A stretch of 64,000 nucleotides of DNA from Krasilnikoviella flava (lineage in GTDB: Bacteria > Actinomycetota > Actinomycetes > Actinomycetales > Cellulomonadaceae). Every line of letters starts with the position of its first letter. Position 1 is the stretch's first letter. Under the pieces are notes generated by a model. The model was not told the DNA's origin and searched no databases. It saw only the letters and a program-made list of their open reading frames with translations. The DNA lies in NCBI RefSeq assembly GCF_900167525.1, contig NZ_FUZQ01000003.1:558001-622000 (forward strand). Reading direction: 5' to 3'. A program made the translations under genes and the position numbers. Positions 1 to 64,000 of this stretch are shown piece by piece.

Positions 1-602
1 TAGTACCCGAGGTCCACGTTCACCAGGTGGCTGCGCGGCGCGAGCGCGGCCTGCGCGCGCAGGCCCGGCTCCAGCACCCACCGGCCCACGCTGCGCGTCT
101 GGAACTCGAGCCACGGGCTGTTGAGCACGAGCGCGTCGGCGCGGCCCGGCCGGTGCGACACCCACAGGCTGAGCACCAGCCCGCCCGTGGAGTGGCCCAT
201 GAGCACCAGGCGGCGGTCTGACGACGGGCGCGGCCCGTGCCCGAGGACGGCCAGCGCGGCCTCGACGTCCTCGTCGTACGTCGCGAGCGCGGTGACGAAC
301 CCGGGCGTCTGGTGCTCGCGCAGGCTGCGGCCGTACTTGCGCAGGTCGAGGGCGTAGAACCGGGCGCCCTGGCGCTCCCAGAACGCCGCGAGGTGGGTCT
401 GGAAGAAGTAGTCGACCCAGCCGTGCACGTACAGGACGTCGACGCCGGCGTCCGGCACCGTGTCACCGCCGTCGGGCTCCGGGGCGCGGCGGACGAGCGT
501 CGCGACGACGTCGCCCTCGAAGTCCTGTTCCAGGGGCAGCGTGAGCTGCTCGAAGCCGGGCAGCACGTCGGGCTGCCACGCGGTGCCGGTCTCGTCGTCC
601 AC
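1..602 (-). CDS. Alpha/beta hydrolase, C-terminus cut by window edge
   Basis: Serine hydrolase of the alpha/beta-hydrolase fold, substrate unknown. About 200 residues are visible and the gene runs off the left edge. An oxyanion-type segment VHGW lies near residue 60, DLRKYGRS near 86-93, and the nucleophile elbow GHSTGG puts the serine at about residue 138. The GTG at 602 is chosen because a TACCTT box ends exactly six bases upstream (609-614) and no Shine-Dalgarno is present, which suits a leaderless actinobacterial mRNA. No signal peptide is seen. It resembles monoacylglycerol-lipase/lysophospholipase-like proteins (family-level inference); the His and possibly the acid residue lie outside the window. 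Confidence 0.8.
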   Translation of the reverse strand, partial: MDDETGTAWQPDVLPGFEQLTLPLEQDFEGDVVATLVRRAPEPDGGDTVPDAGVDVLYVHGWVDYFFQTHLAAFWERQGARFYALDLRKYGRSLREHQTPGFVTALATYDEDVEAALAVLGHGPRPSSDRRLVLMGHSTGGLVLSLWVSHRPGRADALVLNSPWLEFQTRSVGRWVLEPGLRAQAALAPRSHLVNVDLGY

Positions 603-608
603 GCCCCG

Positions 609-614
609 AAGGTA
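609..614 (-). promoter_or_regulatory. -10 box of leaderless hydrolase gene
   Basis: TACCTT fits TANNNT and lies six bases before the GTG at 602. No Shine-Dalgarno intervenes. A convincing -35 was not found. Confidence 0.45.
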
Positions 615-651
615 AGGAACGCGGCGCCCGCCCGCGACCCGGCCGGCGCGG

Positions 652-2082
652 CTACACCACCAGCCAGAGCAGCCAGGTGAAGAGCAGGCCGAGGACGGCG
701 ATGATCGTCTCCATCACGGACCAGGTCTTGAAGGTCTGGCCGACGGTCATGCCGAAGTACTCCTTGACCAGCCAGAACCCGGCGTCGTTGACGTGGGACA
801 GGATGAGCGAGCCGGCGCCGATGGCGAGCACGACGAGCGCGAGGTGGGTGGGCGTGAGGCCGGTGGCGAGCGGCGCGACGATGCCGGAGGCGGTGACGAT
901 CGCGACGGTGGCGGACCCGGTGGCGATGCGCACCAGGACGGCGATGAGCCAGCCGAGCAGCAGCACCGACAGGCTCATCGCGACGGCGGCCTTGCCGATC
1001 GCGATGCCGGTGCCGCCCTCGACGAGGACGGCCTTGAAGCCGCCGCCGGCGCCGACGATCATCGTGGCGCTGGCGATGGGCTTGAGGCTCTCGGTCATCT
1101 TGGAGCCGAGGGTGCCGAGGGAGAACCCGACGCTGGTGCCGAACGTGATCATGGCGAGCAGGACGGCGATGAGCAGGGCGATCAGGGGCTCGCCGATGAA
1201 CGACACGAAGGGGAAGAACCAGGCGTCGGGGCTGGCCCAGACCTCGACTCCGGCGCGCACCAGCATCAGGATCACGGGGCTGAGGATGGTCACGAGGGTG
1301 AGCACGAACGTGGGGTTGCGCGTCGTGACCGTGCCCGGCTCGCCCGAGCCGCCGGTGTCACCGGCGACGATGCCTCCGCCGCCGCCCTGGGCGCCGATCG
1401 GCACCAGCTTCGCGGCGAACCGGCCCCACACGGGCCCGGCGATGATCACGGTGGGCACGGCGATGAGCAGGCCGAGGGCCATGGTGATGCCGACGTCGGC
1501 GCCGAGGTTGCCGATGGCGGCCAGGGGGCCGGGGTGCGGCGGCACGAAGCCGTGCAGCACGGACAGGCCGGCCAGGGCGGGGATGGCCAGGAGCATGGCG
1601 GGCAGACCGGAGCGGCGCACCGCGAGCATGATGACGGGGATCAGCAGCACGAGGCCGACCTCGAAGAACATCGGGATGCCGATGAGGAACGCGATGAGCG
1701 CCATCCGCCACGGCAGGCTGCCGGTGGAGCCGCGGAAGATCTTGTCCACGATCTCGTCGGCTCCGCCGGAGTCGGCGAGCAGCTTGCCGAGCATGGCGCC
1801 GAGCACGACCAGCACGCCGACGGTGCCGAGCACGTCCCCGACGCCGGTCTCGAACACGCCGGCGACGTCGCCGAGCGGGATCCCCGACCCGATCGCCACG
1901 AACAGCGACCCGAGGGTCAGGGCGACGAAGCCGTGCATCTTCAGCATCGTGATGAGCAGCACCACGATCGCGATGCCGATGGCGGTGACCACCAGCACCT
2001 GCGTGTCGTGCTCCGACCACGGCTGGTTGATCAGCTCGAGCGTGTCGTCGTCGTCCCGCGCGGCCTGCAGCAACGTTCGCAT
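652..2082 (-). CDS. GntP-family gluconate/organic acid:H+ symporter
   Basis: Polytopic inner-membrane permease of 476 residues, the usual size for GntP transporters (gluconate, D-serine, related hydroxy- and amino acids). About a dozen hydrophobic segments run through the protein, from LLITML near the N-terminus to a terminal TWLLWLVV, and the glycine-rich HGFVPPHPGP loop is typical of the family. The ATG at 2082 has AGGAGG at 2089-2094. Upstream on the same strand are an N-acyl-D-amino-acid deacylase and a PLP-dependent D-amino-acid enzyme, so a D-amino acid or N-acyl-D-amino acid substrate is more likely here than gluconate; some GntP members (DsdX) carry D-serine. The substrate is inferred from neighbours only. 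Confidence 0.88.
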   Translation of the reverse strand: MRTLLQAARDDDDTLELINQPWSEHDTQVLVVTAIGIAIVVLLITMLKMHGFVALTLGSLFVAIGSGIPLGDVAGVFETGVGDVLGTVGVLVVLGAMLGKLLADSGGADEIVDKIFRGSTGSLPWRMALIAFLIGIPMFFEVGLVLLIPVIMLAVRRSGLPAMLLAIPALAGLSVLHGFVPPHPGPLAAIGNLGADVGITMALGLLIAVPTVIIAGPVWGRFAAKLVPIGAQGGGGGIVAGDTGGSGEPGTVTTRNPTFVLTLVTILSPVILMLVRAGVEVWASPDAWFFPFVSFIGEPLIALLIAVLLAMITFGTSVGFSLGTLGSKMTESLKPIASATMIVGAGGGFKAVLVEGGTGIAIGKAAVAMSLSVLLLGWLIAVLVRIATGSATVAIVTASGIVAPLATGLTPTHLALVVLAIGAGSLILSHVNDAGFWLVKEYFGMTVGQTFKTWSVMETIIAVLGLLFTWLLWLVV

Positions 2083-2137
2083 CCCGGTCTCCTCCTGTCG
2101 GGGTCCGCCTCGGTGAGGATCCGCGCCGGCGTCGACG

Positions 2138-3754
2138 TCAGCGGGTGCCGCTCCCGGTGCGCCGCAGCGCACGGCCGGGAAGGGCGTCGGTACGGGCGCC
2201 GTCGTCCATGACGGCGACGCCGTCGACCAGGACCAGGTCGATGCCCGCGGCCTGCTGGCGGGGGTTCTCGAACGTGGCGGTGTCCTGGACGGTGTCGGGG
2301 TCGAGCAGCACGAGGTCCGCGGCGTAGCCGGGGCGGACCAGGCCACGGCCCGTCAGCTTCAGCCGGGCCGCCGGGCGGCCGGTGAGGTGGTGCACGCAGT
2401 CCTCGAGCGTGAGGACACCGAGCTCGCGCACGTACCGCGCGAGGTAGCGCGGGAACGTGCCCCACGCGCGCGGGTGCGGGCGGCCGCCCACGAGGATCGC
2501 GTCCGAGCCGCCGGTATGGGTGCGGTGCTGCATGATCGCGCGCACGTTCTCCTCGTGCCCCACGTGCTGCAGGATCGTGGTGCCGAGGCGGTCGGCCACG
2601 AGCTGGTCGACGAAGACGTCGCTCGGCGCGCGGCCCTCGTCGCGGGCGATCGCCGCGATCGTCCGCCCCACCCGGCCCTCGAGCTCGGGGTGCTGCACGC
2701 CGCTGATCTCGATGGTGTCCCACTCGGCCACGCAGCCGTGGCAGCCGTCCGTGCCGACGTGCTCCAGCTCGAACAGGATCCGCTCGCGGTCGGCCGCGTC
2801 GGCCAGCCGTGCGAGCAGCGCGTCCGGGCCGCCGGAGAACGACCAGCTCGGCAGGATCGCGCTGAGCGTCGTCGAGCCGGGCAGGTACGGGTACGTGTCG
2901 AGCGTGACGTCGACGCCGTCGTCCAGCGCCCCGTCGATCAGGTCGAGCAGCTCGCCCGCGCGGCCCTTGTTGGGCCCGAAGTTCATCGTGGCGTGCGTGA
3001 GGTGCAGGGCGCAGCCCGTGGCCCTGGCGAGGTCGATCATCTCCGCGTACGCCTCGAGCGCGCCCTTGCCGTACGACCGGTGGTGCGGGCTGTAGTAACC
3101 GTCGTGGGCGGCGACGACGCGCAGCAGCGCGGCGAGCTCGTCGTCGTCGGCGTACATGCCGGGCGTGTACGTGAGGCCGCTGCTCATGCCGAGCGCGCCC
3201 TCCCGCATCCCCTGGGCGAGCAGCTCGCCCATGCGCGCGACCTCCGCGGGCGTGGCCGGGCGCTCGTCCGGCCCGACGACGAGGTGGCGCAGCGTGCCCT
3301 GCGGCACCAGGTAGGCGGCATGGCACGCGATCCCGCGGTCCAGGCGGTCCAGGTAGCCGGCCACGGACTCCCAGTCCCAGGCGAAGCCCGGCGGGTCGTC
3401 GTTCCAGCCCGCGATCTGCGCGCGGATCGCGGTGCGGGTGCGCTCGTCCACCGGCGCGAACGACAGCCCGTCCTGGCCCAGCACCTCGAGCGTCACGCCC
3501 TGGCTCACCTTCGCCGTGTGGTCCGGGTTGGCCAGGATCTGCACGTCCGAGTGGGCGTGCATGTCGATGAAGCCGGGCGTCAGCGCCCGTCCCGCGGCGT
3601 CGACCGTCCGGTGCGCCCCGCCCGCGCGGGCGTCGGAGCGGCTCTCGTCGACCGCCGTGACGCGGCCGTCGGCCACGGTGACGTCGGCGACGACGCCCGG
3701 GGCGCCCGTGCCGTCGAGCACCAGGGCGTCGCGGAACAGCCAGTCGGCGGTCAT
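2138..3754 (-). CDS. N-acyl-D-amino-acid deacylase (amidohydrolase family)
   Basis: Cytoplasmic zinc amidohydrolase of 538 residues that would release D-amino acids from N-acyl-D-amino acids. The metal-binding HAHSD follows GFID near residue 60, and the D-aminoacylase signature SSGLTYTPG lies near residue 190, followed by SPHHRSYG and LTHAT. Length and motif order match D-aminoacylases rather than dihydroorotases or ureases. The ATG at 3754 has GAGGGGGCGG just upstream. It starts 10 bases after the stop of the PLP enzyme gene and is followed by the GntP permease, so the three genes look like one operon for uptake, deacylation and deamination of D-amino acids. Confidence 0.88.
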   Translation of the reverse strand: MTADWLFRDALVLDGTGAPGVVADVTVADGRVTAVDESRSDARAGGAHRTVDAAGRALTPGFIDMHAHSDVQILANPDHTAKVSQGVTLEVLGQDGLSFAPVDERTRTAIRAQIAGWNDDPPGFAWDWESVAGYLDRLDRGIACHAAYLVPQGTLRHLVVGPDERPATPAEVARMGELLAQGMREGALGMSSGLTYTPGMYADDDELAALLRVVAAHDGYYSPHHRSYGKGALEAYAEMIDLARATGCALHLTHATMNFGPNKGRAGELLDLIDGALDDGVDVTLDTYPYLPGSTTLSAILPSWSFSGGPDALLARLADAADRERILFELEHVGTDGCHGCVAEWDTIEISGVQHPELEGRVGRTIAAIARDEGRAPSDVFVDQLVADRLGTTILQHVGHEENVRAIMQHRTHTGGSDAILVGGRPHPRAWGTFPRYLARYVRELGVLTLEDCVHHLTGRPAARLKLTGRGLVRPGYAADLVLLDPDTVQDTATFENPRQQAAGIDLVLVDGVAVMDDGARTDALPGRALRRTGSGTR

Positions 3755-3764
3755 CCCCGCCCCC

Positions 3765-5102
3765 TCAGAACCAGGTCCGGACGAGGTCGACGACGACCGG
3801 GTCGGCCGCGTCGGCGTCGTCGACCACCGGCACGAGCACCCACTTGTCCATCGCCGTGCACGGGTGCGACAGGCCGAGGCGCAGCTCGTCGCCGATGCGC
3901 AGGTCGGCGGCGCCCTCCCCGCGCAGGAAGCCGTGCTGGTCGTTGAGGGCGGTGACCTGGACGCCGGTCACCGGGGCCGGCACCTCGCCCGCCGCCCGCG
4001 GGCGGCGCAGCTGCACCTCCGGCAGGCCCTCGTCGAACGGCAGGTCGCGCTTGCCGGCGTCGAACAGCGCCAGCCCCGGCTCGGGCTGCGAGCTCACGCG
4101 GACCCAGCCGTGCATCGCGCTGCGGAACCCCGGGCCGCCGGTGCGCGGCTCCTCGCCCAGGGGCGAGATGTGCCGGTAGAAGCCGTCGTCGTGCACCACG
4201 TAGGCGCCGCTGCGCAGGACGACGCGGGCACCCGTCGCGACCAGGGGCGACAGCACCTCGTCGACGACGTCGAAGTAGGCGCTGCCGCCCGCCGTCACGA
4301 CCGGGGCGTCGACCTCGTACAGGCCGTCGGCCGCGAGACGCTCGTGCACCTCGACCATGTCGCGCAGGTAGCCGCGCACCACGTCCCGGCTGCCGGTGTC
4401 GGAGTCGTGGGCGAGCGCGCCCTCGTACCCGCCGACGCCCGCGAGGCGCAGGTGCGGGGACGCGGCCACGCGCTCCGCCGTCGCCAGCGCCGTCCCGAGG
4501 TCCCGGGCGCCCGTGCGTCCGCCGGCGCCGCCGCGCTCGACGAGCACGTCGATCGGCGGGCGCGAGCCCGACGCGTCCACGTGCGCCGCGAGCGCGTCGT
4601 GCATGAGGTCCACCGTGGCCGGCGCGTCCGCCCAGACCAGCACCCGCAGGTCGCGGTCGGCGGCGAGCTCGTCGGCGATCCAGCGGAGCGCGAGGGGCGA
4701 GATCACGCTGTTCGCCACCATCACGCGGCTCACGCCGAACTCGAGGGCGACGCCCAGCTGGAACGGGTTCGCGACCGTGATCGCCCACGCGCCGGCGTCG
4801 ACCTGCTCCGCCCACAGCTGCGGCGCCATCGTCGTCTTGCCGTGCGGGGCGAGGTCGAGGCCGCGCGCGGCGCACCAGTCGGCCATCACGCGCAGGTTGG
4901 TGTCCAGCGCCGGGCGGGACAGCGTGAGCAGCGGGGTCGGCAGCTGCGACAGCCGCGGGCGGCGCTCGCGGACCTCGGCCACGGTCAGGCCCCACAGCTC
5001 GGGGGGAATCGCCTTGTGGCGCCAGCCGACGCGCTCGTCGTCCCGCGCGGCCACCCGCCCTCGATCGATCCGACAGGTGTCCTCGGCTCCGGTACCGTCC
5101 AT
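3765..5102 (-). CDS. D-serine dehydratase/D-threonine aldolase-like PLP enzyme
   Basis: PLP enzyme of fold type III (alanine-racemase-like barrel), 445 residues. The cofactor lysine is K89 in APHGKTTM. Near the C-terminus HGFLRGE and the SHPC pair correspond to the His/Cys metal site of eukaryotic-type D-serine dehydratases and D-threonine aldolases. It probably eliminates water or cleaves a D-hydroxy amino acid; annotations such as 'amino acid deaminase' are used for this family. The ATG at 5102 has GGAGG upstream and heads the operon with the deacylase and GntP permease. The divergent RidA gene fits dehydratase chemistry, because the enamine/imine product is what RidA hydrolyses. Exact substrate is not determined by sequence. 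Confidence 0.85.
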   Translation of the reverse strand: MDGTGAEDTCRIDRGRVAARDDERVGWRHKAIPPELWGLTVAEVRERRPRLSQLPTPLLTLSRPALDTNLRVMADWCAARGLDLAPHGKTTMAPQLWAEQVDAGAWAITVANPFQLGVALEFGVSRVMVANSVISPLALRWIADELAADRDLRVLVWADAPATVDLMHDALAAHVDASGSRPPIDVLVERGGAGGRTGARDLGTALATAERVAASPHLRLAGVGGYEGALAHDSDTGSRDVVRGYLRDMVEVHERLAADGLYEVDAPVVTAGGSAYFDVVDEVLSPLVATGARVVLRSGAYVVHDDGFYRHISPLGEEPRTGGPGFRSAMHGWVRVSSQPEPGLALFDAGKRDLPFDEGLPEVQLRRPRAAGEVPAPVTGVQVTALNDQHGFLRGEGAADLRIGDELRLGLSHPCTAMDKWVLVPVVDDADAADPVVVDLVRTWF

Positions 5103-5212
5103 CGTCAGGCCCTCCTCGTTCCCCCGTCGACGGTGCGACGATGCCGCACCGGCCGCCCAAATGCACGCCGGGTCCAGGGGAGGCCGGTCACACCCCGCGA
5201 AAGGACGAGCAC
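5103..5212. promoter_or_regulatory. Divergent promoter region, D-amino-acid operon / RidA
   Basis: 110-base gap between divergently transcribed genes. It holds the ribosome binding sites of both (GGAGG leftward, AAAGGA rightward at about 5200) and must contain both promoters; no operator palindrome stands out to me. Confidence 0.4.
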
Positions 5213-5629
5213 ATGGCTGAGCAGACCCCGAGGACCGCCGTCACGACCGACCAGGCACCCGCCCCGGCGCACACCTTCTCCCAAGGGGTGCGTGTGGGCA
5301 ACCTGCTGCAGGTCTCCGGGCAGGGCCCGGTCGACCCGGCGACCAACGAGTACCTCTACCCCGGCGACGTCGCCGCGCAGACCACGCGCACGCTGCAGAA
5401 CGTCGAGGCGATCGTGCAGGCCGGCGGCGGCACGATGGCGAACGTCGTCATGCTGCGCGTGTACCTCACGACGCGCGACGACTTCGCCGCCATGAACGAC
5501 GCCTACGGCGCCTTCCTCGCCGAGCGTCTCGGCCCGGACGCCGTGCTGCCGTCGCGCACCACCGTGATGGTCGGCCTGCCCCGCGAGGAGATGCTCGTCG
5601 AGATCGACGCGCTCGCCTTCGTCGACTGA
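5213..5629 (+). CDS. RidA-family reactive imine deaminase
   Basis: Small cytoplasmic protein of 138 residues of the RidA/YjgF/UK114 family, normally a trimer, which hydrolyses reactive enamines and imines released by PLP enzymes. The key features are present: SRTTV with the substrate-binding arginine and VEIDA with the conserved glutamate near the C-terminus. The start ATG at 5213 follows AAAGGA; an in-frame upstream ATG at 5141 lacks a good ribosome site and would add a non-homologous extension. Its divergent position beside a D-amino-acid dehydratase-like gene suggests that it clears the imine formed there. Confidence 0.92.
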   Translation: MAEQTPRTAVTTDQAPAPAHTFSQGVRVGNLLQVSGQGPVDPATNEYLYPGDVAAQTTRTLQNVEAIVQAGGGTMANVVMLRVYLTTRDDFAAMNDAYGAFLAERLGPDAVLPSRTTVMVGLPREEMLVEIDALAFVD

Positions 5630-5635
5630 CCCGCC

Positions 5636-5666
5636 GCCGGGCCCGCTCGGCCGGCTCAGGCCCGGC
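5636..5666. terminator. Hairpin between convergent RidA and HAD genes
   Basis: GCCGGGCC (5636-5643) pairs with GGCCCGGC (5659-5666). It sits between convergent stop codons and overlaps the stop of the leftward gene, so it may end transcription on both strands. No U-tract. Confidence 0.4.
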
Positions 5667-6438
5667 CCAGCAGGTCCGGCAGCCCGGTGAGGTCGTCGAG
5701 CACGTGCTCCGCGTGCGGCAGGGAGTCGTCGTCGGCCTGCCGCGCGAACTTGCCCGTGCGCACCAGCACCGTGCGGACCCCGGCGGCACGGCCCATCGCG
5801 ACGTCCGACGAGCGGTCGTCGCCCACCACCCACGTGCGGTCCGGGCCCGGCGCCGGGCTGATCGTGCCGAGCGCCAGCCGCAGGAAGCCGGTGCTCGGCT
5901 TGCCCAGCGTCCTGGCCGCCACCTCGGCACCGTGCTCGATGGCGGCGACCACCGACCCGGTGTCGAGGGCGGGCCGCCCGCCGCGCAGGAACCAGCGTCC
6001 GTGCTGCAGCGCCAGCAGCTCCGCGCCGCCGAGGACCGCGCGGAACGCGGCGTCGAGGGCCGGGTAGTCGAGCACGTCGTGCACGTCGCCGACGAGCACG
6101 TGCGTCGGGCCGTCCTCCGGGCCGACGACGGCGAGGCGCGCGGTGAGCTGGTCGCGTACGGCGCCCGTGGCCAGCACGTGCACGCGGGCCTCGGGGCCGG
6201 CGAGCAGCGCGACCGCCGCGTCCACCGGGGTGAACAGCTCGGCGGGCTCGATCCGGAGGCCCATCCCCCGCAGCCTCGCGACGATCGACGCCGAGTCCTG
6301 CGAGTCCGTGTTGGTGACGAACCGGACCGCGTGCCCCGCCTCGCGCAGCGCGGCGACGGCGTCGTCCGCCCCCGCGACCAGGTCGTCGCCCTCGTACACC
6401 GTGCCCTGCAGGTCCAGGAGCACCGCGTGGCCGTTCAC
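5656..6438 (-). CDS. HAD class IIA (NagD/HDHD2-like) phosphatase
   Basis: 260-residue HAD-superfamily hydrolase with a class IIA cap. The nucleophile is D9 in LLDLQGTVY; the second acidic position of the usual DxD is Gln here, recalling the DLSGT form in HDHD2/LHPP relatives. Motif II is the FVTNTDS stretch, and the metal-binding GDDRSSDVAMG with downstream AGVRTVLV completes the fold. GTG at 6438 overlaps the stop of the upstream kinase gene by four bases (GTGA), which fixes the start and implies translational coupling. Substrate unknown; small sugar or nucleotide phosphates are usual for the class. Confidence 0.82.
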   Translation of the reverse strand: MNGHAVLLDLQGTVYEGDDLVAGADDAVAALREAGHAVRFVTNTDSQDSASIVARLRGMGLRIEPAELFTPVDAAVALLAGPEARVHVLATGAVRDQLTARLAVVGPEDGPTHVLVGDVHDVLDYPALDAAFRAVLGGAELLALQHGRWFLRGGRPALDTGSVVAAIEHGAEVAARTLGKPSTGFLRLALGTISPAPGPDRTWVVGDDRSSDVAMGRAAGVRTVLVRTGKFARQADDDSLPHAEHVLDDLTGLPDLLGRA

Positions 6439-7007
6439 GGCCGCGCTCCCCCGGCCGGTGCCCGGTCCGGCGCCGGCACCCGCAGAACGCCTCCGCGCAG
6501 CAGGTCGCGCACGCGCGCGGCGAGGGCGCCCGGCGTCTCGTCCGTGGTCCGCAGGGTCTCGTCGCCCGGCCCGTCCCCCTCCGCCGCGAACGCCGCGTGC
6601 ATGGCGCGCGTGGCGGCGGGGTCGTCGAAGCCGTGCCCGGTGCGTGCCGCCACCCGCGCGAGGCACACCTCGAGCGGCGGCAGCAGGACGGCGCGGTGCA
6701 CCACGGCGCCCGCATCGCGGGCGAGCGCGGCGAGCTCCCGGGCGGCGGCGGGGTGCAGGACGCCGTCGTACACGACCCACGCGTCCGAACGGGCGTACTC
6801 CACGGTGGCGGCGAGCGCGGCGCGGCCGGCGGGACCGGTCTGCGGGGCGGCCTCCGGGAGCCAGGGTGCGATGCCGCCGCGCCGCCACCGGCCGAAGAAC
6901 CAGTCGGCCTCGACCAGCACCGACGGGTCGAGCTGCGCGGCCAGGGCCGCGCCGACCGCGGATTTGCCCGACCCCGGCGGACCCGTCACCACGACGACGT
7001 CTCCCAC
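6435..7007 (-). CDS. AAA-type P-loop kinase-like protein
   Basis: 190-residue P-loop protein whose Walker A is GPPGSGKS at the N-terminus, followed by the VEADWFFGRW segment and a helical region. Size and layout resemble small-molecule kinases such as gluconate, shikimate or chloramphenicol phosphotransferase-like proteins, but I cannot name the substrate. The GTG at 7007 is chosen over the upstream ATG at 7076 because it lies seven bases after the stop of the preceding gene and puts the Walker A near the start. It is coupled to the HAD phosphatase gene downstream, so the pair may phosphorylate and dephosphorylate related metabolites (inference). Confidence 0.72.
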   Translation of the reverse strand: MGDVVVVTGPPGSGKSAVGAALAAQLDPSVLVEADWFFGRWRRGGIAPWLPEAAPQTGPAGRAALAATVEYARSDAWVVYDGVLHPAAARELAALARDAGAVVHRAVLLPPLEVCLARVAARTGHGFDDPAATRAMHAAFAAEGDGPGDETLRTTDETPGALAARVRDLLRGGVLRVPAPDRAPAGGARP

Positions 7008-7014
7008 GGCCGCC

Positions 7015-7566
7015 TCAGAAGATCCCGTGGGCGCGGCGGCGCTCGCGCCACCGCTGCACCTCGCGCTCGACGTCACGCGTGGGCGTCACCACGGGCGGGC
7101 CGCCGAGGAGCTGCCGGCGGGCGTCGACCACCCGGGCGTTGAACTCCTCGACGGTCGCCCGCACGCGTGCCTCCTCGGGCTCGCGGTCGAGCGTCTCGTC
7201 GAGCTCCGCGTCGTCCCGGCGCAGCTGCGCCGCCGGCAGGACGCCGGTGATCTGCTCGCGCTCCACGAGGTTCTTGAGCCACCAGTCCGGGTCGTGCGTG
7301 CCGCGCAGCCCCGGGATCGGCTTGCCCGCCAGCGGCAGGTCGTCGAACTCGCCGCGCCGGATCGCCTGGTCGACGACGGTGTCCACCCACAGGGCGCGGT
7401 CGTCCATCCGCTTGCGGGGCGCGGCGGCCGCGGCCGAGCCGTCCGTGCCGTAGTCCTTGCCGTGGTCGTCCCCGTCGGCGCTCACGGCGGCGATCTCGCG
7501 GTCCACCTGGTACTGCGCGGCTCGGCGGGCCGGGTCCTTCTGGTCGTCACGGCGGCGTCGGAACAT
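7015..7566 (-). CDS. DUF1992 domain protein (DnaJ-homologue C28-like)
   Basis: 183-residue soluble protein with the DUF1992 signature: VDQAIRRGEFDDLPLAGKPI, then DPDWWLKNLVEREQ in the middle. Family function is unknown; eukaryotic relatives (DNAJC28) are linked to Golgi/mitochondrial roles. Two ATGs are available, at 7572 and 7566; the GGAGG at 7574-7578 is correctly spaced only for 7566. It is the first gene of a three-gene leftward set with the kinase and HAD phosphatase, seven bases from the next start. Confidence 0.85.
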   Translation of the reverse strand: MFRRRRDDQKDPARRAAQYQVDREIAAVSADGDDHGKDYGTDGSAAAAAPRKRMDDRALWVDTVVDQAIRRGEFDDLPLAGKPIPGLRGTHDPDWWLKNLVEREQITGVLPAAQLRRDDAELDETLDREPEEARVRATVEEFNARVVDARRQLLGGPPVVTPTRDVEREVQRWRERRRAHGIF

Positions 7567-7639
7567 CGTCATCCCTCCGGGGTCGGCTCGTCCCCAGCCT
7601 AGGCGCGGACGGGCCGACGCCGCGGCCAGGGTGACCCGG

Positions 7640-7645
7640 CATGAT
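7640..7645 (+). promoter_or_regulatory. -10-like box of leaderless aminotransferase gene
   Basis: CATGAT lies exactly six bases upstream of the ATG at 7652, with no Shine-Dalgarno between; it fits a relaxed NANNNT -10. Confidence 0.35.
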
Positions 7646-7651
7646 GGCCGT

Positions 7652-8833
7652 ATGAAGGTCTCGCGCCGCAGCCACGTGCCACCGTTCGCCGTCATGCAGG
7701 TCCTGGCCACGGCGAACGAGCGCCGCGCGGCGGGGCACGACGTGCTCAACCTGTGCGCGGGCGAGCCGTCCACCGGGGCGTCCGACGTCGTGCGGGAGAA
7801 GGCGGCGGAGCTGCTGCGCACCGCGGACCTCGGCTACACGGAGTCGCTGGGCGTGCCCGCTCTGCGCCGGGAGATCGCCGGGCACTACCGGCGCTGGTAC
7901 GACGTCGACGTCGACCCGGCGCGGATCGCCGTGACGACCGGGTCGAGCGGCGGGTTCCTGCTCGCCTTCCTCGCCGCGTTCGACGTCGGGGACCGGGTGG
8001 CGCTCGCCCGGCCCGGATACCCGGCGTACAAGAACATCCTCGCGGCGCTGGGGTGCGAGGTCGTGGAGCTCGACTGCGGACCGGACACCCGGTACCAGCC
8101 CACGGTCTCCCAGCTCATGGAGGCGTACTACGCGGGCGGTCTGGACGGCCTGGTGGTCGCCTCCCCCGCCAACCCGACCGGCACGATGCTGCCGCCCGCC
8201 GAGCTGGCCGCGCTCGCCCGGTGGTGCGAAGAGCACGACGTCCGCCTGATCAGCGACGAGATCTACCACGGCATCGCGTACTCGACTGATGTACAGCAGG
8301 CCACCGCGGCGATGTACGCGGACTCCGGGGCTGTCGTGGTGAACTCGTTCTCCAAGTACTGGGCCATGACCGGTTGGCGCCTGGGCTGGCTCGTGCTCCC
8401 CGACGAGCTGGTCGGCCCGGTCGACGCGCTCGCGGGCAACGTGGCCCTCTCGCCGCCCGCGCTGGCGCAGCACGCGGGCGTCGCGGCCTTCTCCCCCGCC
8501 GGCTACGCCGCGGCGGCCGAGAACGTCGCCCGGTACGCGACGTCGCGCGCCGCCCTGCTCGACCGGGTCGACGAGCTCGGCTGGCGCCCCGTCGCGCCCG
8601 CCGACGGCGCGTTCTACCTGTACGGGAACGTGGCCGGCTTCCGTGACGCCGTCGGAGGCGACTCCGTGACGTACTGCCGCCGGCTGCTCGCCGAGGCCGA
8701 CGTCGCGATCACCCCTGGCGCGGACTTCGACACCGTGGGCGGCGGCGACTGGGTCCGCCTCTCCTTCGCCGCCGCGCCCGAGGTCGTCTCCCGCGCCGTC
8801 GACCGCATCGTCGCCTGGCACCGCACCCTGTGA
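7652..8833 (+). CDS. Class I/II PLP-dependent aminotransferase
   Basis: 393-residue fold type I aminotransferase. The Schiff-base lysine is K235 in NSFSKYWAMTGWRLGW, a classic class I active-site motif; the SPANPTGT cofactor-binding segment and a C-terminal arginine in the WVRLSFA region are also present. Similar actinobacterial proteins are annotated as aspartate/alanine-type or kynurenine-type aminotransferases; the precise amino donor cannot be read from the sequence. The ATG at 7652 is leaderless by appearance. A long palindromic repeat array begins three bases after its stop. Confidence 0.88.
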   Translation: MKVSRRSHVPPFAVMQVLATANERRAAGHDVLNLCAGEPSTGASDVVREKAAELLRTADLGYTESLGVPALRREIAGHYRRWYDVDVDPARIAVTTGSSGGFLLAFLAAFDVGDRVALARPGYPAYKNILAALGCEVVELDCGPDTRYQPTVSQLMEAYYAGGLDGLVVASPANPTGTMLPPAELAALARWCEEHDVRLISDEIYHGIAYSTDVQQATAAMYADSGAVVVNSFSKYWAMTGWRLGWLVLPDELVGPVDALAGNVALSPPALAQHAGVAAFSPAGYAAAAENVARYATSRAALLDRVDELGWRPVAPADGAFYLYGNVAGFRDAVGGDSVTYCRRLLAEADVAITPGADFDTVGGGDWVRLSFAAAPEVVSRAVDRIVAWHRTL

Positions 8834-8836
8834 CGC

Positions 8837-9041
8837 CGAGGTAGTTCGAACCTCCCCGAGGTAGTCGGAATCGTCGCGAGGTAGTCCGCATCCTGCCGAG
8901 GTAGTTCAGTTCTCGCCGAGGTAGTTCGGCCTGGCCGTGGGTGCGAGACGCGTCGTGGTGCGGGAGGCTCGCACTACCTCGCGGTGCCTCGAACTACCTC
9001 GGCGAGAACTGAACTACCTCGGCAGGCCCCGGACTACCTCG
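8837..9041. repeat. 20-bp-period repeat array with dyad symmetry
   Basis: Five direct copies of CGAGGTAGT begin at 8837, 8857, 8877, 8897 and 8917, exactly 20 bases apart. After a spacer, four inverted copies ACTACCTCG begin at 8973, 8993, 9013 and 9033, again 20 apart. Segments 8876-8928 and 8990-9042 form a 53-base inverted repeat with three mismatches, including a perfect 37-base core (8892-8928 with 8990-9026). The centre holds a smaller GTGCGAG/CTCGCAC pair. It fills the gap between two co-directional genes and ends 14 bases before the next start. Function unknown; a very long hairpin in RNA or a multi-site protein target are both possible. Confidence 0.9.
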
Positions 9042-9055
9042 CGGACGGAGGGCGG

Positions 9056-9838
9056 ATGATCCGGCTGGTGACGGCGAACGTCCAGCATGCGCTGGTGGAC
9101 GGGCGCCACGTGGACCTCGACCGCCTCGGGGCGGCGCTGGCCGACCTCGACGGGGACGTCGTCGCGCTGCAGGAGGTGGACCACGGCCAGGCGCGGTCCG
9201 ACGGCGAGGCCCAGACCTACCGGCTCGCCACGGCGCTCGGGATGGCGGAGCACCGGTTCGTCCCCGCGATCCGCGGCGCGCTCGACCCGGCATGGCGGCG
9301 TCGTCGTGCGCCGCGCACGACGACGGGCGACGACGGCCGGCTGCCCGCCCCGCCCGGGTACGGCGTCGCGCTGCTCTTGCGCCACCCGGTGCGGGCGTGG
9401 CACCCGATGCGGCTGCCGGGGCTCAACCTGCCCGGCCTGCCGCCGCTCGGGGTGGACGAGCCGCGCGTCGCGGTCGCGGCGGCCGTCGCGACCCCCGACG
9501 GGCCGCTGACCGTCGTCACGACGCACCTGTCGAAGAGCGAGCCGTGGAAGCGGGAGCAGCTGCGCCGGCTGCGGTACCGGCTGCGGCACGCGCCACGCCC
9601 GCTCGTGCTGCTGGGCGACCTCAACACGCGCGGCGACCTGCCGGCCCGGCGCACGGGCTGGCGGGAGCTGGTGCACGTACCGACCTACCCGCGCGGGCGC
9701 CCGTGGCTCCGCATCGACCACGTGCTCGCCGACGGTCCGGTGGTCGCGACGGCCGCAGCGCGGGCGGTCGACCTCGGCGTCAGCGACCACCGCGCTGTCG
9801 TGGTCGACGTTGTGCTGGGCGACGGGGAGGGGGCGTGA
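9056..9838 (+). CDS. Endonuclease/exonuclease/phosphatase-fold hydrolase
   Basis: 260-residue member of the EEP superfamily (DNase I-like metal phosphodiesterases and phosphatases). Core motifs are in order: TANVQH, the metal-binding glutamate in LQEVD, HLSK, GDLNTRG, and the C-terminal SDHRAVVVD. No signal peptide, so it is likely cytoplasmic; substrates in this family range from DNA to sugar or lipid phosphates. The ATG at 9056 follows GGAGGGCGG. The stop overlaps the start of the next gene (TGATG at 9836-9840). The 20-bp repeat array lies immediately upstream and could be within its leader. Confidence 0.85.
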   Translation: MIRLVTANVQHALVDGRHVDLDRLGAALADLDGDVVALQEVDHGQARSDGEAQTYRLATALGMAEHRFVPAIRGALDPAWRRRRAPRTTTGDDGRLPAPPGYGVALLLRHPVRAWHPMRLPGLNLPGLPPLGVDEPRVAVAAAVATPDGPLTVVTTHLSKSEPWKREQLRRLRYRLRHAPRPLVLLGDLNTRGDLPARRTGWRELVHVPTYPRGRPWLRIDHVLADGPVVATAAARAVDLGVSDHRAVVVDVVLGDGEGA

Positions 9839-10332
9839 TGACGGACGAGCCCGCCGGCGGCGTGCCGGACCGGGGGCACGGTCGCCCGGAGACGCCGGAG
9901 CAGCGCTCGGACCGGAACTGGAACGAGCTGCTGCAGGAGCTGCGCGTCATGCAGACGGGCGTACAGATCCTCACCGGGTTCCTGCTGATCCTGCCGTTCC
10001 AGAGCCGTTTCGGAGATCTCGACGACTTCCAGCGCGCGGTGTACCTCGCGCTGGTGCTCGTGTGCGTGGCGACGACGGGCCTGCTCGTGGCGCCGGTCGC
10101 GCTGCACCGGGGGCTGTTCCGCCAGCACCTCAAGCGCTCGGTGGTCACCGGCGGGGACCGGATGGCGCGCGCCGGGCTCGTGCTCCTCGCGATCGCGCTG
10201 GCGGGCACGGCGGAGCTGGTGTTCGACGTCGTCATGGGTCGGACGGCGGGGATCGTCGTCGGGGCCGCGTCGGCCGTCGTGCTGCTCGGCCTGTGGGCCG
10301 TGGTGCCGGCCGTGGTGCGCCGGCGGTCGTGA
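9838..10332 (+). CDS. DUF6328 family membrane protein
   Basis: 164-residue integral membrane protein. After a charged N-terminus the signature NWNELLQELRVMQTG and GFLLILPFQSRF identifies the actinobacterial DUF6328 family. Four hydrophobic segments follow (GFLLILPF, VYLALVLVCVATTGLLV, AGLVLLAIALAGTAELVF and a C-terminal VVLLGLWAVVPAVV). Function unknown. The start overlaps the previous stop by one base, so it is translationally coupled to the EEP hydrolase. Confidence 0.85.
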   Translation: MTDEPAGGVPDRGHGRPETPEQRSDRNWNELLQELRVMQTGVQILTGFLLILPFQSRFGDLDDFQRAVYLALVLVCVATTGLLVAPVALHRGLFRQHLKRSVVTGGDRMARAGLVLLAIALAGTAELVFDVVMGRTAGIVVGAASAVVLLGLWAVVPAVVRRRS

Positions 10333-10338
10333 CCGCCG

Positions 10339-10365
10339 CGACCTCGCCGTCAGGCGGCGAGGTCG
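10339..10365. terminator. Bidirectional hairpin between convergent genes
   Basis: Perfect 11-base stem: CGACCTCGCCG (10339-10349) with CGGCGAGGTCG (10355-10365), five-base loop. It lies between the DUF6328 gene and the convergent membrane protein gene, overlapping the stop of the latter. Confidence 0.6.
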
Positions 10366-10793
10366 ACGCGCTCCTGGCGCGGCAGCTCGGCCACGTCAGC
10401 CACGGGCTCGGCGTCGCCCGCGGGCTCGGCGACGAGGACGCCGGCGGTCGGGTCGGCGGACCCGTCGACGACGGCGACGGCGCGCGGGTCGCCGGTCGCC
10501 CGGACGGCGGCGAGCTGCGCGGTGGCGGCACGCTCGGCGCGGCGGGCGCGGGCGATGGTGCGCATCGCCGCGGCGCCGATGACGACGGCGGCGACGTTCG
10601 CCAGGGCGGACGGCCAGATGCCGTTCGCGATCGCGATGACGAGCATCACGGCCGCGCCGGCGAAGTTGGACAGCTGGAACGGGAGCGAGTCGGCGGTCCA
10701 GCGGCCCTTGCTCACCATGCCGTAGGCGAGGACGACGGCGATGGCGCCGATCCACCCGAAGGCAGTAATCACGGTCAGCAGGGAGATCGTCAT
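10350..10793 (-). CDS. CBU_0592-like small membrane protein
   Basis: 147-residue protein with an N-terminal module of about three transmembrane helices (ISLLTVITAFGWIGAIAVVLAYGM, then SLPFQLSNFAGAAVMLVIAI, then a third near residue 65) and an alanine-rich charged cytoplasmic tail. The WIGA...AY...LPFQLSNFAGA pattern is that of CBU_0592-type membrane proteins, of unknown function. The ATG at 10793 has GGAGG seven bases upstream. It diverges from the LysR regulator gene, which may control it. Confidence 0.7.
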   Translation of the reverse strand: MTISLLTVITAFGWIGAIAVVLAYGMVSKGRWTADSLPFQLSNFAGAAVMLVIAIANGIWPSALANVAAVVIGAAAMRTIARARRAERAATAQLAAVRATGDPRAVAVVDGSADPTAGVLVAEPAGDAEPVADVAELPRQERVDLAA

Positions 10794-10965
10794 GACGGCA
10801 CCTCCGGGGGTGTCGGCGCGGCACAGGTGTGCCACACGAAGGAAGGAACTGAGGGATGTGGGCGCCGCCCCGAGAACCGGGAACCGGAGAGATCCGGCTG
10901 GCGTCGAAACGATTCTGCAGCACGATCTGCCTTCAGCACAATCAAATCCTTCTCCGACGGGCAGT

Positions 10966-10971
10966 TAGTAT
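10966..10971 (+). promoter_or_regulatory. -10 box of leaderless LysR gene
   Basis: TAGTAT lies exactly six bases before the ATG at 10978 and there is no Shine-Dalgarno; the LysR transcript is probably leaderless. The 184-base divergent gap (10794-10977) also holds the promoter of the leftward gene. Confidence 0.55.
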
Positions 10972-10977
10972 CACTAC

Positions 10978-11886
10978 ATGGCCACAGACCCACGGAGACT
11001 TGCCTTCCTCCTTGCCGTGCACCGTGCCGGAGGCGTCCTCGCGGCAGCAGATCTTCTGCATGTCACCCCGTCGGCGGTGTCCCAGCAGATCGCTCGGATC
11101 GAGTCCGAGGAGGGCATCGCCGTCCTCGACCGCGGCCCGCGCGGCGTCACCCTCACCCCGGCGGGCCGCGTGCTGGCCGAGGCGGGCGAGCGCATCGAGG
11201 CCGAGCTGCTCGAGGCGCGGCAGGCGATCGCGGCCCTCGGCGAAGGGGTGAGCGGCAAGGTCGTGCTCGGCGCCTTCCAGACGGGGATCCGCGCCGTGGT
11301 GGCGCCGATGCTGCTGGACCTCGCCGAGCAGTACCCGGGCGTCGAGGTGGACGTGCGCGAGCACGAGCCGGCCGAGGCGATCCGCATGCTGCGCGCCGGC
11401 GACCTCGACGTGATCCTCCTCGAGCGCGACTCCGACATGGACTCCCCCGCGCCCCGCGGCGTGCACGACGTGCCCCTGCTCGACGAGCCCTGGTGCGTCG
11501 TCGTCCCGGCCGGCCTGCCCATGCCCGAGCGCCTCGACGACCTGGCGAACCTGCAATGGGTGGGCGCGGAGGCCGACACGGCGTCCGACCGTGCCCTGCG
11601 GCGTCTGGCGCGCACGTTGGGCACCACCGTCAGCCAGCGGCACGCGTTCTTCGACTTCGACACCGCGCTCGCGCTCGTCGCGGCCAACCAGGGCGTGGCC
11701 ATGCTGCCGGCGCTCGCGCTGCAGGGCGGCGACGTCCCGGAGGGGGTCGAGGTCGCGCGCCTCGCCGGCCTCGGCACGCGCCGGATCGTCGCCCGGCACC
11801 GCGCCACCCGGCACGAGCCGGGCCCGGCCGTGCGCGCCGTCGTCGACGCCATGGTCGAGGTGACCCGCGACCTCGAGCTCGGCTGA
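10978..11886 (+). CDS. LysR-family transcriptional regulator
   Basis: 302-residue LysR-type regulator. The N-terminal winged HTH (residues 1-60) contains AADLLHVTPSAVSQQIARIE and the adjoining LLDRGPRGVTLTPAGR-like wing; the rest is a periplasmic-binding-protein-like effector domain (GKVVLGAFQTGIRAVVAP onward). Effector unknown. LysR proteins usually control the divergent neighbour, here the small membrane protein gene, so that is the first target to test. The start is set by the -10 box six bases upstream. Confidence 0.88.
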   Translation: MATDPRRLAFLLAVHRAGGVLAAADLLHVTPSAVSQQIARIESEEGIAVLDRGPRGVTLTPAGRVLAEAGERIEAELLEARQAIAALGEGVSGKVVLGAFQTGIRAVVAPMLLDLAEQYPGVEVDVREHEPAEAIRMLRAGDLDVILLERDSDMDSPAPRGVHDVPLLDEPWCVVVPAGLPMPERLDDLANLQWVGAEADTASDRALRRLARTLGTTVSQRHAFFDFDTALALVAANQGVAMLPALALQGGDVPEGVEVARLAGLGTRRIVARHRATRHEPGPAVRAVVDAMVEVTRDLELG

Positions 11887-11959
11887 CGCGACACCCGCGA
11901 CAACCACGACCCCCGCGACGCCGCCGCAGGTCCCGCGCGCGGCCGGGCCCCGGCGCTCC

Positions 11960-11965
11960 TACGAT
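11960..11965 (+). promoter_or_regulatory. -10 box of leaderless DUF308 gene
   Basis: TACGAT lies six bases upstream of the ATG at 11972; no Shine-Dalgarno is present. Confidence 0.5.
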
Positions 11966-11971
11966 CGCGAC

Positions 11972-12637
11972 ATGGGCGACACGACGGCGGGCTCGGGCTC
12001 CGCGGACGGTCCGGGGCGCGAGGCGGCGCCCCTGTCCGACCGCACGTTCGGCGTTGCGCGTCGGCTCTGGGGTCTCGTGTACCTGCGTGCGGCGATGTAC
12101 CTGGCGGCGGGGATCGTGCTGTTCGCCAACCCCGACCGAGGCCTGGTGTGGGTCCGGTGGCTGGTGGGCGGCGTGATCGTCGCGCAGGGCGTGCTGCTCA
12201 CGTTCGAGGGTGCGCCGACCAGGCGGTCGGGCCGCCCGCAGGGCGCGGGCGACGAGGTCAGCTGGCGCCTGATCGCCGGCGTCGTCAGCATCCTCGCCGG
12301 CGTGCTCATCGTCGTGTGGCCCTCGATGACCGGCCCGGTGATGTACCTGGTGGTGGCGGTCTGGGCGTGCGCGGCCGGTGCCGTCGGCGTCATCGGCGGG
12401 CTACGGGGCCGCGCGCTGCGGACGGCGTCGTGGGACTGGCAGCTCGTCAACGCGGTGCTGTGGATCGTGCTCGGCCTGGTCATGCTCCTGCGGCCCAGCT
12501 CGGACGTCGCGACCTCGGGCCAGCTGCTGGCCCTGTACCTCGTGCTCGCGGGCGCGGTGCTGGTGGTGGGCGCGTTCGCGACCGGCACCCGGGCCCGCGA
12601 CGCCCGGAAGGCCCGGGGCGACGCCCCGGGCGGGTAG
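11972..12637 (+). CDS. DUF308/HdeD-like membrane protein
   Basis: 221-residue polytopic membrane protein with six hydrophobic segments in three pairs, the arrangement of DUF308 (HdeD-like) proteins: LVYLRAAMYLAAGIVLF, WLVGGVIVAQGVLL, LIAGVVSILAGVLIVVW, VMYLVVAVWACAAGAVGVI, LVNAVLWIVLGLVMLL and LLALYLVLAGAVLVVGA. E. coli HdeD is linked to acid stress, but most actinobacterial relatives are uncharacterised. A perfect palindrome lies in its last codons, and the stop codon overlaps a TAGGAT that may be the -10 of the downstream riboswitch transcript. Confidence 0.82.
   Translation: MGDTTAGSGSADGPGREAAPLSDRTFGVARRLWGLVYLRAAMYLAAGIVLFANPDRGLVWVRWLVGGVIVAQGVLLTFEGAPTRRSGRPQGAGDEVSWRLIAGVVSILAGVLIVVWPSMTGPVMYLVVAVWACAAGAVGVIGGLRGRALRTASWDWQLVNAVLWIVLGLVMLLRPSSDVATSGQLLALYLVLAGAVLVVGAFATGTRARDARKARGDAPGG
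12611..12631. terminator. Near-perfect palindrome at 3' end of DUF308 gene
   Basis: GCCCGGGGCG (12611-12620) and CGCCCCGGGC (12622-12631) flank one base. It is inside the last codons of the DUF308 gene and just upstream of the riboswitch transcript; a terminator or attenuating structure is possible. Confidence 0.35.
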
Positions 12638-12640
12638 GAT
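12635..12640 (+). promoter_or_regulatory. Candidate -10 of the gcv riboswitch transcript
   Basis: TAGGAT overlaps the TAG stop of the DUF308 gene and lies about 80 bases ahead of the first glycine aptamer. It fits TANNNT but no clear -35 is present. Confidence 0.35.
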
Positions 12641-12718
12641 CGGCCGCGTCACACCGCAGCCCCGGCTGCCCACAACGCGGCCGCACCCCGATGCGGTTGC
12701 CACATAGCCGCTCGAACC

Positions 12719-12982
12719 GCGACGGGAGAGCTCGCGCCGTGCCCCACCAGGGGACGGCCGGCGCCGAAGGAGCAACCCTCCCCGGGAAACTCTCAGGCAT
12801 CCGTACCGTCGTGGCGAGGCAACTCTGGAAAGCGGCCCGGTCCCGTCCCTGCGGCGGCCCGGGCCCACCGACGGTGCAAGTCGGCGCGCCCCGTCGACGT
12901 CGTAGGTCACGTCTGCGACGACGCCATGGCGGACCGGCAAAACTCTCAGGTCGACGCGCGCGCGTCCGATGACAGAGCGGGG
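12719..12982 (+). ncRNA. Tandem glycine riboswitch (gcvT motif) ahead of gcvP
   Basis: Two consecutive glycine aptamers. The first begins at GGGAGAG (12724-12730), has GCCGAAGGAGCAA (about 12764-12776) and AACTCTCAGGCA (about 12788-12799), and ends in GGCAACTCTGGAAAGCGG. The second contains the CGACGGTGCAAGTCGG segment (about 12868-12883), AAAACTCTCAGGTC near 12940 and GATGACAGAGCGGGGAGG near 12968-12985. These are the conserved blocks of the family. It sits in the leader of gcvP, so glycine binding is expected to raise expression of the glycine cleavage genes. The expression platform between 12983 and 13032 shows no obvious terminator; control of translation is possible. Confidence 0.93.
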
Positions 12983-13032
12983 AGGACACCGCCCGTCCCC
13001 CGCCTGCCCGGCCCGACCCACGGAGCTCCGAC

Positions 13033-16050
<3,018 letters not shown>

Positions 16051-16118
16051 TCGTCGGTCGAGCCTGTCGAGGCCACGGTGTCGACACGGCCACGGGTCTC
16101 GACAGGCTCGACCGACGA
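16051..16118. repeat. Inverted repeat in the gcvP-gcvT gap
   Basis: A perfect 21-base inverted repeat: arms 16051-16071 and 16098-16118, starting one base after the gcvP stop. The arms contain GGTCGAGCCTGTCGAG, a motif I recall as a common dispersed repeat in related actinobacteria. As RNA it gives a strong hairpin within the gcv operon, which could attenuate gcvT/gcvH relative to gcvP. Confidence 0.85.
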
Positions 16119-16142
16119 CGTTCATCAACGAAGGGAGCCTCG

Positions 16143-17309
16143 ATGGCCGAGGACCAGCAGGACCCGACGCAGGACAAGACCACGCCGCTGCACGACGAGC
16201 ACGTCGCGCTCGGCGCCAGCCTCACCGGCTTCGGTGGCTGGCTGATGCCGCTGCGCTACACCTCGGACCTCGCGGAGCATCGTGCGGTGCGCGACGCCGC
16301 GGGCCTGTTCGACCTGTCGCACATGGGGGAGATCCATCTCGAGGGGCCGCAGTCCGGCGCGGCGCTCGACGCCGCCCTGGTCGGCAACGCGAGCGCGATC
16401 GGCGTCGGCCGGGCGCGGTACTCGATGATCTGCGCCGACGACGGCGCCGTGCTCGACGACCTCATCGTGTACCGGCTGGCGGACGAGCACTTCCTCGTCG
16501 TCGCGAACGCGGGCAACGCGCCGCGCGTCGCGGCCGAGCTGGTGGCGCGTTCGGCCGCGCACGACACGGTCGTGACGGACCGGTCGGCCGAGACGGCGCT
16601 GGTCGCGGTGCAGGGCCCGCAGGCCGAGGAGATCGTCGCGTCCCTCACGGCCGCGGACGACGTCGAGACGGTCCGCACCATGAAGTACTACGCCTCCGCG
16701 CCCGCCACGGTGGCCGGGGTCGCGGTGCTCGTGGCCCGCACCGGGTACACGGGGGAGGACGGCTTCGAGCTGTTCGTCCCCGCCGACCGGGCGGTGGGGC
16801 TCTGGCGCGCGCTGCTCGCGGCGGGGGAGCCCCGCGGCCTGGTCCCGGCGGGCCTGTCCGCGCGCGACTCGCTGCGCCTGGAGGCCGGCATGCCGCTGTA
16901 CGGGCACGAGCTGGACGAGACCACCACCCCGTACGAGGCCGGCCTCGGCCGCGTGGTGAAGCTCGACAAGACGGGGGCGGACGGCGAGGCCCTGCCGTTC
17001 GTGGGGCGCGACGCGCTCGCGGCCCGGGCGCAGAGCGCGCCGGCGCGCGTGCTCGTCGGGCTGCGCGGCGAGGGTCGTCGGCCCGCCCGCGCGGGCTACG
17101 ACGTCGTGCAGCGCGGTCTCGACGGCGCCGTGGGTGCCGTCGTCGGGCACGTGACGTCGGGCGCGCCGTCGCCGACGCTCGGGTACCCCGTCGCGATGGC
17201 GTACGTGACGCCCGAGGTGTCCGCCGAGGGCTCGGAGCTCGCGGTCGACGTCCGCGGCCGAGCCGAGCCGTTCGTCGTCGTGCCGCTGCCGTTCTACAAG
17301 CGGGCGTAG
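16143..17309 (+). CDS. gcvT: Aminomethyltransferase, T protein
   Basis: Tetrahydrofolate-dependent T protein of the glycine cleavage system, 388 residues. It takes the aminomethyl group from H protein, releases ammonia and forms 5,10-methylene-THF. FGGWLMPLRY and DLSHMGEIHLEG near the N-terminus, the folate-binding YTGEDGFELF region in the middle and LEAGMPLYGHEL are characteristic. The ATG at 16143 follows GAAGGGAG. A hairpin-forming inverted repeat fills the gap after gcvP; gcvH follows after 60 bases. Confidence 0.96.
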   Translation: MAEDQQDPTQDKTTPLHDEHVALGASLTGFGGWLMPLRYTSDLAEHRAVRDAAGLFDLSHMGEIHLEGPQSGAALDAALVGNASAIGVGRARYSMICADDGAVLDDLIVYRLADEHFLVVANAGNAPRVAAELVARSAAHDTVVTDRSAETALVAVQGPQAEEIVASLTAADDVETVRTMKYYASAPATVAGVAVLVARTGYTGEDGFELFVPADRAVGLWRALLAAGEPRGLVPAGLSARDSLRLEAGMPLYGHELDETTTPYEAGLGRVVKLDKTGADGEALPFVGRDALAARAQSAPARVLVGLRGEGRRPARAGYDVVQRGLDGAVGAVVGHVTSGAPSPTLGYPVAMAYVTPEVSAEGSELAVDVRGRAEPFVVVPLPFYKRA

Positions 17310-17369
17310 GACGATCGTCCTCGAGCACCCCCTCCCTCTCCAGCCGTGAACACCGAAGGAGCAGTCCCC

Positions 17370-17738
17370 ATGGCCGACTTCCCCGAGAACCTCCGCTACT
17401 CCGCCGAGCACGAGTGGGTCGACGACGCGTCGCCCGCGACCATCGGCGTCACCTCCGTCGCCGCCGACGCGCTGGGCGACGTCGTCTACCTCGAGCTGCC
17501 CGAGGTGGGCGCCTCGATCGAGGCGGGCGCCGTCGTCGGCGAGATCGAGTCCACCAAGTCCGTCTCGGAGCTGTACTCGCCGGTGAGCGGCACCGTGGTC
17601 GAGGTCAACCAGTCCGCGGTGGACGACCCCGCCGTCGTGAACTCCGACCCGTTCGGCGCGGGCTGGCTCTTCAAGGTCGACGTGACCTCACGCGGGGCCC
17701 TGCTGACGGCCGACGAGTACGCCGCCCAGGCGGGCTGA
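17370..17738 (+). CDS. gcvH: Glycine cleavage H protein
   Basis: 122-residue lipoyl carrier of the glycine cleavage system. The lipoylated lysine is K63 in [11 protein letters not shown], within the usual hybrid lipoyl fold; YSAEHEWV near the N-terminus and [13 protein letters not shown] near the C-terminus are family hallmarks. The ATG at 17370 follows GAAGGAG; an upstream GTG at 17346 is ignored as it lacks a ribosome site. It is the last gene of the gcv operon (gcvL is not here, as usual when the lipoamide dehydrogenase is shared). Confidence 0.97.
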
Positions 17739-17825
17739 CGCTTTCCCCGGCATCGTGACCAAATCGTGACATCGGCGCCCGAATTGGGTTGATTGCCTGG
17801 GATAACCGCGCTGACCTGCGACGAC

Positions 17826-17864
17826 GCGGCCGGCCCCGCCCTTCGAGGGCGTGCGGCCGGCCGC
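17826..17864 (+). terminator. Hairpin downstream of gcvH
   Basis: GCGGCCGGCC (17826-17835) pairs with GGCCGGCCGC (17855-17864), with an inner CGCCC/GGGCG stem capped by TTCGA. It lies about 90 bases after gcvH in a gap of 251 bases, with no U-tract as is common in actinobacteria. Confidence 0.6.
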
Positions 17865-17989
17865 CGTCGTCGGTTCGCGGCAACTATCCCAAGTTCTTCC
17901 GCGTCATAACGGGGCTCCCCGACCTTCTTCATCCATGACGGCTTCCCCTGGTCGACTTTCGGTCGACGGCCGTCGCCGGAGGAAAAACG

Positions 17990-18223
17990 ATGAGCATCAT
18001 CGAGATGGCTGGCCCTGTGCCGAACCGCCTGCTGACGCGTCGCGAGCGAGTGGTCCTGTCCAACCTGTCCGAGGACGTCACCCTCGAGCAGATCGCGACC
18101 AAGCTCTTCGTCACCCGCAACACGGTGAAGTCGCAGGTTCGCAGCGTGTACCGCAAGATCGGCGTCTCGAGCCGGGCCGATGCTGTCGCATGGGCGCGAC
18201 AGGCCGGCTTCGGCGCCATCTGA
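17990..18223 (+). CDS. Stand-alone LuxR-type HTH protein
   Basis: 77-residue protein consisting almost only of a LuxR/GerE DNA-binding domain: LTRRERVVLSNLSE, then LEQIATKLFVTRNTVKSQVRSVYRKIGVSSRADAV. It has no receiver or sensor domain, so regulation must come through its own level or a partner. The HTH recognition helix (TRNTVKSQVRSVYRKIGV) is intact. The start at 17990 has GGAGG at about 17978-17982. It is monocistronic and followed by a hairpin. Confidence 0.85.
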   Translation: MSIIEMAGPVPNRLLTRRERVVLSNLSEDVTLEQIATKLFVTRNTVKSQVRSVYRKIGVSSRADAVAWARQAGFGAI

Positions 18224-18238
18224 CAGCGGTGGTGCCGG

Positions 18239-18276
18239 GCCCCGCTCGACGACAGGGGAGGTCGTCGGTGCGGGGC
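18239..18276 (+). terminator. Hairpin after the LuxR-type gene
   Basis: GCCCCGC (18239-18245) pairs with GCGGGGC (18270-18276), with an inner GACGAC/GTCGTC pairing. It lies 15 bases after the stop of the LuxR-type gene. Confidence 0.5.
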
Positions 18277-18340
18277 TCTCGCACGTCCGGGCACGGTACC
18301 GGGCACGGTGCCTCGAGCACGGGCCACCGGTGCCGGATGG

Positions 18341-18346
18341 CAGACT
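18341..18346 (+). promoter_or_regulatory. -10-like box of leaderless NUDIX gene
   Basis: CAGACT lies six bases upstream of the ATG at 18353 with no Shine-Dalgarno; a relaxed NANNNT box. Confidence 0.35.
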
Positions 18347-18352
18347 CGCGGT

Positions 18353-18790
18353 ATGACAGCAGCACGCCGCCTCGTGGTCGCCGCCGCGATCGTCGACGAC
18401 CTCGACCGCCCGGCGCGCCTGCTCGCTGCCCGGCGGAGCCGGCCCGAGCACCTCGTCGGGCGGTGGGAGTTCCCCGGCGGCAAGGTGGACCCGGGGGAGA
18501 CACCGGTCGAGGCGCTGCACCGCGAGCTGCGCGAGGAGCTGGGCGTGCGGGTCGAGCTCGGCGACGAGGTGCCCGGCCCCGACGACGGCGGCTGGATCAT
18601 CACGGACCGGCACGTGCTGCGGCTGTGGTTCGCGACCGTCGCCGAGGGTGACCCGCGGCCCCTCGTGGAGCACGACGACCTGCGCTGGTTGGACCGGGAG
18701 ACGCTCCTCGACGTCGACTGGCTGGACGGCGACGTCCGCATCGTCGAGACGCTCGAGACCGTCCTCGACCCGGTCGACGCCGCCCGCTGA
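18353..18790 (+). CDS. NUDIX hydrolase, MutT-like
   Basis: 145-residue NUDIX pyrophosphohydrolase. The full Nudix box is present ([20 protein letters not shown] followed by ELGV), preceded by GRWEFPGG, which is typical of MutT-type 8-oxo-dGTP diphosphatases that clean the nucleotide pool. The C-terminal [15 protein letters not shown] segment also fits MutT. It may instead act on another nucleotide diphosphate; the sequence alone does not settle this. The ATG at 18353 is preferred over 18308, which would add a non-homologous leader. Confidence 0.88.
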
Positions 18791-18858
18791 ATCGCCCCGC
18801 AGGCACCATCGCGCCGCCGCGCCTAGGTTCGGACCATCGTCGGACGAAGGAGCAGCGC

Positions 18859-19530
18859 GTGGGTGCAGCGATCGGCCAGTCCCTGCCCGTGGCGGTGGGT
18901 GTGCTCATCAGCCCGCTGCCCATCGTGGCGGTCGTGCTGATGCTGGTCAGCAGGCGGGCCAAGGCCAACGCCGGCGCCTTCCTGGTCGGCTGGTTCGTCG
19001 CGGTCCTGGTCGTCGTCGCGCTGGTTGCCGTCCTCGCCGGGTCCTCCGCGCCGGACGACGGCGGCCCGCCCGCCTGGGCGAGCGTGACGAAGATCGTGCT
19101 CGGCGTGCTGCTCCTGCTGCTCGCGGTGAAGCAGTGGCGCGGGCGGCCGCGCGAGGGCGTGGCTCCGGAGACGCCGAAGTGGATGGCCGCGATCGACCAG
19201 TTCACGCCGGGCAAGGCGCTCGGCCTCGCCGTCCTCCTGTCCGCGGTCAACCCGAAGAACCTGCTGCTCGTCGTGTCCGGCGGCGCCGCCATCGCCGCGG
19301 CCGCGCCGGGCGACACCAACGCCCAGGTCGTGGCCGCCGTCGTCTTCGCGCTGATCGCCAGCGCCGGCGTCGTGACCCCGCTGATCATCTACCTCGTCAT
19401 GGGGGAGCGCGCCGCGGCCGTCCTCGACGGGCTGAAGACCTGGATGATCACCAACAACGCCGTCATCATGGCCGTCCTGCTGCTCGTCATCGGCGCCAAG
19501 ATGATCGGCGACGGCATCACCGCGCTCTGA
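18859..19530 (+). CDS. GAP/SfLAP family membrane protein
   Basis: 223-residue polytopic membrane protein of the GAP (SfLAP, sulfolipid-1-addressing protein) family. It starts with GQSLPVAVGVLISPLPIVAVVLML, a hallmark of the family, and has about six hydrophobic segments with a central basic loop (KQWRGRPREG). NPKNLLLVVSGG in the middle resembles LysE-type exporters to which the family is related. Mycobacterial relatives export glycolipids; the substrate here is unknown. GTG at 18859 is preceded by GAAGGAGCAGC. A TAGGTT box at 18824-18829 would give a 5' leader of about 25 bases. Confidence 0.82.
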   Translation: MGAAIGQSLPVAVGVLISPLPIVAVVLMLVSRRAKANAGAFLVGWFVAVLVVVALVAVLAGSSAPDDGGPPAWASVTKIVLGVLLLLLAVKQWRGRPREGVAPETPKWMAAIDQFTPGKALGLAVLLSAVNPKNLLLVVSGGAAIAAAAPGDTNAQVVAAVVFALIASAGVVTPLIIYLVMGERAAAVLDGLKTWMITNNAVIMAVLLLVIGAKMIGDGITAL

Positions 19531-19537
19531 TCCTCGA

Positions 19538-19561
19538 CCCGTCCGCCACCCAGCGGGCGGG
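19538..19561. terminator. Hairpin between convergent genes
   Basis: CCCGTCCGC (19538-19546) pairs with GCGGGCGGG (19553-19561), one G-U wobble. It sits in the 32-base gap between convergent stop codons. Confidence 0.55.
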
Positions 19562-19562
19562 C

Positions 19563-20543
19563 TCAGCCTGCGAGGAGGTCCGCCGCGCCGGCCGGCATGG
19601 CCGGCGCGGCGGGCCGCACCACGCACCGGAAGCCGATGTGCGTGGTGGCGGAGTCCACGGACTGCGCGGAGCGTGCGGCGGGGCGGTAGCGCAGGCAGTA
19701 CTCGGGCGCGCACAGGTGGGACCCGCCCTTGAGCGCCTTGCGCGGCTGCCGCTCGCCGGGGGCGATCGACGCGCGGGCGGCGGGGCCGAGGTCGTCGGAC
19801 GACGGCGCGCAGCACGCGCCGTCGTGCGCGTGCCGGGCGTCGCCGGTGAGGTAGAACGTCGTCGTCCACTCCCACACGTTGCCGATCATGTCCGCCAGGC
19901 CGTAGCCGTTGGCGGGGAAGGAGCCGACGGGGGAGGTGCCCACCCAACCGCCGGCGCCCGTGTTCGCGTACGGGAAGCGGCCCTGCCACGTGTTCGCCAT
20001 GAGCCGGCCGTCCGGCCGTGGCTCGTCGCCCCACGCGTACCGGGCGCCGTCGGTGCCGCCGCGCGCGGCGTACTCGAACTCCGCCTCCGTGGGCAGGTCG
20101 CGGCCCGCCCAGCGCGCGTAGGCGAGGGCGTCGTCGAACGCGACGAGCACCACCGGGTGGTCCCCGCGGCCGTCGACACCCGTGCCCGGGCCGCCCGGGT
20201 GCCGCCACGACGCGCCGGCCTGCCAGCGCCACCACCGCGTCCAGTCGGCCAGGTCCACCGGCCCGCGCGTGGGGGTGAAGACGAGTCCGCCGGGCACCAG
20301 GACGGCGGGGTCCGCGCCGGGGAAGTCGGCGGGGTCGAGCTCGCGCTCGGCCACGGTCAGGTACCCCGTCTCGGCGACGAACCGCGCGAACTGGGCGTTC
20401 GTCACCGGATGTTGCTCGACGGCGAAGGCGTCGACCTCGACGTCCCGCACCGGGCCCTCGTCCGGGTAGAACTCCGTGGATCCCATGCGGAACCGCCCGG
20501 CGGGGACCTCCACCAGCGGGGTGAGAGCGGTGGCGGTAGTCAT
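19563..20543 (-). CDS. Formylglycine-generating enzyme (sulfatase-modifying factor)
   Basis: 326-residue FGE/SUMF1-family protein, which oxidises a cysteine in CxPxR motifs of sulfatases to formylglycine using copper and oxygen. Both catalytic cysteines are present, C278 and C283 in GSHLCAPEYCLRYRPAAR, with the five-residue spacing of characterised FGEs (Streptomyces coelicolor C272/C277, from memory). FRMGST at the start and the IGNVWEW motif confirm the fold. Many FGE-sulfatase-domain proteins lack the cysteines and do other jobs; this one looks genuine. No sulfatase gene lies in the window, so its client must be elsewhere. No signal peptide. A CAGGAT box lies six bases upstream of the ATG. 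Confidence 0.92.
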   Translation of the reverse strand: MTTATALTPLVEVPAGRFRMGSTEFYPDEGPVRDVEVDAFAVEQHPVTNAQFARFVAETGYLTVAERELDPADFPGADPAVLVPGGLVFTPTRGPVDLADWTRWWRWQAGASWRHPGGPGTGVDGRGDHPVVLVAFDDALAYARWAGRDLPTEAEFEYAARGGTDGARYAWGDEPRPDGRLMANTWQGRFPYANTGAGGWVGTSPVGSFPANGYGLADMIGNVWEWTTTFYLTGDARHAHDGACCAPSSDDLGPAARASIAPGERQPRKALKGGSHLCAPEYCLRYRPAARSAQSVDSATTHIGFRCVVRPAAPAMPAGAADLLAG

Positions 20544-20549
20544 GGGGCC

Positions 20550-20555
20550 ATCCTG
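20550..20555 (-). promoter_or_regulatory. -10-like box of leaderless FGE gene
   Basis: CAGGAT lies six bases before the ATG at 20543; no Shine-Dalgarno is present. The divergent gene starts about 100 bases away. Confidence 0.35.
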
Positions 20556-20642
20556 CCCGGTCGCCGCGCGGCGTGGCACGCCCGGTGCCACGATCGGTCC
20601 GGCGACATCCCTGTCTCCGCGACCGACCGAGAGGACCCCTCG

Positions 20643-21128
20643 ATGGCCACGTTCACCGTCTGGAAGTTCGACGACCCCGTGGCGGCCGACGGGGCCGCGG
20701 CGATCCTCCGGAGCGCGGCATCGGACGGGCTGATCACCGTGATCGACCACGCCGTCGTCTCGTGGCCCGTCGGTCAGGCGACGCCCACGACGAAGCACTC
20801 CCACGACGACCAGAAGCGGGGCACCGGGTGGGGCGCCTTCTGGGGCCTGCTGCTCGGCGTGCTGTTCTTCATGCCGATCCTCGGCGCCGCCGCCGGGGCG
20901 GCGATCGGCGCCATCTCCAAGACCACGGCGGCCGTCGGCATCGGCAGGACGCAGCTCGAGACGATCCGCGAGCAGGTCACCACCGGCACCTCCGCCCTGT
21001 TCGCGGTCACCGAGGACGGCGACACCGACCGTGTCGGCGAGCGGTTCCACGGCATGCACGCCACGCTCATCGCCACGAACCTCACGGACGCGGAGCGCGC
21101 GGCGCTGCTGGAGACCTTCGGCGCCTGA
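20643..21128 (+). CDS. DUF1269 family membrane-associated protein
   Basis: 161-residue protein of the DUF1269 family. TVWKFDDPVAADGAA opens a ferredoxin-like N-terminal part, a glycine/alanine-rich hydrophobic hairpin (GWGAFWGLLLGVLFFMPILG and AAAGAAIGAI) spans the middle, and SALFAVTEDGDTDRV near the C-terminus is typical. Function unknown; the family is often stress-linked. The ATG at 20643 has GAGAGGA upstream. It diverges from the FGE gene. Confidence 0.82.
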   Translation: MATFTVWKFDDPVAADGAAAILRSAASDGLITVIDHAVVSWPVGQATPTTKHSHDDQKRGTGWGAFWGLLLGVLFFMPILGAAAGAAIGAISKTTAAVGIGRTQLETIREQVTTGTSALFAVTEDGDTDRVGERFHGMHATLIATNLTDAERAALLETFGA

Positions 21129-21158
21129 CGGCGCGCCGGGGTACGGCCCGGCGCGCCG
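21129..21158 (+). terminator. Strong hairpin after DUF1269 gene
   Basis: Perfect 12-base stem: CGGCGCGCCGGG (21129-21140) with CCCGGCGCGCCG (21147-21158), six-base loop, starting directly after the stop codon. Confidence 0.7.
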
Positions 21159-21271
21159 CGCACGTCGTCTCCGGCGCCCGCGGGAGCGGGGGCGTGCGGC
21201 GGCGGCGACGGTACGGTGGCCGCAGCGCCCAGCATCCGTGGTCGACGTCGACCCCGAAGGACGGAGCATCC

Positions 21272-21385
21272 GTGCCGCACCTCGCGCCGCTCGCCGTGGC
21301 CCCCGGGCTCCTCGACGACCGGGGGTCGAGCGTCGTGGAGCGGCGCCGCCGGCTGGCGGCGCTGGCGACGAAGGAGGGGCGATGA
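21272..21385 (+). CDS. Possible 37-residue leader peptide coupled to FAD/Fe-S gene
   Basis: A short reading frame begins at GTG 21272 with GAAGGACGGAG upstream, and its TGA overlaps the ATG of the large FAD/Fe-S dehydrogenase gene (ATGA at 21382-21385). The product would be 37 residues, basic at the end (VVERRRRLAALATKEGR). The ribosome site and stop/start overlap suggest translation coupled to the next gene. No homology is recognised; it may be a small protein, a leader peptide or chance. Confidence 0.35.
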   Translation: MPHLAPLAVAPGLLDDRGSSVVERRRRLAALATKEGR

Positions 21386-24273
21386 CGGGACGGACCGCGG
21401 CCCGCGGCGGGGCCGACGACGGCTTCGAGCTGCGGACCGACCTGCTCACGCGGGTGGCGCACGCGCACGACGCGTCGCACTACCTGCTGCGCCCCGAGGC
21501 GGTGGCGCGCGCGCACGACCTGGACGGCGTCGTCGCGGCGATGCGGGAGGCGAGCCGGCGCGGGCTGGCGGTGACGTTCCGCTCGGGCGGCACCAGCCTG
21601 TCGGGACAGGCGTCGGGCGCGGGGATGCTGATCGACACGCGCACCCGGTTCGCGCGGGTGGAGGTGCTGGACGGCGGGGAGCGGGTGCGCTGCCAGCCGG
21701 GCGCCACGCTGCGCCTGGTCAACGGGCACCTGGCACGCCACGGCCGCCGGCTCGGGCCGGACCCGGCGAGCGAGGTCGCGTGCACCGTCGGGGGAGTGGT
21801 GGCCAACAACTCCTCGGGGATGTCGTCGGGCACCACGCGCACCGCGTACCGGACCGTGGAGTCGATGACGGTGGTGCTCCCCAGCGGCACCGTCGTCGAC
21901 ACGGGCGCGCCGGACGCCGACGTCCGCCTCGCCGCCCTCGAACCGGACCTGCACCGCGGCCTCGCGGCGCTGCGCGACCGCGTGCGCGGCAGCGCGACGA
22001 TGCGGGCCGAGGTGGAGCGGCAGTTCGCGATGAAGAACACCATGGGCTACTCGGTGAACGCGCTGCTCGACCACGACACCCCGGTGAGGATCCTCGAGCA
22101 CCTGATGATCGGGTCGGAGGGCACGCTGGGCTGGGTCGCCGACGTCACCTTCCGCACCGTGCCGCTGCTGACGCGCGCCGCGACGACGCTGCTGGTCTTC
22201 GACTCCCTCGAGCGCGCCACGGACGCGCTGGTGCCGCTCGGCGCGTCCGGGCCGGAGGCGATCGAGCTCATGGACGCCGCGTCGCTGCGCGTGGCGGCAG
22301 CCGACCCGAAGGCGGACCCCTCGATGCGGGCGCTCGCCGGGGGCACCGGCATCACGGGGCAGACGGCGCTGCTGGTCGAGTACCGCGCCGCGACCGACGA
22401 CGGGCTCGCCCCGCTGCAGGACGCCGCCCGCGCCGCCGTCGGCGGCCTCGCGCTGGAGCTGCCCGCCACGCTCACCACCGACACCGCCACCCGCGAGCGC
22501 CTGTGGCGGGTGCGCAAGGGCCTGTACACCGCGGTCGCGGGCGCGCGCCCGGCCGGGGCGACGGCGCTGCTGGAGGACGTCGTCGTCCCCGTCCCGGACC
22601 TCACCGCGACCGTGCGGGCCCTGGGCGGCCTGTTCGCCCGGCACGGCTACGACGACGCGGTCACGTTCGGGCACGCCAAGGACGGCAACCTGCACTTCAT
22701 GATCTCGCCGCGCCTCGGTGACGCGGCCGAGCTGGACCGGTACGCGGCCTTCAGCGACGACCTCGTCGACCTGGTGCTCGGCCACGGCGGCTCGCTCAAG
22801 GCCGAGCACGGCACCGGCCGCATCATGGCGCCGTTCGTGCGCCGCCAGTACGGCGACGAGCTGTACGCCGTGATGCGGGAGGTCAAGCGGCTGTTCGACC
22901 CGCGCGGCGTGCTCAACCCGGGCGTGATCATCACCGACGACCCGCGCGAGCACCTGCGCGACCTCAAGGTCGAGGCCTCCGCCGGCGGCGAGGACGCGCC
23001 GCTCGTGGACCGGTGCGTGGAGTGCGGGTACTGCGAGCCGGGCTGCCCGTCACGCACGGTGACGACGACGCCGCGTCAGCGCATCGCGCTGCTCAAGGAG
23101 CTCGCCGTCGCGCCCGAGGGTGAGCGTGAGGAGCTCGCGAAGGCGTACGAGTACTGGGGGGTGCAGACCTGCGCCGCCGACTCGATGTGCGTCGAGGCGT
23201 GCCCGGTCGGCATCGACACGGGCGTCGTGATGAAGGGGCACCGGGCGCGGTCGACCCCGGCGCTCGTGCAGAAGGGCGCCGAGGCGCTCGCCGGGTCCTG
23301 GGGGCCGGTGGTCGACGTGCTGCGCGGCGCGCTCGGCGTGGTGCAGAAGGTGCCCACGCCCGTGGTGCGCGTCGCGTCGGAGGTGGCGCGCGGCGTCGTC
23401 GGGACGGACGTCGTGCCGCGGGTCGACCGCGACCTGCCCGGACCGGGCCTCCAGCGCGAGGAGGGCGACCTCGCGGCAGGCGACGGGGGCTCGCCCCGCG
23501 CCGTGCTGTTCGCCTCCTGCATGGGAGAGCTGTTCGCCGCGTCACCCCGGGGCCTCCCGGACTTCGACGGGTCCGCGCTCGGCGCGGAGCTCGCCTTCCG
23601 CACCCTGTGCGAGCGTGCCGGCATCGGGCTGGCCGTGCCCGAGGGGATCGGCGGGCTGTGCTGCGGCACGCCGTGGGTGAGCAAGGGCCTGCCCGACGGC
23701 GCGGCGCGGATGGCGCGGCAGGTGCTGGACGCGCTGTGGACGGCGACACGCGGCGGCGAGCTGCCGGTGGTGTGCGACGCGTCGAGCTGCACGCACGGGC
23801 TGGTCGAGATGCGGCACCACCTGTCGGCGCAGGACCGCGAGCGGTTCCGGAGGCTGCGGATCGTCGACGCCGTGACGTTCGTGCGGACCGACGTGCTGCC
23901 GGCGCTCGCGGACCGCGAGGTGGCGATCGAGCGGCAGAGGAGCGTCGTCGTGCACCCCACGTGCGCGACCGTGCACCTGGGGGCGGTGGACGACCTGACC
24001 GCCGTCGCCGCCGCCGTGGCCGACGACGCCGTCGTCCCGGCGGCGTGGGGCTGCTGCGGCTTCGCCGGCGACCGCGGCATGCTGCACCCCGAGCTCACCG
24101 CGGCCGCCACGCACGCCGAGGCCGCGGACGTCGCGGCGGGGGAGCGGGCGCTGCCGGGCGGCCGGTACGACGCGTACGTCTCCTCCAACCGCACCTGCGA
24201 GATGGGGATGGCGCGCGCCACCGGGCGCGACTACGTGCACGTGCTGGAGCTGCTGGAGGCGGCGACGCGCTGA
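21382..24273 (+). CDS. FAD-linked and Fe-S 2-hydroxyacid (D-lactate/2-hydroxyglutarate) dehydrogenase
   Basis: 963-residue fusion typical of Dld-II/YdiJ-type dehydrogenases. In order: PCMH-type FAD-binding domain (residues about 30-250, FRSGGTSLSGQ and the VANNSSGM segment), FAD-oxidase C-terminal domain (about 270-540, with GHAKDGNLHF and EHGTGR), a two-cluster ferredoxin domain (CVECGYCEPGCP near 546; CAADSMCVEACP near 597), and two cysteine-rich CCG domains (GLCCGTPW near 758, WGCCGFAGDRGM near 890). It likely oxidises D-lactate, D-2-hydroxyglutarate or a related acid and passes electrons to the quinone pool. Start ATG at 21382 follows AAGGAGGGGCG. Substrate is not resolved. Confidence 0.92.
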   Translation: MTGRTAARGGADDGFELRTDLLTRVAHAHDASHYLLRPEAVARAHDLDGVVAAMREASRRGLAVTFRSGGTSLSGQASGAGMLIDTRTRFARVEVLDGGERVRCQPGATLRLVNGHLARHGRRLGPDPASEVACTVGGVVANNSSGMSSGTTRTAYRTVESMTVVLPSGTVVDTGAPDADVRLAALEPDLHRGLAALRDRVRGSATMRAEVERQFAMKNTMGYSVNALLDHDTPVRILEHLMIGSEGTLGWVADVTFRTVPLLTRAATTLLVFDSLERATDALVPLGASGPEAIELMDAASLRVAAADPKADPSMRALAGGTGITGQTALLVEYRAATDDGLAPLQDAARAAVGGLALELPATLTTDTATRERLWRVRKGLYTAVAGARPAGATALLEDVVVPVPDLTATVRALGGLFARHGYDDAVTFGHAKDGNLHFMISPRLGDAAELDRYAAFSDDLVDLVLGHGGSLKAEHGTGRIMAPFVRRQYGDELYAVMREVKRLFDPRGVLNPGVIITDDPREHLRDLKVEASAGGEDAPLVDRCVECGYCEPGCPSRTVTTTPRQRIALLKELAVAPEGEREELAKAYEYWGVQTCAADSMCVEACPVGIDTGVVMKGHRARSTPALVQKGAEALAGSWGPVVDVLRGALGVVQKVPTPVVRVASEVARGVVGTDVVPRVDRDLPGPGLQREEGDLAAGDGGSPRAVLFASCMGELFAASPRGLPDFDGSALGAELAFRTLCERAGIGLAVPEGIGGLCCGTPWVSKGLPDGAARMARQVLDALWTATRGGELPVVCDASSCTHGLVEMRHHLSAQDRERFRRLRIVDAVTFVRTDVLPALADREVAIERQRSVVVHPTCATVHLGAVDDLTAVAAAVADDAVVPAAWGCCGFAGDRGMLHPELTAAATHAEAADVAAGERALPGGRYDAYVSSNRTCEMGMARATGRDYVHVLELLEAATR

Positions 24274-24282
24274 GCCCGGCGC

Positions 24283-25491
24283 TCAGGAGGCGACGTCGGC
24301 CCGCAGCGCGGCGACCACGGTGGGCCAGCGTCCCGCGCGACGCACGAGCAGGACGTCGGCCCGCGCGCCGGGCTCCAGCGTGCCGCGGTCGTGCAGGCCC
24401 GCGGTGCGCGCGGGCCCGGACGTCACGAGCCGGACGGCGCCGGGCAGGTCGGTGAGGCCCTCGCGCACGAGCACCTCGACGGCCGTGAGCAGGGACGACG
24501 GGACGTAGTCGGACGCCAGGGCGTCGACCAGGCCGCGGGCCACGAGCTCGCGGGCGGAGACGTTGGCGGCGTGGGAGGAGCCGCGGACGGCGTTGGGCCC
24601 GCCTGCCACGACGTGCAGCCCGTGCTCTCGGGCCGCGAGCGCCGCCTCGACGGTGGTCGGGAACTCGGCGACGGCGCCGCCGCGGGCGACGAGCGCCTCG
24701 ACGTCGGCCCGGTCCTGCGGGTCGTGCCCGGCGAGCCGGACCCGTCCGGCTCGGGCCCACCCGCCCAACCGGTCGAGGGCGGCCGTCGCGACCTCCGACC
24801 GGTCCTCGCGCTCGGCCCGCCAGGCGGCCACGTGCGCGCGGGCGTCGGACGGGTCCATGCCCTCGCGCTCGACGAGGAAGCGCTCCATCGTCGCCGGGTC
24901 GGCGTACTGCCCGATGCCCGGGGTGTGGTCCTCGTGCGAGACGAGGGGCGGCACGCCGCAGGCGTCGGCGTCGAGGGCGGCCTCGAGGTCCGCGAGCCCG
25001 GTCGGGCAGCGCACGTCGACCCGGTGCAGCACCTTCGCGCCCGCGTCCACGGCGACCGGGTCGCGCAGCGCCGCCAGCAGCGGCTCCGGCCCGGGGTCGC
25101 CCGCCGTGAGGCCGACCGGCGTGCGCTCGCCGAACGGGACCCCGTGGAACGCGGTGAGCACGCCGCCCGCGGCGAGCCTGTCGGTGGCGGTCCGCACCGC
25201 GAGGTCGAGCGGCAGGTCCGCCCCGGGGCGCGGCCGCCGCTCGTGCGCCAGGACGTCCGTGTGGACGTCGACGAGGCCGGGCAGCAGCAGCGCCCCGCCG
25301 CCGTCGAGGTCCGCCCGGAAGCCCGGCGGCCGCGTGCCCACCTCCGCCACGCGGCCGGCGTGCACGACGAGCCGGGCGTCGTCCACCACCCGGTCGGGCA
25401 GGACGGCGCGGACGCCGGCGAGCGACCACTCTGCGGGCGGGGCGCCGAGCGGCCAGGGCCTCCCGGTCGTAGGGCGCAGCTCGGTGAACAC
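24283..25491 (-). CDS. phnM: PhnM-type ribophosphonate triphosphate diphosphatase
   Basis: 402-residue metal amidohydrolase of the PhnM family, which in the C-P lyase pathway removes pyrophosphate from alpha-D-ribose-1-phosphonate-5-triphosphate. Family motifs include VDVHTD, VSHEDHTPGIGQY, and the C-terminal GGPNAVRGSSHAANVSA with ASDYVPSSLL. The GTG at 25491 has a CAAGAT box six bases upstream and no Shine-Dalgarno, so the mRNA may be leaderless. It is divergent from phnD. The other C-P lyase core genes (phnGHIJKL) are not in the window, which is unusual; they may lie elsewhere or the enzyme may serve another route. Confidence 0.9.
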   Translation of the reverse strand: MFTELRPTTGRPWPLGAPPAEWSLAGVRAVLPDRVVDDARLVVHAGRVAEVGTRPPGFRADLDGGGALLLPGLVDVHTDVLAHERRPRPGADLPLDLAVRTATDRLAAGGVLTAFHGVPFGERTPVGLTAGDPGPEPLLAALRDPVAVDAGAKVLHRVDVRCPTGLADLEAALDADACGVPPLVSHEDHTPGIGQYADPATMERFLVEREGMDPSDARAHVAAWRAEREDRSEVATAALDRLGGWARAGRVRLAGHDPQDRADVEALVARGGAVAEFPTTVEAALAAREHGLHVVAGGPNAVRGSSHAANVSARELVARGLVDALASDYVPSSLLTAVEVLVREGLTDLPGAVRLVTSGPARTAGLHDRGTLEPGARADVLLVRRAGRWPTVVAALRADVAS

Positions 25492-25497
25492 CGGGGC

Positions 25498-25503
25498 ATC
25501 TTG
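25498..25503 (-). promoter_or_regulatory. -10-like box of leaderless phnM
   Basis: CAAGAT lies six bases upstream of the phnM GTG at 25491. The PHO-box-like repeats lie just upstream of it, in a position to affect phnM as well as phnD. Confidence 0.4.
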
Positions 25504-25523
25504 TCCGGACGACCTGGCGCGAC

Positions 25524-25556
25524 GGTTAACGAGGCTTCACCCGGCGTTCATGTCCC
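25524..25556 (+). promoter_or_regulatory. PHO-box-like 11-bp direct repeats upstream of phnD
   Basis: Three consecutive 11-base units: GGTTAACGAGG (25524), CTTCACCCGGC (25535) and GTTCATGTCCC (25546). The second and third resemble the PhoP direct repeat unit known from Streptomyces (GTTCACC-type, 11-base period). Their place in the phnM-phnD gap suggests phosphate-starvation control. Confidence 0.55.
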
Positions 25557-25644
25557 CGGGGTCACCCCTTCTTCCCGGGCTTCCAGACTCCTGGACGGCG
25601 CCGGGGGTCGGCGCGCACGCGGAGAGCCTCGAGGCGGAGACGAC

Positions 25645-26619
25645 ATGAAGACCACCAGGACCACCCTCGCGGCCGTGGCGCTCGCCGGCGCCGCGGCAGT
25701 CGCGCTCGCCGGCTGCGGGTCGCTGGGCACGGCGTCCGCGGGCGGCGGCACCACCGAGCAGGGCTTCCCCGAGGTGCTGCGCCTGGGCGCCATCCCGGCG
25801 GAGAACTCGACGAACCTCGCCGAGGGCTACGACCCGATCATCCAGATGCTCGAGGAGGAGACGGGCGCGAAGGTCGAGGTCAGCCAGGCCTCCGACTACG
25901 CGGGCGTCATCGAGGGGCTCATCGCCGACAAGGTCGACCTCGCCTTCCTCGGGTCGTTCGGGTACGTCCTCGCGACGCACAACGACGCCGCGATCACGCC
26001 GCTGGCGTCCGTCATCGCCGAGAAGGGCGCGGAGCCCGGCTACTACTCCCTCGGCATCACGCAGGGGGACAACGACGCCGTCGACGGCCTGGAGGACTTC
26101 GCGGGGAAGACGGTCTGCCTCGTGGACCCGGGCTCGACGTCGGGCTTCCTGTACCCGTCCGCCGGCCTCATCGACGCGGGCGTCATCGAGTCGGGCACGG
26201 AGAAGGACGTCGCGGCCGGGGTCGAGCCCGTGTACGCGGGCGGTCACGACGCGTCGGCGCTGGCCGTCGCGTCGGGCGACTGCGAGGTGGGCTTCGCCAT
26301 GCAGTCGATGGTCGAGGAGACGCTGCCGGCGTCGGGCGACCTCGCCGACGGCGACCTCAAGGAGGTCTGGAGGTCGGCGACGATCTCGGGCTCGCTGTTC
26401 GTCGGCAACGACGCCCTCGGGGACGAGGTGAACCAGAAGCTCACGACGCTGCTCACCGAGAAGGCGAACGCCGACTACCTGCGCGAGCAGGGCTACTGCG
26501 ACGGGGAGTGCCTGCTCACCGACGAGGACGCGTGGGGCTTCGTGCCCGCGAAGGACGCGGACTACGACGGCACGCGCGAGGTCTGCACCATCACCAAGTC
26601 CGACAAGTGCGAGGAGTGA
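25645..26619 (+). CDS. phnD: Phosphonate ABC transporter substrate-binding lipoprotein
   Basis: 324-residue lipoprotein: signal peptide with lipobox LAGC, lipidated C24. The mature part has the PhnD/SsuA-like fold: LRLGAIPAENSTN, VDLAFLGSFGYVLA and CLVDPGSTSGFLYP (phosphonate-binding loop) are characteristic. It binds phosphonates, or possibly phosphite, outside the membrane and delivers them to PhnE/PhnC. First gene of the phnDCE operon, with PHO-box-like repeats upstream. Start ATG at 25645; phnC begins three bases after its stop. The C-terminus has four cysteines (YCDGEC and later), perhaps disulfides. Confidence 0.94.
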   Translation: MKTTRTTLAAVALAGAAAVALAGCGSLGTASAGGGTTEQGFPEVLRLGAIPAENSTNLAEGYDPIIQMLEEETGAKVEVSQASDYAGVIEGLIADKVDLAFLGSFGYVLATHNDAAITPLASVIAEKGAEPGYYSLGITQGDNDAVDGLEDFAGKTVCLVDPGSTSGFLYPSAGLIDAGVIESGTEKDVAAGVEPVYAGGHDASALAVASGDCEVGFAMQSMVEETLPASGDLADGDLKEVWRSATISGSLFVGNDALGDEVNQKLTTLLTEKANADYLREQGYCDGECLLTDEDAWGFVPAKDADYDGTREVCTITKSDKCEE

Positions 26620-26621
26620 CC

Positions 26622-27398
26622 GTGCCGGCCGGCGACGAGCCCCTGGTGCGGGTCCGCGGCCTCCGCAAGGAGTTCGACGGGACGCCGGCCCTCGGCGGGG
26701 TGGACCTGGACGTGGCGCGCGGCGAGCTCGTCGTGCTGCTGGGGCTGTCCGGCTCCGGCAAGTCGACGCTGCTGCGCTGCCTCAACGGCCTGCACCGGCC
26801 GTCCGGCGGCGAGGTGACGGTGGCCGGCACGCGGGTGGACCGCGCGTCCGCGCGCGAGCTGCGGCACCTGCGCACCGAGGTGGGCTTCGTGTTCCAGCAG
26901 TTCAACCTCGTGGGCCGCCTCACCTGCCTCGAGAACGTGCTGATCGGCGGGCTCGGCCGGGTGCGCGGGCCGCGCTACGGCGTCTCGACCTACTCGCGCC
27001 GGATGCGGGCGGAGGCGATGGCGCACATCGAGCGCGTGGGGCTCGCGGCGCAGGCGTACCAGCGCGCCGACACGCTGTCCGGCGGCCAGCAGCAGCGTGT
27101 CGCGCTGGCGCGCACGCTCATGCAGCGCCCGCAGCTCGTGCTCGCCGACGAGCCGGTCGCCTCCCTCGACCCGGAGAACGCCGGCACGGTGATGGACCTG
27201 CTCGTGCGCGTGTGCGCGGAGGAGGGGCTCACCGTGCTGTGCACGCTGCACCAGGTGGACCTCGCGCTCGGCTGGGCGGACCGCCTCGTCGGCCTGCGGC
27301 AGGGCGAGAAGGTGCTCGACCGGCCCGCGGCGGGGCTCACGCGGGACGAGGCGATGGCGATCTACCGGCGGGTCGAGCCCGCCGCGGTGGCGGCATGA
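26622..27398 (+). CDS. phnC: Phosphonate ABC transporter ATP-binding protein
   Basis: 258-residue ABC ATPase. Walker A is GLSGSGKST near residue 35-43, the signature is LSGGQQQR, and Walker B is LVLADEP followed by VASLDPE; the PhnC-like FVFQQFNLVGRLT Q-loop and STYSRRMR stretch are typical. GTG at 26622 follows GAGGAG (26611-26616), a better fit than the GTG at 26616. Overlaps the next gene by four bases (ATGA), so phnC and phnE are translationally coupled. Confidence 0.94.
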   Translation: MPAGDEPLVRVRGLRKEFDGTPALGGVDLDVARGELVVLLGLSGSGKSTLLRCLNGLHRPSGGEVTVAGTRVDRASARELRHLRTEVGFVFQQFNLVGRLTCLENVLIGGLGRVRGPRYGVSTYSRRMRAEAMAHIERVGLAAQAYQRADTLSGGQQQRVALARTLMQRPQLVLADEPVASLDPENAGTVMDLLVRVCAEEGLTVLCTLHQVDLALGWADRLVGLRQGEKVLDRPAAGLTRDEAMAIYRRVEPAAVAA

Positions 27399-29047
27399 CG
27401 GCGGCGACGCAGGCGCGGCCGCCCGGCGGGGCGTCCGCACCGGAGCGGCCCGACGACGGCGCGGGCCGCGCGCCCGCACCGGGGCGGGACCCGCTGCGCC
27501 CGCCGGCGGACGGACGGCGCCGGGCCCTGCGCTGGCTCGCCGGGGGCGGCGTCGTCCTCGTGCTGGTCGCGTCGTCGGCGATCGGCCTCGACCTGCCCAC
27601 GCTCGTCGCGGGCGGCGAGGACGTCGCGAACCTGCTCGGCCGGATGGTGCCGCCGGAGCTGTCGGACCCGGCCAGGATCGCGACGCTCGCGCTGGACACG
27701 GTGCTCATGGCGTTCCTCGGCACGGTCCTGGCGACGCTGCTGTCCGTGCCGCTGGCGTTCCTCGCGGCGCGCACCACGACGCCGCACCCCGCGGTGGCGG
27801 CCGCCGCCCGCGGGGTCATCACGTTCTGCCGCGCGGTGCCGGACCTCGTGTTCGCGGTCCTGTTCGTGCGGGCGCTCGGCCTCGGGGTGCTGCCGGGCGT
27901 GCTCGCGCTGGCGCTGCACTCGGTGGGCATGCTCGGCAAGCTGTTCGCCGACGCGATCGAGGGCGCCGACGAGGGGCCGCGCGAGGCCGTGCGCGCGGTC
28001 GGCGTGGGCCGGGTGCGCGAGCTGCTCAACGGCGTCGTGCCGCAGGTCGTGCCCGCCTGGGTCTCGGCCTTCGTCTACCGCGTGGACATCAACCTGCGCA
28101 CCTCCGTGGTGCTCGGCTTCGTCGGGGCCGGCGGCATCGGCTTCGCCCTGCAGGACGCGCTGCGCGGCCTCGTCTACCCCAAGGCGATGGGGATCGTGCT
28201 GGTCATCCTCGTGCTGGTCGCGGGCATGGAGCTGCTGTCGATGGCGATCCGCCGCACGCTGCTCGCGCCGAAGAACCCCCGGTACGGGCGCGACCGTGCG
28301 GTGCGCCTGGCGGTCGGGGGAGCGGCCGCCGTGCTGCTCGTCGTGTCGTTCGTGCGGCTCGACATCGACCCGCTCGCCCTGGTCACCTCGGTGCCCGCCC
28401 TGCTCGCCGTCGCGGGCCGGACGTTCCCGCCCGACCTCACCACCCTGGGCCCCGCGCTGTGGGAGGCCCTGCTCCAGACGCTCGCCATCGGGCTGTCCGC
28501 CACCGGCATCGGCGTCCTGCTGTCCCTGCCGCTGGGCCTGCTCGCCGCGCGTACCGTGGCACCGCACCCGCTGGTGTACGGCGCCGCCCGCACCGTGATC
28601 CTCGTGGTGCGGGCGATCCCCGAGCTCGTCCTCGCGGTCGTCTTCGTCGCCGCGGTGGGGCTGGGGCCGGTCGCGGGCGCCGTCGCGCTCGGCATCGGGT
28701 CGATCGGCTTCCTCGGCAAGCTCGTCGCCGACGCCGTCGAGGAGATCCCGCCCGGGCCGGCGGAGGCCGTCCGCTCCGTGGGCGGCGGCTGGTGGAAGGT
28801 CCTGTTCGCCGCCGTGCTGCCCCAGGGCATGCCCGCGATCGTCGGGTCGGGGCTGTACCTCCTGGACGTCAACATCCGCACCTCGACGATCCTCGGGATC
28901 GTCGGTGCCGGCGGGGTCGGCTTCCTGCTCTTCGAGGCCGTCCGCACCCTCCACTTCCAGGTGGCGGGCGGGATCGTCCTGCTCGTGTTCGTCGTCGTCC
29001 TGCTCATCGAGAGGCTCTCCGGGTGGATCCGCGCTCAGCTGTCCTGA
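27395..29047 (+). CDS. phnE: Phosphonate ABC permease, fused double PhnE
   Basis: 550-residue membrane protein made of two PhnE permease domains in tandem. Each half has the same layout and an EAA-type loop: GPREAVRAVGVGRVRELLNGVVP then DINLRTSVVLGFVGAGGIGF in the first, and GPAEAVRSVGGGWWKVLFAAVLP then DVNIRTSTILGIVGAGGVGF in the second. Some bacteria have two separate PhnE genes; here both are one polypeptide, so a single protein gives the whole membrane channel. A poorly conserved proline-rich tail of about 45 residues precedes the first helix. Start ATG at 27395. Confidence 0.92.
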   Translation: MTAATQARPPGGASAPERPDDGAGRAPAPGRDPLRPPADGRRRALRWLAGGGVVLVLVASSAIGLDLPTLVAGGEDVANLLGRMVPPELSDPARIATLALDTVLMAFLGTVLATLLSVPLAFLAARTTTPHPAVAAAARGVITFCRAVPDLVFAVLFVRALGLGVLPGVLALALHSVGMLGKLFADAIEGADEGPREAVRAVGVGRVRELLNGVVPQVVPAWVSAFVYRVDINLRTSVVLGFVGAGGIGFALQDALRGLVYPKAMGIVLVILVLVAGMELLSMAIRRTLLAPKNPRYGRDRAVRLAVGGAAAVLLVVSFVRLDIDPLALVTSVPALLAVAGRTFPPDLTTLGPALWEALLQTLAIGLSATGIGVLLSLPLGLLAARTVAPHPLVYGAARTVILVVRAIPELVLAVVFVAAVGLGPVAGAVALGIGSIGFLGKLVADAVEEIPPGPAEAVRSVGGGWWKVLFAAVLPQGMPAIVGSGLYLLDVNIRTSTILGIVGAGGVGFLLFEAVRTLHFQVAGGIVLLVFVVVLLIERLSGWIRAQLS

Positions 29048-30078
29048 CCACCGTCGCGCTGTGGGAGGGCGGCGACGCCGTCCGCATCGTCGACGTCCCG
29101 CTCCCTGCGCTCGGCCCGGGCGAGGTGCTCGTGCGCGTGCTGCTCGCCACCGTGTGCGGCAGCGACCGGCACACCGTCTCGGGGCGGCGGTCGTCGCCGT
29201 CGCCGTCCGTGCTCGGGCACGAGGCCGTCGGCGAGATCATCGAGGTGGGCCCCGGCGGCGCCGTGGGCGACGACGGCGGCGCGCTCGCCGCGGGCGACCG
29301 CGTCGTCTGGGGCGTGACCGTGGCCTGCGGGGACTGCGACCGCTGCCGGGCCGGGCGCACGGCCAAGTGCCGGTCCGTGCGCAAGGTGGGACACGAGGCC
29401 TTCGACTCGGCCTGGCCGCTGTCCGGCACGTACGCGCGGCACCTCGTGCTGCCGGCCGGGTCGACGATCGCCCGCGTGCCGGTGACCGTGCCCGACGCCC
29501 TCGCCGCGCCCGCCGGGTGTGCCACCGCAACCGTGATGGCGGCGATCGAGGCCGCCGGCCCGCTGCCCGGTCGCCGTGTGCTCGTCAGCGGCGCCGGCAT
29601 GCTCGGCGTCGCTGCCGTGGTGGCGGCGCGGGACGCCGGGGCGGCGGAGGTGGTCGTCACCGACCCCGACCCGGGCCGCCGCGGCCTCGCGGCCCGGTTC
29701 GGCGCTGACGCGGCCCTGGGGACCGCGGAGCCCGTCGGGGAGGTCGACGTCGCGATCGAGCTCTCCGGCGCGAGCCCCGCCGTGGCCCGGTGCCTGGACG
29801 CGCTCGACGTCGGCGGGCGGCTCGTGCTCGTCGGGTCGGTGGCGCCGTCGCCCGCCGTGCCGCTCGACCCGGAGCGCGTGGTGCGCGGCTGGCTCACCGT
29901 GACCGGCGTGCACAACTACGAGCCCCGCCACCTGCGGGCCGCGCTCCTGCTGCTCGACCGGACGCGCGACGCCGTGCCGTGGGGCGAGCTCGTCACGCCC
30001 GCCGCGCCGCTGGTCGACGTGGCCGCGCTGCTCACCGGGCCGGCCCTCTCCGCGCCCCGCGCGGCGGTGGCGCCGTGA
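29023..30078 (+). CDS. Phosphonate-associated zinc-type alcohol dehydrogenase
   Basis: 351-residue medium-chain dehydrogenase/reductase. The catalytic zinc site includes C in TVCGSDRH and GHEAVGEI; the structural zinc site is ACGDCDRCRAGRTAKC. The NAD(P) fold starts at VLVSGAGMLGVAA. It fits the TIGR03366-like group of dehydrogenases that occur in phosphonate-degradation loci. The likely role is oxidation of an alcohol or reduction of an aldehyde made from phosphonates (inference). The GTG at 29023 overlaps the end of phnE by 25 bases, with GAGAGG upstream, so it is coupled to the transporter. Confidence 0.85.
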   Translation: MDPRSAVLTTVALWEGGDAVRIVDVPLPALGPGEVLVRVLLATVCGSDRHTVSGRRSSPSPSVLGHEAVGEIIEVGPGGAVGDDGGALAAGDRVVWGVTVACGDCDRCRAGRTAKCRSVRKVGHEAFDSAWPLSGTYARHLVLPAGSTIARVPVTVPDALAAPAGCATATVMAAIEAAGPLPGRRVLVSGAGMLGVAAVVAARDAGAAEVVVTDPDPGRRGLAARFGADAALGTAEPVGEVDVAIELSGASPAVARCLDALDVGGRLVLVGSVAPSPAVPLDPERVVRGWLTVTGVHNYEPRHLRAALLLLDRTRDAVPWGELVTPAAPLVDVAALLTGPALSAPRAAVAP

Positions 30079-30089
30079 CGCCCGCCCGC

Positions 30090-30821
30090 TCAGCCGCCCT
30101 GGCCCAGCTCCAGCACGACGCGCACGGCGTCGGCGCGCACCCAGCGCTCGGTGAACAGCAGGGGGCGGCCGTCGGTGCCGTCGCGCGCGAGGCTCACCAT
30201 GAGCCACGCCGGGTCGCCGGGACGGCAGCCGAGGCCCTCGCTCGCCACCTCGGGCGCGGGCTCCACGCTGGCCCGCGTCCACGCCCGCTCGGGGCGGGTG
30301 CCGGCCGACTCGCGCAGGATCGTGTCCAGGGACTCCTCGAGCCGCAGCGCGGCGGGCAGCTCGGGCACGAGGCGGCGGGCGAGCCACTCGACGCCCCACG
30401 CGGCGGGCATCTCGTCGATGTGCGACCGCCGCACCAGCCGGAACCCGCGCGTGCCGGCCGGGACCTCCAGCGCGCCGGCGACGTCGTCCGGCAGCGCGAC
30501 GTCGTCGCAGGCCAGGACGACGGTGCGCGGCGACGCGCCGGCCTCGCGCAGGGTCCGGCTCCACGACGGCGCGCGCCCCGGCGCCACGAGGTAGTCGACG
30601 CGGCGGCGCGTGAACGTGCCGAGGCCCTGGACGCGGCTCACGAGCATCCGGCGCTCCAGCTCGCCCAGCGCGGCCCGTGCGGCGGCGCGCCCGACGCCGA
30701 ACCGGCGACCCACCTCCGCCTCGGAGGCGACGCGCGTGCCGGACGGCAGCCCCGCGAGCTCGTCCGCGAGCACCCGCACGATCTGCGCCGACGGCGTCGC
30801 CGGTCCCTTCTCGCTTGCCAC
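30090..30821 (-). CDS. GntR-family regulator with UTRA domain, PhnF-like
   Basis: 243-residue regulator of the GntR/HutC type: winged HTH at the N-terminus (ASEAEVGRRFGVGRAAARAALGELERR) and a UTRA effector domain behind it. Located between the dehydrogenase and the divergent FAD oxidoreductase gene, it is likely to control the phosphonate genes, as PhnF does elsewhere. GTG at 30821 has TACGGT six bases upstream and no Shine-Dalgarno. Effector unknown, perhaps a phosphonate or its metabolite. Confidence 0.85.
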   Translation of the reverse strand: MASEKGPATPSAQIVRVLADELAGLPSGTRVASEAEVGRRFGVGRAAARAALGELERRMLVSRVQGLGTFTRRRVDYLVAPGRAPSWSRTLREAGASPRTVVLACDDVALPDDVAGALEVPAGTRGFRLVRRSHIDEMPAAWGVEWLARRLVPELPAALRLEESLDTILRESAGTRPERAWTRASVEPAPEVASEGLGCRPGDPAWLMVSLARDGTDGRPLLFTERWVRADAVRVVLELGQGG

Positions 30822-30827
30822 GCCCGG

Positions 30828-30833
30828 ACCGTA
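30828..30833 (-). promoter_or_regulatory. -10 box of leaderless GntR/UTRA gene
   Basis: TACGGT lies six bases before the GTG at 30821; no Shine-Dalgarno. The divergent gap to the FAD oxidoreductase gene is 68 bases. Confidence 0.5.
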
Positions 30834-30889
30834 CCGGCCCCAGGTGGCCGTGCGGTGAACGACGCCGACCAGCTCCCCGGAGGGACCCG

Positions 30890-32065
30890 ATGACCGGCTC
30901 CACGACGACCGCCCCGACGACGACCGCCACGGTGCCGCCGCGCGTGCCGTCGCCCGCGACCGGCCGCCGGGTCGTCGTCGTGGGCGCGGGGGTGGTCGGG
31001 CTCGGCGCCGCGGCGGAGGCGCACCGGCGCGGGTACCGGGTGACGGTCGTGGAGCAGGCGGCGGGCGTGGTCGGGTCGTCGGTGCAGAACTTCGGCCACG
31101 TGTGCACGACGGCGCAGGCCGGCGACGCGCGCCGGTACGCCCTCGCCGCCCGCGAGCGCTGGCTGTCCCTCGGCGCGGCGGCGGGGTTCGACGTCGCCCC
31201 GGTGGGCACGCACGTCGTGGCGCGGACCGCGGCCGAGCTGCGGCTGCTCGGCGAGCTCGCCGCCGCGCGCGGGCCCGACGAGGTGCGTCTCCTCGACGCC
31301 GCGGCGACCCGGGCGGCCGTGCCCGTGCGGCCGCAGCCCGTGGTCGGCGGCGCGCACCTGCCTCTCGACCTGCTCGTCGACCCCCGCGCGGCGGCGCCGG
31401 CCCTGGCCCGGTGGCTCGAGGCGCAGGGCGTCACCTTCCGCTGGCGCACCGCCGCCCGCGCCGTCGCGCCTGGCCGCGTCGAGACCACGCGCGGCGTCGA
31501 AGAGGCCGACGTCGTGCTGGTCGCTGCGCACCACGACCTGGATCGCCTGCTGCCGGACGTCGCCGAGGCGGCCGGGCTGCGCCGCTGCCGCCTGCACATG
31601 CTCCGCGTGCGGCCCGACGCCCCGCTCGGCCTCACGACGCCGCTCCTCACCGGCTGGTCGATGGTGCGGTACGCCGCGTTCATGGCCTGCTCGTCGGCGG
31701 CAGACGTCGCGGCGGAGCTCTCCGACGCCGACCCGGCCGGGGCGCGGTGGGACGTCAACCTCATGGCGACCCCGCAGGGGGACACGCTGCTCCTGGGCGA
31801 CACCCACGCGCGCGCCGCCGACGCGCCCGTCTTCCAGGACGAGGAGGGCTTCGACCTGCTCCTGTGCCTGGGCCGCGACCTGTTCGGCGGCGACCTGCGC
31901 GTCGTCGAGCGCTGGCAGGGCACCTATGCCACGGCGCCCGGGAGCGAGTTCCTCGTCGCCGAGCCCGCGCCGGGCGTGCACGTCGCCACCGTCACCACGG
32001 GCATCGGCATGACCACCGGGCTCGGCCTCGCCGCCGACGTCCTCGACCGCGTCGGCGTCGCCTGA
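30890..32065 (+). CDS. Phosphonate-associated FAD-dependent oxidoreductase
   Basis: 391-residue DAO-type flavoprotein. The FAD dinucleotide motif is VVVVGAGVVGLGAAAEAHRRG after a proline/threonine-rich start; NFGHVCTTAQAGDARRYA and the C-terminal GIGMTTGLGLAADV close the fold. It matches the TIGR03364-like family seen beside phosphonatase genes. In related loci such enzymes oxidise 2-aminoethylphosphonate (or N-methyl forms) to phosphonoacetaldehyde, which fits the phosphonatase-like HAD encoded next. Substrate is inferred. The ATG at 30890 has GGAGGG upstream. Confidence 0.83.
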   Translation: MTGSTTTAPTTTATVPPRVPSPATGRRVVVVGAGVVGLGAAAEAHRRGYRVTVVEQAAGVVGSSVQNFGHVCTTAQAGDARRYALAARERWLSLGAAAGFDVAPVGTHVVARTAAELRLLGELAAARGPDEVRLLDAAATRAAVPVRPQPVVGGAHLPLDLLVDPRAAAPALARWLEAQGVTFRWRTAARAVAPGRVETTRGVEEADVVLVAAHHDLDRLLPDVAEAAGLRRCRLHMLRVRPDAPLGLTTPLLTGWSMVRYAAFMACSSAADVAAELSDADPAGARWDVNLMATPQGDTLLLGDTHARAADAPVFQDEEGFDLLLCLGRDLFGGDLRVVERWQGTYATAPGSEFLVAEPAPGVHVATVTTGIGMTTGLGLAADVLDRVGVA

Positions 32066-32105
32066 GCGCCCCGGCCCCCACGACCCACCCACCGGAAGGA
32101 ACCCC

Positions 32106-32816
32106 GTGAGCCACACCGCTCCGCACGTCCCCGCCCCGATCGAGCTCGCCGCCTTCGACGTCGCCGGCACCACCGTGGAGGAGGGCGGTGTCGTCTACCG
32201 CGCGCTGCACGCCGCGGTCCGCCGGCACGGGAGCACCGCCGAGGTGCCCGACGTCGCCCGCTGGATGGGCGCCGACAAGCGCACCGCCATCCGTGCCCTG
32301 CTCGCGCTCGGCGGCGACCCGTCCGCCGTCGAGCCGGCGTTCGCCGACTTCGAGCGCCTGCTGCTCGAGGCCTACGACGTCACCCCGCCGGTCGCGATGC
32401 CCGGCGTGCTCGACACGTTCGCGGCGCTGCGCGACCGCGGCGCCCGGATCGCCCTGACCACCGGCTTCTCCGCCGACGTCACCGGGCTGCTGCTCGACCG
32501 GCTCGGCTGGACCGCGGGCGTCGTGGACGCGGTCGTCACCACCGACGACGTGCCCGCCGGGCGCCCCGCGCCGTACATGGTGCACCGGGCGATGGAGCGC
32601 ACCGGGGTCACCGACGTCGCCCGCGTGCTCACCGTCGGCGACACGGTGCTCGACCTCGAGGCGGGGACGAACGCCGGGGCCGCGCTCGTCGTCGGCGTGC
32701 TCAGCGGCGGGGTGCCGCGCGCCGTGCTGGAGGCCGCCCCGCACACGCACGTGCTCGACGGCGTGGCCGACCTGCCGGCGGTCGCCGCGGACGCGGGGGA
32801 GCGGGTCACGGCCTGA
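32106..32816 (+). CDS. Phosphonatase-like HAD hydrolase
   Basis: 236-residue HAD protein of the phosphonatase-like (TIGR03351) group. D18 in FDVAGTTVEEGG fits the D-x-A-G-T loop of phosphonoacetaldehyde hydrolase, where Ala replaces the usual second Asp. Lysine K58 in WMGADKRTAI could be the Schiff-base lysine of the cap domain. Later motifs are LTTGFS, GRPAPYMVHRAM and VGDTVLDLEAGTNAG. It may cleave the C-P bond of phosphonoacetaldehyde after the FAD enzyme. The GTG at 32106 follows GGAAGGAACCCC and lies 40 bases after the previous stop; the two genes form one operon. Confidence 0.83.
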   Translation: MSHTAPHVPAPIELAAFDVAGTTVEEGGVVYRALHAAVRRHGSTAEVPDVARWMGADKRTAIRALLALGGDPSAVEPAFADFERLLLEAYDVTPPVAMPGVLDTFAALRDRGARIALTTGFSADVTGLLLDRLGWTAGVVDAVVTTDDVPAGRPAPYMVHRAMERTGVTDVARVLTVGDTVLDLEAGTNAGAALVVGVLSGGVPRAVLEAAPHTHVLDGVADLPAVAADAGERVTA

Positions 32817-32896
32817 GCGACGCCCCGTCGCGCGGGTGACGCGGCGCACGCTCATCGGCCAGGACGAGCAGCCGCGGCGCCTGTAGCGGGAGCGGC

Positions 32897-34768
32897 TCAG
32901 CCGTCCGCGGGCCGCACCACCATCGCCGCGCCGCCGCCGCGGCGTCGCGGCTCGGAGACGGCGGTGAGCAGCCCGTCGTCGCCGATCTGCACCGCCGTCG
33001 CGGCGCCGATCTCGGCGGCGGACGTGAACTGGTCGCCCGACGGCACGAGCGTGTGCCCGTACGCCTCGAGCGCGGGCCCGTACGCGGCGATGAGCTCCGG
33101 CTCCGCGGTGACGGACGCCGTGTTGCGCTGCGCCGCGCGCGGGGCTGCGAGCGCGTCGCCGATCGGCATGCCGCGGTCGAGGTGGTTGACGAGGGTCTGC
33201 AGCACCGTGGTGATGATCGTCGACCCGCCGGGCGAGCCGAGCGCGAGCACCGGCTCGCCGTCGCGCAGCACGATCGTGGGGGCCATCGAAGACCGGGGCC
33301 GCTTGCCCGGCTCGATGCGGTTCGGGTCCTCCGCCGCCCACACCGTCGAGAAGTCGGTGAGCTCGTTGTTGAGCAGGAAGCCGCGGCCCGGCACGAGCAT
33401 CCCGGACCCGCCGGTCTGCTCGATCGTCAGCGTGTACTCGACGACGTTCCCGTCCCCGTCGACCACGGTGAGGTTCGTGGTCGAGACGTTCTCCGTGTCG
33501 GAGTCGGCGGGGGAGATCGTCTCGCCGCACGCCGCGTCGTCGGCGTCGGTGTCGCCGGGCGCGACGGGCTTGGTCGCCGCCGCCTCCGGGTCGAGCAGGC
33601 AGGCGCGCTCCGCCGCGAAGTCGTCGGAGAGCAGCGTGGCGAGGGGGACGTCGACGAACGCCGGGTCGCCCACGTACGCGCCGCGGTCGGCGAACGCCAG
33701 GGCGCTCGCCTCCAGGTAGTGGTGCAGGTACGCGGCGTCGTCCATGCCCGCGAGGTCGAACGTCTCGAGGATGTTCAGCGCCTCGCCGACCGTGGACCCG
33801 CCGCTGGACGACGGCGCCATGCCGTAGACGTCGTAGTCGCGGTAGTCGGACACGGTCGGGTCCTGCAGCAGCGCCTCGTAGCCGGCCAGGTCGTCGAGGT
33901 CGAGGTAGCCGGGCGGCACGGGCAGGTCGGTGTCCGGCGAGGTCTGCGGGTGCTGCACGACGTCCACCATCTCGGCCGCGAGGTCGCCGCCGTAGAACGC
34001 GTCGGTGCCGTGCTTCGCCAGCAGGTCGTACGTGGCGGCCAGGTCGCGGTTGCGGAGCACGCTGCCCACGGCCGGCGGCTCGCCGCCCGGCAGGTACAGC
34101 TCCGCCGTGGCCGGGAACGCCGCGAACCGTGCGGCGTTGGACGCCGTCTGGTCGTGGAACGTCTGGTCGACGACGAACCCGCGCCGCGCCAGCTGGGTCG
34201 CCGGCTTGAGCGCCTTCTTCAGCGAGTACGTGCCCCACTCGTCCAGTGCCGTCTCCCAGGTGGCGGGCGTGCCGGGCGTGCCGACGGAGACGCCGCTCGT
34301 CACCAGGTCCGGCGTGAACGGGTACGGCTTGCCCGTCGCCGGGTCGACGAACGCGTCGTTCGGCATGTCCGCCGGAGCCGTCTCGCGACCGTCGATCGTG
34401 TGCACCTCGCCGCTGGCCGCGTCGTAGTAGACGAAGTACCCGCCGCCGCCGACGCCCGCGCTGTACGGCTCGGTGACGCCCAGCGCGGCCGCGGCGGCCA
34501 CCGCCGCGTCGACCGCGTTGCCGCCCTTGCGCAGCACGTCCAGCCCGACGCGGCTCGCCTCCGGGTCCACGGTGCTGATCGCGCCGCCGTGGCCGACGGC
34601 GGTGGGCACCTTCATGTCGTCACGCGGGTCGGCGCTCGCGGAGGTGGCGGCGCCCGCGCCGACGACGCCGAGGCCCGCGGCCAGCGTGGCCGCGGCGAGC
34701 GCCGCCGTGGCGCGGGCCGGCACGGCGGGGGCGGGGGAGCGGCGCCTGCTGGAACGACGGTGGTCCAT
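32897..34768 (-). CDS. ggt: Gamma-glutamyltransferase (gamma-glutamyltranspeptidase)
   Basis: 623-residue secreted proenzyme that cleaves gamma-glutamyl bonds of glutathione and similar compounds and is activated by self-cleavage. A signal peptide runs to about residue 46 (arginine-rich start, hydrophobic core, ASA cut site). The nucleophile is the first threonine of the TTNLTVVDG stretch, T430 by my count, which starts the small subunit. GSPGGSTIITTVLQ and the C-terminal RRRGGGAAMV complete the domain. GAGGAGAGAGCC precedes the ATG at 34768. Its role here may be glutathione or gamma-glutamyl peptide breakdown outside the cell. Confidence 0.93.
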   Translation of the reverse strand: MDHRRSSRRRSPAPAVPARATAALAAATLAAGLGVVGAGAATSASADPRDDMKVPTAVGHGGAISTVDPEASRVGLDVLRKGGNAVDAAVAAAAALGVTEPYSAGVGGGGYFVYYDAASGEVHTIDGRETAPADMPNDAFVDPATGKPYPFTPDLVTSGVSVGTPGTPATWETALDEWGTYSLKKALKPATQLARRGFVVDQTFHDQTASNAARFAAFPATAELYLPGGEPPAVGSVLRNRDLAATYDLLAKHGTDAFYGGDLAAEMVDVVQHPQTSPDTDLPVPPGYLDLDDLAGYEALLQDPTVSDYRDYDVYGMAPSSSGGSTVGEALNILETFDLAGMDDAAYLHHYLEASALAFADRGAYVGDPAFVDVPLATLLSDDFAAERACLLDPEAAATKPVAPGDTDADDAACGETISPADSDTENVSTTNLTVVDGDGNVVEYTLTIEQTGGSGMLVPGRGFLLNNELTDFSTVWAAEDPNRIEPGKRPRSSMAPTIVLRDGEPVLALGSPGGSTIITTVLQTLVNHLDRGMPIGDALAAPRAAQRNTASVTAEPELIAAYGPALEAYGHTLVPSGDQFTSAAEIGAATAVQIGDDGLLTAVSEPRRRGGGAAMVVRPADG

Positions 34769-34855
34769 GGCTCTCTCCTCGGGCAGGTCAGGCGGGGATG
34801 ATCCACCAGACTGGCGGAGTTCGCCGCCAGTCGCGCGCCGAGACGACGGCCGTCC

Positions 34856-35176
34856 CTAGTGCGCGGCTCCCGCCTCGATGAGCAGGACCCCGCCGGCGAT
34901 GAGGACGATGCCGAGGCCCATGACCCAGGTGAGCGGTTCCGAGAACAGGAGTCTGCTGAGGACGGCGGTGAGGGCGACGCCCGAGGCGGCCCAGACGCCG
35001 TAGGCGACGCCGATCCCCATGCCCTCGGCGAGCGCGAGGGCGAGCATCCAGAAGGCGACCAGATAGCCGACGAGGACGCCGGTCAGCCAGGCCTTCCTCC
35101 CGGTCGCGACCATGCGGAGCGAGAGCGTGCCGCCGACCTCGAACACGATCGCGCCGGCGAGGTAGAGCCACGCCAT
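34856..35176 (-). CDS. Small multidrug resistance (SMR) protein, second of a pair
   Basis: 106-residue four-helix transporter of the SMR family (EmrE, SugE, EbrAB-like). AWLYLAGAIVFEVGGTLSLRMV has the membrane glutamate E14 that binds proton and drug; WAASGVALTAVLSRLLFSEPLT and the final helix complete the fold. The ATG at 35176 overlaps the stop of the preceding SMR gene by one base (TGATG). Two adjacent SMR genes suggest an obligate heterodimer such as EbrAB. Substrates may be quaternary amines, guanidinium or similar cations. Confidence 0.92.
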   Translation of the reverse strand: MAWLYLAGAIVFEVGGTLSLRMVATGRKAWLTGVLVGYLVAFWMLALALAEGMGIGVAYGVWAASGVALTAVLSRLLFSEPLTWVMGLGIVLIAGGVLLIEAGAAH

Positions 35177-35595
35177 CACGCCACCTCCCTGTTCCGGCGG
35201 GCGGCCTGTGCCCCCAGCTCGACGCACAGCACCCCTCCGATGACGAGCACGACGCCGATGCTCATGAGCAGGGTGAAAGGCTCGCCGAAGAGGATCGTGG
35301 ACAGGACGGCAGTGAGCGCCACCCCGGACGCGCCCCAGATGCCGTACGCCGCGCCGAGCGCCATCCCGGCCCGCAGGGCGAGTGTGAGGCACGTGAACGA
35401 CCCGACGTACCCGGCGACGACGAGCGCGTACAGCGCGGGCAGCTCGAGCGCGCCCTTGAGGGACAGGGTGGCGCTCACCTCGAGCAGGATCGCGCCGGCG
35501 AGGAACACCCACGCGGCGGCCCTGCCGCGGCCCGCACCGGCCTGGTCCATCTCGGCCTGGTGGGCACCGTCCTGGTTCACGGTGGCCCCGCTCAT
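35176..35595 (-). CDS. Small multidrug resistance (SMR) protein, first of a pair
   Basis: 139-residue SMR transporter with an extra hydrophilic N-terminus of about 28 residues before AAWVFLAGAILLEVSATLSLKGA, where the key glutamate is at about residue 39. WGASGVALTAVLSTILFGEPFT and VLVIGGVLCVEL finish the four-helix unit. The start (ATG 35595) overlaps the TetR stop by four bases, and its stop overlaps the next SMR start. This tight order, TetR then two SMR genes, is typical of a drug- or guanidine-responsive efflux operon. Confidence 0.9.
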   Translation of the reverse strand: MSGATVNQDGAHQAEMDQAGAGRGRAAAWVFLAGAILLEVSATLSLKGALELPALYALVVAGYVGSFTCLTLALRAGMALGAAYGIWGASGVALTAVLSTILFGEPFTLLMSIGVVLVIGGVLCVELGAQAARRNREVA

Positions 35596-36122
35596 GCGGC
35601 GACCGCCTCGTCGACCAGCCGATGCGCGACGTCGATGATCCGTGTCCGCTCGTCCTCGTCGAGGTCGACGATGCCGAGCGCCCGGTCGAACCAGGCGCCG
35701 TCCGCGATCAGCCGCACGGCGTGCAGCGCGGCGCGGCCGCGGGGGCTGGACGTGAGCTCTTCGCCGAACCAGGGGTGGAGGCGGTCGGTCCACTGCCGGA
35801 CGAGCCGGTCGCACAGCCGCACGTCGGACAGGAGCGCGAGGTCGCTGGGGTCGAGGTCGGCCGTGAGCGCGAAGTCGACATAGGCGCGCAGGCGGTCCTG
35901 CGGGGTCGACGACGTCTCGCCTGCCCGCGACTCCAGGTCCGCGATCCACCGGTCCACGAGCCGGTCCACCACCGCGACGGCGAGAGCCGCCTTCGTCGGG
36001 AAGTGGTGCACGACGCCGGGCTTCGTGAGCCCGGCCCGGCGTGCCACGGCGTCGAGGGTGAGCGGCTCTCCGTGCCGCAGCGCGGCCAGGCCGGCGTCGA
36101 GGATCTCGGGTTTCGTCGTCAT
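35592..36122 (-). CDS. TetR-family repressor of the SMR operon
   Basis: 176-residue TetR-family regulator. The N-terminal HTH is LTLDAVARRAGLTKPGVVHHFPTKAALAVAV, with the characteristic HFPTK instead of YFxxK; the remaining helices form the ligand pocket. It is the first gene of the operon with two SMR efflux genes. Just upstream lies a palindrome TACCAAACGGATGGTA overlapping a TAGGTT -10 box placed six bases before the ATG, so it probably represses its own operon and is relieved by an efflux substrate. Confidence 0.9.
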   Translation of the reverse strand: MTTKPEILDAGLAALRHGEPLTLDAVARRAGLTKPGVVHHFPTKAALAVAVVDRLVDRWIADLESRAGETSSTPQDRLRAYVDFALTADLDPSDLALLSDVRLCDRLVRQWTDRLHPWFGEELTSSPRGRAALHAVRLIADGAWFDRALGIVDLDEDERTRIIDVAHRLVDEAVAA

Positions 36123-36128
36123 TCCGCG

Positions 36129-36148
36129 AACCTACCATCCGTTTGGTA
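36129..36148 (-). promoter_or_regulatory. TetR operator overlapping leaderless -10
   Basis: 16-base palindrome with arms TACCA and TGGTA (36133-36148), overlapping TAGGTT (36129-36134), which is six bases from the TetR ATG. The arrangement lets the repressor block RNA polymerase directly. Confidence 0.6.
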
Positions 36149-36290
36149 AGGCGGCGCCGGCGCCGTCGCCCGCGGTACGACCCACCGATGTTCAGAAGTT
36201 TCCCCATTGGTTGACAATGTGAAAGTTGATGGCAACCTGGTCGCGGGACGCTGCAACGGCGCACGTCCCGGCCGACCAGCGGAGGACCCG

Positions 36291-39200
36291 ATGAGCCGAG
36301 CTCTGCCCCCTGCCCGACGCACCGCGGCCGTCCCGGCGGGTGTCGGCCTCCTGCTCGGCCTGGCGATGGCGGTGCCCGCCGGCGCCGCGGTCGCGGTACC
36401 GCCCGACGACCGGCCCGCGCTGCCCGTCGCCACCGCGGGTGCCGAGCCCGCCGCGGCCACCGTCCTCCAGGGCGACGTCGCCGACCTGGCGCTGGACGAC
36501 GACGGCGCCGCGATCGTCACCGAGCGCACGGAGCGCCTGATCGCCCCGGGGCTGGAGCTCACGGAGTTCGCGCGGGTGTCCGCCGACGGCTGGCTGAGCG
36601 GCGAGGTGCTTGTCGCCCACCTCGGTCGGGACGACGGGCCGCGGCTCGGCTACCTCGGCCCCGACGCCGTGGCCGGCAACGCGACCGTGAGCGAGATGGC
36701 GGCCGACCGCGGCGCCGTCGCCGCGATCAACGGCGACTTCTTCGACATCAACAGCTCCGGCGCCGCCCTCGGCGCGGCGGTGGACGAGGGCACGCTGCTG
36801 AAGTCCGCGGCCCCGGGCCGCGAGAAGGCGCTCGCGGTCGACGCGTCCGGGGTGGGGCGCCTCGCCGAGCTCTTCCTCGAGGGCACGGTCACCCTCGGCC
36901 CGGACGGCCGCGAGCTGCCGGTCGCGGGCCTGAACGTCACCGCGGCCCCCGCGGCCGGCGTCGTCGTCTTCGACGCCGCGTGGGGCGACGCCGCGCGCAC
37001 CCGCCCGCTCGCCGCCGGGGAGCAGGGCGTCGAGGTCCAGGTCCGCGGCGGCGAGGGCGGCTCTCCCGGCACCGTCGTCACGGTCGGTGCCCCCGGCTCG
37101 GGCCGCCTGCCCGCCGACGTGCGCGCCGTCGTCGCGCGGCCCGGTGCCGCGGCAGACGCGCTCGCCGCCCTCGCGCCGGGCGCCGAGGTGACGCTCGCCT
37201 ACGGCCTGCGCGACGACCTCGGCGAGATCCGCACCGCCGTCGGCGGCGATCCCGACGACTGGCTGCTCGAGGACGGCGAGATCACCTCGGCCACCAGCGA
37301 CTTCGCGCGCCTGCGCCACCCGCGGACGGCGGTGGGGCTCAGCGCGGACGGCGCGACCGCGTACCTCGTGGTGGTCGACGGCCGCCAGGCGCACAGCATC
37401 GGGGCCTCGCTGCCGGAGCTCGGCAGGTTCGTCGGGCAGCTCGGCGCCGACGACGCGATCAACCTCGACGGCGGCGGCTCGACGACGATGATCGCGCGAC
37501 TGCCGGGCGACGCGCGCACGAGCGTGCTCAACAGCCCGTCCGACGGCGCCGAGCGCCTGGACGCGAACGGGCTCGGCCTGTTCACCCCCGAGGGGTCGGG
37601 CGAGGTGCACGCGTTCGACGTCCGCGCTGCCGTCCCCACCGGCGACGCCCCCGCGACCGACGCGCTCCGCGTCTTCCCCGGGCTGCACCGCACCCTCACC
37701 GCAGCCGGCTACGACGAGACCCGCGCGCCCGTGGACACCCGGCCCGACGGCTGGACGACGACCGACGCCGGCGTGGCCACGGTCGCGCGCGCCGACGACG
37801 GCGCGGGCGTGGTCACCGGTGTCGCGCGCGGCACCGCGACCGTCCGCGCCGCGGCCCCGGCGACGGACGGCGTCGCGACGGGGTCCACCGGCCTCACGGT
37901 GCTCGGCGGCCTCGAGCGGCTCACCGTCCCCGAGCCGGTCGTGACCCTCCCCGACGCGGACGCGACGGCGTCCCTCACCGTCGTCGGGCACGACGACGAC
38001 GGCTACAGCGCGCCGGTCGAGGCGCGCGACGTCGAGGTCACGGGCGGCGACGGCGTCGCCGCGCTGGAGCCGGCGGCGGACGGGTCGTTCACGGTCCGGG
38101 CGCTGCAGGGCTCGGGGGCCGCGACGTTCACGCTCGCGGTCGGCGACGAGGAGATCGAGGTCGCGGTGGCGGTCTCGCTCGAGGACGTCGTCGTGGCCGA
38201 CCTGGCCGACGCCGATCGTTGGACCTCCGCGCACGACCGCGCCCCGGGCGGCTCCGTCGGGCCGGCCGAGGGCCACGAGGGCGCGGCGGGCCTGCGGCTG
38301 ACGTACGACTTCACGCGGTCCACGGCCACGCGCGGCCAGTACGCCGTCGCCCCGGACGGCGGGATCGAGGTCCCGGGGCAGCCCCGCACGCTCACGGCGT
38401 GGGTGCACGGCGACGGGCGCGGCGCCTGGCTGCGGCTGCAGGTGCGCCAGGGCGACGGGGTCGTCACCAACCTCGACGGCCCGACGGTGTCGTGGGAGGG
38501 CTGGCGCCAGGTGGAGGTCGCCGTCCCCGAGGGCGTCGCGTTCCCGCTCACGCTGCAGCGCCTGCGCGTCCTCGAGACGCGGGCCGCGGAGCAGTACACG
38601 GGCGAGATCGTCGTCTCGGACCTGCGGGCGCAGGTGCCGCCGGACGTCGAGGCGCCGACGCCGGACCGGGTCGAGGACCGGGTGGTCGTCGCCGAGGGGG
38701 CGACGGACGACGCCCCGCTGCGCGTCGCCGTGATGTCGGACGCGCAGTTCGTCGCCCGCGACCCGGGGTCCGGCGCCGTGCAGGGGGCGAAGCAGGCGCT
38801 GGCCGAGATCGTCGCCGCCGACCCCGACCTGCTCGTCATCAACGGCGACCTGGTGGACGAGGCGTCGCCGGCCGACTTCGACCTGGCCCGCCAGGTGCTC
38901 GACGAGGGTCTCGCCGGCGCCGGGTTCCCCTGGTACTACCTGCCGGGCAACCACGAGGTGATGGGCGGGTCGATCGAGAACTTCGAGGACGAGTTCGGCG
39001 AGCGCACGCACGTCGTCGACGTGCCCGACCCGGACGGCGCGGACGGTGGCACCACCCGCCTGGTCATGCTCGACTCGTCCAGCGGGCGCCTGGGGAGCGA
39101 CTTCGCGCAGCTCCGTGCGCTGCGCGAGGCGCTCGACGACGCGGCGTCCGACGACGCCGTGACCGGCGTCGTCACCCTCTTCCACCACCCGCTCGACGAC

Positions 39201-40388
39201 CCGCTGCCCACGAAGGCCAGCCAGCTCGTCGACCGGGTGGAGGCGGAGACGCTGCGCGGCTGGTTCGAGGACTTCCGCGAGACGTCGGGCAAGCAGGTCG
39301 CGTCTGTCGGCTCGCACGTGGGCGTCTTCCATGCCGCCACCGCGGACGGCATCCCCTCCGTCGTCAACGGCAACTCCGGCAAGAGCCCGGCGAGCACGCC
39401 CGCCGACGGCGGGTTCACCGGCTGGTCGATGGTCGGCATCGACCCGGCGGCCGAGGGCACCGGCGACGGCGGCTGGTTCTCCTGGGAGGTCGAGGCGCGG
39501 GCCGAGGACGTCGCGGTGAGCGGCCCGGAGGAGCTCGCCGTGGGCACGTCGGGGCAGGTCAGCGCCCTGGTCACGCAGGACGGCACCCGCCAGGTGCCGG
39601 TCGCCTGGCCGGTCTCGTCCCGCTGGGGCGGTCAGGGCGTGTTCGTCGGCGCGGCCGAGGACGCGCCGTCGGGCGCCGTGCTCGCCCTCGACCCGGCGAC
39701 GCACGAGGCGACCGCCGTCGCGCCCGGCCGCGCGACGGTCGAGGTCGAGGTGAACGGCGTCGTCGGCACGCTCGACGTGCTCGTGCCCGCCGGGGCGCCG
39801 GGCACCGCCCGGATCAGCGACGACAACGGCTGGGACACGGGCCTGCGCGACGGCGACTACCACGTGCTCGTCGACCTGTGGTGGGGCGAGAACGCCACCG
39901 GCATGCGGCTCTACGAGGACGGCGAGCTGATCCACACGGAGAAGCTGACCCACGGCGGCACCCAGGCCCAGCGGATCGCCGTCCCCGTGACGGGCAGGCC
40001 GAACGGCGAGTACGAGTACACGTGCGAGCTCGTCAACGCCGCCGGGACCACGCCGTGCGCCGCGCCCCACTCGGTGCGGGTCACAGACGCGAACCCGGGC
40101 ACGCCCACCCTGTCCCACGACAACGGCTCGGACGACGTGCCCGGCGACGGCGACTACGTCGTCACCATGCACAAGTGGTGGGGCACGCAGGCCACGGGCT
40201 ACGTCCTCTACGAGGACGGCGTCGAGGTGGACCGGCAGGAGCTGGCGCCGGGGACCGGGGGAGAGGCGCAGTCCGCCGCGACCGTGCTCACCGGGCGGGC
40301 GCCCGGCACCCACCGGTACGTCGCCGTGCTGACCAACGCCGCGGGCGAGACGCGCAGCAAGGAGGTCACGGTGCGCGTACGGCGCTGA
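36291..40388 (+). CDS. Secreted phosphodiester glycosidase / metallophosphoesterase fusion
   Basis: 1365-residue exported protein. A signal peptide (about residues 1-33) is followed by a phosphodiester glycosidase (NAGPA-like) domain, about 60-430: AINGDFFDINSS near 145 and NLDGGGSTTMIA near 390 are its marks. An Ig-like stretch (about 430-640) and a beta-rich, possibly carbohydrate-binding region (about 640-800) come next. A calcineurin-like phosphoesterase domain spans about 810-1060 (VAVMSDAQF, INGDLVDE, PGNHE, FHHPL). The C-terminus has two ~90-residue repeats (ISDDNGWDTGLRDGDYHVLV... and LSHDNGSDDVPGDGDYVV...). It could uncap a sugar-phosphodiester and then remove the phosphate outside the cell (inference). 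GGAGGACCCG precedes the ATG. Confidence 0.88.
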   Translation: MSRALPPARRTAAVPAGVGLLLGLAMAVPAGAAVAVPPDDRPALPVATAGAEPAAATVLQGDVADLALDDDGAAIVTERTERLIAPGLELTEFARVSADGWLSGEVLVAHLGRDDGPRLGYLGPDAVAGNATVSEMAADRGAVAAINGDFFDINSSGAALGAAVDEGTLLKSAAPGREKALAVDASGVGRLAELFLEGTVTLGPDGRELPVAGLNVTAAPAAGVVVFDAAWGDAARTRPLAAGEQGVEVQVRGGEGGSPGTVVTVGAPGSGRLPADVRAVVARPGAAADALAALAPGAEVTLAYGLRDDLGEIRTAVGGDPDDWLLEDGEITSATSDFARLRHPRTAVGLSADGATAYLVVVDGRQAHSIGASLPELGRFVGQLGADDAINLDGGGSTTMIARLPGDARTSVLNSPSDGAERLDANGLGLFTPEGSGEVHAFDVRAAVPTGDAPATDALRVFPGLHRTLTAAGYDETRAPVDTRPDGWTTTDAGVATVARADDGAGVVTGVARGTATVRAAAPATDGVATGSTGLTVLGGLERLTVPEPVVTLPDADATASLTVVGHDDDGYSAPVEARDVEVTGGDGVAALEPAADGSFTVRALQGSGAATFTLAVGDEEIEVAVAVSLEDVVVADLADADRWTSAHDRAPGGSVGPAEGHEGAAGLRLTYDFTRSTATRGQYAVAPDGGIEVPGQPRTLTAWVHGDGRGAWLRLQVRQGDGVVTNLDGPTVSWEGWRQVEVAVPEGVAFPLTLQRLRVLETRAAEQYTGEIVVSDLRAQVPPDVEAPTPDRVEDRVVVAEGATDDAPLRVAVMSDAQFVARDPGSGAVQGAKQALAEIVAADPDLLVINGDLVDEASPADFDLARQVLDEGLAGAGFPWYYLPGNHEVMGGSIENFEDEFGERTHVVDVPDPDGADGGTTRLVMLDSSSGRLGSDFAQLRALREALDDAASDDAVTGVVTLFHHPLDDPLPTKASQLVDRVEAETLRGWFEDFRETSGKQVASVGSHVGVFHAATADGIPSVVNGNSGKSPASTPADGGFTGWSMVGIDPAAEGTGDGGWFSWEVEARAEDVAVSGPEELAVGTSGQVSALVTQDGTRQVPVAWPVSSRWGGQGVFVGAAEDAPSGAVLALDPATHEATAVAPGRATVEVEVNGVVGTLDVLVPAGAPGTARISDDNGWDTGLRDGDYHVLVDLWWGENATGMRLYEDGELIHTEKLTHGGTQAQRIAVPVTGRPNGEYEYTCELVNAAGTTPCAAPHSVRVTDANPGTPTLSHDNGSDDVPGDGDYVVTMHKWWGTQATGYVLYEDGVEVDRQELAPGTGGEAQSAATVLTGRAPGTHRYVAVLTNAAGETRSKEVTVRVRR

Positions 40389-40426
40389 GCCCGGGCGGCC
40401 GTTGGCCCGGCACACGACGGGCGGCC

Positions 40427-40432
40427 TATCCT
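40427..40432 (+). promoter_or_regulatory. -10 box of leaderless small membrane protein gene
   Basis: TATCCT lies six bases before the ATG at 40439; no Shine-Dalgarno. Confidence 0.5.
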
Positions 40433-40438
40433 CGGACC

Positions 40439-40663
40439 ATGAGCGACTTCCAGGTCAACCCGCGCGTCAAGTCCGAGCCCACCGGTGCCGTCCTCGGCCG
40501 CTTCCTCGGCGCGTTCGTGCTCTTCCTGGGTGGCATCGTGCTGTTCGGCTCCGGCGCCTCGGGCGGCAACCCGACCCTGGACCCCTACATGGTCGTGGGC
40601 GGCATCCTCGCCGTCGGGCTGGCCTTCGGCCTGCCGATGATCGGGGCGCACGAGCGGGGCTGA
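40439..40663 (+). CDS. Small two-helix membrane protein
   Basis: 74-residue hypothetical membrane protein: charged N-terminus, then two hydrophobic segments (LGRFLGAFVLFLGGIVLF and MVVGGILAVGLAFGLPMIG) around a short glycine-rich loop. No recognised family. It has its own TATCCT box six bases upstream, so it is probably expressed independently of the large gene before it. A hairpin element follows its stop. Confidence 0.65.
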   Translation: MSDFQVNPRVKSEPTGAVLGRFLGAFVLFLGGIVLFGSGASGGNPTLDPYMVVGGILAVGLAFGLPMIGAHERG

Positions 40664-40677
40664 CGCCACTCCGTCAT

Positions 40678-40747
40678 GCCGAACAGGCGGTTGATGCCGG
40701 TCTCGCGCCGTCGTGCGCTCGATACCGGCATCAACCGCCTGTTCGGC
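40678..40747. repeat. Palindromic element, GCCGAACAGGCGGT family, copy 1
   Basis: Perfect 24-base inverted repeat: arms 40678-40701 and 40724-40747, 22-base loop. The outer arm begins GCCGAACAGGCGGT, as does another inverted repeat at 62243-62312. Both lie between convergent genes, so they could act as bidirectional terminators or be a mobile palindrome family. Confidence 0.85.
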
Positions 40748-40754
40748 GTCGGGG

Positions 40755-42773
40755 CTACCGCGTGACGACCAGGATCTCCGAGACGTTGCCGGCGCGGTCG
40801 GTGGCTCGCGCCTCGATCCGGTCGCGCGGGCCGATCCGGACCTCCCCGCGGTAGGCGGTCCACCCGCCGTCGCCGACCCGGTACTCCAGGCTCGCGACGC
40901 CGGACGCGTCGTCCGTCGCCGCAAGGGTCAGGGACTTCCGGTTCGGGTGCGCCCACGCGGACGTGACCTCCGGCGCGGTGACGTCCGGCAGCAGGTAGGC
41001 GCCGACGCCCTGGACCGCGGTGCGGGTCGTGTCCTCCAGCAGCCACCGCGTCGCGTCCGACGGTTCTGTCAGGGTGAGCGAGACGCCCGAGGTGGTGCGG
41101 CCGTCGACGTCGAGGGCGCCGCCGGTCGACGCGTTGACCAGCTGCCCGTCGTGCTGCTCCGGGGTCGCCGTGTCCGGCACGAACGTCCACCGTTGCCGCG
41201 GATCGTCCGCGTCCGCCTCGACGCCGGAGTACCGGACCTCCGTGTCGGAGACGGCCGCGAGCGCGCCGGAGCCGTCGGACGCCGCGATCGTGTAGGCGCC
41301 GCCGCCGGCCGGGGCGAGCGTCCAGACGCCGTCGCCCCACCGCGACCAGACGACCATGTCGCGCTCGGGGTGGTCGCCGTCGCCGGCGTACCGGTCCACC
41401 TGGTACTCGGTGCCGATCCCGTCGGTGACGATGCGGAACGCGTCGGCGGCGAAGTCGACGTCCTCGGCCGTGGTGCGCTCGGGCCGCTCCGGCAGCTGGG
41501 TGTGGTCGCCGTGGTAGACGTCGGGCGCCGGCTCGTCCCACGGGGCGGGGAGCGTGAGGTCGGCAGGGTAGACCTTGGCGAAGAGCTCGTACGCCTGCGG
41601 GTCGTACTCCTTCAGCTCGGCCCGGGTGTTGATCGGGCTGCGCACGCCGTCGGTCCAGTCCGGCTTCTCGGCCATGACGTCGAACCAGATCGCCGACAGC
41701 GTGGCGAAGTACTCGTCGATGTTGCCGATCGCGTAGGTGTTCGGCCACCTGCCGGTCGACCAGGAGTTCTCGTACGCGGCGTACAGCTCGTCGGAGAGGC
41801 TCGTGTCCGCCAACGTCTCGATGCCCACCAGCCGCACCGCGTGGCCGAACTCGTGGACCAGGATGTTCTCGTTCCGGTAGCCCGTGTTGAGGAACGCGTT
41901 CTCGTCGTCGCGCGTGCGCAGCACGTTGCGCTCGGAGATCGACGACACGCAGCCGTTCCACTCGCTGCCGCCGTACCCCTCGACGTCGTACATCTCCGGG
42001 TCGTAGCCGCCACGGTGCTCGGGTACAAGGTAGGCGTTCTCGCGCGCCGCGTACACGGCCAGCGAGCAGCCGAAGTCGGCCATGCGGGCCGCGATCCCGT
42101 TGTCGGCCCTGCCGAGCTGGACGTCCACCTGCGCAGCGGCGAGGTCGAGCGTGGCCGGGTCCACGCGGGGGTTCGCCTTGACGGCGATCCCGGACGCCGT
42201 GGTCACGGACTGCGTGTAGTAGTCCAGCCGCGGGACGCCGGTGTACGTCGCGTCCTGGGCGGGACGGCCCACGGCGTCCTCGATCTGCGACCCGTCGACG
42301 GTGACGGTGAGGGGCTCGTCGGGGTCGAGTGTCCCGGTGTAGGCGATGCTCGCGAGGTGCAGGTCGTCGGGCAGCCGCGCCATGCTGTTCGCGTCCGAGG
42401 CCGCGATCTGCCGGTTGTCCTTGTCGAAGAAGATCGTGTCGGTGGGCCCCGTCGCCGGCTTCGCGGTGAGGGCGACGGTGCTGCCGCCCTGGGTGAGCGT
42501 GACGTTCTCGGGGCTCACCGCCGTCGTCTCGTCGACGTACCGGTCCCAGGAGATCTCGAGGAACCTGCCCTCGTTGATCACCCGGACCTCGGTGACCTGG
42601 GGGCCCTCGAAGGCCGGGTCCGTGGTCACCGTGCCGTCGGCGGCGACGGGGATCGTCACGGCGCCGTCGGCCGTGGCGGGCCCGGCCCCGGCGAGCAGCG
42701 ACACGGCCGTCGCGGCCGCCGTCATCGCGGCGGCCGCGACCGCGCGGCCCGACCTGTCTCGGTTGGTCTTCAC
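40755..42773 (-). CDS. Secreted HEXXH zinc metallopeptidase
   Basis: 672-residue exported protein with a signal peptide to about residue 36 (LLAGAGPATADG). The zinc-binding motif is HEFGH at 307-311 with E308 catalytic; NIDEYFA further on supplies E354, the likely third ligand, so it is a gluzincin-type site recalling lethal-factor-like (M34/ATLF) enzymes. Before it lies a beta-rich N-terminal domain; after it a domain of ricin- or Ig-like character and a final segment (APEVTSAWAHPNRKSLTLAATDDASGVASLEYRV-type OmpL47-like repeat). Start GTG at 42773 has GAAGGGAA upstream. It may supply peptides to the transporter operon just upstream. Family assignment is tentative. Confidence 0.75.
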   Translation of the reverse strand: MKTNRDRSGRAVAAAAMTAAATAVSLLAGAGPATADGAVTIPVAADGTVTTDPAFEGPQVTEVRVINEGRFLEISWDRYVDETTAVSPENVTLTQGGSTVALTAKPATGPTDTIFFDKDNRQIAASDANSMARLPDDLHLASIAYTGTLDPDEPLTVTVDGSQIEDAVGRPAQDATYTGVPRLDYYTQSVTTASGIAVKANPRVDPATLDLAAAQVDVQLGRADNGIAARMADFGCSLAVYAARENAYLVPEHRGGYDPEMYDVEGYGGSEWNGCVSSISERNVLRTRDDENAFLNTGYRNENILVHEFGHAVRLVGIETLADTSLSDELYAAYENSWSTGRWPNTYAIGNIDEYFATLSAIWFDVMAEKPDWTDGVRSPINTRAELKEYDPQAYELFAKVYPADLTLPAPWDEPAPDVYHGDHTQLPERPERTTAEDVDFAADAFRIVTDGIGTEYQVDRYAGDGDHPERDMVVWSRWGDGVWTLAPAGGGAYTIAASDGSGALAAVSDTEVRYSGVEADADDPRQRWTFVPDTATPEQHDGQLVNASTGGALDVDGRTTSGVSLTLTEPSDATRWLLEDTTRTAVQGVGAYLLPDVTAPEVTSAWAHPNRKSLTLAATDDASGVASLEYRVGDGGWTAYRGEVRIGPRDRIEARATDRAGNVSEILVVTR

Positions 42774-42849
42774 ACCAGTGTTCCCTTCGTCTGCGGGTGG
42801 TCCTGCCTGACGTTGGTGCTCGGTGTTGCGGTGTTGCGTTGTGGCGTCC

Positions 42850-44280
42850 TCAGGCTCCGGCTGGCAGCCGGGCCGTCGTCCACGCCTCGATGCCGGCGGC
42901 GTCGATGGGCAGGGCGTCGGACAGCACCTCGTGGCCGTCGGCGGTGACGAGCAGGTCGTCCTCCAGCCGCACGCCGATGCCGCGCAGCTCGGGCGGCACG
43001 GTGAGGTCGTGGGCGTGGAAGTACAGGCCCGGCTCGACGGTCATGACGACGCCCGGCTCGAGGTCGGCGCCCATGTAGTCCTGCCAGTCGCTGTCCGCGC
43101 AGTCGTGCACGTCGAGGCCGAGGTGGTGACCGATGCCGCACACGAGCCACCGGCGGTGGTGCTGCCCCTGCGGCGACAGCGCCTCGTCGACGGACACCGG
43201 CAGCAGGCCCCAGTCGTGCAGGCCCTGGGCCAGCACCTCCATGGCCGCGAAGTGGAAGTCGAGGTAGTTCACGCCGGGCCGCACGCGCGCCATGCCGGCG
43301 CGGTGGCTCTTCTCGACCAGGTCGTGCACGGCCCGCTGCTCGGCGCTGAACCGGCCCGACGGCGGTACGGTGCGCGTGACGTCGGCGGTGTAGAGGGTGT
43401 CGGTCTCGACGCCCATGTCGAGCAGCAGGGCCGCGTCGGGAAGCACGGGGCCGTCGCAGCGCACCCAGTGCAGGGTCGGGGCGTGCGGCCCGCTGCCCAC
43501 GATGCTCGCATAGCCGGGGCCGTTGCCCGTGGTGCGGGCGTGCCGGTCGAACGTGCCCTGCAGCCAGCGCTCGCCGCCCGCGCGGACGGCGGCCGGGATC
43601 TCGCGGGCCACGGCCTCGAAGCCCGTGACGGTGTGGTCGACGGCGGCACGCAGCTGCGCCACCTCCCAGGCGTCCTTGACCATGCGCAGGTCGGAGCACG
43701 CGCGGGCGAGCTCCGCGGACGGCTCCAGGCCGTGCCGCGTCACGACGTCCGCCGGCAGCGCGCGCCCGGCCCACCAGCCGGAGCCGGCGGCCAGGGCGCC
43801 CTCGAGGTCCGCGAGCGGGCGCACCGGCACGCCGAGCGCCCGCTCCCACTCGCCGAGCCCGGGGGAGGCCCCCACCCACAGCTCGCCGTGCATCGCGTCG
43901 GCGAAGAACCCCGGCTCCCCGGGGCGGGCGGGCGGCGGCAGGTAGAGCACCGCGTCGGCGCCGTGCAGCACGAGGACGGCGTCCTCCACCTGGCAGCCCG
44001 TGAGCCACACGAAGTCGCTGTCGGCGCGGAAGTCGTAGGACGTGTCGTTGCTGCGCACGGGCGCGCGGCCCGCGCCGACGACGACCGTCCGGCCGCCGAG
44101 CCGCTCCGCCAGCCGGGCGCGGTGGGCCGCGGCGGCCTCGGCCGTGCCGTCGGGCACCCGGACCTCGACGACGTCGGTGCCCCAGCCCTCGGCGATCATC
44201 GCGCCGAACGCGGGGACCTCCGTGAGGCGCGGCGGGCGCGTGCCCGCGTGGGGTGGGCGGTGGGTGTGCTGGTGCGTCAT
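42850..44280 (-). CDS. pepP: Xaa-Pro aminopeptidase (M24B)
   Basis: 476-residue cytoplasmic metallopeptidase with an N-terminal creatinase-like domain and a C-terminal pita-bread fold. Metal ligands are visible: the two aspartates in LLDMGVETDTLYTADVTRT, the histidine in GIGHHLGLDVHD, and the glutamates in VEPGLY and GVRLEDD. It removes the N-terminal residue before proline. GGGAGGAGAACGACG precedes the ATG at 44280, which overlaps the stop of the proline iminopeptidase gene by four bases. As last gene of the peptide transporter operon it would digest imported Pro-rich peptides. Confidence 0.93.
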   Translation of the reverse strand: MTHQHTHRPPHAGTRPPRLTEVPAFGAMIAEGWGTDVVEVRVPDGTAEAAAAHRARLAERLGGRTVVVGAGRAPVRSNDTSYDFRADSDFVWLTGCQVEDAVLVLHGADAVLYLPPPARPGEPGFFADAMHGELWVGASPGLGEWERALGVPVRPLADLEGALAAGSGWWAGRALPADVVTRHGLEPSAELARACSDLRMVKDAWEVAQLRAAVDHTVTGFEAVAREIPAAVRAGGERWLQGTFDRHARTTGNGPGYASIVGSGPHAPTLHWVRCDGPVLPDAALLLDMGVETDTLYTADVTRTVPPSGRFSAEQRAVHDLVEKSHRAGMARVRPGVNYLDFHFAAMEVLAQGLHDWGLLPVSVDEALSPQGQHHRRWLVCGIGHHLGLDVHDCADSDWQDYMGADLEPGVVMTVEPGLYFHAHDLTVPPELRGIGVRLEDDLLVTADGHEVLSDALPIDAAGIEAWTTARLPAGA

Positions 44281-45584
44281 CGTCGTTCTCCTCCCGCGTC
44301 CCGGACGAGCTCCCGCAGGCGCCGCAGCACCCGGGGGTCGCTGAGTCCGTCGTGCTCGTACTCGTTGGTCACCCAGGCGTGCGAGCTCCCCAGCCTGGAC
44401 AGGGTGTCGAGCTGCAGGCCCGAGTCCACGTACATGTCGTCGAAGTACACGGCCGCGGCCAGCGGCACGTCGTTCGCGGCCAGGCGCTCGACGTCGTACA
44501 GCCGGCTCCACTCCGTCCGGGCGGCGAGCTCGTGCACCGCCGGGGCGAACGGCTCCAGCAGCCGCACCTCGTCGAACATCCACGGGAACGCCATCTCGCC
44601 GGTGAGCAGCAGGGGCCGCTCGTCGGGACCGAACTGCGGCCGCTCGTCGCGGGCCCGCTGCGCGGCCCATGCCGTCGGGCCGTTGGCGCCGTCGCCGTAG
44701 ATGGACTCCTGCAGGGTCCAGAACAGCGGGTTCGACGCCGACGACGTGCGTACCTGCACCTGCTCGAGGAACGCGTGCGACAGCCGTCCCGGGCGCACGA
44801 ACGCCTCGTCGACCAGCCAGTGCAGGCGCTCCGACCCGGGCTTCATCCCCAGGTCGATCCCCAGGGACTGGAAGCGGCGGGTGGAGAGGGCGTCGCCGTC
44901 GGGCAGGCGCACGTCGCCCTCGGCCAGCCGGTCGGCGATCGCCGCCACCGCGTCGACGTCCTGCGGGTAGAGGTCGTAGTAGCGCCGTGTCTTGGCCTCG
45001 GCCCGGGCGAACGTGCGCCGGTAGACCTCGTCCGCGCTCGCCGGGGTGCCCGGGATGCCGCCCGTGACGTAGCAGGCGGCCAGCCCCTCCGGCGCGGTCG
45101 ACAGGTAGGCGAGCGTGATCCAGCCGCCGAACGACTGGCCCAGGCTCGCCCACCGACGCCCGTCGTAGTGGGTGCGGCGCACGTGCTCCAGGTCGGCCAC
45201 GATCGAGTCCGCCCGGAAGCACGCCAGGTAGTCCGCGCCGGCGGCGCCGTCCCCGCGCGCCGCGACCTCCTCGCCGTCGAGCGGGGTGCTGCGGCCGGTG
45301 CCCCGCTGGTCCGGCAGGATCACGCGGTACGTCTTCAGGGCCTCGTCGAGCCAGCCGTCGCGCTTCAGGGGGCGGGGCGACGCGCCCCCGGGACCCCCTT
45401 GCAGGTACACGAGCAGGGGCAGGTCGTCGTCGCGGCGGTCGGGGTCGACGACCTCCCGCCAGAACACGGAGATCTGCTCCCCGGAGCCTCCGGGGCCGGT
45501 CGACGGGTCGGGCCGCGACCAGTCGAGCGGCACGGTGGTCGTGCGCTCGGTGACGTGCAGCCCCGGCAGGTGATAGGTGGTCAC
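44277..45584 (-). CDS. Proline iminopeptidase-like alpha/beta hydrolase (S33)
   Basis: 435-residue serine hydrolase of the S33 family. The oxyanion HG is replaced by QGGPGG (near residue 60), typical of prolyl iminopeptidases, DQRGTGRS follows, and GQSFGG gives the nucleophile S151. Such enzymes remove N-terminal proline (some also hydroxyproline) from peptides. Length is at the upper end for the family. GTG at 45584 (GTGA overlap with the ABC ATPase gene, GGAGGAGACGAC upstream) shows coupling. Together with the Xaa-Pro aminopeptidase it handles Pro-rich peptides. Confidence 0.88.
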   Translation of the reverse strand: MTTYHLPGLHVTERTTTVPLDWSRPDPSTGPGGSGEQISVFWREVVDPDRRDDDLPLLVYLQGGPGGASPRPLKRDGWLDEALKTYRVILPDQRGTGRSTPLDGEEVAARGDGAAGADYLACFRADSIVADLEHVRRTHYDGRRWASLGQSFGGWITLAYLSTAPEGLAACYVTGGIPGTPASADEVYRRTFARAEAKTRRYYDLYPQDVDAVAAIADRLAEGDVRLPDGDALSTRRFQSLGIDLGMKPGSERLHWLVDEAFVRPGRLSHAFLEQVQVRTSSASNPLFWTLQESIYGDGANGPTAWAAQRARDERPQFGPDERPLLLTGEMAFPWMFDEVRLLEPFAPAVHELAARTEWSRLYDVERLAANDVPLAAAVYFDDMYVDSGLQLDTLSRLGSSHAWVTNEYEHDGLSDPRVLRRLRELVRDAGGERR

Positions 45585-46558
45585 GTCGTCTCCTCCTCGG
45601 TCTGCTTCGCGGTCTCCTCCGCGTGGCCGCTCGCGGCCCGTGCCGCGGCCGCCTCGCGGCGCGCCCGCTCCCACTCGGGGCGGATGCGCGGCACGGCCGA
45701 CAGCAGCGTGCGCGTGTACTCGTGCTGCGGGTCGTCGAACACGGCGTCCCGCTCGCCCTGCTCGACGATGCGCCCCTTCGACATCACGGCGACGCGGTCG
45801 GCGATCTGACGCACCACGGCGAGGTCGTGCGCGATGAAGAGGTAGCTGAACCCCTCCTCGCGCTGCAGCCGGCGCAGCAGGTTGATGATCTGCGCCTGCA
45901 CGGACACGTCGAGGGCGGAGACCGCCTCGTCGCAGACCACCAGCCGCGGCGACACGGCGAGCGCCCGGGCGATGCCGATGCGCTGCGCCTGCCCGCCGGA
46001 GAACTGCGACGGGTAGCGACGGTGGTGGTCGGGGTCCAGGCCCACGCGCTCCATGAGCTGCTGCGTGAACGCCCGCGTGCCGCCCGGCACCTGCCGCCCC
46101 TGATAGAGCAGGGGAGCGGTGACGATCCGCTCCACCGTGTGCCGCGGGTTGAGCGATGAGTACGGGTCCTGGAACACGACCTGCACGTCGCTGCGGAACC
46201 GCCGCAGCCGCTCGCCCTTCGCGTGCGTCACCGGCTCGCCGTCGAAGACGATCTCGCCGGACGTCGCGTCCATGAGGCGCGCGACGATCCGCGCGGTCGT
46301 GGACTTGCCGGACCCCGACTCGCCGACGAGCGCCAGCGTCTCGCGGGCGCGCACCTCGAGGCTCACGCCGTCGACGGCGCGGAACGTGTCGGCGCGGCCC
46401 AGCAGCCCGCCGGTGCCGGGCACCGCGAACTCCTTGACGAGGTCGGTGGCGCGCAGCAGCGGATCGGCGCCGCGCGACGTCGAGGCCGCGGGGGCGCTCG
46501 CGGCGGCGGGGGCGACGGCCTCGGCCTCGGTGCTGTGCCCGGTGCTCGTGGTGCTCAT
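45581..46558 (-). CDS. Oligopeptide ABC transporter ATPase, OppF/DppF type
   Basis: 325-residue ABC ATPase of the peptide/nickel family. Walker [11 protein letters not shown]-loop [11 protein letters not shown], signature SGGQAQR and Walker [13 protein letters not shown] are present, followed by the C-terminal oligopeptide-type domain ([16 protein letters not shown]). The N-terminus carries an alanine-rich, low-complexity stretch of about 30 residues. ATG at 46558 overlaps the previous ATPase stop by four bases. Second of the two ATPase subunits. Confidence 0.93.
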
Positions 46559-47400
46559 GCCTTCCCTCCCACGACGTCGATGCTGTCGATGGCGCGCAGC
46601 TCGCCGATCTCGTCGTCGATCCTGGGGACGGCGTCGAGCAGCGCCCGGGTGTACGGGTGCCGCGGGTCGGAGAACAGCCGCTCCGCGGGTGCCTGCTCCA
46701 CCGCGAGGCCGTGCCGCATGACGACCACGTCCTCGGCGATCTCGGAGACCACGGCGAGGTCGTGCGAGATGAGGACCAGCGCCGTCCCGGTCTCGCGCCG
46801 CACCTCCTGCAGCAGGTCGAGGATCTGGGCCTGCACGGTCACGTCGAGGGCCGTGGTGGGCTCGTCGGCGATGAGCAGGTCCGGCTCGGTGGACAGCGCC
46901 ATCGCGATCATCACGCGCTGCCGCATCCCGCCGGAGAACTGGTGCGGGTAGTGGTCCACCCGCCGCGCGGCGTCGGCGATGTGCACGCGCTCCATCGCCT
47001 CGACCGCGACCTTCCGGGCCTGGCGGCGGGTGACGCCCGCACGGTGGGCCCGGTAGGCCTCCTCGATCTGCATCCCCACGGAGTAGTACGGGTTCAGGGA
47101 GGACAGCGGGTCCTGGAAGATCATCGCCATGCGGTCGCCGCGCAGGCGCCGCACCTTCGACTCGGGCAGCGCGGTGAGCTCGGCACCGTCCAGCGACACC
47201 CGGCCGCGCAGGCTCGCGGTGGGTGGCAGCAGCCCCATGACGGCCAGCGACGTCATCGACTTGCCGGAGCCCGACTCGCCGACGATCCCGAGCGACGCGC
47301 CCCGTTCGAGGGTGAACGAGAGCCCGTCCACGACGTCGACGGGCCCGTGCGCCGTGCGGAAGGTGACGGTGAGGTCCTCGACCTCGAGCAGCGCGCTCAT
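46555..47400 (-). CDS. Oligopeptide ABC transporter ATPase, OppD/DppD type
   Basis: 281-residue ABC ATPase: Walker [11 protein letters not shown]-loop [15 protein letters not shown], signature FSGGMRQR, Walker [13 protein letters not shown], and the terminal [18 protein letters not shown] motif of peptide transporters. It is somewhat shorter at the C-terminus than typical DppD. ATG at 47400 overlaps the permease stop by four bases. First of the two ATPase subunits of this transporter. Confidence 0.94.
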
Positions 47401-48395
47401 GCCCTCGCTCCGATCCGTACGCGGGGGTCGATCGTCGTGTAGACGATGTCCACGATCACGTTCCCGACGATCACGAGGAACGCCGCGACGAGGGTGACGC
47501 CCATGATGACCGGCTGGTCGTTCTTGGTGATGGAGTCGGACGCCATCTTGCCGACGCCGTTGAGGCCGAAGACGGTCTCGATGATGATCGCGCCGCCCAG
47601 CAGGCCTGCGAAGTCCATGCCGAACAGCGTCACGACCGGCGTGAGCGCGGGTCGTAGCGCGTGCCGCCGCCACACCAGCCGTGGCGCGAGCCCCTTGGCG
47701 CGCGCCGTGCGGACGAAGTTCTCGTCGAGGGTGTCCAGCACGTTCGCCCGGGTGAGGCGCTGGTACATCGACGCGTAGGTGAACGCGAGCACCAGCCACG
47801 GCATGACGAAGTTGAGGAACCACTGCCCGGGATCGGCGCCGAAGGGCACCGCCTGCGGGAAGGGGAGCCAGCCGAGCTTCACGACCAGCACGTACTGCAG
47901 CACCAGGGCGAGCACGTAGTTGGGGATCGACACGCCGCCGAGCGCCGCGCCGGTGGCGGCCCGGTCGAACCAGGTGCCCTTCTTGATCGCCGCGAGCATG
48001 CCGCCCGCCACGCCCATGAACAGCCACAGCACGGCCGCGCCCACCGCGAGGGTGGCCGAGACGCCGAAGCGCTGCTCGAACATCTCGAGCACGGGCTGCC
48101 CGGTCTGGAACGAGTAGCCGAGGCACGGCGCCGCGCAGTCGATCGCGTTGGCGCCGGTGCCGTACGTGGTGCCGACGAACAGCCCGGACAGGAAGCCGAG
48201 GAACTGCTCGTAGAACGGCCGGTCCAGGCCCAGGTTGGTGCGGATCTGGTCGATCAGCTCCGGGGTGCAGTTCTTGCCGCAGATCTGCACCGCGGGGTCG
48301 GGGGAGAGCGCGAAGAAGATCGCGTACGTGAACAGGACGACGAGGAACAGCACGCCCACCATGCCGGCGAGCCTCGTCACGAGGAAGCGGACCAT
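47397..48395 (-). CDS. Oligopeptide ABC transporter permease, OppB/DppB type
   Basis: 332-residue integral membrane permease. The N-terminal helix RLAGMVGVLFLVVLFTYAIFF, the external loop with cysteines (ICGKNCTPELIDQIRTNLGLDRPFYEQ) and EAA motif ENFVRTARAKGLAPRLVWRRHALRPALTPV are characteristic of DppB. About six membrane segments. ATG at 48395 overlaps the stop of the other permease gene by one base (TGATG). Confidence 0.94.
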   Translation of the reverse strand: MVRFLVTRLAGMVGVLFLVVLFTYAIFFALSPDPAVQICGKNCTPELIDQIRTNLGLDRPFYEQFLGFLSGLFVGTTYGTGANAIDCAAPCLGYSFQTGQPVLEMFEQRFGVSATLAVGAAVLWLFMGVAGGMLAAIKKGTWFDRAATGAALGGVSIPNYVLALVLQYVLVVKLGWLPFPQAVPFGADPGQWFLNFVMPWLVLAFTYASMYQRLTRANVLDTLDENFVRTARAKGLAPRLVWRRHALRPALTPVVTLFGMDFAGLLGGAIIIETVFGLNGVGKMASDSITKNDQPVIMGVTLVAAFLVIVGNVIVDIVYTTIDPRVRIGARA

Positions 48396-49351
48396 CAGCG
48401 CCTCTCTCCCGCGTCGACGACGTCCTTGAGGCGGTCGCCGAGGACCGTGAAGGACAGCACGAGCAGGAACAGGAAGGTTCCGGGGAGCAGGAAGTACACC
48501 GGGTCGACGGCGTACCAGCTCATCGACTGCGCGATCATCTGCCCCCAGGAGGGGGTCGGCGGGACCACGCCCACGCCGAGGAAGCTCAGCCCCGCCTCCG
48601 TGCCGATGTACCCGGGCACGGCCAGCGTCGTCATGACGATGATCGTGGAGCGCAGGTTCGGCAGGATCTCCAGGAGCACGATCCGCCAGCCCGACGCCCC
48701 GGAGGCCCGGGCCGCCTCGACGAACTCGCGCTGCGTGAGCGTCATGGTCTGCCCGCGCACGACGCGGGCCAGGTACGGCCAGCCGAACACCGAGATGACC
48801 AGCACCAGCAGCGGGGCGCGGTTGCTCGCGGGCAGCGCCGACAGGATGGCGATCATGAAGATCAGGGCGGGGAACGCCATGAGGAAGTCCATGACGCGCG
48901 ACACGACCTGGTCCACCTTGCCGCCGTGGTACCCCGCGAGGAGCCCGAAGAGGACGCCGAGCAGGGTGGTGAGGGTGGTGGCTGCGATCGCGATGAGCAT
49001 GGACGTGCGCGCGCCGTAGACGATGCGCGCGAACAGGTCGCGGCCCGTGCCGGGCTCGACGCCGAACCAGTGCTCGGCACTGATCCCGCCGAGCGGGCCG
49101 ATGGGCAGGCCGCCGAGGTTCGGGTCGATGGCCGACTGGTCGAACTCGTACGGCCCCCAGCCGGAGAGCTTGACGACGAGCGGTGCGGCGACGGCCAGGA
49201 GGGCGACGAGCGCGATGTACGACAGGGCGAGCACCGCTCCGCGGTTGCGGAGCAGGTGGTGCCAGACGCCCTGCCGGGGCGCCGGGGGCGCGACGCCGAC
49301 GGACGGCGCGCCCCCGGTCTCTGCCTCGAGCGTGGTCATGCTGATGGTCAT
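48395..49351 (-). CDS. Oligopeptide ABC transporter permease, OppC/DppC type
   Basis: 318-residue permease partner of OppB. An N-terminal cytosolic leader, a first helix ALSYIALVALLAVAAPLVV, the DppC-specific HWFGVEPGTGRDLFARIVYGAR loop and EAA motif EFVEAARASGASGWRIVLLEILPN place it in the family. Its start lies three bases after the stop of the binding-protein gene; the nearby ATG five codons in is an alternative. Confidence 0.93.
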   Translation of the reverse strand: MTISMTTLEAETGGAPSVGVAPPAPRQGVWHHLLRNRGAVLALSYIALVALLAVAAPLVVKLSGWGPYEFDQSAIDPNLGGLPIGPLGGISAEHWFGVEPGTGRDLFARIVYGARTSMLIAIAATTLTTLLGVLFGLLAGYHGGKVDQVVSRVMDFLMAFPALIFMIAILSALPASNRAPLLVLVISVFGWPYLARVVRGQTMTLTQREFVEAARASGASGWRIVLLEILPNLRSTIIVMTTLAVPGYIGTEAGLSFLGVGVVPPTPSWGQMIAQSMSWYAVDPVYFLLPGTFLFLLVLSFTVLGDRLKDVVDAGERR

Positions 49352-49354
49352 GGC

Positions 49355-51085
49355 TCAGCCCTTGCTCGGGTCCTTGAGCCCGACGCCGGTGTAGTCGAGG
49401 CCGCCGGTCGCGACGCCGGGGCTGGAGTACACCCCGGTGACGTTCTCGCCGGGCAGCAGCACGACCTTCTCGACCAGCAGCGGCACGATCGGCGCCTCCT
49501 CGAGCACCTGCTCGTCGAGGTTGCCCCACGCCTCGTTGGCGGCCGCCGGGTCGGTGACGGCGAGCGCGTCGTCGATGGCGGAGTTGATCGCCGGGTCGTC
49601 GATCTGGCCGAGGTTCGAGTTGCCCTTGTCGGTGATGCGGCGCCCGTCGAAGAGCGGCGGGATCACGGTGCTCGCCGACGAGGCCCAGTCCGGGCACCAG
49701 CCGGTGATCGCGGCGTCGTTCTGCAGCTTGGGCGTGCCGATCGTCTCGTAGAACTTCGAGGTGTCGATCGGGTTGAAGGTGACCTTGATGCCCACGCGGG
49801 CCAGCGACTGCTGCACGGCCTCGGCCTGCGCCTGCAGCTTCGGCTGGGTGCGCATGTCGAGCGTCATGTCGAAGCCGTCGGCGTAGCCGGCCTCGGCGAG
49901 CAGCTCCTTCGCCTTCTCGACGTCGCCGGTGTTCCCCTCGCTCGGGTAGAGGTCGAACTCCTTGTACCCGGCCACGGACTGCGGGATCGTCGTGCTGGCG
50001 ATGTCGGCGAGCATGGTGCCGCCGGTGCCGTTCTGCACGGCGGCCTTGTCCACCGCGTACGAGATCGCCTGGCGCACCTTGACGTCGTTCAGCGGCTTCT
50101 TCGTGGTGTTGAGGCCCATGTAGGTGGTGCAGACGCCGGGCCAGTCGACCAGCCTGTCCTGGTACTTCGGGTCCTGCAGCCGGGCGAGCGTGGCGGGCTG
50201 CAGGTTGCCCGCGATGGCGTTGACGTCGGCGCCCTGCCCGGCGAGCAGGCGCTCGTCGATGGTGGCGGGGTCGAGGCCGAGCTGGAAGTGCCAGCCGTCC
50301 GGCTTGGCGGTGCGGACCTCGTCGGTGGCCGGGTCCCAGTTCTCGTTGCGGACCAGGTTGATGACGCTGCCGGGGGTGTACTCGTCGAGCGTGTACGGGC
50401 CGGACGCGACGATGTCGTTGAGGAACTCGTCGCCGGCGCCCGAGCCGACGGGGAACGGCGCGAAGTTCGGCTGGGACGCGACGGCGGGGAAGTCGGGGAA
50501 CGGCGCCTTCAGGTGGAAGACGATCGTGGTGTCGTCGGGCGTTTCGATGGTGGGCAGGTCGCCCGAGACGTACGGGCCCTGGTAGTCCTTCGGCGCGTCG
50601 ATGACCTGCTTGGCGTACGGGGAGCCGATGCCGATCTCCGGGTCCCAGGCGCGCGAGACGCCGAACTTGACCTCGGCCGACGTGATCGGGTCGCCGTTGT
50701 CGAACTTCAGCCCGTCCTTGAGCGTGAACGTCCAGGTGAGGCCGTCGTCCGACACGGTGCCCGTGTCCGTCGCGAGGTCCGGCACGATCTCGTTCGGGTC
50801 CTCGGCGCTGCCGGAGGCCGGCGTCGTGAGGGTGCGGTACACGAGCCGGTAGAAGTTGTTGACGCCGCCGTCCCAGCCCTTGGCGGGGTCGAGGTAGGAG
50901 TAGTCGGCGTTCTGCAGCACCTGCACGACGCCGCCCTCGGCGGGCTCGCCCTCGAGCCCCCCGGCGGTGCTCGCCGTCGAGCCGGAGCCGCCGTCGGCGC
51001 CGCCCGAGCACGCGCTGAGCGCGAGGGCGGCCGCGATGCCGAACGCTGCGGCGCGGAGGGCTGGTCTGGTCACTCGTCGGTTCAT
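49355..51085 (-). CDS. Family 5 peptide-binding lipoprotein
   Basis: 576-residue extracytoplasmic solute-binding protein of SBP family 5. The signal peptide ends in a lipobox LSAC (lipidated C26), followed by a glycine/serine linker. The fold shows TTPASGSAEDPNEIVPDLAT and the WTFTLKDGLKFDNGDPITSAEVKFG motif, typical of OppA/DppA. It binds peptides or, in some members, oligosaccharides and glycopeptides; neighbour genes point to Pro/Hyp-rich peptides. ATG at 51085 is 52 bases after the GH127 stop, same strand. Confidence 0.93.
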   Translation of the reverse strand: MNRRVTRPALRAAAFGIAAALALSACSGGADGGSGSTASTAGGLEGEPAEGGVVQVLQNADYSYLDPAKGWDGGVNNFYRLVYRTLTTPASGSAEDPNEIVPDLATDTGTVSDDGLTWTFTLKDGLKFDNGDPITSAEVKFGVSRAWDPEIGIGSPYAKQVIDAPKDYQGPYVSGDLPTIETPDDTTIVFHLKAPFPDFPAVASQPNFAPFPVGSGAGDEFLNDIVASGPYTLDEYTPGSVINLVRNENWDPATDEVRTAKPDGWHFQLGLDPATIDERLLAGQGADVNAIAGNLQPATLARLQDPKYQDRLVDWPGVCTTYMGLNTTKKPLNDVKVRQAISYAVDKAAVQNGTGGTMLADIASTTIPQSVAGYKEFDLYPSEGNTGDVEKAKELLAEAGYADGFDMTLDMRTQPKLQAQAEAVQQSLARVGIKVTFNPIDTSKFYETIGTPKLQNDAAITGWCPDWASSASTVIPPLFDGRRITDKGNSNLGQIDDPAINSAIDDALAVTDPAAANEAWGNLDEQVLEEAPIVPLLVEKVVLLPGENVTGVYSSPGVATGGLDYTGVGLKDPSKG

Positions 51086-51137
51086 GAAAGGCCTCCCAGG
51101 GTGGGGATGGTGCGAGGAGTGGGGAGCGGTGGAGCGG

Positions 51138-53078
51138 TCAGGACAGCCGGAGGAAGACGCGCATGGCGCCGGCCTCGCGGTTGCCCCACAGCGCGTAGGG
51201 CACGAGGGCCACCGGCGCGCGGTGCGTGGCGGGCGCCGTGGCGCCCAGCGGGGGGTACGGGTCGTCGCCCGTCGGAGGCGCGACGGCGAGGTCGCCGCGC
51301 AGCACGCGCCACGGGTGGTCCTCGTCGACCACGAGCCGGGACACGTCGTCGCCCGAGAGCAGCAGGTCGTCCACCGGGGCGGGGGAGTCCTGCTGCTCGA
51401 CGCAGTACACGAGCGGCCCGCGCAGGACGGCGGCCGTGCCGCGGACGGCGTCCAGGTGCGGGTGGGCGGTGACCGCGCGCACCGGCATGGGCAGGTCGAG
51501 CACGACCGTCTGCCCCGGCGTCCAGTCGCGGGTCAGCCGGAGCCAGCCGTCGTCCGGACGCTCGGCGACGGGCGCGCCGTCCACGGTCGCCGCGGCGCCG
51601 TCCGCCCAGGCGGGGACGCGCAGCGCGAGCGTGGCCGGGCCGTCTGCCGCGCGGCGCACGCGCACGGTGACGCGGCCGTCCCACGGGAGGTCGGTCGCCA
51701 CGTCGACGTCGAGGGCGGGCGAGTCGATCGCGGCGCTCGCGTACAGGGCGAGCGTGAGGGAGCCGTCGTCGGCCACGGCGAGGTGGTCCTGCAGCTCGGA
51801 CATCCACCGCACCACGTTGGGCGGGCAGCACGGGCAGCCGAACCAGGCGCGGCGCAGCAGCTCCCCGCCGGACTCGGCGCCGGAGCGCTGCTCGTGGTCG
51901 TGGCGGCGCTGCAACGGGTTGTCGTAGAAGAAGGCGGCGCCGTCCTGCGACAGCCCGACGGCGTACGCGTTGTGCAGCACCCGCTCGACGTGGTCGAGCA
52001 CGTCGGCGCGCCCGGTGGCGAGGAAGAGCCGCCAGCCCCACTGGGCGGTGCCGATCGCGGCGCACGTCTCGGCGTAGGCGCGCTCGGCGGGGAGCTCGTA
52101 CCGGTCGCCGAACGCCTCGTCGGAGTGCCGGGAGCCGATGCCGCCGGTGAGGTAGGACTTCCGGGCCACCATGTCGTCCCACAGGTGCTCGAGGCGGGCG
52201 AGGAGCACGTCGTCGCCCGTCTCGAGGGCGACGTCGGTGGCGCCGGCGGCCAGGTAGACCAAGCGCACGGCGTGGCCGGTGACCGAGTCCAGCTCGCGCA
52301 GGGGCACCGCGTCCTGGAAGTAGTCCGCGGGGAAGATCGAGTGCGCCAGGGTGCCCGAGCCGCGGCGCTCGACGAAGAGCCGTGCCTGCTCCAGGTAGCG
52401 GCGGTCGCCGGTCTCGCGGGCGAGCTCCACCAGGGCCATCTCCACCTCGGGATGGCCGCAGTAGGCGGCCTCGCCGTCGGGGCCGTACCGCTCGACCACG
52501 AGGTCGGCGAAGCGCGTCGCGACGTCGAGCAGCCGCCGGTCGCCGAGCTGGCGGGATGCGGCGACGGCTGCCTGCGCCAGGTGGCCGAGGTTGTACATCT
52601 CGTGTCCCCACGAGAGGTCCTGCCACGGCTCCTTGGGGCTCTGCGGCGACTGGTAGAAGGTGCCGAGGTAGCCGTCGGCGCGCTGGGCCCGCTCGATCAG
52701 GGCCACCGACTCCTCGTAGAAGTCGCGGGCCACGGCCAGCGCCGTGGCCTCGTCCTCGTCGGCCGCCCCGCGGGCGAGCTCGTACGCGATGCCCTCGAGC
52801 GTCTTGTAGACGTCGGTGTCGAGGAAGGGGTAGCGCCCGCGGTAGTCGCCGACAGACGGGTCGTGGAGCCGCCGGAAGTTGTCGAGGTTGCCGGCCTGCC
52901 GCACCTCGCGCACCACGTGCGGCACGGTGACGACGCGGTTGCGCCGCTGCCAGTCGTGCAGCAGCCCGGCGGTGAGCCGCACACGGTCCGTGCCGAGCGG
53001 GGAGCCGACGCGCCCGGTCGCCGCGGCGACGGCGGGGGCGCGGGTCGGTGGGGGAGTCAGGTGCGGGGCGATGGCCAC
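51138..53078 (-). CDS. GH127 beta-L-arabinofuranosidase
   Basis: 646-residue intracellular glycoside hydrolase of GH127 (DUF1680). The cysteine/zinc site is clear: E337 and C339 in AYAETCAAIG, C417 and C418 in GCPCCPPN, plus E321 in DEAFG as the likely acid/base. From memory these line up with E338, C340, C417, C418 and E322 of Bifidobacterium HypBA1, which removes beta-L-arabinofuranose from hydroxyproline-linked arabinooligosaccharides of extensin. No signal peptide is present, so substrates must be imported. GTG at 53078 follows GAGGAGATTCC. It leads the transporter operon and diverges from the hydroxyproline genes. Confidence 0.93.
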   Translation of the reverse strand: MAIAPHLTPPPTRAPAVAAATGRVGSPLGTDRVRLTAGLLHDWQRRNRVVTVPHVVREVRQAGNLDNFRRLHDPSVGDYRGRYPFLDTDVYKTLEGIAYELARGAADEDEATALAVARDFYEESVALIERAQRADGYLGTFYQSPQSPKEPWQDLSWGHEMYNLGHLAQAAVAASRQLGDRRLLDVATRFADLVVERYGPDGEAAYCGHPEVEMALVELARETGDRRYLEQARLFVERRGSGTLAHSIFPADYFQDAVPLRELDSVTGHAVRLVYLAAGATDVALETGDDVLLARLEHLWDDMVARKSYLTGGIGSRHSDEAFGDRYELPAERAYAETCAAIGTAQWGWRLFLATGRADVLDHVERVLHNAYAVGLSQDGAAFFYDNPLQRRHDHEQRSGAESGGELLRRAWFGCPCCPPNVVRWMSELQDHLAVADDGSLTLALYASAAIDSPALDVDVATDLPWDGRVTVRVRRAADGPATLALRVPAWADGAAATVDGAPVAERPDDGWLRLTRDWTPGQTVVLDLPMPVRAVTAHPHLDAVRGTAAVLRGPLVYCVEQQDSPAPVDDLLLSGDDVSRLVVDEDHPWRVLRGDLAVAPPTGDDPYPPLGATAPATHRAPVALVPYALWGNREAGAMRVFLRLS

Positions 53079-53091
53079 GGAATCTCCTCGG

Positions 53092-53102
53092 TGGTATATC
53101 AC
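53092..53102 (-). promoter_or_regulatory. Candidate GntR/FCD operator near GH127 start
   Basis: GTGATATACCA on the minus strand, 14 bases upstream of the GH127 start; one of three related sites sharing GTRAYATAYYA. Confidence 0.4.
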
Positions 53103-53317
53103 ATTGCATACATGCGCCTGCGTCGTCCATGGGCGAGCCGGCGTGACGTCGTCGTCCGTCCTGTGCTGCCGCGCCCGCCTCGTCGCGTCCGGCAGGTCGA
53201 CCGCGCTCCGTCAGATGCCTGGAACCGCGCTGTTCCTGCAGGTGGGCCAGGGTGCCGGGTCGCGGTTCCTGTGCCCTCGGCGGGCGGGTCGTCTTGACCT
53301 GCCTGCCGATGTGGGCG

Positions 53318-53328
53318 GTAACATATCA
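53318..53328 (+). promoter_or_regulatory. Candidate GntR/FCD operator before its own gene
   Basis: GTAACATATCA, about 52 bases before the regulator start and overlapping a TAACAT -10-like box; suits autoregulation. Confidence 0.4.
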
Positions 53329-53380
53329 TGCACTACTGTGATGTCCACCACCCCTTGGATCAGCTCGTGAGGAAGTGCTC

Positions 53381-54058
53381 ATGTCGGAAGCCGTCGCGTC
53401 CTTTCGCCGCATCGAGGCGCCGGTGAGCCTGCGCGAGAGCGTGTCGCGCGCCCTCACGGCGGCGATCGTCTCGGGCGACCTCGCCCCGGGCACGCTGGTG
53501 TCGGTGCCGTCGCTCACCGCGCGCTTCGCCGTGTCGGCGACGCCGGTGCGCGAGGCGATGCTGGACCTCGAGAAGCGCGGGTTCGTCACCGCGGTCCGCA
53601 ACAAGGGCTTCCGGGTCACCGAGGTGTCCCCGGAGATGCTGAGCCACATCGCCGAGGTGCGGCAGCTGCTCGAGCCGCCCGCGATGGAGAAGCTGGCCGG
53701 CCGCTTCCCGCAGGGCGCGCTGCCGGCGCTCCGGGAGCAGGCAGACGCCATCGTCACGGGTGCGCGCTCGGGCGACCTGGTGACGTACCTCGAGGCGGAC
53801 CGCGACTTCCATCTGAGGCTCACGACGCTGGCGGGCAACCCCCTGCTGGTGGACGTGGTGGCCGACCTGCGCAGCCGCGCACGGCTGCTCGGCCTGTCGC
53901 AGATGGTCGCCACCGATCGTCTGGAGCACTCGGCGGCGGAGCACCACGAGCTGCTCGACCTCCTCGCCGCCGGCGACGCCGCCGGCGCGCGGGACCTCAT
54001 GCACCGCCACATCGGCCACACCACCGGCTGGTGGGCCGGGCGGGCCGAGGAGGGCTGA
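53381..54058 (+). CDS. GntR/FCD-family regulator of hydroxyproline locus
   Basis: 225-residue regulator: winged HTH (LTARFAVSATPVREAMLDLEKRG) at residues about 10-75 and an all-helical FCD domain with metal-binding histidines likely in FHLRLT, EHHELL and MHRHI. It lies between the GH127/transporter operon and the hydroxyproline catabolic genes, so it probably controls both; hydroxyproline or a breakdown product would be the natural effector (inference). ATG at 53381 after AGGAAG is preferred to the GTG at 53375. Confidence 0.88.
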   Translation: MSEAVASFRRIEAPVSLRESVSRALTAAIVSGDLAPGTLVSVPSLTARFAVSATPVREAMLDLEKRGFVTAVRNKGFRVTEVSPEMLSHIAEVRQLLEPPAMEKLAGRFPQGALPALREQADAIVTGARSGDLVTYLEADRDFHLRLTTLAGNPLLVDVVADLRSRARLLGLSQMVATDRLEHSAAEHHELLDLLAAGDAAGARDLMHRHIGHTTGWWAGRAEEG

Positions 54059-54104
54059 CCCGGTCGGCCCGGCAGCGTGGCCGAACCTCCGCGATATCTG
54101 GTAT

Positions 54105-54115
54105 GTGACATATTA
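54105..54115 (+). promoter_or_regulatory. Candidate GntR/FCD operator before oxidoreductase gene
   Basis: GTGACATATTA, inside the palindrome TATGTGACATA (54102-54112), 15 bases before the ATG at 54130. Confidence 0.4.
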
Positions 54116-54129
54116 TCGAAGGGAGCCGC

Positions 54130-55380
54130 ATGACCGTCGACGTCGTGGTCGTGGGAGCGGGCATCGTGGGTGCCGCGTGCGCCCGTGCGCTGGCCCGGCG
54201 CGGGCTCGCGGTGACCGTGCTCGACCGCCGGGGAGCCGCCTCGGGCACCACCGCCCACGGTGAGGGCAACCTCCTCGTCTCCGACAAGGAACCGGGCCCC
54301 GAGCTCGTGCTCGCGCAGCACGCGGCGCGGCGCTGGCCCTCCCTCGTCGCGGAGCTCGAGGACGAGCTGGGCAGCGACCGCCACGGGTTCCCGCCTCTCG
54401 AGTACGACCCCAAGGGCGGCCTCGTCGCCGCGACCACGGCCGCGGGCGCGCAGCCGCTGCGGGACTTCGCGGCCCGGCAGCGGGGCGCCGGGGTGGACGC
54501 GCGGGAGATCGACGTCGCGCACGCTCTCGAGCTCGAGCCCGCGCTCAACCCCGCGCTCACGGCCGCCGTCTGGTACCCGGAGGACGCGCAGGTGCAGCCG
54601 GTCGCCGCGGCCGAGGCGCTGCTCGCGTCCGCCCGGCGCGCCGGCGCCACGGTGCGCCCGGGCGTGGAGGTCGTGGGCGCCCTGCGCGACGGCGAGCGGC
54701 TCGTCGGGGTGCGGACCTCCGACGGCGACATCCCGGCGGCGGCCGTCGTGCTCGCCGCAGGGCCGTGGTCCGGCGTCGTCGCCGCGCGGCTCGGCGTGGG
54801 CCTGCCCGTGCGACCGCGGCGGGGGATGGTGCTGGTGACCACGCGGATGCCGCACGTCGTGCGGCACAAGGTGTACGACGGCGACTACGTGGGCGCCACC
54901 CAGTCCGGCGACGCGGCGCTGCAGACCTCGAGCGTGGTCGAGTCGACCGCCGCCGGCACGGTCCTCATCGGCTCCAGCCGCGAGCAGGTGGGCTTCGACG
55001 ACCGGCTGCGCGTCGCCGTGCTGCGGGAGATGGCCGCCCGCGCGGTCCGCCTGTTCCCGTTCCTCGCCGACGCGAGCGTCATGCGCACCTACCTGGGCTT
55101 CCGCCCCTACGTGCCCGACCACCTGCCGATCGTCGGCCCCGACCCGCGGACCCCCGGGCTGTGGGTCGCGACCGGCCACGAGGGCGCGGGCATCGGGCTG
55201 GGGCCCGTCAGCGGCGAGCTGCTCGCCGACCTGTTCACCGGCGCGGAGCCCGCGACCGATCCCGCGCCGTTCCGCGTCGACCGGCCGGCGGTGCTCGACG
55301 CCGCGCTCGACGAGCCGCACCCGTCCGAGTCCACGCCGTCCGAGAACACGCCGTCCGAGAACACCGGGGAGGCCTCATGA
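54130..55380 (+). CDS. Hydroxyproline dehydrogenase, DAO-type FAD subunit
   Basis: 416-residue flavoprotein of the D-amino-acid oxidase fold (HcnC/LhpB-like): VVVVGAGIVGAACARALARRG binds FAD at the N-terminus, and GLWVATGHEGAGIGLGPVSGELLADL is the C-terminal FAD motif. With the ferredoxin-like and NAD(P)-type FAD subunits encoded next it forms a membrane-linked D-hydroxyproline dehydrogenase that converts cis-4-hydroxy-D-proline to pyrroline-4-hydroxy-2-carboxylate. The tail has a Ser/Glu-rich repeat. Start ATG at 54130 follows GAAGGGAGCC; its stop overlaps the next start by four bases (ATGA). Confidence 0.88.
   Translation: MTVDVVVVGAGIVGAACARALARRGLAVTVLDRRGAASGTTAHGEGNLLVSDKEPGPELVLAQHAARRWPSLVAELEDELGSDRHGFPPLEYDPKGGLVAATTAAGAQPLRDFAARQRGAGVDAREIDVAHALELEPALNPALTAAVWYPEDAQVQPVAAAEALLASARRAGATVRPGVEVVGALRDGERLVGVRTSDGDIPAAAVVLAAGPWSGVVAARLGVGLPVRPRRGMVLVTTRMPHVVRHKVYDGDYVGATQSGDAALQTSSVVESTAAGTVLIGSSREQVGFDDRLRVAVLREMAARAVRLFPFLADASVMRTYLGFRPYVPDHLPIVGPDPRTPGLWVATGHEGAGIGLGPVSGELLADLFTGAEPATDPAPFRVDRPAVLDAALDEPHPSESTPSENTPSENTGEAS
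55321..55365 (+). repeat. 15-bp tandem repeat at 3' end of DAO-type subunit gene
   Basis: Three consecutive 15-base units beginning CCGTCCGAG at 55321, 55336 and 55351, encoding a repeated PSEST/PSENT tail. Likely a variable minisatellite without effect on the fold. Confidence 0.8.
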
Positions 55381-55676
55381 GCGCGACGTCGCAGGGCGCC
55401 GGACCGCGCCCGCTGACGATCACCCTGGACGGTCGGCCGTTCGCCGGCACCGAGGGTCAGACGATCGCGGGGATGCTGCTGGCCGCGCGGCGCCGGTCGT
55501 GGCGCACCACCAGCGTGGAGTCCGCGCCGCGGGGCGTGTTCTGCGGGATCGGGGTGTGCTTCGACTGCCTCGTCACCGTCAACGGCTCCCGGGACGTGCG
55601 GGCCTGCCTGCGGCGCGCGGCCGACGGGGACGTCGTCGAGACGCAGCACGACCCGCTGCCGGGGGTGACCTCGTGA
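55377..55676 (+). CDS. Hydroxyproline dehydrogenase, small 2Fe-2S subunit
   Basis: 99-residue ferredoxin-like subunit (Fer2_4, HcnA/LhpE-like). Cysteines C-x4-C-x2-C in FCGIGVCFDC, followed by a fourth in DVRACLRR, bind a 2Fe-2S cluster. Between the two flavin subunits in the operon, it passes electrons in the three-part dehydrogenase. Start overlaps the previous stop, and its stop overlaps the next start (GTGA), so the three subunits are translated together. Confidence 0.9.
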   Translation: MSATSQGAGPRPLTITLDGRPFAGTEGQTIAGMLLAARRRSWRTTSVESAPRGVFCGIGVCFDCLVTVNGSRDVRACLRRAADGDVVETQHDPLPGVTS

Positions 55677-57121
55677 GCCGCCGCACGGTGGTCGTGGTCG
55701 GAGCCGGGCCTGCCGGGCTGTCCGCGGCGCGCGCCGCGGCCCGCGCCGGCGCCGACGTGACCCTGCTCGACGCGTCGGACCAGGTGGGCGGGCAGTTCTG
55801 GCGGCACCGGGCGCTCCCGGGCGGCGGCACCGCGCCCGACGAGCCCACGTTCCATCACGGCTGGGGCACGTTCACGGCCCTGCGTGACGTCGTGGCCACG
55901 CACCCCCGCGTCACGCTGCTGACGTCGGCCCAGGTGTGGGCGCTCGAGCGGCTCGACGCCGGCGTGCGGCTGCGCGTGCTGGTCGGGCCGGCGGACGGCG
56001 CCGGCCGCGAGCACCTCACGCTGACCCCCGACGCGCTCGTGCTCGCCACGGGGGCGCACGACCGCACCCTGCCGTTCCCCGGCTGGCAGCTGCCCGGCGT
56101 CACCACGGCCGGCGCGGCCCAGGCCCTCGCCAAGGCCGAGCGCGTCGCCGTGGGGGACCGTGTCGTCGTCGCGGGGGCGGGCCCCTTCCTGCTGCCCGTC
56201 GCCTCGTCGCTGCTGCGCACCGGCGCGCGCGTGCTGTCGGTGCACGAGGCGGCGACGCCGGCGTCGATGGCCCGCGGCTGGGGCGCCCGGCCGGCCGGGC
56301 TGCTGGGCGCCGCGCACAAGGCGGGAGAGCTCGGCGGGTACGTCGGGACGCTCGCCCGCCACCGGGTGGCCTACCGTCTCGGCGAGGCGGTCGTCGCCGC
56401 CCGCGGGGACGGCCGGGTCGAGGAGGTGACGGTCGCCCGCGTGGACGCGCGGTGGTCGCCCGTGCCCGGCACCGAACGGACCGTCGCGGCCGACGCCGTG
56501 TGCGTCTCGCACGGCTTCACGCCGCGCCTCGAGCTCGCGGTCGCCGCCGCGTGCGCGATCTCGCCGGACCGCTTCGTCGTCGTGGACGACGAGCAGCGCA
56601 CCAGCGCGGCCGGCGTGTGGGCCGCGGGCGAGCTCACCGGCATCGGCGGGGCGGAGGCCGCGCTGGCCGAGGGCTGGGTGGCCGGGCACCACGCGGCGTC
56701 CGGGGCGCCCGACGATGCCGGCCTCGCCCGCGCGGCGCGGCGCCGCGCGCGGTCCGCCGACTTCGCGCGCCGGCTCGATGCCGCCCACGGCATCCGCGGC
56801 GGATGGACCTCCTGGCTGCGCGACGACACCCTCGTCTGCCGCTGCGAGGAGGTCGACGCCGGCACGCTGCGCGCCGCGGCGTGCGCCACCGGCTCGGCCG
56901 ACCTGCGCTCCGTGCGCCTCACCAGCCGCGCCGGGCTCGGCCCCTGCCAGGCGAGGATCTGCGGCCGCACGGTCGCGGAGCTCGTCGGGGCCACCGAGCC
57001 CGCGCCCGGTGGGGACACGGGTTCGGCGCCCGCCGTGCCCGACCGGCGGCCGCTCGTCGTGCCCGTCCGTCTCGGCGACCTCGCCACCCTGCCCGACGTG
57101 CCGGCGGCCGACGCCCCCTGA
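55673..57121 (+). CDS. Hydroxyproline dehydrogenase, FAD/NAD-type subunit
   Basis: 482-residue flavoprotein (HcnB/LhpF-like). FAD motif VVVVGAGPAGLSAARAAARAG at the N-terminus, ATG-type motif LVLATGAHDRTLPFPGW, a second dinucleotide motif VVVAGAGPFLLP, and a C-terminal BFD-like 2Fe-2S motif with cysteines in CRCEEVD and GLGPCQARICG. It completes the hydroxyproline dehydrogenase. GTG at 55673 overlaps the previous stop. Confidence 0.88.
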   Translation: MSRRTVVVVGAGPAGLSAARAAARAGADVTLLDASDQVGGQFWRHRALPGGGTAPDEPTFHHGWGTFTALRDVVATHPRVTLLTSAQVWALERLDAGVRLRVLVGPADGAGREHLTLTPDALVLATGAHDRTLPFPGWQLPGVTTAGAAQALAKAERVAVGDRVVVAGAGPFLLPVASSLLRTGARVLSVHEAATPASMARGWGARPAGLLGAAHKAGELGGYVGTLARHRVAYRLGEAVVAARGDGRVEEVTVARVDARWSPVPGTERTVAADAVCVSHGFTPRLELAVAAACAISPDRFVVVDDEQRTSAAGVWAAGELTGIGGAEAALAEGWVAGHHAASGAPDDAGLARAARRRARSADFARRLDAAHGIRGGWTSWLRDDTLVCRCEEVDAGTLRAAACATGSADLRSVRLTSRAGLGPCQARICGRTVAELVGATEPAPGGDTGSAPAVPDRRPLVVPVRLGDLATLPDVPAADAP

Positions 57122-57211
57122 CCTGACACCGACCCTCATCCCGACCCTCATCCCGACATCGACCCCTCGCGTCCCGAGTCCGGAGGCGCGTGAACCGAGA
57201 GGACACATCGC

Positions 57212-58129
57212 ATGAGCTCCCAGAAGATCGACCTGGGCGGCGTCGTCGTCGCGACGACGCTGCCGTTCACGCCCGACCCCGCGGCGCCCGCCGGGCTCGC
57301 CGTCGACTACGCCGGCTACGCCGCCCACGTGGACCACCTGATGAACGCCGGCTGCCGCGGCGTCGGGCCCAACGGCTCCCTGGGCGAGTACTCGTCCCTG
57401 ACGGACGAGGAGCGCCGCAAGGTCGTGCAGACCGCCGTCGAGACCGTCGCGGGCCGCGGCATCGTCATCGCCGGCGTGCACGGCGTGGGCTGGCACCAGG
57501 CCAAGCACTGGGCCGAGCTCGCGGCGGAGGACGGCGCCGACGCCGTCCTGCTGCTGCCGCCCACCATCTACCGCGCCAACCGCCGCGAGATCGTCGAGCA
57601 CTACAGCCGCGTCAACGAGGTGGGCCTGCCGATCATGGTCTACAACAACCCGTTCGACACGAAGGTCGACCTGACGCCCGACGTCGTCGCCGAGCTCGCG
57701 CAGCTCGAGAACGTCGTGGCCATCAAGGAGTTCTCCGGCGACGTGCGCCGGATCTCCGAGCTGCGCGAGGTGGCGGACATCGACGTCATCGCGGGAGCCG
57801 ACGACCTGCTCTTCGAGTCGCTGGTCATGGGCGCGACCGGCTGGTTCGCCGGGTACCCGAACGCCATCCCCGAGGTGGCCGTCGAGCTCTACGAGCTGGT
57901 GCGGGCCGGCAAGATCACCGAGGCGCGGGACCTGTACGAGAACGTGGTGGCCATGTTCCGCTGGGACTCGCGCACCGAGTTCGTGCAGGCCATCAAGCTG
58001 TCCACGCAGATCGCGGGGCGCCCGTTCGCCGTCGAGACCCGCCCGCCGCGCGGCCCGTTGTCCGCCGAGCAGGAGGCCACCGTGCGGCGGGACACCGAGA
58101 AGGCCCTCGCGTACATCGCCAACCGCTGA
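57212..58129 (+). CDS. Pyrroline-4-hydroxy-2-carboxylate deaminase (DapA family)
   Basis: 305-residue class I aldolase-type lyase of the DHDPS/NAL family. The Schiff-base lysine is K172 in VAIKEFSGD and the catalytic tyrosine is in MVYNNPFD. In hydroxyproline loci the DapA-family member (HypD/LhpC) deaminates and opens pyrroline-4-hydroxy-2-carboxylate to alpha-ketoglutarate semialdehyde and ammonia. This role rests on its place between the dehydrogenase and epimerase genes. The ATG at 57212 has GAGAGGAC upstream. A 90-base gap with a GACCCTCATCCC direct repeat precedes it. Confidence 0.9.
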   Translation: MSSQKIDLGGVVVATTLPFTPDPAAPAGLAVDYAGYAAHVDHLMNAGCRGVGPNGSLGEYSSLTDEERRKVVQTAVETVAGRGIVIAGVHGVGWHQAKHWAELAAEDGADAVLLLPPTIYRANRREIVEHYSRVNEVGLPIMVYNNPFDTKVDLTPDVVAELAQLENVVAIKEFSGDVRRISELREVADIDVIAGADDLLFESLVMGATGWFAGYPNAIPEVAVELYELVRAGKITEARDLYENVVAMFRWDSRTEFVQAIKLSTQIAGRPFAVETRPPRGPLSAEQEATVRRDTEKALAYIANR

Positions 58130-58167
58130 TCCTGTACACCGTCGCCGAGCCCACCCAGGAGACCACC

Positions 58168-59169
58168 ATGCGCTCGTCCCGGACGTTCACCGCCGTCGAC
58201 TCGCACACCGAGGGCATGCCCACCCGCGTCGTCACGTCCGGGCTGGGGGTCATCCCCGGCGCGACGATGAACGACAAGCGGCTGCACTTCATCGAGCACC
58301 TCGACGACGTGCGGAAGCTGCTCGTGAACGAGCCGCGCGGGCACGCCGCGATGAGCGGCGCCATCCTGCAGCCCTCGACCCGCGACGACTGCGACTGGGG
58401 CGTCGTGTACATCGAGGTCTCCGGCTGCCTGCCGATGTGCGGGCACGGCACCATCGGCGTCGCGACGGTGCTCGTCGAGACGGGCATGGTGACGGTGACC
58501 GAGCCGACGACCACCATCCGGCTGGACACCCCGGCCGGGGTGGTCGTCGCCCGGGTGGAGGTGCGCGACGGGCACGCCGAGTCGGTGACGATCGAGAACG
58601 TGCCGAGCTTCGTCGTGCGGCTCGACGACGAGGTGGACGTGCCCGGGCTCGGCACCGTGCCCTACTCGCTGGCGTTCGGCGGCAACTTCTACGCGATGGT
58701 CGACCTCGACGCCGTGCAGCTGCCGTTCGACCGCGCCCGGCAGCAGGACATCCTGACCGCGGGGCTCGCGATCATGGACGCGATCAACGCCACCGCGCCG
58801 CCGTCGCACCCCACGATCGCGGGCGTGGACCACTGCCACCACGTCGAGTTCATCGCGCCGGGTTCGACGGCGGAGCACTCCCGGCACGCGATGGCGATCC
58901 ACCCGGGGTGGTTCGACCGGTCGCCCTGCGGCACCGGCACGTCCGCGCGCATGGCGGAGCTCTGGCAGCGGGGCGAGCTGGCCCTGGGTGCCGACTTCGT
59001 CAACGAGTCCTTCATCGGCTCGCGGTTCGTGGGGCGGCTCGTCGGGGAGACCGAGGTCGCGGGGATCCCGGCCGTCCTGCCCACCGTCACCGGCCGCGCC
59101 TGGGTCACCGGGCTCGGCACCTACCTGCTCGACCCGAGCGACCCGTTCCCGACCGGCTTCCAGTTCTGA
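58168..59169 (+). CDS. 4-Hydroxyproline 2-epimerase (proline racemase family)
   Basis: 333-residue cofactor-independent racemase/epimerase. The two catalytic cysteines are C91 in MCGHGTIG and C254 in SPCGTGTSA, as in true 4-hydroxyproline epimerases rather than dehydratases. It would turn trans-4-hydroxy-L-proline into cis-4-hydroxy-D-proline, the substrate for the dehydrogenase. The ATG at 58168 follows AGGAGACCACC; in-frame upstream sequence is not needed. Confidence 0.93.
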   Translation: MRSSRTFTAVDSHTEGMPTRVVTSGLGVIPGATMNDKRLHFIEHLDDVRKLLVNEPRGHAAMSGAILQPSTRDDCDWGVVYIEVSGCLPMCGHGTIGVATVLVETGMVTVTEPTTTIRLDTPAGVVVARVEVRDGHAESVTIENVPSFVVRLDDEVDVPGLGTVPYSLAFGGNFYAMVDLDAVQLPFDRARQQDILTAGLAIMDAINATAPPSHPTIAGVDHCHHVEFIAPGSTAEHSRHAMAIHPGWFDRSPCGTGTSARMAELWQRGELALGADFVNESFIGSRFVGRLVGETEVAGIPAVLPTVTGRAWVTGLGTYLLDPSDPFPTGFQF

Positions 59170-59179
59170 GGTGCACACG

Positions 59180-60679
59180 ATGACGACCCCGACAGACTCC
59201 CCGACGACGACCGCCCCCGCGCAGCCGGAGGACGCGGCCCGCGCCGCTGCCGCGGCCGCACCCGTGCTCGCGGACCTCTCGCCGTCGACGCGGGCCGACG
59301 CGCTGCGTGCCGTCGCCGACTCGCTCGGTGCGCACGATGACGAGCTGGTCGGCCTCGCCGCCGGCGAGACCAGGCTGGCCGAGGCGCGGCTGCGCGGCGA
59401 GCTGAAGCGCACGCGGGTGCAGCTGCGGCTGTTCGCCCGCGTCGTGGAGTCCGGCGCGTACCTCGACGTGCGCCTGGACGCCGCCGACCCGGACTTCGTG
59501 CTCGGCCCGCGTCCCGACCTGCGCCGCACGCTGTGGCCGGTCGGCCCGGTGCTGGTCTTCGCGGCGAGCAACTTCCCGTTCGCGTTCTCCGTCCCGGGCG
59601 GCGACACGGCTGCTGCGCTCGCCGCCGGGTGCCCCGTGATCGTCAAGGCGCACCCCGGGCACCCGGCGCTGTCGCGGCGCGTCGCCGACCTCATGGTCGA
59701 GGCCCTCGCCGGCGCCGGCCTGCCCGCCGGCACGTTCGCCCTGGTCGAGGGCGACGACGCCGGCCGCGCGCTGCTGGCGCACCCCGCCGTCCGGGCGGCG
59801 GCGTTCACCGGCTCGACGCGCGTGGGCAGGCTGCTCGCCGACGCCGCTGCCGCCCGGCCGGATCCGATCCCGTTCTTCGGCGAGCTCGGGTCCCTCAACC
59901 CCGTGCTCGTGACCCCCGACGCGTTCGCCGAGCGGGGTGCGGAGATCGCCCGTGCCTGGGTGGGGTCGGTGAGCGGCTCGGCTGGGCAGCTCTGCACCAA
60001 GCCGGGCTTCCTGCTGGTGCCCGAGGGGCACGGCCTCGGGCCCGTCGTGGCCGACGCCGCCGCCGCCGTGCCCGAGCACGCGCTGCTCAACGCGCGCGTC
60101 GGCGTGGGCTACGTCGCGGGCCGGTCCGTCGTCCTCGGCACCCCCGGCGTCGCCGTGCTCGCCGCGGGTTCCGCAGAGACGGAGGATGACGGCGTCGTCC
60201 ACGCGACGCCGACGCTCGTCGAGACGGACCTCGCCACGCTCCGCGCCCACCGCGACACCGTCCTGGAGGAGGTGTTCGGCCCGTTCGCCGTGCTCGTCAC
60301 CTACCCGGAGGACACCGACCTCGGTGCCGTCGTCGCCGAGCTCTTCCCGGGCGAGCTCACCGCCACCGTGCACCGCGGGGCGGGCGAGGGGGCGCAGCTC
60401 GCGGGCCTGCTCGCCACGCTGGGGCGGCACGCCGGGCGGGTGCTCGTCGACGGCTGGCCCACCGGCGTCGCCGTCACCCCGGCGATGCAGCACGGCGGCC
60501 CGTGGCCGGCCACGACCAGTGACGCGACGTCGGTCGGCACCGCGGCGATCGGCCGGTTCCTGCGCGGCACCACGTACCAGGACGCCCCGCAGGACGCGTT
60601 GCCGGCGCCGTTGCAGGACGGTAACCCGTGGGGGGTGCCGCAGGCGCGGTCGGGTGTGGGAGAGTCTGCGCACTGGTAG
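59180..60679 (+). CDS. Alpha-ketoglutarate semialdehyde dehydrogenase
   Basis: 499-residue aldehyde dehydrogenase. Catalytic C272 in GQLCTKPG and general-base E235 in FFGELGSLNP are present; FAASNFPFAFSVPGGDTA is the cofactor-binding segment of the NADP-dependent KGSADH group. It finishes the pathway by oxidising alpha-ketoglutarate semialdehyde to 2-oxoglutarate. ATG at 59180 lies 10 bases after the epimerase stop, with GAGG just upstream; GTG at 59171 is an alternative. Last gene of the hydroxyproline operon. Confidence 0.92.
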   Translation: MTTPTDSPTTTAPAQPEDAARAAAAAAPVLADLSPSTRADALRAVADSLGAHDDELVGLAAGETRLAEARLRGELKRTRVQLRLFARVVESGAYLDVRLDAADPDFVLGPRPDLRRTLWPVGPVLVFAASNFPFAFSVPGGDTAAALAAGCPVIVKAHPGHPALSRRVADLMVEALAGAGLPAGTFALVEGDDAGRALLAHPAVRAAAFTGSTRVGRLLADAAAARPDPIPFFGELGSLNPVLVTPDAFAERGAEIARAWVGSVSGSAGQLCTKPGFLLVPEGHGLGPVVADAAAAVPEHALLNARVGVGYVAGRSVVLGTPGVAVLAAGSAETEDDGVVHATPTLVETDLATLRAHRDTVLEEVFGPFAVLVTYPEDTDLGAVVAELFPGELTATVHRGAGEGAQLAGLLATLGRHAGRVLVDGWPTGVAVTPAMQHGGPWPATTSDATSVGTAAIGRFLRGTTYQDAPQDALPAPLQDGNPWGVPQARSGVGESAHW

Positions 60680-60723
60680 GCAGCGAGGCCACGACCAGGC
60701 GCTTCACGGGGAGGACCGACCAC

Positions 60724-61380
60724 GTGCTCATTGCCGAAGAGCTGCTGCTCCTGGCCCACGACGACCTGCGCACGGCGCCGTCCCTGTTCGACGACGCGCC
60801 ATACCGGCTCGCCGGCGCGCTGCTCGTCGAGCTGGTGATCGCGGGCCGCGTCGCGCCGGCCCCCGGGGGCGACGGGCCGGTCGTGGTCCTGGACGGTGCG
60901 CCGACGGGGCGGGACGAGCTCGACCGCGTCCTGGACCTCGCCGCCGCGACGCCCCGGCACGCCGCCGAGCTCGTCGACCTCCTGGCGCGTCACGTGGAGC
61001 GCCCGCTGCTGGACGGGCTCGTCGACCGCGGGCTGCTGAGGCGGGAGGACCGTGCCGTCTGGGGCCTGCTCCGCAGCACGCGATGGCGCACGGTGGACGG
61101 GCCGGCGGTCGCCGCGCTGCGGCGCCGCGTCCACGGCGTGCTGCTCGACGGCGCCGCGCCCGGGGACCGGACCGCCGCGCTGCTCACCCTCGCCGAGGGG
61201 TCCGGCTGGCTCCGGCCGCGGGTCCCGCGCGAGCGCCGCCGGGAGGCGGACGCACGGATGCACGAGCTTGCGGCGACGTGGTGGCGCGGCAGCCCGGTCC
61301 GCGAGGCGGCGGGAGCTGTCGGTGCGGCGGTCGCCGCAGTCGTCAGCACGGTGACGCTGGTGCTTCCCACGGCCACCTGA
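60724..61380 (+). CDS. GPP34 (GOLPH3-like) family protein
   Basis: 218-residue GPP34-family protein. ALLVELVIAGRVAP and the helical body with GLLRREDRAVWGLLRSTRW match bacterial GOLPH3-like proteins, which are related to a eukaryotic PI4P-binding Golgi protein; the bacterial role is not known to me. LIAEELLLLAHDDL opens the domain. The hydrophobic end (AGAVGAAVAAVVSTVTLVL) may anchor it to the membrane. GTG at 60724 has GGGGAGGACC upstream. It follows the hydroxyproline operon but is probably unrelated. Confidence 0.85.
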   Translation: MLIAEELLLLAHDDLRTAPSLFDDAPYRLAGALLVELVIAGRVAPAPGGDGPVVVLDGAPTGRDELDRVLDLAAATPRHAAELVDLLARHVERPLLDGLVDRGLLRREDRAVWGLLRSTRWRTVDGPAVAALRRRVHGVLLDGAAPGDRTAALLTLAEGSGWLRPRVPRERRREADARMHELAATWWRGSPVREAAGAVGAAVAAVVSTVTLVLPTAT

Positions 61381-61398
61381 CGGAGGGCAGGGCGTCGG

Positions 61399-61740
61399 TC
61401 AGGCGCCGTCGAGCCGGTCGAGCAGCTCGACGGCGGCGCGGGCGTAGTCGCCGATCCACCGGTCGTGGAGGCGTTTGATCGGCAGCGGGGCGAGCGCGAG
61501 GTGGCGCTCCCGCCCGACCTTGCGCCCGGCGACGAGTTCGGCCCGCTCGAGCACGCGCAGGTGCTGCAGCACGGTGGTGCGGTCGAGCCCGGGGAACAGC
61601 GCGCAGAGCTCGCCGGTGGTGCGGGGGGACTCCTTGAGCGCGTCGAGCATGCGACGACGCACGGGCGCGGCCAGGGCCTTGAACACGAGATCGTCGTCCG
61701 ACTCCGCGTCGTCCGGTTCCCTGGTCGTCTTCTCGTTCAT
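61399..61740 (-). CDS. ArsR-family winged-helix regulator
   Basis: 113-residue ArsR-type regulator: winged HTH with FKALAAPVRRRMLDALKE, LCALFPGLDRTTVLQHLRVLERAELV and RKVGRERHLALAP. It lacks the usual metal-binding cysteines. It is head-to-head with an SRPBCC gene, a common pairing in actinobacteria in which ArsR controls the pair. The ATG at 61740 is leaderless: TAGTTT sits six bases away and there is no Shine-Dalgarno. Start codons of both genes lie in a mirror-like inverted repeat. Confidence 0.88.
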   Translation of the reverse strand: MNEKTTREPDDAESDDDLVFKALAAPVRRRMLDALKESPRTTGELCALFPGLDRTTVLQHLRVLERAELVAGRKVGRERHLALAPLPIKRLHDRWIGDYARAAVELLDRLDGA

Positions 61741-61768
61741 GTGATAAAACTACAACATGAACGAGAAG
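61729..61768. promoter_or_regulatory. Symmetrical divergent leaderless promoter of ArsR/SRPBCC
   Basis: A perfect 14-base inverted repeat (61729-61742 and 61755-61768) contains both start codons and 12 AT-rich bases between the arms. TAGTTT (61747-61752, minus) and TAAAAC (61745-61750, plus) each lie six bases from their ATG. Both proteins therefore begin MNEK. The gap between start codons is 16 bases, so one bound regulator would block both genes. Confidence 0.7.
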
Positions 61769-62233
61769 CAGGCACTTTCCGAGCTCACCTTCACGGTCTC
61801 GGGCCGCGTCTCGCGCCCGAGCCGAGACGTCTACGAGGCCATCGCGGACCCCGACCAGCTTTCCCGCTACTTCACCACCGGCGGCGCCCGCGGGCGTCTC
61901 GAGCCCGGGGCCGACGTGTCCTGGGACTTCGCCGACTTCCCCGGCCGCTTCCCCGTCACCGTCGTCGAGGCCACCCCGCCCCGCCGCATCGTCGTCCGGT
62001 GGGAGGGCACCGACACCGCCGACGGCTCGGCCGAGACCACGACGACGTTCGAGCTCGAGCCGCTCGACGACGACACCCGCACGCTCGTCACCATCACCGA
62101 GTCCTCCTGGGCCCTCACGCCGGGCGGCGCGAAGAACGCGTTCGGCAACTGCGAGGGCTGGACCGGCATGCTCACCGCGCTCAAGGCGTGGGTCGAGCAC
62201 GGCATCAACCTGCGCGAGGGCTTCTACCGGTAG
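61757..62233 (+). CDS. SRPBCC (AHSA1-like) domain protein
   Basis: 158-residue single-domain START/AHSA1-like protein (SRPBCC superfamily): SRDVYEAIADPDQLSRYFTTG, then a beta-sheet region with VSWDFADFPGRFPVTVVEATPPRRIVVRWEG and the C-terminal helix NCEGWTGMLTALKAWVEHG. These bind hydrophobic ligands; the ligand is unknown. It shares its promoter region with the ArsR gene and appears leaderless. Confidence 0.9.
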   Translation: MNEKQALSELTFTVSGRVSRPSRDVYEAIADPDQLSRYFTTGGARGRLEPGADVSWDFADFPGRFPVTVVEATPPRRIVVRWEGTDTADGSAETTTTFELEPLDDDTRTLVTITESSWALTPGGAKNAFGNCEGWTGMLTALKAWVEHGINLREGFYR

Positions 62234-62242
62234 GCCCGAGAC

Positions 62243-62312
62243 GCCGAACAGGCGGTCGGCACCGTGATCGCGGGCAGATGTCCCGGATCACGGTGTCGAC
62301 CGCCTGTTAGGC
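62243..62312. repeat. Palindromic element, GCCGAACAGGCGGT family, copy 2
   Basis: Inverted repeat with arms 62243-62269 and 62286-62312, 25 of 27 bases pairing. Its arm begins GCCGAACAGGCGGT like the element at 40678-40747. It lies between the convergent SRPBCC and FBP genes, so it may terminate both. Confidence 0.85.
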
Positions 62313-62326
62313 AGGGGCCAGGCGTC

Positions 62327-62842
62327 TCAGACCGTGCTGCGCACCTCGTTGAGGAACTTGCGGGTGTGCTCGCGCAGGGCTGTGACGCGCCGCTCCACGA
62401 TCGCCTCGCGGACGCCGTCGTCGTCGCGCCCCGCCTCGGCGAGGGTGGGCCGGCGCCGCACGTTGCGCGAGCAGCGGAAGTCGTTGCAGATCAACGTGCC
62501 GATGGTGTCGCCCTTGCGCCCGGCGGCACCGCCGCGCCGCGCGACGTAGAGCTGCACGTCGCGCGTCTCGACGACGTCCTCGCACCATGCGCACATGGCG
62601 GCGCGGCGCGGGCCGGTGCGCTCGGAGGCACGCAGCAGGACGCCGACGGGCTCGGCGTCGGGAGCGTCGTCGAGCGGCATGACGACGTACGCGGACAGGG
62701 GCTGCTTGCGGTCGCGCCAGCCCAGGTAGTCGAGGCGGTCCCAGGCGAGCTCGGCGAGGTCGGGGACGATCATGCGCTGCCGCTCGCTGCGGGTGGCGTT
62801 GACGAGGGAGGCGCGGAGCTGCTGCTCGGTGAGCGGGTTCAT
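62327..62842 (-). CDS. FBP-domain protein (FusB-like EF-G-binding zinc protein)
   Basis: 171-residue FBP (FusB/Far1-like) family protein with a treble-clef zinc finger: CAWC, then CNDFRCS further along. TEQQLRASLVNATRSERQRMIVPD is the N-terminal part that resembles the helical EF-G-binding segment. Such proteins bind elongation factor G and some rescue it from fusidic acid. The ATG at 62842 is preferred to the GTG at 62893. No strong Shine-Dalgarno. Confidence 0.8.
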   Translation of the reverse strand: MNPLTEQQLRASLVNATRSERQRMIVPDLAELAWDRLDYLGWRDRKQPLSAYVVMPLDDAPDAEPVGVLLRASERTGPRRAAMCAWCEDVVETRDVQLYVARRGGAAGRKGDTIGTLICNDFRCSRNVRRRPTLAEAGRDDDGVREAIVERRVTALREHTRKFLNEVRSTV

Positions 62843-63117
62843 GAGAGATCGGCTTTCGGGGTGAGCGGGGGTGGGCAGGGTGAAACCCCGCACCGCCCAC
62901 CTGCCGAACCGAACTGCTCAGCGGGAGGCGGTGCCGGGGCAGGCGGGACTGCCCGAGCAGGCCTGATGGCCCACCCCGCTCCCTGCGACGCCGCGCATCG
63001 CTCGCTCCTCGCTCGAGAAAAAGTCTGGTCCGTTCGCGCCTCCGGGGGCACGACCGGCCCTTCCATGGTGGCACGGGACCGTCGCCCGGGTCGACGTCTA
63101 TTCCGTCACGCCCCCAC

Positions 63118-63166
63118 GACCGGGCCCCATGACCGGGCCCCATGACCGGGCCCCGCGACCGGGCGG
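63118..63166. repeat. 13-bp tandem repeat downstream of metE
   Basis: Units GACCGGGCCCCAT (63118), GACCGGGCCCCAT (63131), GACCGGGCCCCGC (63144) and a partial GACCGGGCGG (63157). A short minisatellite next to the metE hairpin. Confidence 0.85.
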
Positions 63167-63170
63167 AGAG

Positions 63171-63218
63171 CATGCAGCTGCGCGCGTTCTGAGCCGCCAG
63201 AATGCGCGCAGCTGCATG
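63171..63218 (-). terminator. Hairpin downstream of metE
   Basis: Arms 63171-63190 and 63199-63218 pair in 19 of 20 positions, with an eight-base loop; it starts 10 bases past the metE stop (leftward). Confidence 0.7.
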
Positions 63219-63228
63219 GTCGGCCGGG

Positions 63229-64000
63229 TCAGAGGGTGGCGCGGGCCTCGCGGGCGGCGGCGACCAGGTGGGCGAGCGCCGGCTCGACCTCCGCGTACCG
63301 GCGGGTCTTGAGCCCGCAGTCCGGGTTGACCCACACCAGCGCCGGGTCGATGGACTTCACCGCGAGCTGCAGCAGCTCGGTGACCTCGTCCGCCGACGGC
63401 ACGCGCGGCGAGTGGATGTCGTACACGCCCGGCCCGATGCCGCGGGAGTACCCGGCGTCGGCCAGCTCGGGCACGATCTCCATGCGCGAGCGGGCCGCCT
63501 CCACGGAGGTGACGTCCGCGTCCAGGCCGTCGATGGCGCCGATGACCTCGCCGAACTCGGAGTAGCACAGGTGCGTGTGGACCTGGGTGGCGGGCTCGAC
63601 GCCGGACGTCGCGAGCCGGAACGACCCGACCGACCAGTCGAGGTAGGCGGGCTGGTCAGCGCGGCGCAGGGGCAGCAGCTCGCGCAGCGCGGGCTCGTCC
63701 ACCTGCACGATGCCGATGCCCGCGGCCTCCAGGTCGGCGATCTCGTCGCGCAGCGCGAGGCCCACCTGGTTCGCGGTGTCGCCGAGCGGCTGGTCGTCGC
63801 GCACGAACGACCACGCGAGGATCGTCACCGGGCCCGTGAGCATGCCCTTGACCGGCTTCTCGGTGAGCGATGCCGTGTACGCGGACCACTCGACCGTGAT
63901 CGGCGCCGGGCGCTGCACGTCGCCCCACAGGATCGGCGGACGCACGCAGCGCGAGCCGTACGACTGCACCCAGCCGTTCGCCGTCACCGCGAAGCCGTCG
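63229..64000 (-). CDS. metE: Cobalamin-independent methionine synthase, 3' part
   Basis: C-terminal 256 residues of MetE; the gene enters from the right edge. MetE transfers a methyl group from methyltetrahydropteroyl-triglutamate to homocysteine, forming methionine. Visible motifs include [33 protein letters not shown], and the zinc ligands in HTHLCYSEF (His, Cys) and [10 protein letters not shown] (Cys). The catalytic domain is intact as far as visible. A strong hairpin follows its stop. Confidence 0.95.

Follow-up and report, generated by a model that had tools for sequence, protein, structure and literature searches.

A probable locus for scavenging arabinosylated hydroxyproline peptides under HypR control in Krasilnikoviella flava

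Hydroxyproline-rich glycoproteins (HRGPs) are abundant and resistant proteins of the plant wall. The hydroxyproline (Hyp) operon of Streptomyces coelicolor is induced by L-Hyp, and its epimerase is required for growth on Hyp (PMC6608401). The HypR regulon to which it belongs (SCO6289-SCO6294) encodes a GntR/FCD regulator, a three-subunit D-Hyp dehydrogenase, a DapA-family deaminase, the epimerase and a secreted HExxH protease, an M9 collagenase; the semialdehyde dehydrogenase lies outside the operon. Footprinting and EMSA defined the HypR site as TGC(A/C)ATGTCAC. The regulon table of that paper lists no GH127, peptide importer or prolyl peptidases, and 'arabino' and 'extensin' have 0 occurrences in its main text. 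As cited there, Sinorhizobium meliloti follows the same chemical route under a GntR-type repressor, HypR, with HypO as the dehydrogenase and no mention of GH127.

HRGP arabinose is used by Bifidobacterium longum through HypBA1/HypBA2/HypAA, in which beta-Ara2 released outside the cell by GH121 enters by an ABC sugar importer and meets an intracellular GH127 (PMC7263609, PMC6085000). The Xanthomonas euvesicatoria enzymes XeHypAA/BA2/BA1 also take arabinose off Hyp, and a frameshifted gene for a putative prolyl oligopeptidase adjoins theirs; 'Transporter' has 0 occurrences in the available text, which describes no Hyp catabolism (PMC6085000). In another phylum, single-cell genomes of 'Latescibacteria' were assigned in silico GH127 removal of extensin arabinose, an ABC sugar transporter and oligopeptide transport, the available part of that account mentioning neither a linked locus nor a regulator or Hyp pathway (PMC4454575).

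Here we describe a locus in a 64,000-nucleotide stretch of the genome of the soil actinobacterium K. flava (contig NZ_FUZQ01000003.1; hereafter the window) that resembles the S. coelicolor regulon in its regulator, its predicted Hyp enzymes, a candidate operator half-site ATGTCAC and a secreted HExxH protein, but adds GH127, a peptide-type importer and putative prolyl peptidases and carries the putative semialdehyde dehydrogenase within the operon. With B. longum it shares a probably intracellular GH127, its catalytic and Zn residues, and an ABC importer; unlike that system, it has a peptide-type importer, peptidases, Hyp catabolism and a GH127 of a different clade. A reading of the sequence alone had known of no described locus with this layout. 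The Hyp half and its GntR regulator were already known in S. coelicolor, whereas their union with peptide import and GH127 was not found described, and a literature search of open-licence papers returned no account of a bacterial system using both the sugar and the amino acid of HRGPs. The new evidence is that of the operators. We consider the locus probably a HypR-regulated system for scavenging arabinosylated Hyp peptides.

Gene content and the GH127 enzyme

Profile searches located every gene that the sequence-only reading had named. The leftward unit comprises:

51138..53078, minus: GH127 beta-L-arabinofuranosidase-like enzyme, probably cytoplasmic (PF07944, E 3e-88; PF20736; PF20737)
49355..51085, minus: family-5 solute-binding lipoprotein (SBP_bac_5, Opp/Dpp type; PF00496, E 4.8e-78)
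48395..49351, minus: OppC-type permease (PF00528, PF12911; top NCBIfam match Opp4C, below cut-off)
47397..48395, minus: OppB-type permease (PF00528, PF19300; start inferred within a longer ORF)
46555..47400, minus: OppD-type ATPase (PF00005, PF08352; start inferred)
45581..46558, minus: OppF-type ATPase (PF00005, PF08352)
44277..45584, minus: S33-type alpha/beta hydrolase, putative prolyl aminopeptidase (PF00561, E 4e-14; start approximate)
42850..44270, minus: Xaa-Pro aminopeptidase, AMP_N+M24 (PF00557, E 2.8e-39; PF05195; start approximate)
40755..42773, minus: secreted HExxH metalloprotease-like protein with a ricin-type lectin domain (HEFGHAV motif; PF14200, E 1.7e-8)

The rightward Hyp operon comprises:

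53381..54058, plus: GntR/FCD regulator, HypR homologue (PF07729, PF00392; start inferred)
54130..55380, plus: D-Hyp dehydrogenase beta-type subunit (DAO; PF01266, E 6e-70)
55377..55676, plus: D-Hyp dehydrogenase gamma-type subunit (2Fe-2S, Fer2_4; PF13510, E 7e-24; start inferred)
55673..57121, plus: D-Hyp dehydrogenase alpha-type subunit (Pyr_redox_2; PF07992, PF04324; start inferred)
57212..58129, plus: DapA-family protein, putative pyrroline-4-hydroxy-2-carboxylate deaminase (PF00701, E 6e-51)
58168..59169, plus: 4-hydroxyproline epimerase (Pro_racemase; PF05544, E 1e-123; NF010578 342 bits, under the cut-off of 376)
59180..60679, plus: aldehyde dehydrogenase, putative alpha-ketoglutaric semialdehyde (KGSA) dehydrogenase (PF00171, E 1.8e-40; start inferred)

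All four steps of the D-hydroxyproline pathway (epimerase, dehydrogenase, deaminase and KGSA dehydrogenase) are thus encoded in the rightward operon, the exact substrates being putative because the NCBIfam scores fall under the equivalog cut-offs. The epimerase contains two cysteines, within the motifs MCGHG and SPCGTG, whose role we presume from general knowledge. The importer is of Opp/Dpp type with ATPases of the oligopeptide type, again with NCBIfam scores under the equivalog cut-offs, and the closest PDB chain to the S33-type hydrolase is AT3g61540 (E 3e-92). The genome also encodes araA.

The leftward unit, from GH127 onward, may extend to 40755. The HExxH protein gene lies 76 bp downstream of the peptidase genes, is likewise a neighbour in L033 and L034, the closest relatives, and stands beside GH127 in L077; it is likely the end of the operon and encodes a predicted protease. 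The protein has a weak, sub-threshold PF07737 match, and its weak ATLF-like resemblance is to what we take to be the fold of Pro-Pro endopeptidases. A profile search against the PDB gave a single weak, unrelated match, and an AlphaFold2 model built on four rows was unusable (pLDDT 39).

The GH127 gene probably starts at a GTG at 53078, where an RBS-like sequence is seen by eye. With this start, the earlier numbering of residues E321, E337, C339, C417 and C418 is correct (329, 345, 347, 425 and 426 from the longer ORF). Visual inspection of the protein shows no obvious signal peptide, the lack of which had also been claimed. The ORF 51082-53130 was rejected as GH127, being in the wrong frame and having no family match; the true gene shares its reading frame with 51138-53102. 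Alignment to HypBA1, with positions taken from its chain numbering, shows that the Zn(Cys3-Glu) site and the catalytic acid/base are conserved. Conserved as well are the counterparts of HypBA1 E322, E338, C340, C417, C418 and H270, which we take to be site residues, and of H142, Y145, H194 and R273, named in PMC10850190.

The catalytic and Zn residues are invariant across the 24 clade members aligned. The catalytic residues are common to every GH127 row compared and therefore cannot define the aglycone; the idea that they prove specificity for Hyp was rejected. Residues S327, R334, D394 and R399 (numbered on the 654-residue ORF) are specific to the clade and are candidates for the aglycone site. 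In a tree with a hand-chosen subset of 24 clade members (L034 and L059 were excluded because their extracted frames contain a stop), the window's enzyme falls in a separate actinobacterial clade; three solved GH127 enzymes were placed in the same tree, all of them outside it. Its predicted activity is on Hyp-linked beta-L-Araf.

Conservation and linkage to hydroxyproline catabolism

Six of the 57 loci first found (L082-L086 and L088; 33-36% identical, non-actinobacterial) were dropped. Operon and promoter counts use a 57-locus set made up of 51 loci from the search and six others (L127-L129, L140, L142 and L143); the window itself stands outside it. The loci are related by descent, so the counts are not independent, and the samples overlap, some genomes being met twice (G144/G221/L034, G143/L033, G222/G479/L035 and G268/G401/L081).

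GH127 of this clade sits in a fixed order, GH127-SBP-permease-permease-ATPase-ATPase, usually with S33 and/or M24 peptidases, in eight actinobacterial families. Among the 54 loci with enough downstream DNA, 53 have all five transporter genes in order after GH127, the exception being L143, in which no separate ATPase-D match remained after the overlap filter. An S33 gene is found in 47 of these 54 loci and an M24 gene in 38, with at least one of the two in 53.

A close epimerase is present in 49 of 50 genomes with clade GH127 (L033 was omitted from this count of the 51 loci, being G143, which the family survey covers). It lies within 15 kb of GH127 in 14, G224 not being counted as linked since its nearby match is a 90-residue piece. 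In the other 36 it is more than 200 kb away on the same contig (5) or on another contig (30), and G235 has only a 40% relative. In the window's family (221 genomes), all 6 genomes with GH127 are among the 16 with the epimerase. In a class sample, the epimerase occurs in 6/6 genomes with clade GH127 (at least 59% identity) versus 100/394, and in 0/2 whose GH127 is 50-51% identical. The expectation that relatives keep GH127 and the Hyp genes together therefore withstood a test that could have refuted it. Because the epimerase is so common in the class, genome-wide co-occurrence is weak evidence, and we rely instead on linkage and operators. Chance clustering is ruled out by the conserved operon order, recurring in eight families, and by the repeated linkage of Hyp genes in rearranged orders.

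Ten genomes of one genus have the epimerase and lack clade GH127; in six of them the transporter genes lie beside the Hyp operon, and the transporter therefore has no need of GH127 and may be a carrier of undecorated Hyp peptides. In the SBP tree, whose inner branches are modestly supported, the GH127-less loci are nested among GH127-bearing ones, which reads as GH127 loss in that genus.

These data bear on an unlikely alternative, that the transporter imports beta-arabino-oligosaccharides as in B. longum rather than glycopeptides, with GH127 acting on free sugar and the Hyp genes on free Hyp that enters by another route. Oligosaccharide binding does occur among family-5 SBPs. B. longum does take in beta-Ara2, which HypBA1 cleaves inside the cell (PMC7263609). 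The bifidobacterial cluster combines extracellular GH121 and GH43 with a sugar-type ABC importer. No GH121 or GH43 was found among the ORFs scanned in 32106-63987, an absence that also counts against the glycopeptide reading. The Opp/Dpp-type importer (again, scores under equivalog cut-offs), the near-constant downstream peptidase genes and the six GH127-less genomes with the transporter beside Hyp genes all argue against sugar import.

HypR-type operators

The window contains three candidate operators:

53091..53102, unstranded: variant of the HypR-type operator next to GH127, one mismatch to GTRAYATRTYAC
53318..53329, unstranded: variant of the HypR-type operator next to the GntR gene, one mismatch to GTRAYATRTYAC
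54105..54116, unstranded: variant of the HypR-type operator before the dehydrogenase genes, one mismatch to GTRAYATRTYAC

At up to two mismatches the window holds 3 matches, which is not above chance (shuffle mean 3.56), so that only their positions are informative. By eye, the site at 53318..53329 coincides in part with what may be the -10 element of the GntR promoter; a promoter-like match at this site has minus-strand orientation.

In 47 of the 57 GH127 promoters there is a HypR-type operator with no more than one mismatch, 15 of them with the exact S. coelicolor core, and ten have none at one mismatch. Scored on its own, TGC(A/C)ATGTCAC is exact in 15/57 and within one mismatch in 36/57, while the window has the diverged form GTRAYATRTYAC with one mismatch. 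At the divergent loci L033, L034, L127 and L128 the counted site is nearer the GntR side. The palindrome GTRAYATRTYAC came from visual comparison of GH127 promoters, which makes its matches there circular; circularity is less of a concern for the Hyp operons in G364 and G222, for 20 Hyp loci and for the published HypR motif. The second operator form was read off printed promoters and recognised before comparison with the motif of PMC6608401.

Among the matches listed for eight genomes searched, 15 perfect GTRAYATRTYAC sites occur in six genomes, 14 at GH127 or Hyp operons and one before an AGCS symporter gene beside the lectin-protease. Where the two operons are unlinked, the perfect sites listed all lie at them (2+2 in G364, 1+1 in G222). 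In G226 the locus contains only one-mismatch sites, and two perfect palindromes lie elsewhere; G000 lacks a perfect site. Among the 20 Hyp loci, a promoter site with at most one mismatch occurs in 15, and five, including all four from Kribbella, show none. In Nonomuraea, Kribbella and Streptomyces, no convincing exact k-mer was common to GH127 promoters and Hyp promoters.

A GntR/FCD regulator stands beside the Hyp operon, as in the S. coelicolor regulon, and is 53% identical to the GntR adjoining the Hyp operons of two Streptomyces (L203 and L204). Given the operators at GH127 promoters and at unlinked GH127/Hyp pairs, the operon of GH127 and the transporter is very probably a member of the HypR regulon. 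Control by a single regulator, first guessed from the layout, thus gains candidate sites that match the HypR site measured in S. coelicolor.

Somewhat less probable still than sugar import is a general locus for Hyp/Pro peptides, for example from collagen, in which GH127 has another beta-arabinofuranoside, unrelated to Hyp, as its substrate. To our knowledge collagen carries no arabinose, and GH127 heads the operon, adjoins the operator and forms a separate clade, all of which weighs against this reading in spite of the GH127-less versions. A collagenase gene does belong to the S. coelicolor HypR regulon (PMC6608401).

Proposed pathway and significance

From computed gene content, conservation, co-occurrence and shared operator-like sites we infer enzyme activities, uptake of glycosylated peptides, an extensin source and derepression. 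In the scavenging of arabinosylated Hyp peptides that we favor, secreted proteases, perhaps including 40755-42773, would release short Hyp/Pro peptides from plant HRGPs, and the family-5 SBP and Opp-type ABC transporter would import them, some still bearing beta-L-arabinofuranosyl groups. Cytoplasmic GH127 would strip the arabinose, which would pass to the AraA pathway of the genome, and the S33 and M24 peptidases would free Hyp and Pro. Hyp would be converted to 2-oxoglutarate by the epimerase, three-subunit D-Hyp dehydrogenase, deaminase and aldehyde dehydrogenase, and the GntR/FCD protein would repress both divergent operons until a Hyp metabolite is present. We propose only tentatively a complete HypR-controlled route across the eight families, in which the lectin metalloprotease cuts the Hyp-rich protein, Opp imports glycopeptides whole, both arabinose and Hyp are used, and GH127 is an accessory lost in some lineages.

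Plant peptide hormones are of Opp-transportable size, and the locus is present in Phytoactinopolyspora endophytica, judging by its name a plant associate. It is nonetheless highly improbable that the substrates are arabinosylated peptide signals (CLE or PSY type), with the same biochemistry and a different biology: such hormones are said to bear beta-L-Araf linkages (PMC7263609), but their amounts are probably minute for nutrition, and no sequence feature separates signals from structural HRGPs.

For the scavenging of HRGP-derived peptides, the genes, a separate GH127 clade and an operator tied to a measured regulator are now named, which opens the pathway to experiments in soil actinomycetes that can be grown in culture, for example Kribbella or Isoptericola. 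The locus is also a source of enzymes that would take off Hyp-linked arabinose.

Gene content and order of the locus

The sequence-only reading had proposed that divergent operons, one for GH127, a transporter and peptidases and the other for hydroxyproline (Hyp) catabolism, form a dedicated locus for utilization of hydroxyproline-rich glycoproteins (HRGPs) under one regulator. All of the genes that it named are present as Pfam or NCBIfam matches, its GH127 residue numbers agree with a start at 53078, and its prediction of function is supported by the genomic and operator evidence.

51138-53078, minus: GH127 (Pfam/NCBIfam)
leftward after GH127, minus: family-5 binding protein, two Opp-type permeases, two Opp-type ATPases (Pfam/NCBIfam)
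leftward after the ATPases, minus: S33-type hydrolase, then AMP_N+M24 peptidase (Pfam/NCBIfam)
40755-42773, 76 bp past the AMP_N+M24 peptidase: secreted protein with HExxH motif and ricin-type lectin domain
rightward: GntR/FCD regulator, three dehydrogenase subunits, DapA-family protein, proline-racemase-family epimerase, aldehyde dehydrogenase

Among 57 GH127 loci examined, the order GH127-binding protein-permease-permease-ATPase-ATPase is kept in 53 of the 54 with enough DNA, the sole exception (L143) having no separate ATPase-D match; S33 and M24 peptidase genes occur in 47/54 and 38/54, respectively. The Hyp genes are divergent with GntR in Isoptericola, Intrasporangiaceae and the actinobacterial genus g19, divergent without GntR in Streptomyces KL109B and NBC_01016, collinear downstream of the GH127 operon in genomes G483 and G558 (same taxonomic order), Microbacterium MPKO10 and some Nonomuraea and Streptomyces, and elsewhere in the genome in Kribbella and most Nonomuraea. 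All 12 Kribbella loci (12/12) have a gene for a GntR homologue after the GH127 operon. That the same partners are kept through these rearrangements argues for a shared function.

The evidence that the 40755-42773 protein is a protease consists of the HExxH motif and sub-threshold similarity to ATLF. Its relatives (E 1e-60 or better) occur in 3/221 genomes of the family, namely the three of Isoptericola type that carry the locus, and a relative in Microbacterium MPKO10 is divergent from GH127 and preceded by two overlapping one-mismatch operator sites. Separately, the product of 36207-40388 (1393 residues) combines an NAGPA phosphodiester glycosidase domain with a calcineurin-like phosphoesterase domain.

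The GH127 clade and its association with the epimerase

A GH127 match (E 1e-40 or better) was found in 150 of the 221 family genomes; among the matches listed, identity is at least 60% in six genomes only and at most 50% in the remainder. The window GH127 is 90-91% identical to those of two Isoptericola genomes of the same genus as the window's genome. All six genomes with a GH127 at least 60% identical fall within the 16/221 that carry the epimerase. In five of the six, GH127 and epimerase are separated by about 5 kb; in the sixth (G143) the two genes are on separate contigs, and the GH127 contig (L033) breaks off within the Hyp operon. In a class sample of 394 genomes, the epimerase is present in all six with a GH127 at least 59% identical (base rate 100/394) and in neither of two with a 50-51% identical GH127. 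A close epimerase (67-97% identical) was found in 49 of 50 genomes reached from named GH127 loci, the best relative in the fiftieth (G235) being only 40% identical. Of the 49 close epimerases, 14 are found within 15 kb of GH127, 5 share its contig at a distance of more than 200 kb, and 30 sit on a different contig. At about 21.2 kb in locus L037 (G224:C1:7731916-7732188), the last 90 epimerase residues alone match beside the GH127 operon, possibly a remnant, with a full copy elsewhere in the genome.

In our tree, the 24 clade members group together (SH-aLRT 100), separately from HypBA1, from two further GH127 enzymes of solved structure and from the other actinobacterial GH127 sequences; three long end branches make deep placement unsure. 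The residues that we take to be the HypBA1 zinc ligands and acid/base, together with the equivalents of H142, Y145, H194 and R273, are invariant in 24/24 clade members and in 29/29 others, and thus denote a complete GH127 site without indicating the aglycone. The latter four are named as HypBA1 site residues (PMC10850190). The clade-specific S327, R334, D394 and R399, near site residues in sequence, may define the aglycone site. For arabinose bound to Hyp on the HRGP backbone, the same paper refers to a GH146 enzyme (PMC10850190), so that either the peptidases or GH127 could act first here. The window's genome carries a second GH127 (L001, G000:C9:212471-214309), 49% identical and outside the clade, and the Isoptericola sp. 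4D.3 GH127 (L034:10001-11959) contains one in-frame TGA, reflecting either gene decay or a sequencing fault.

Putative operators of the GH127 and hydroxyproline operons

The palindrome GTRAYATRTYAC was found by reading GH127 promoters of Micrococcales. Among the matches listed, 15 perfect sites occur in six of eight whole genomes searched (G144, 1; G364, 4; G483, 3; G558, 2; G264, 3; G222, 2), 14 of them at GH127 or Hyp operons. The two operons carry two perfect sites each in G364, about 1.16 Mb apart, and one each in G222, on different contigs (L190:5963; among the matches listed). The fifteenth site (L077:7108) precedes an AGCS amino-acid symporter (L077:5553-7070, minus) adjoining the lectin-protease of Microbacterium MPKO10, possibly for free Hyp/Pro uptake within the same regulon. 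The window's genome has no perfect palindrome and six one-mismatch sites, three inside the locus. At one mismatch, the eight genomes hold 4 to 23 palindrome sites each versus 0 to 12 for the reversed pattern. In genome G226, the locus itself has one-mismatch sites only, and a pair of perfect GTGACATGTCAC sites spaced by 56 bp (G226:C10:626821, 626877) lies away from it, marking either the target of a different regulator or an additional member of the regulon. Of 20 Hyp loci retrieved, most of them not linked to GH127, 15 have the palindrome (at most one mismatch) at the Hyp promoter, including 11/11 from Streptosporangiaceae (10 perfect); it is absent at this threshold from four Kribbella and one Streptomyces locus.

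In GH127 promoters of Kribbella, most Nonomuraea and some Streptomyces and Arthrobacter, the palindrome is replaced by GTGCAATGNCAC. For HypR, Kotowska et al. 2019 (PMC6608401) footprinted TACAATGTCAC and derived the consensus CTNTGC(A/C)ATGTCAC; in their account this GntR/FCD protein represses both the Hyp operon SCO6289-6293 and a collagenase gene. The window's regulator is a HypR homologue. Judged by sequence, GTGCAATGNCAC is a HypR site, and both forms share the half-site GTGACAT/ATGTCAC. The HypR core TGC(A/C)ATGTCAC lies upstream of 15/57 GH127 operons exactly and 36/57 with at most one mismatch; the palindrome adds 11, so that either form covers 47/57, and neither is found at one mismatch in 10/57. 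Permuted motifs gave means of 0.33 (palindrome; maximum 4) and 0.37 (HypR core; maximum 3) over the 57 promoters, and other 360-bp windows of these loci held the palindrome in 19/3219 and the core in 59/3219. Because the 57 loci are related by descent, these counts are not independent events.

Loci lacking GH127 and the role of the locus

GH127 itself and the Hyp pathway under HypR are already known, and HRGP use via GH127 was proposed in silico for Latescibacteria (PMC4454575). What appears to be new is a GH127 clade whose operon and operator link it to the import of peptides, to prolyl peptidases and to Hyp breakdown, a combination for which we found no prior description in the literature searched, mostly non-subscription journals.

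We fetched 20 kb around the Hyp operon of ten g19 genomes with the epimerase and without a clade GH127. Transporter genes adjoin the operon in six; they were not found within the 20 kb in three, and one further locus is cut by a contig end. Five loci (L133, L134, L136, L137 and L138) lack GH127 and keep transporter, GntR, Hyp operon and operator, and five binding proteins of GH127-less loci nest among GH127-bearing ones in a tree. In nine Nonomuraea Hyp loci (L191-L193, L195-L199 and L209), a second proline-racemase-family gene, 35-36% identical and perhaps encoding trans-3-hydroxyproline dehydratase, directly follows the epimerase. The GH127-less g19 loci weaken the case for a transporter specific to arabinosylated forms and suggest that the core function would be Hyp-peptide uptake and catabolism, to which GH127 would add access to arabinosylated peptides.
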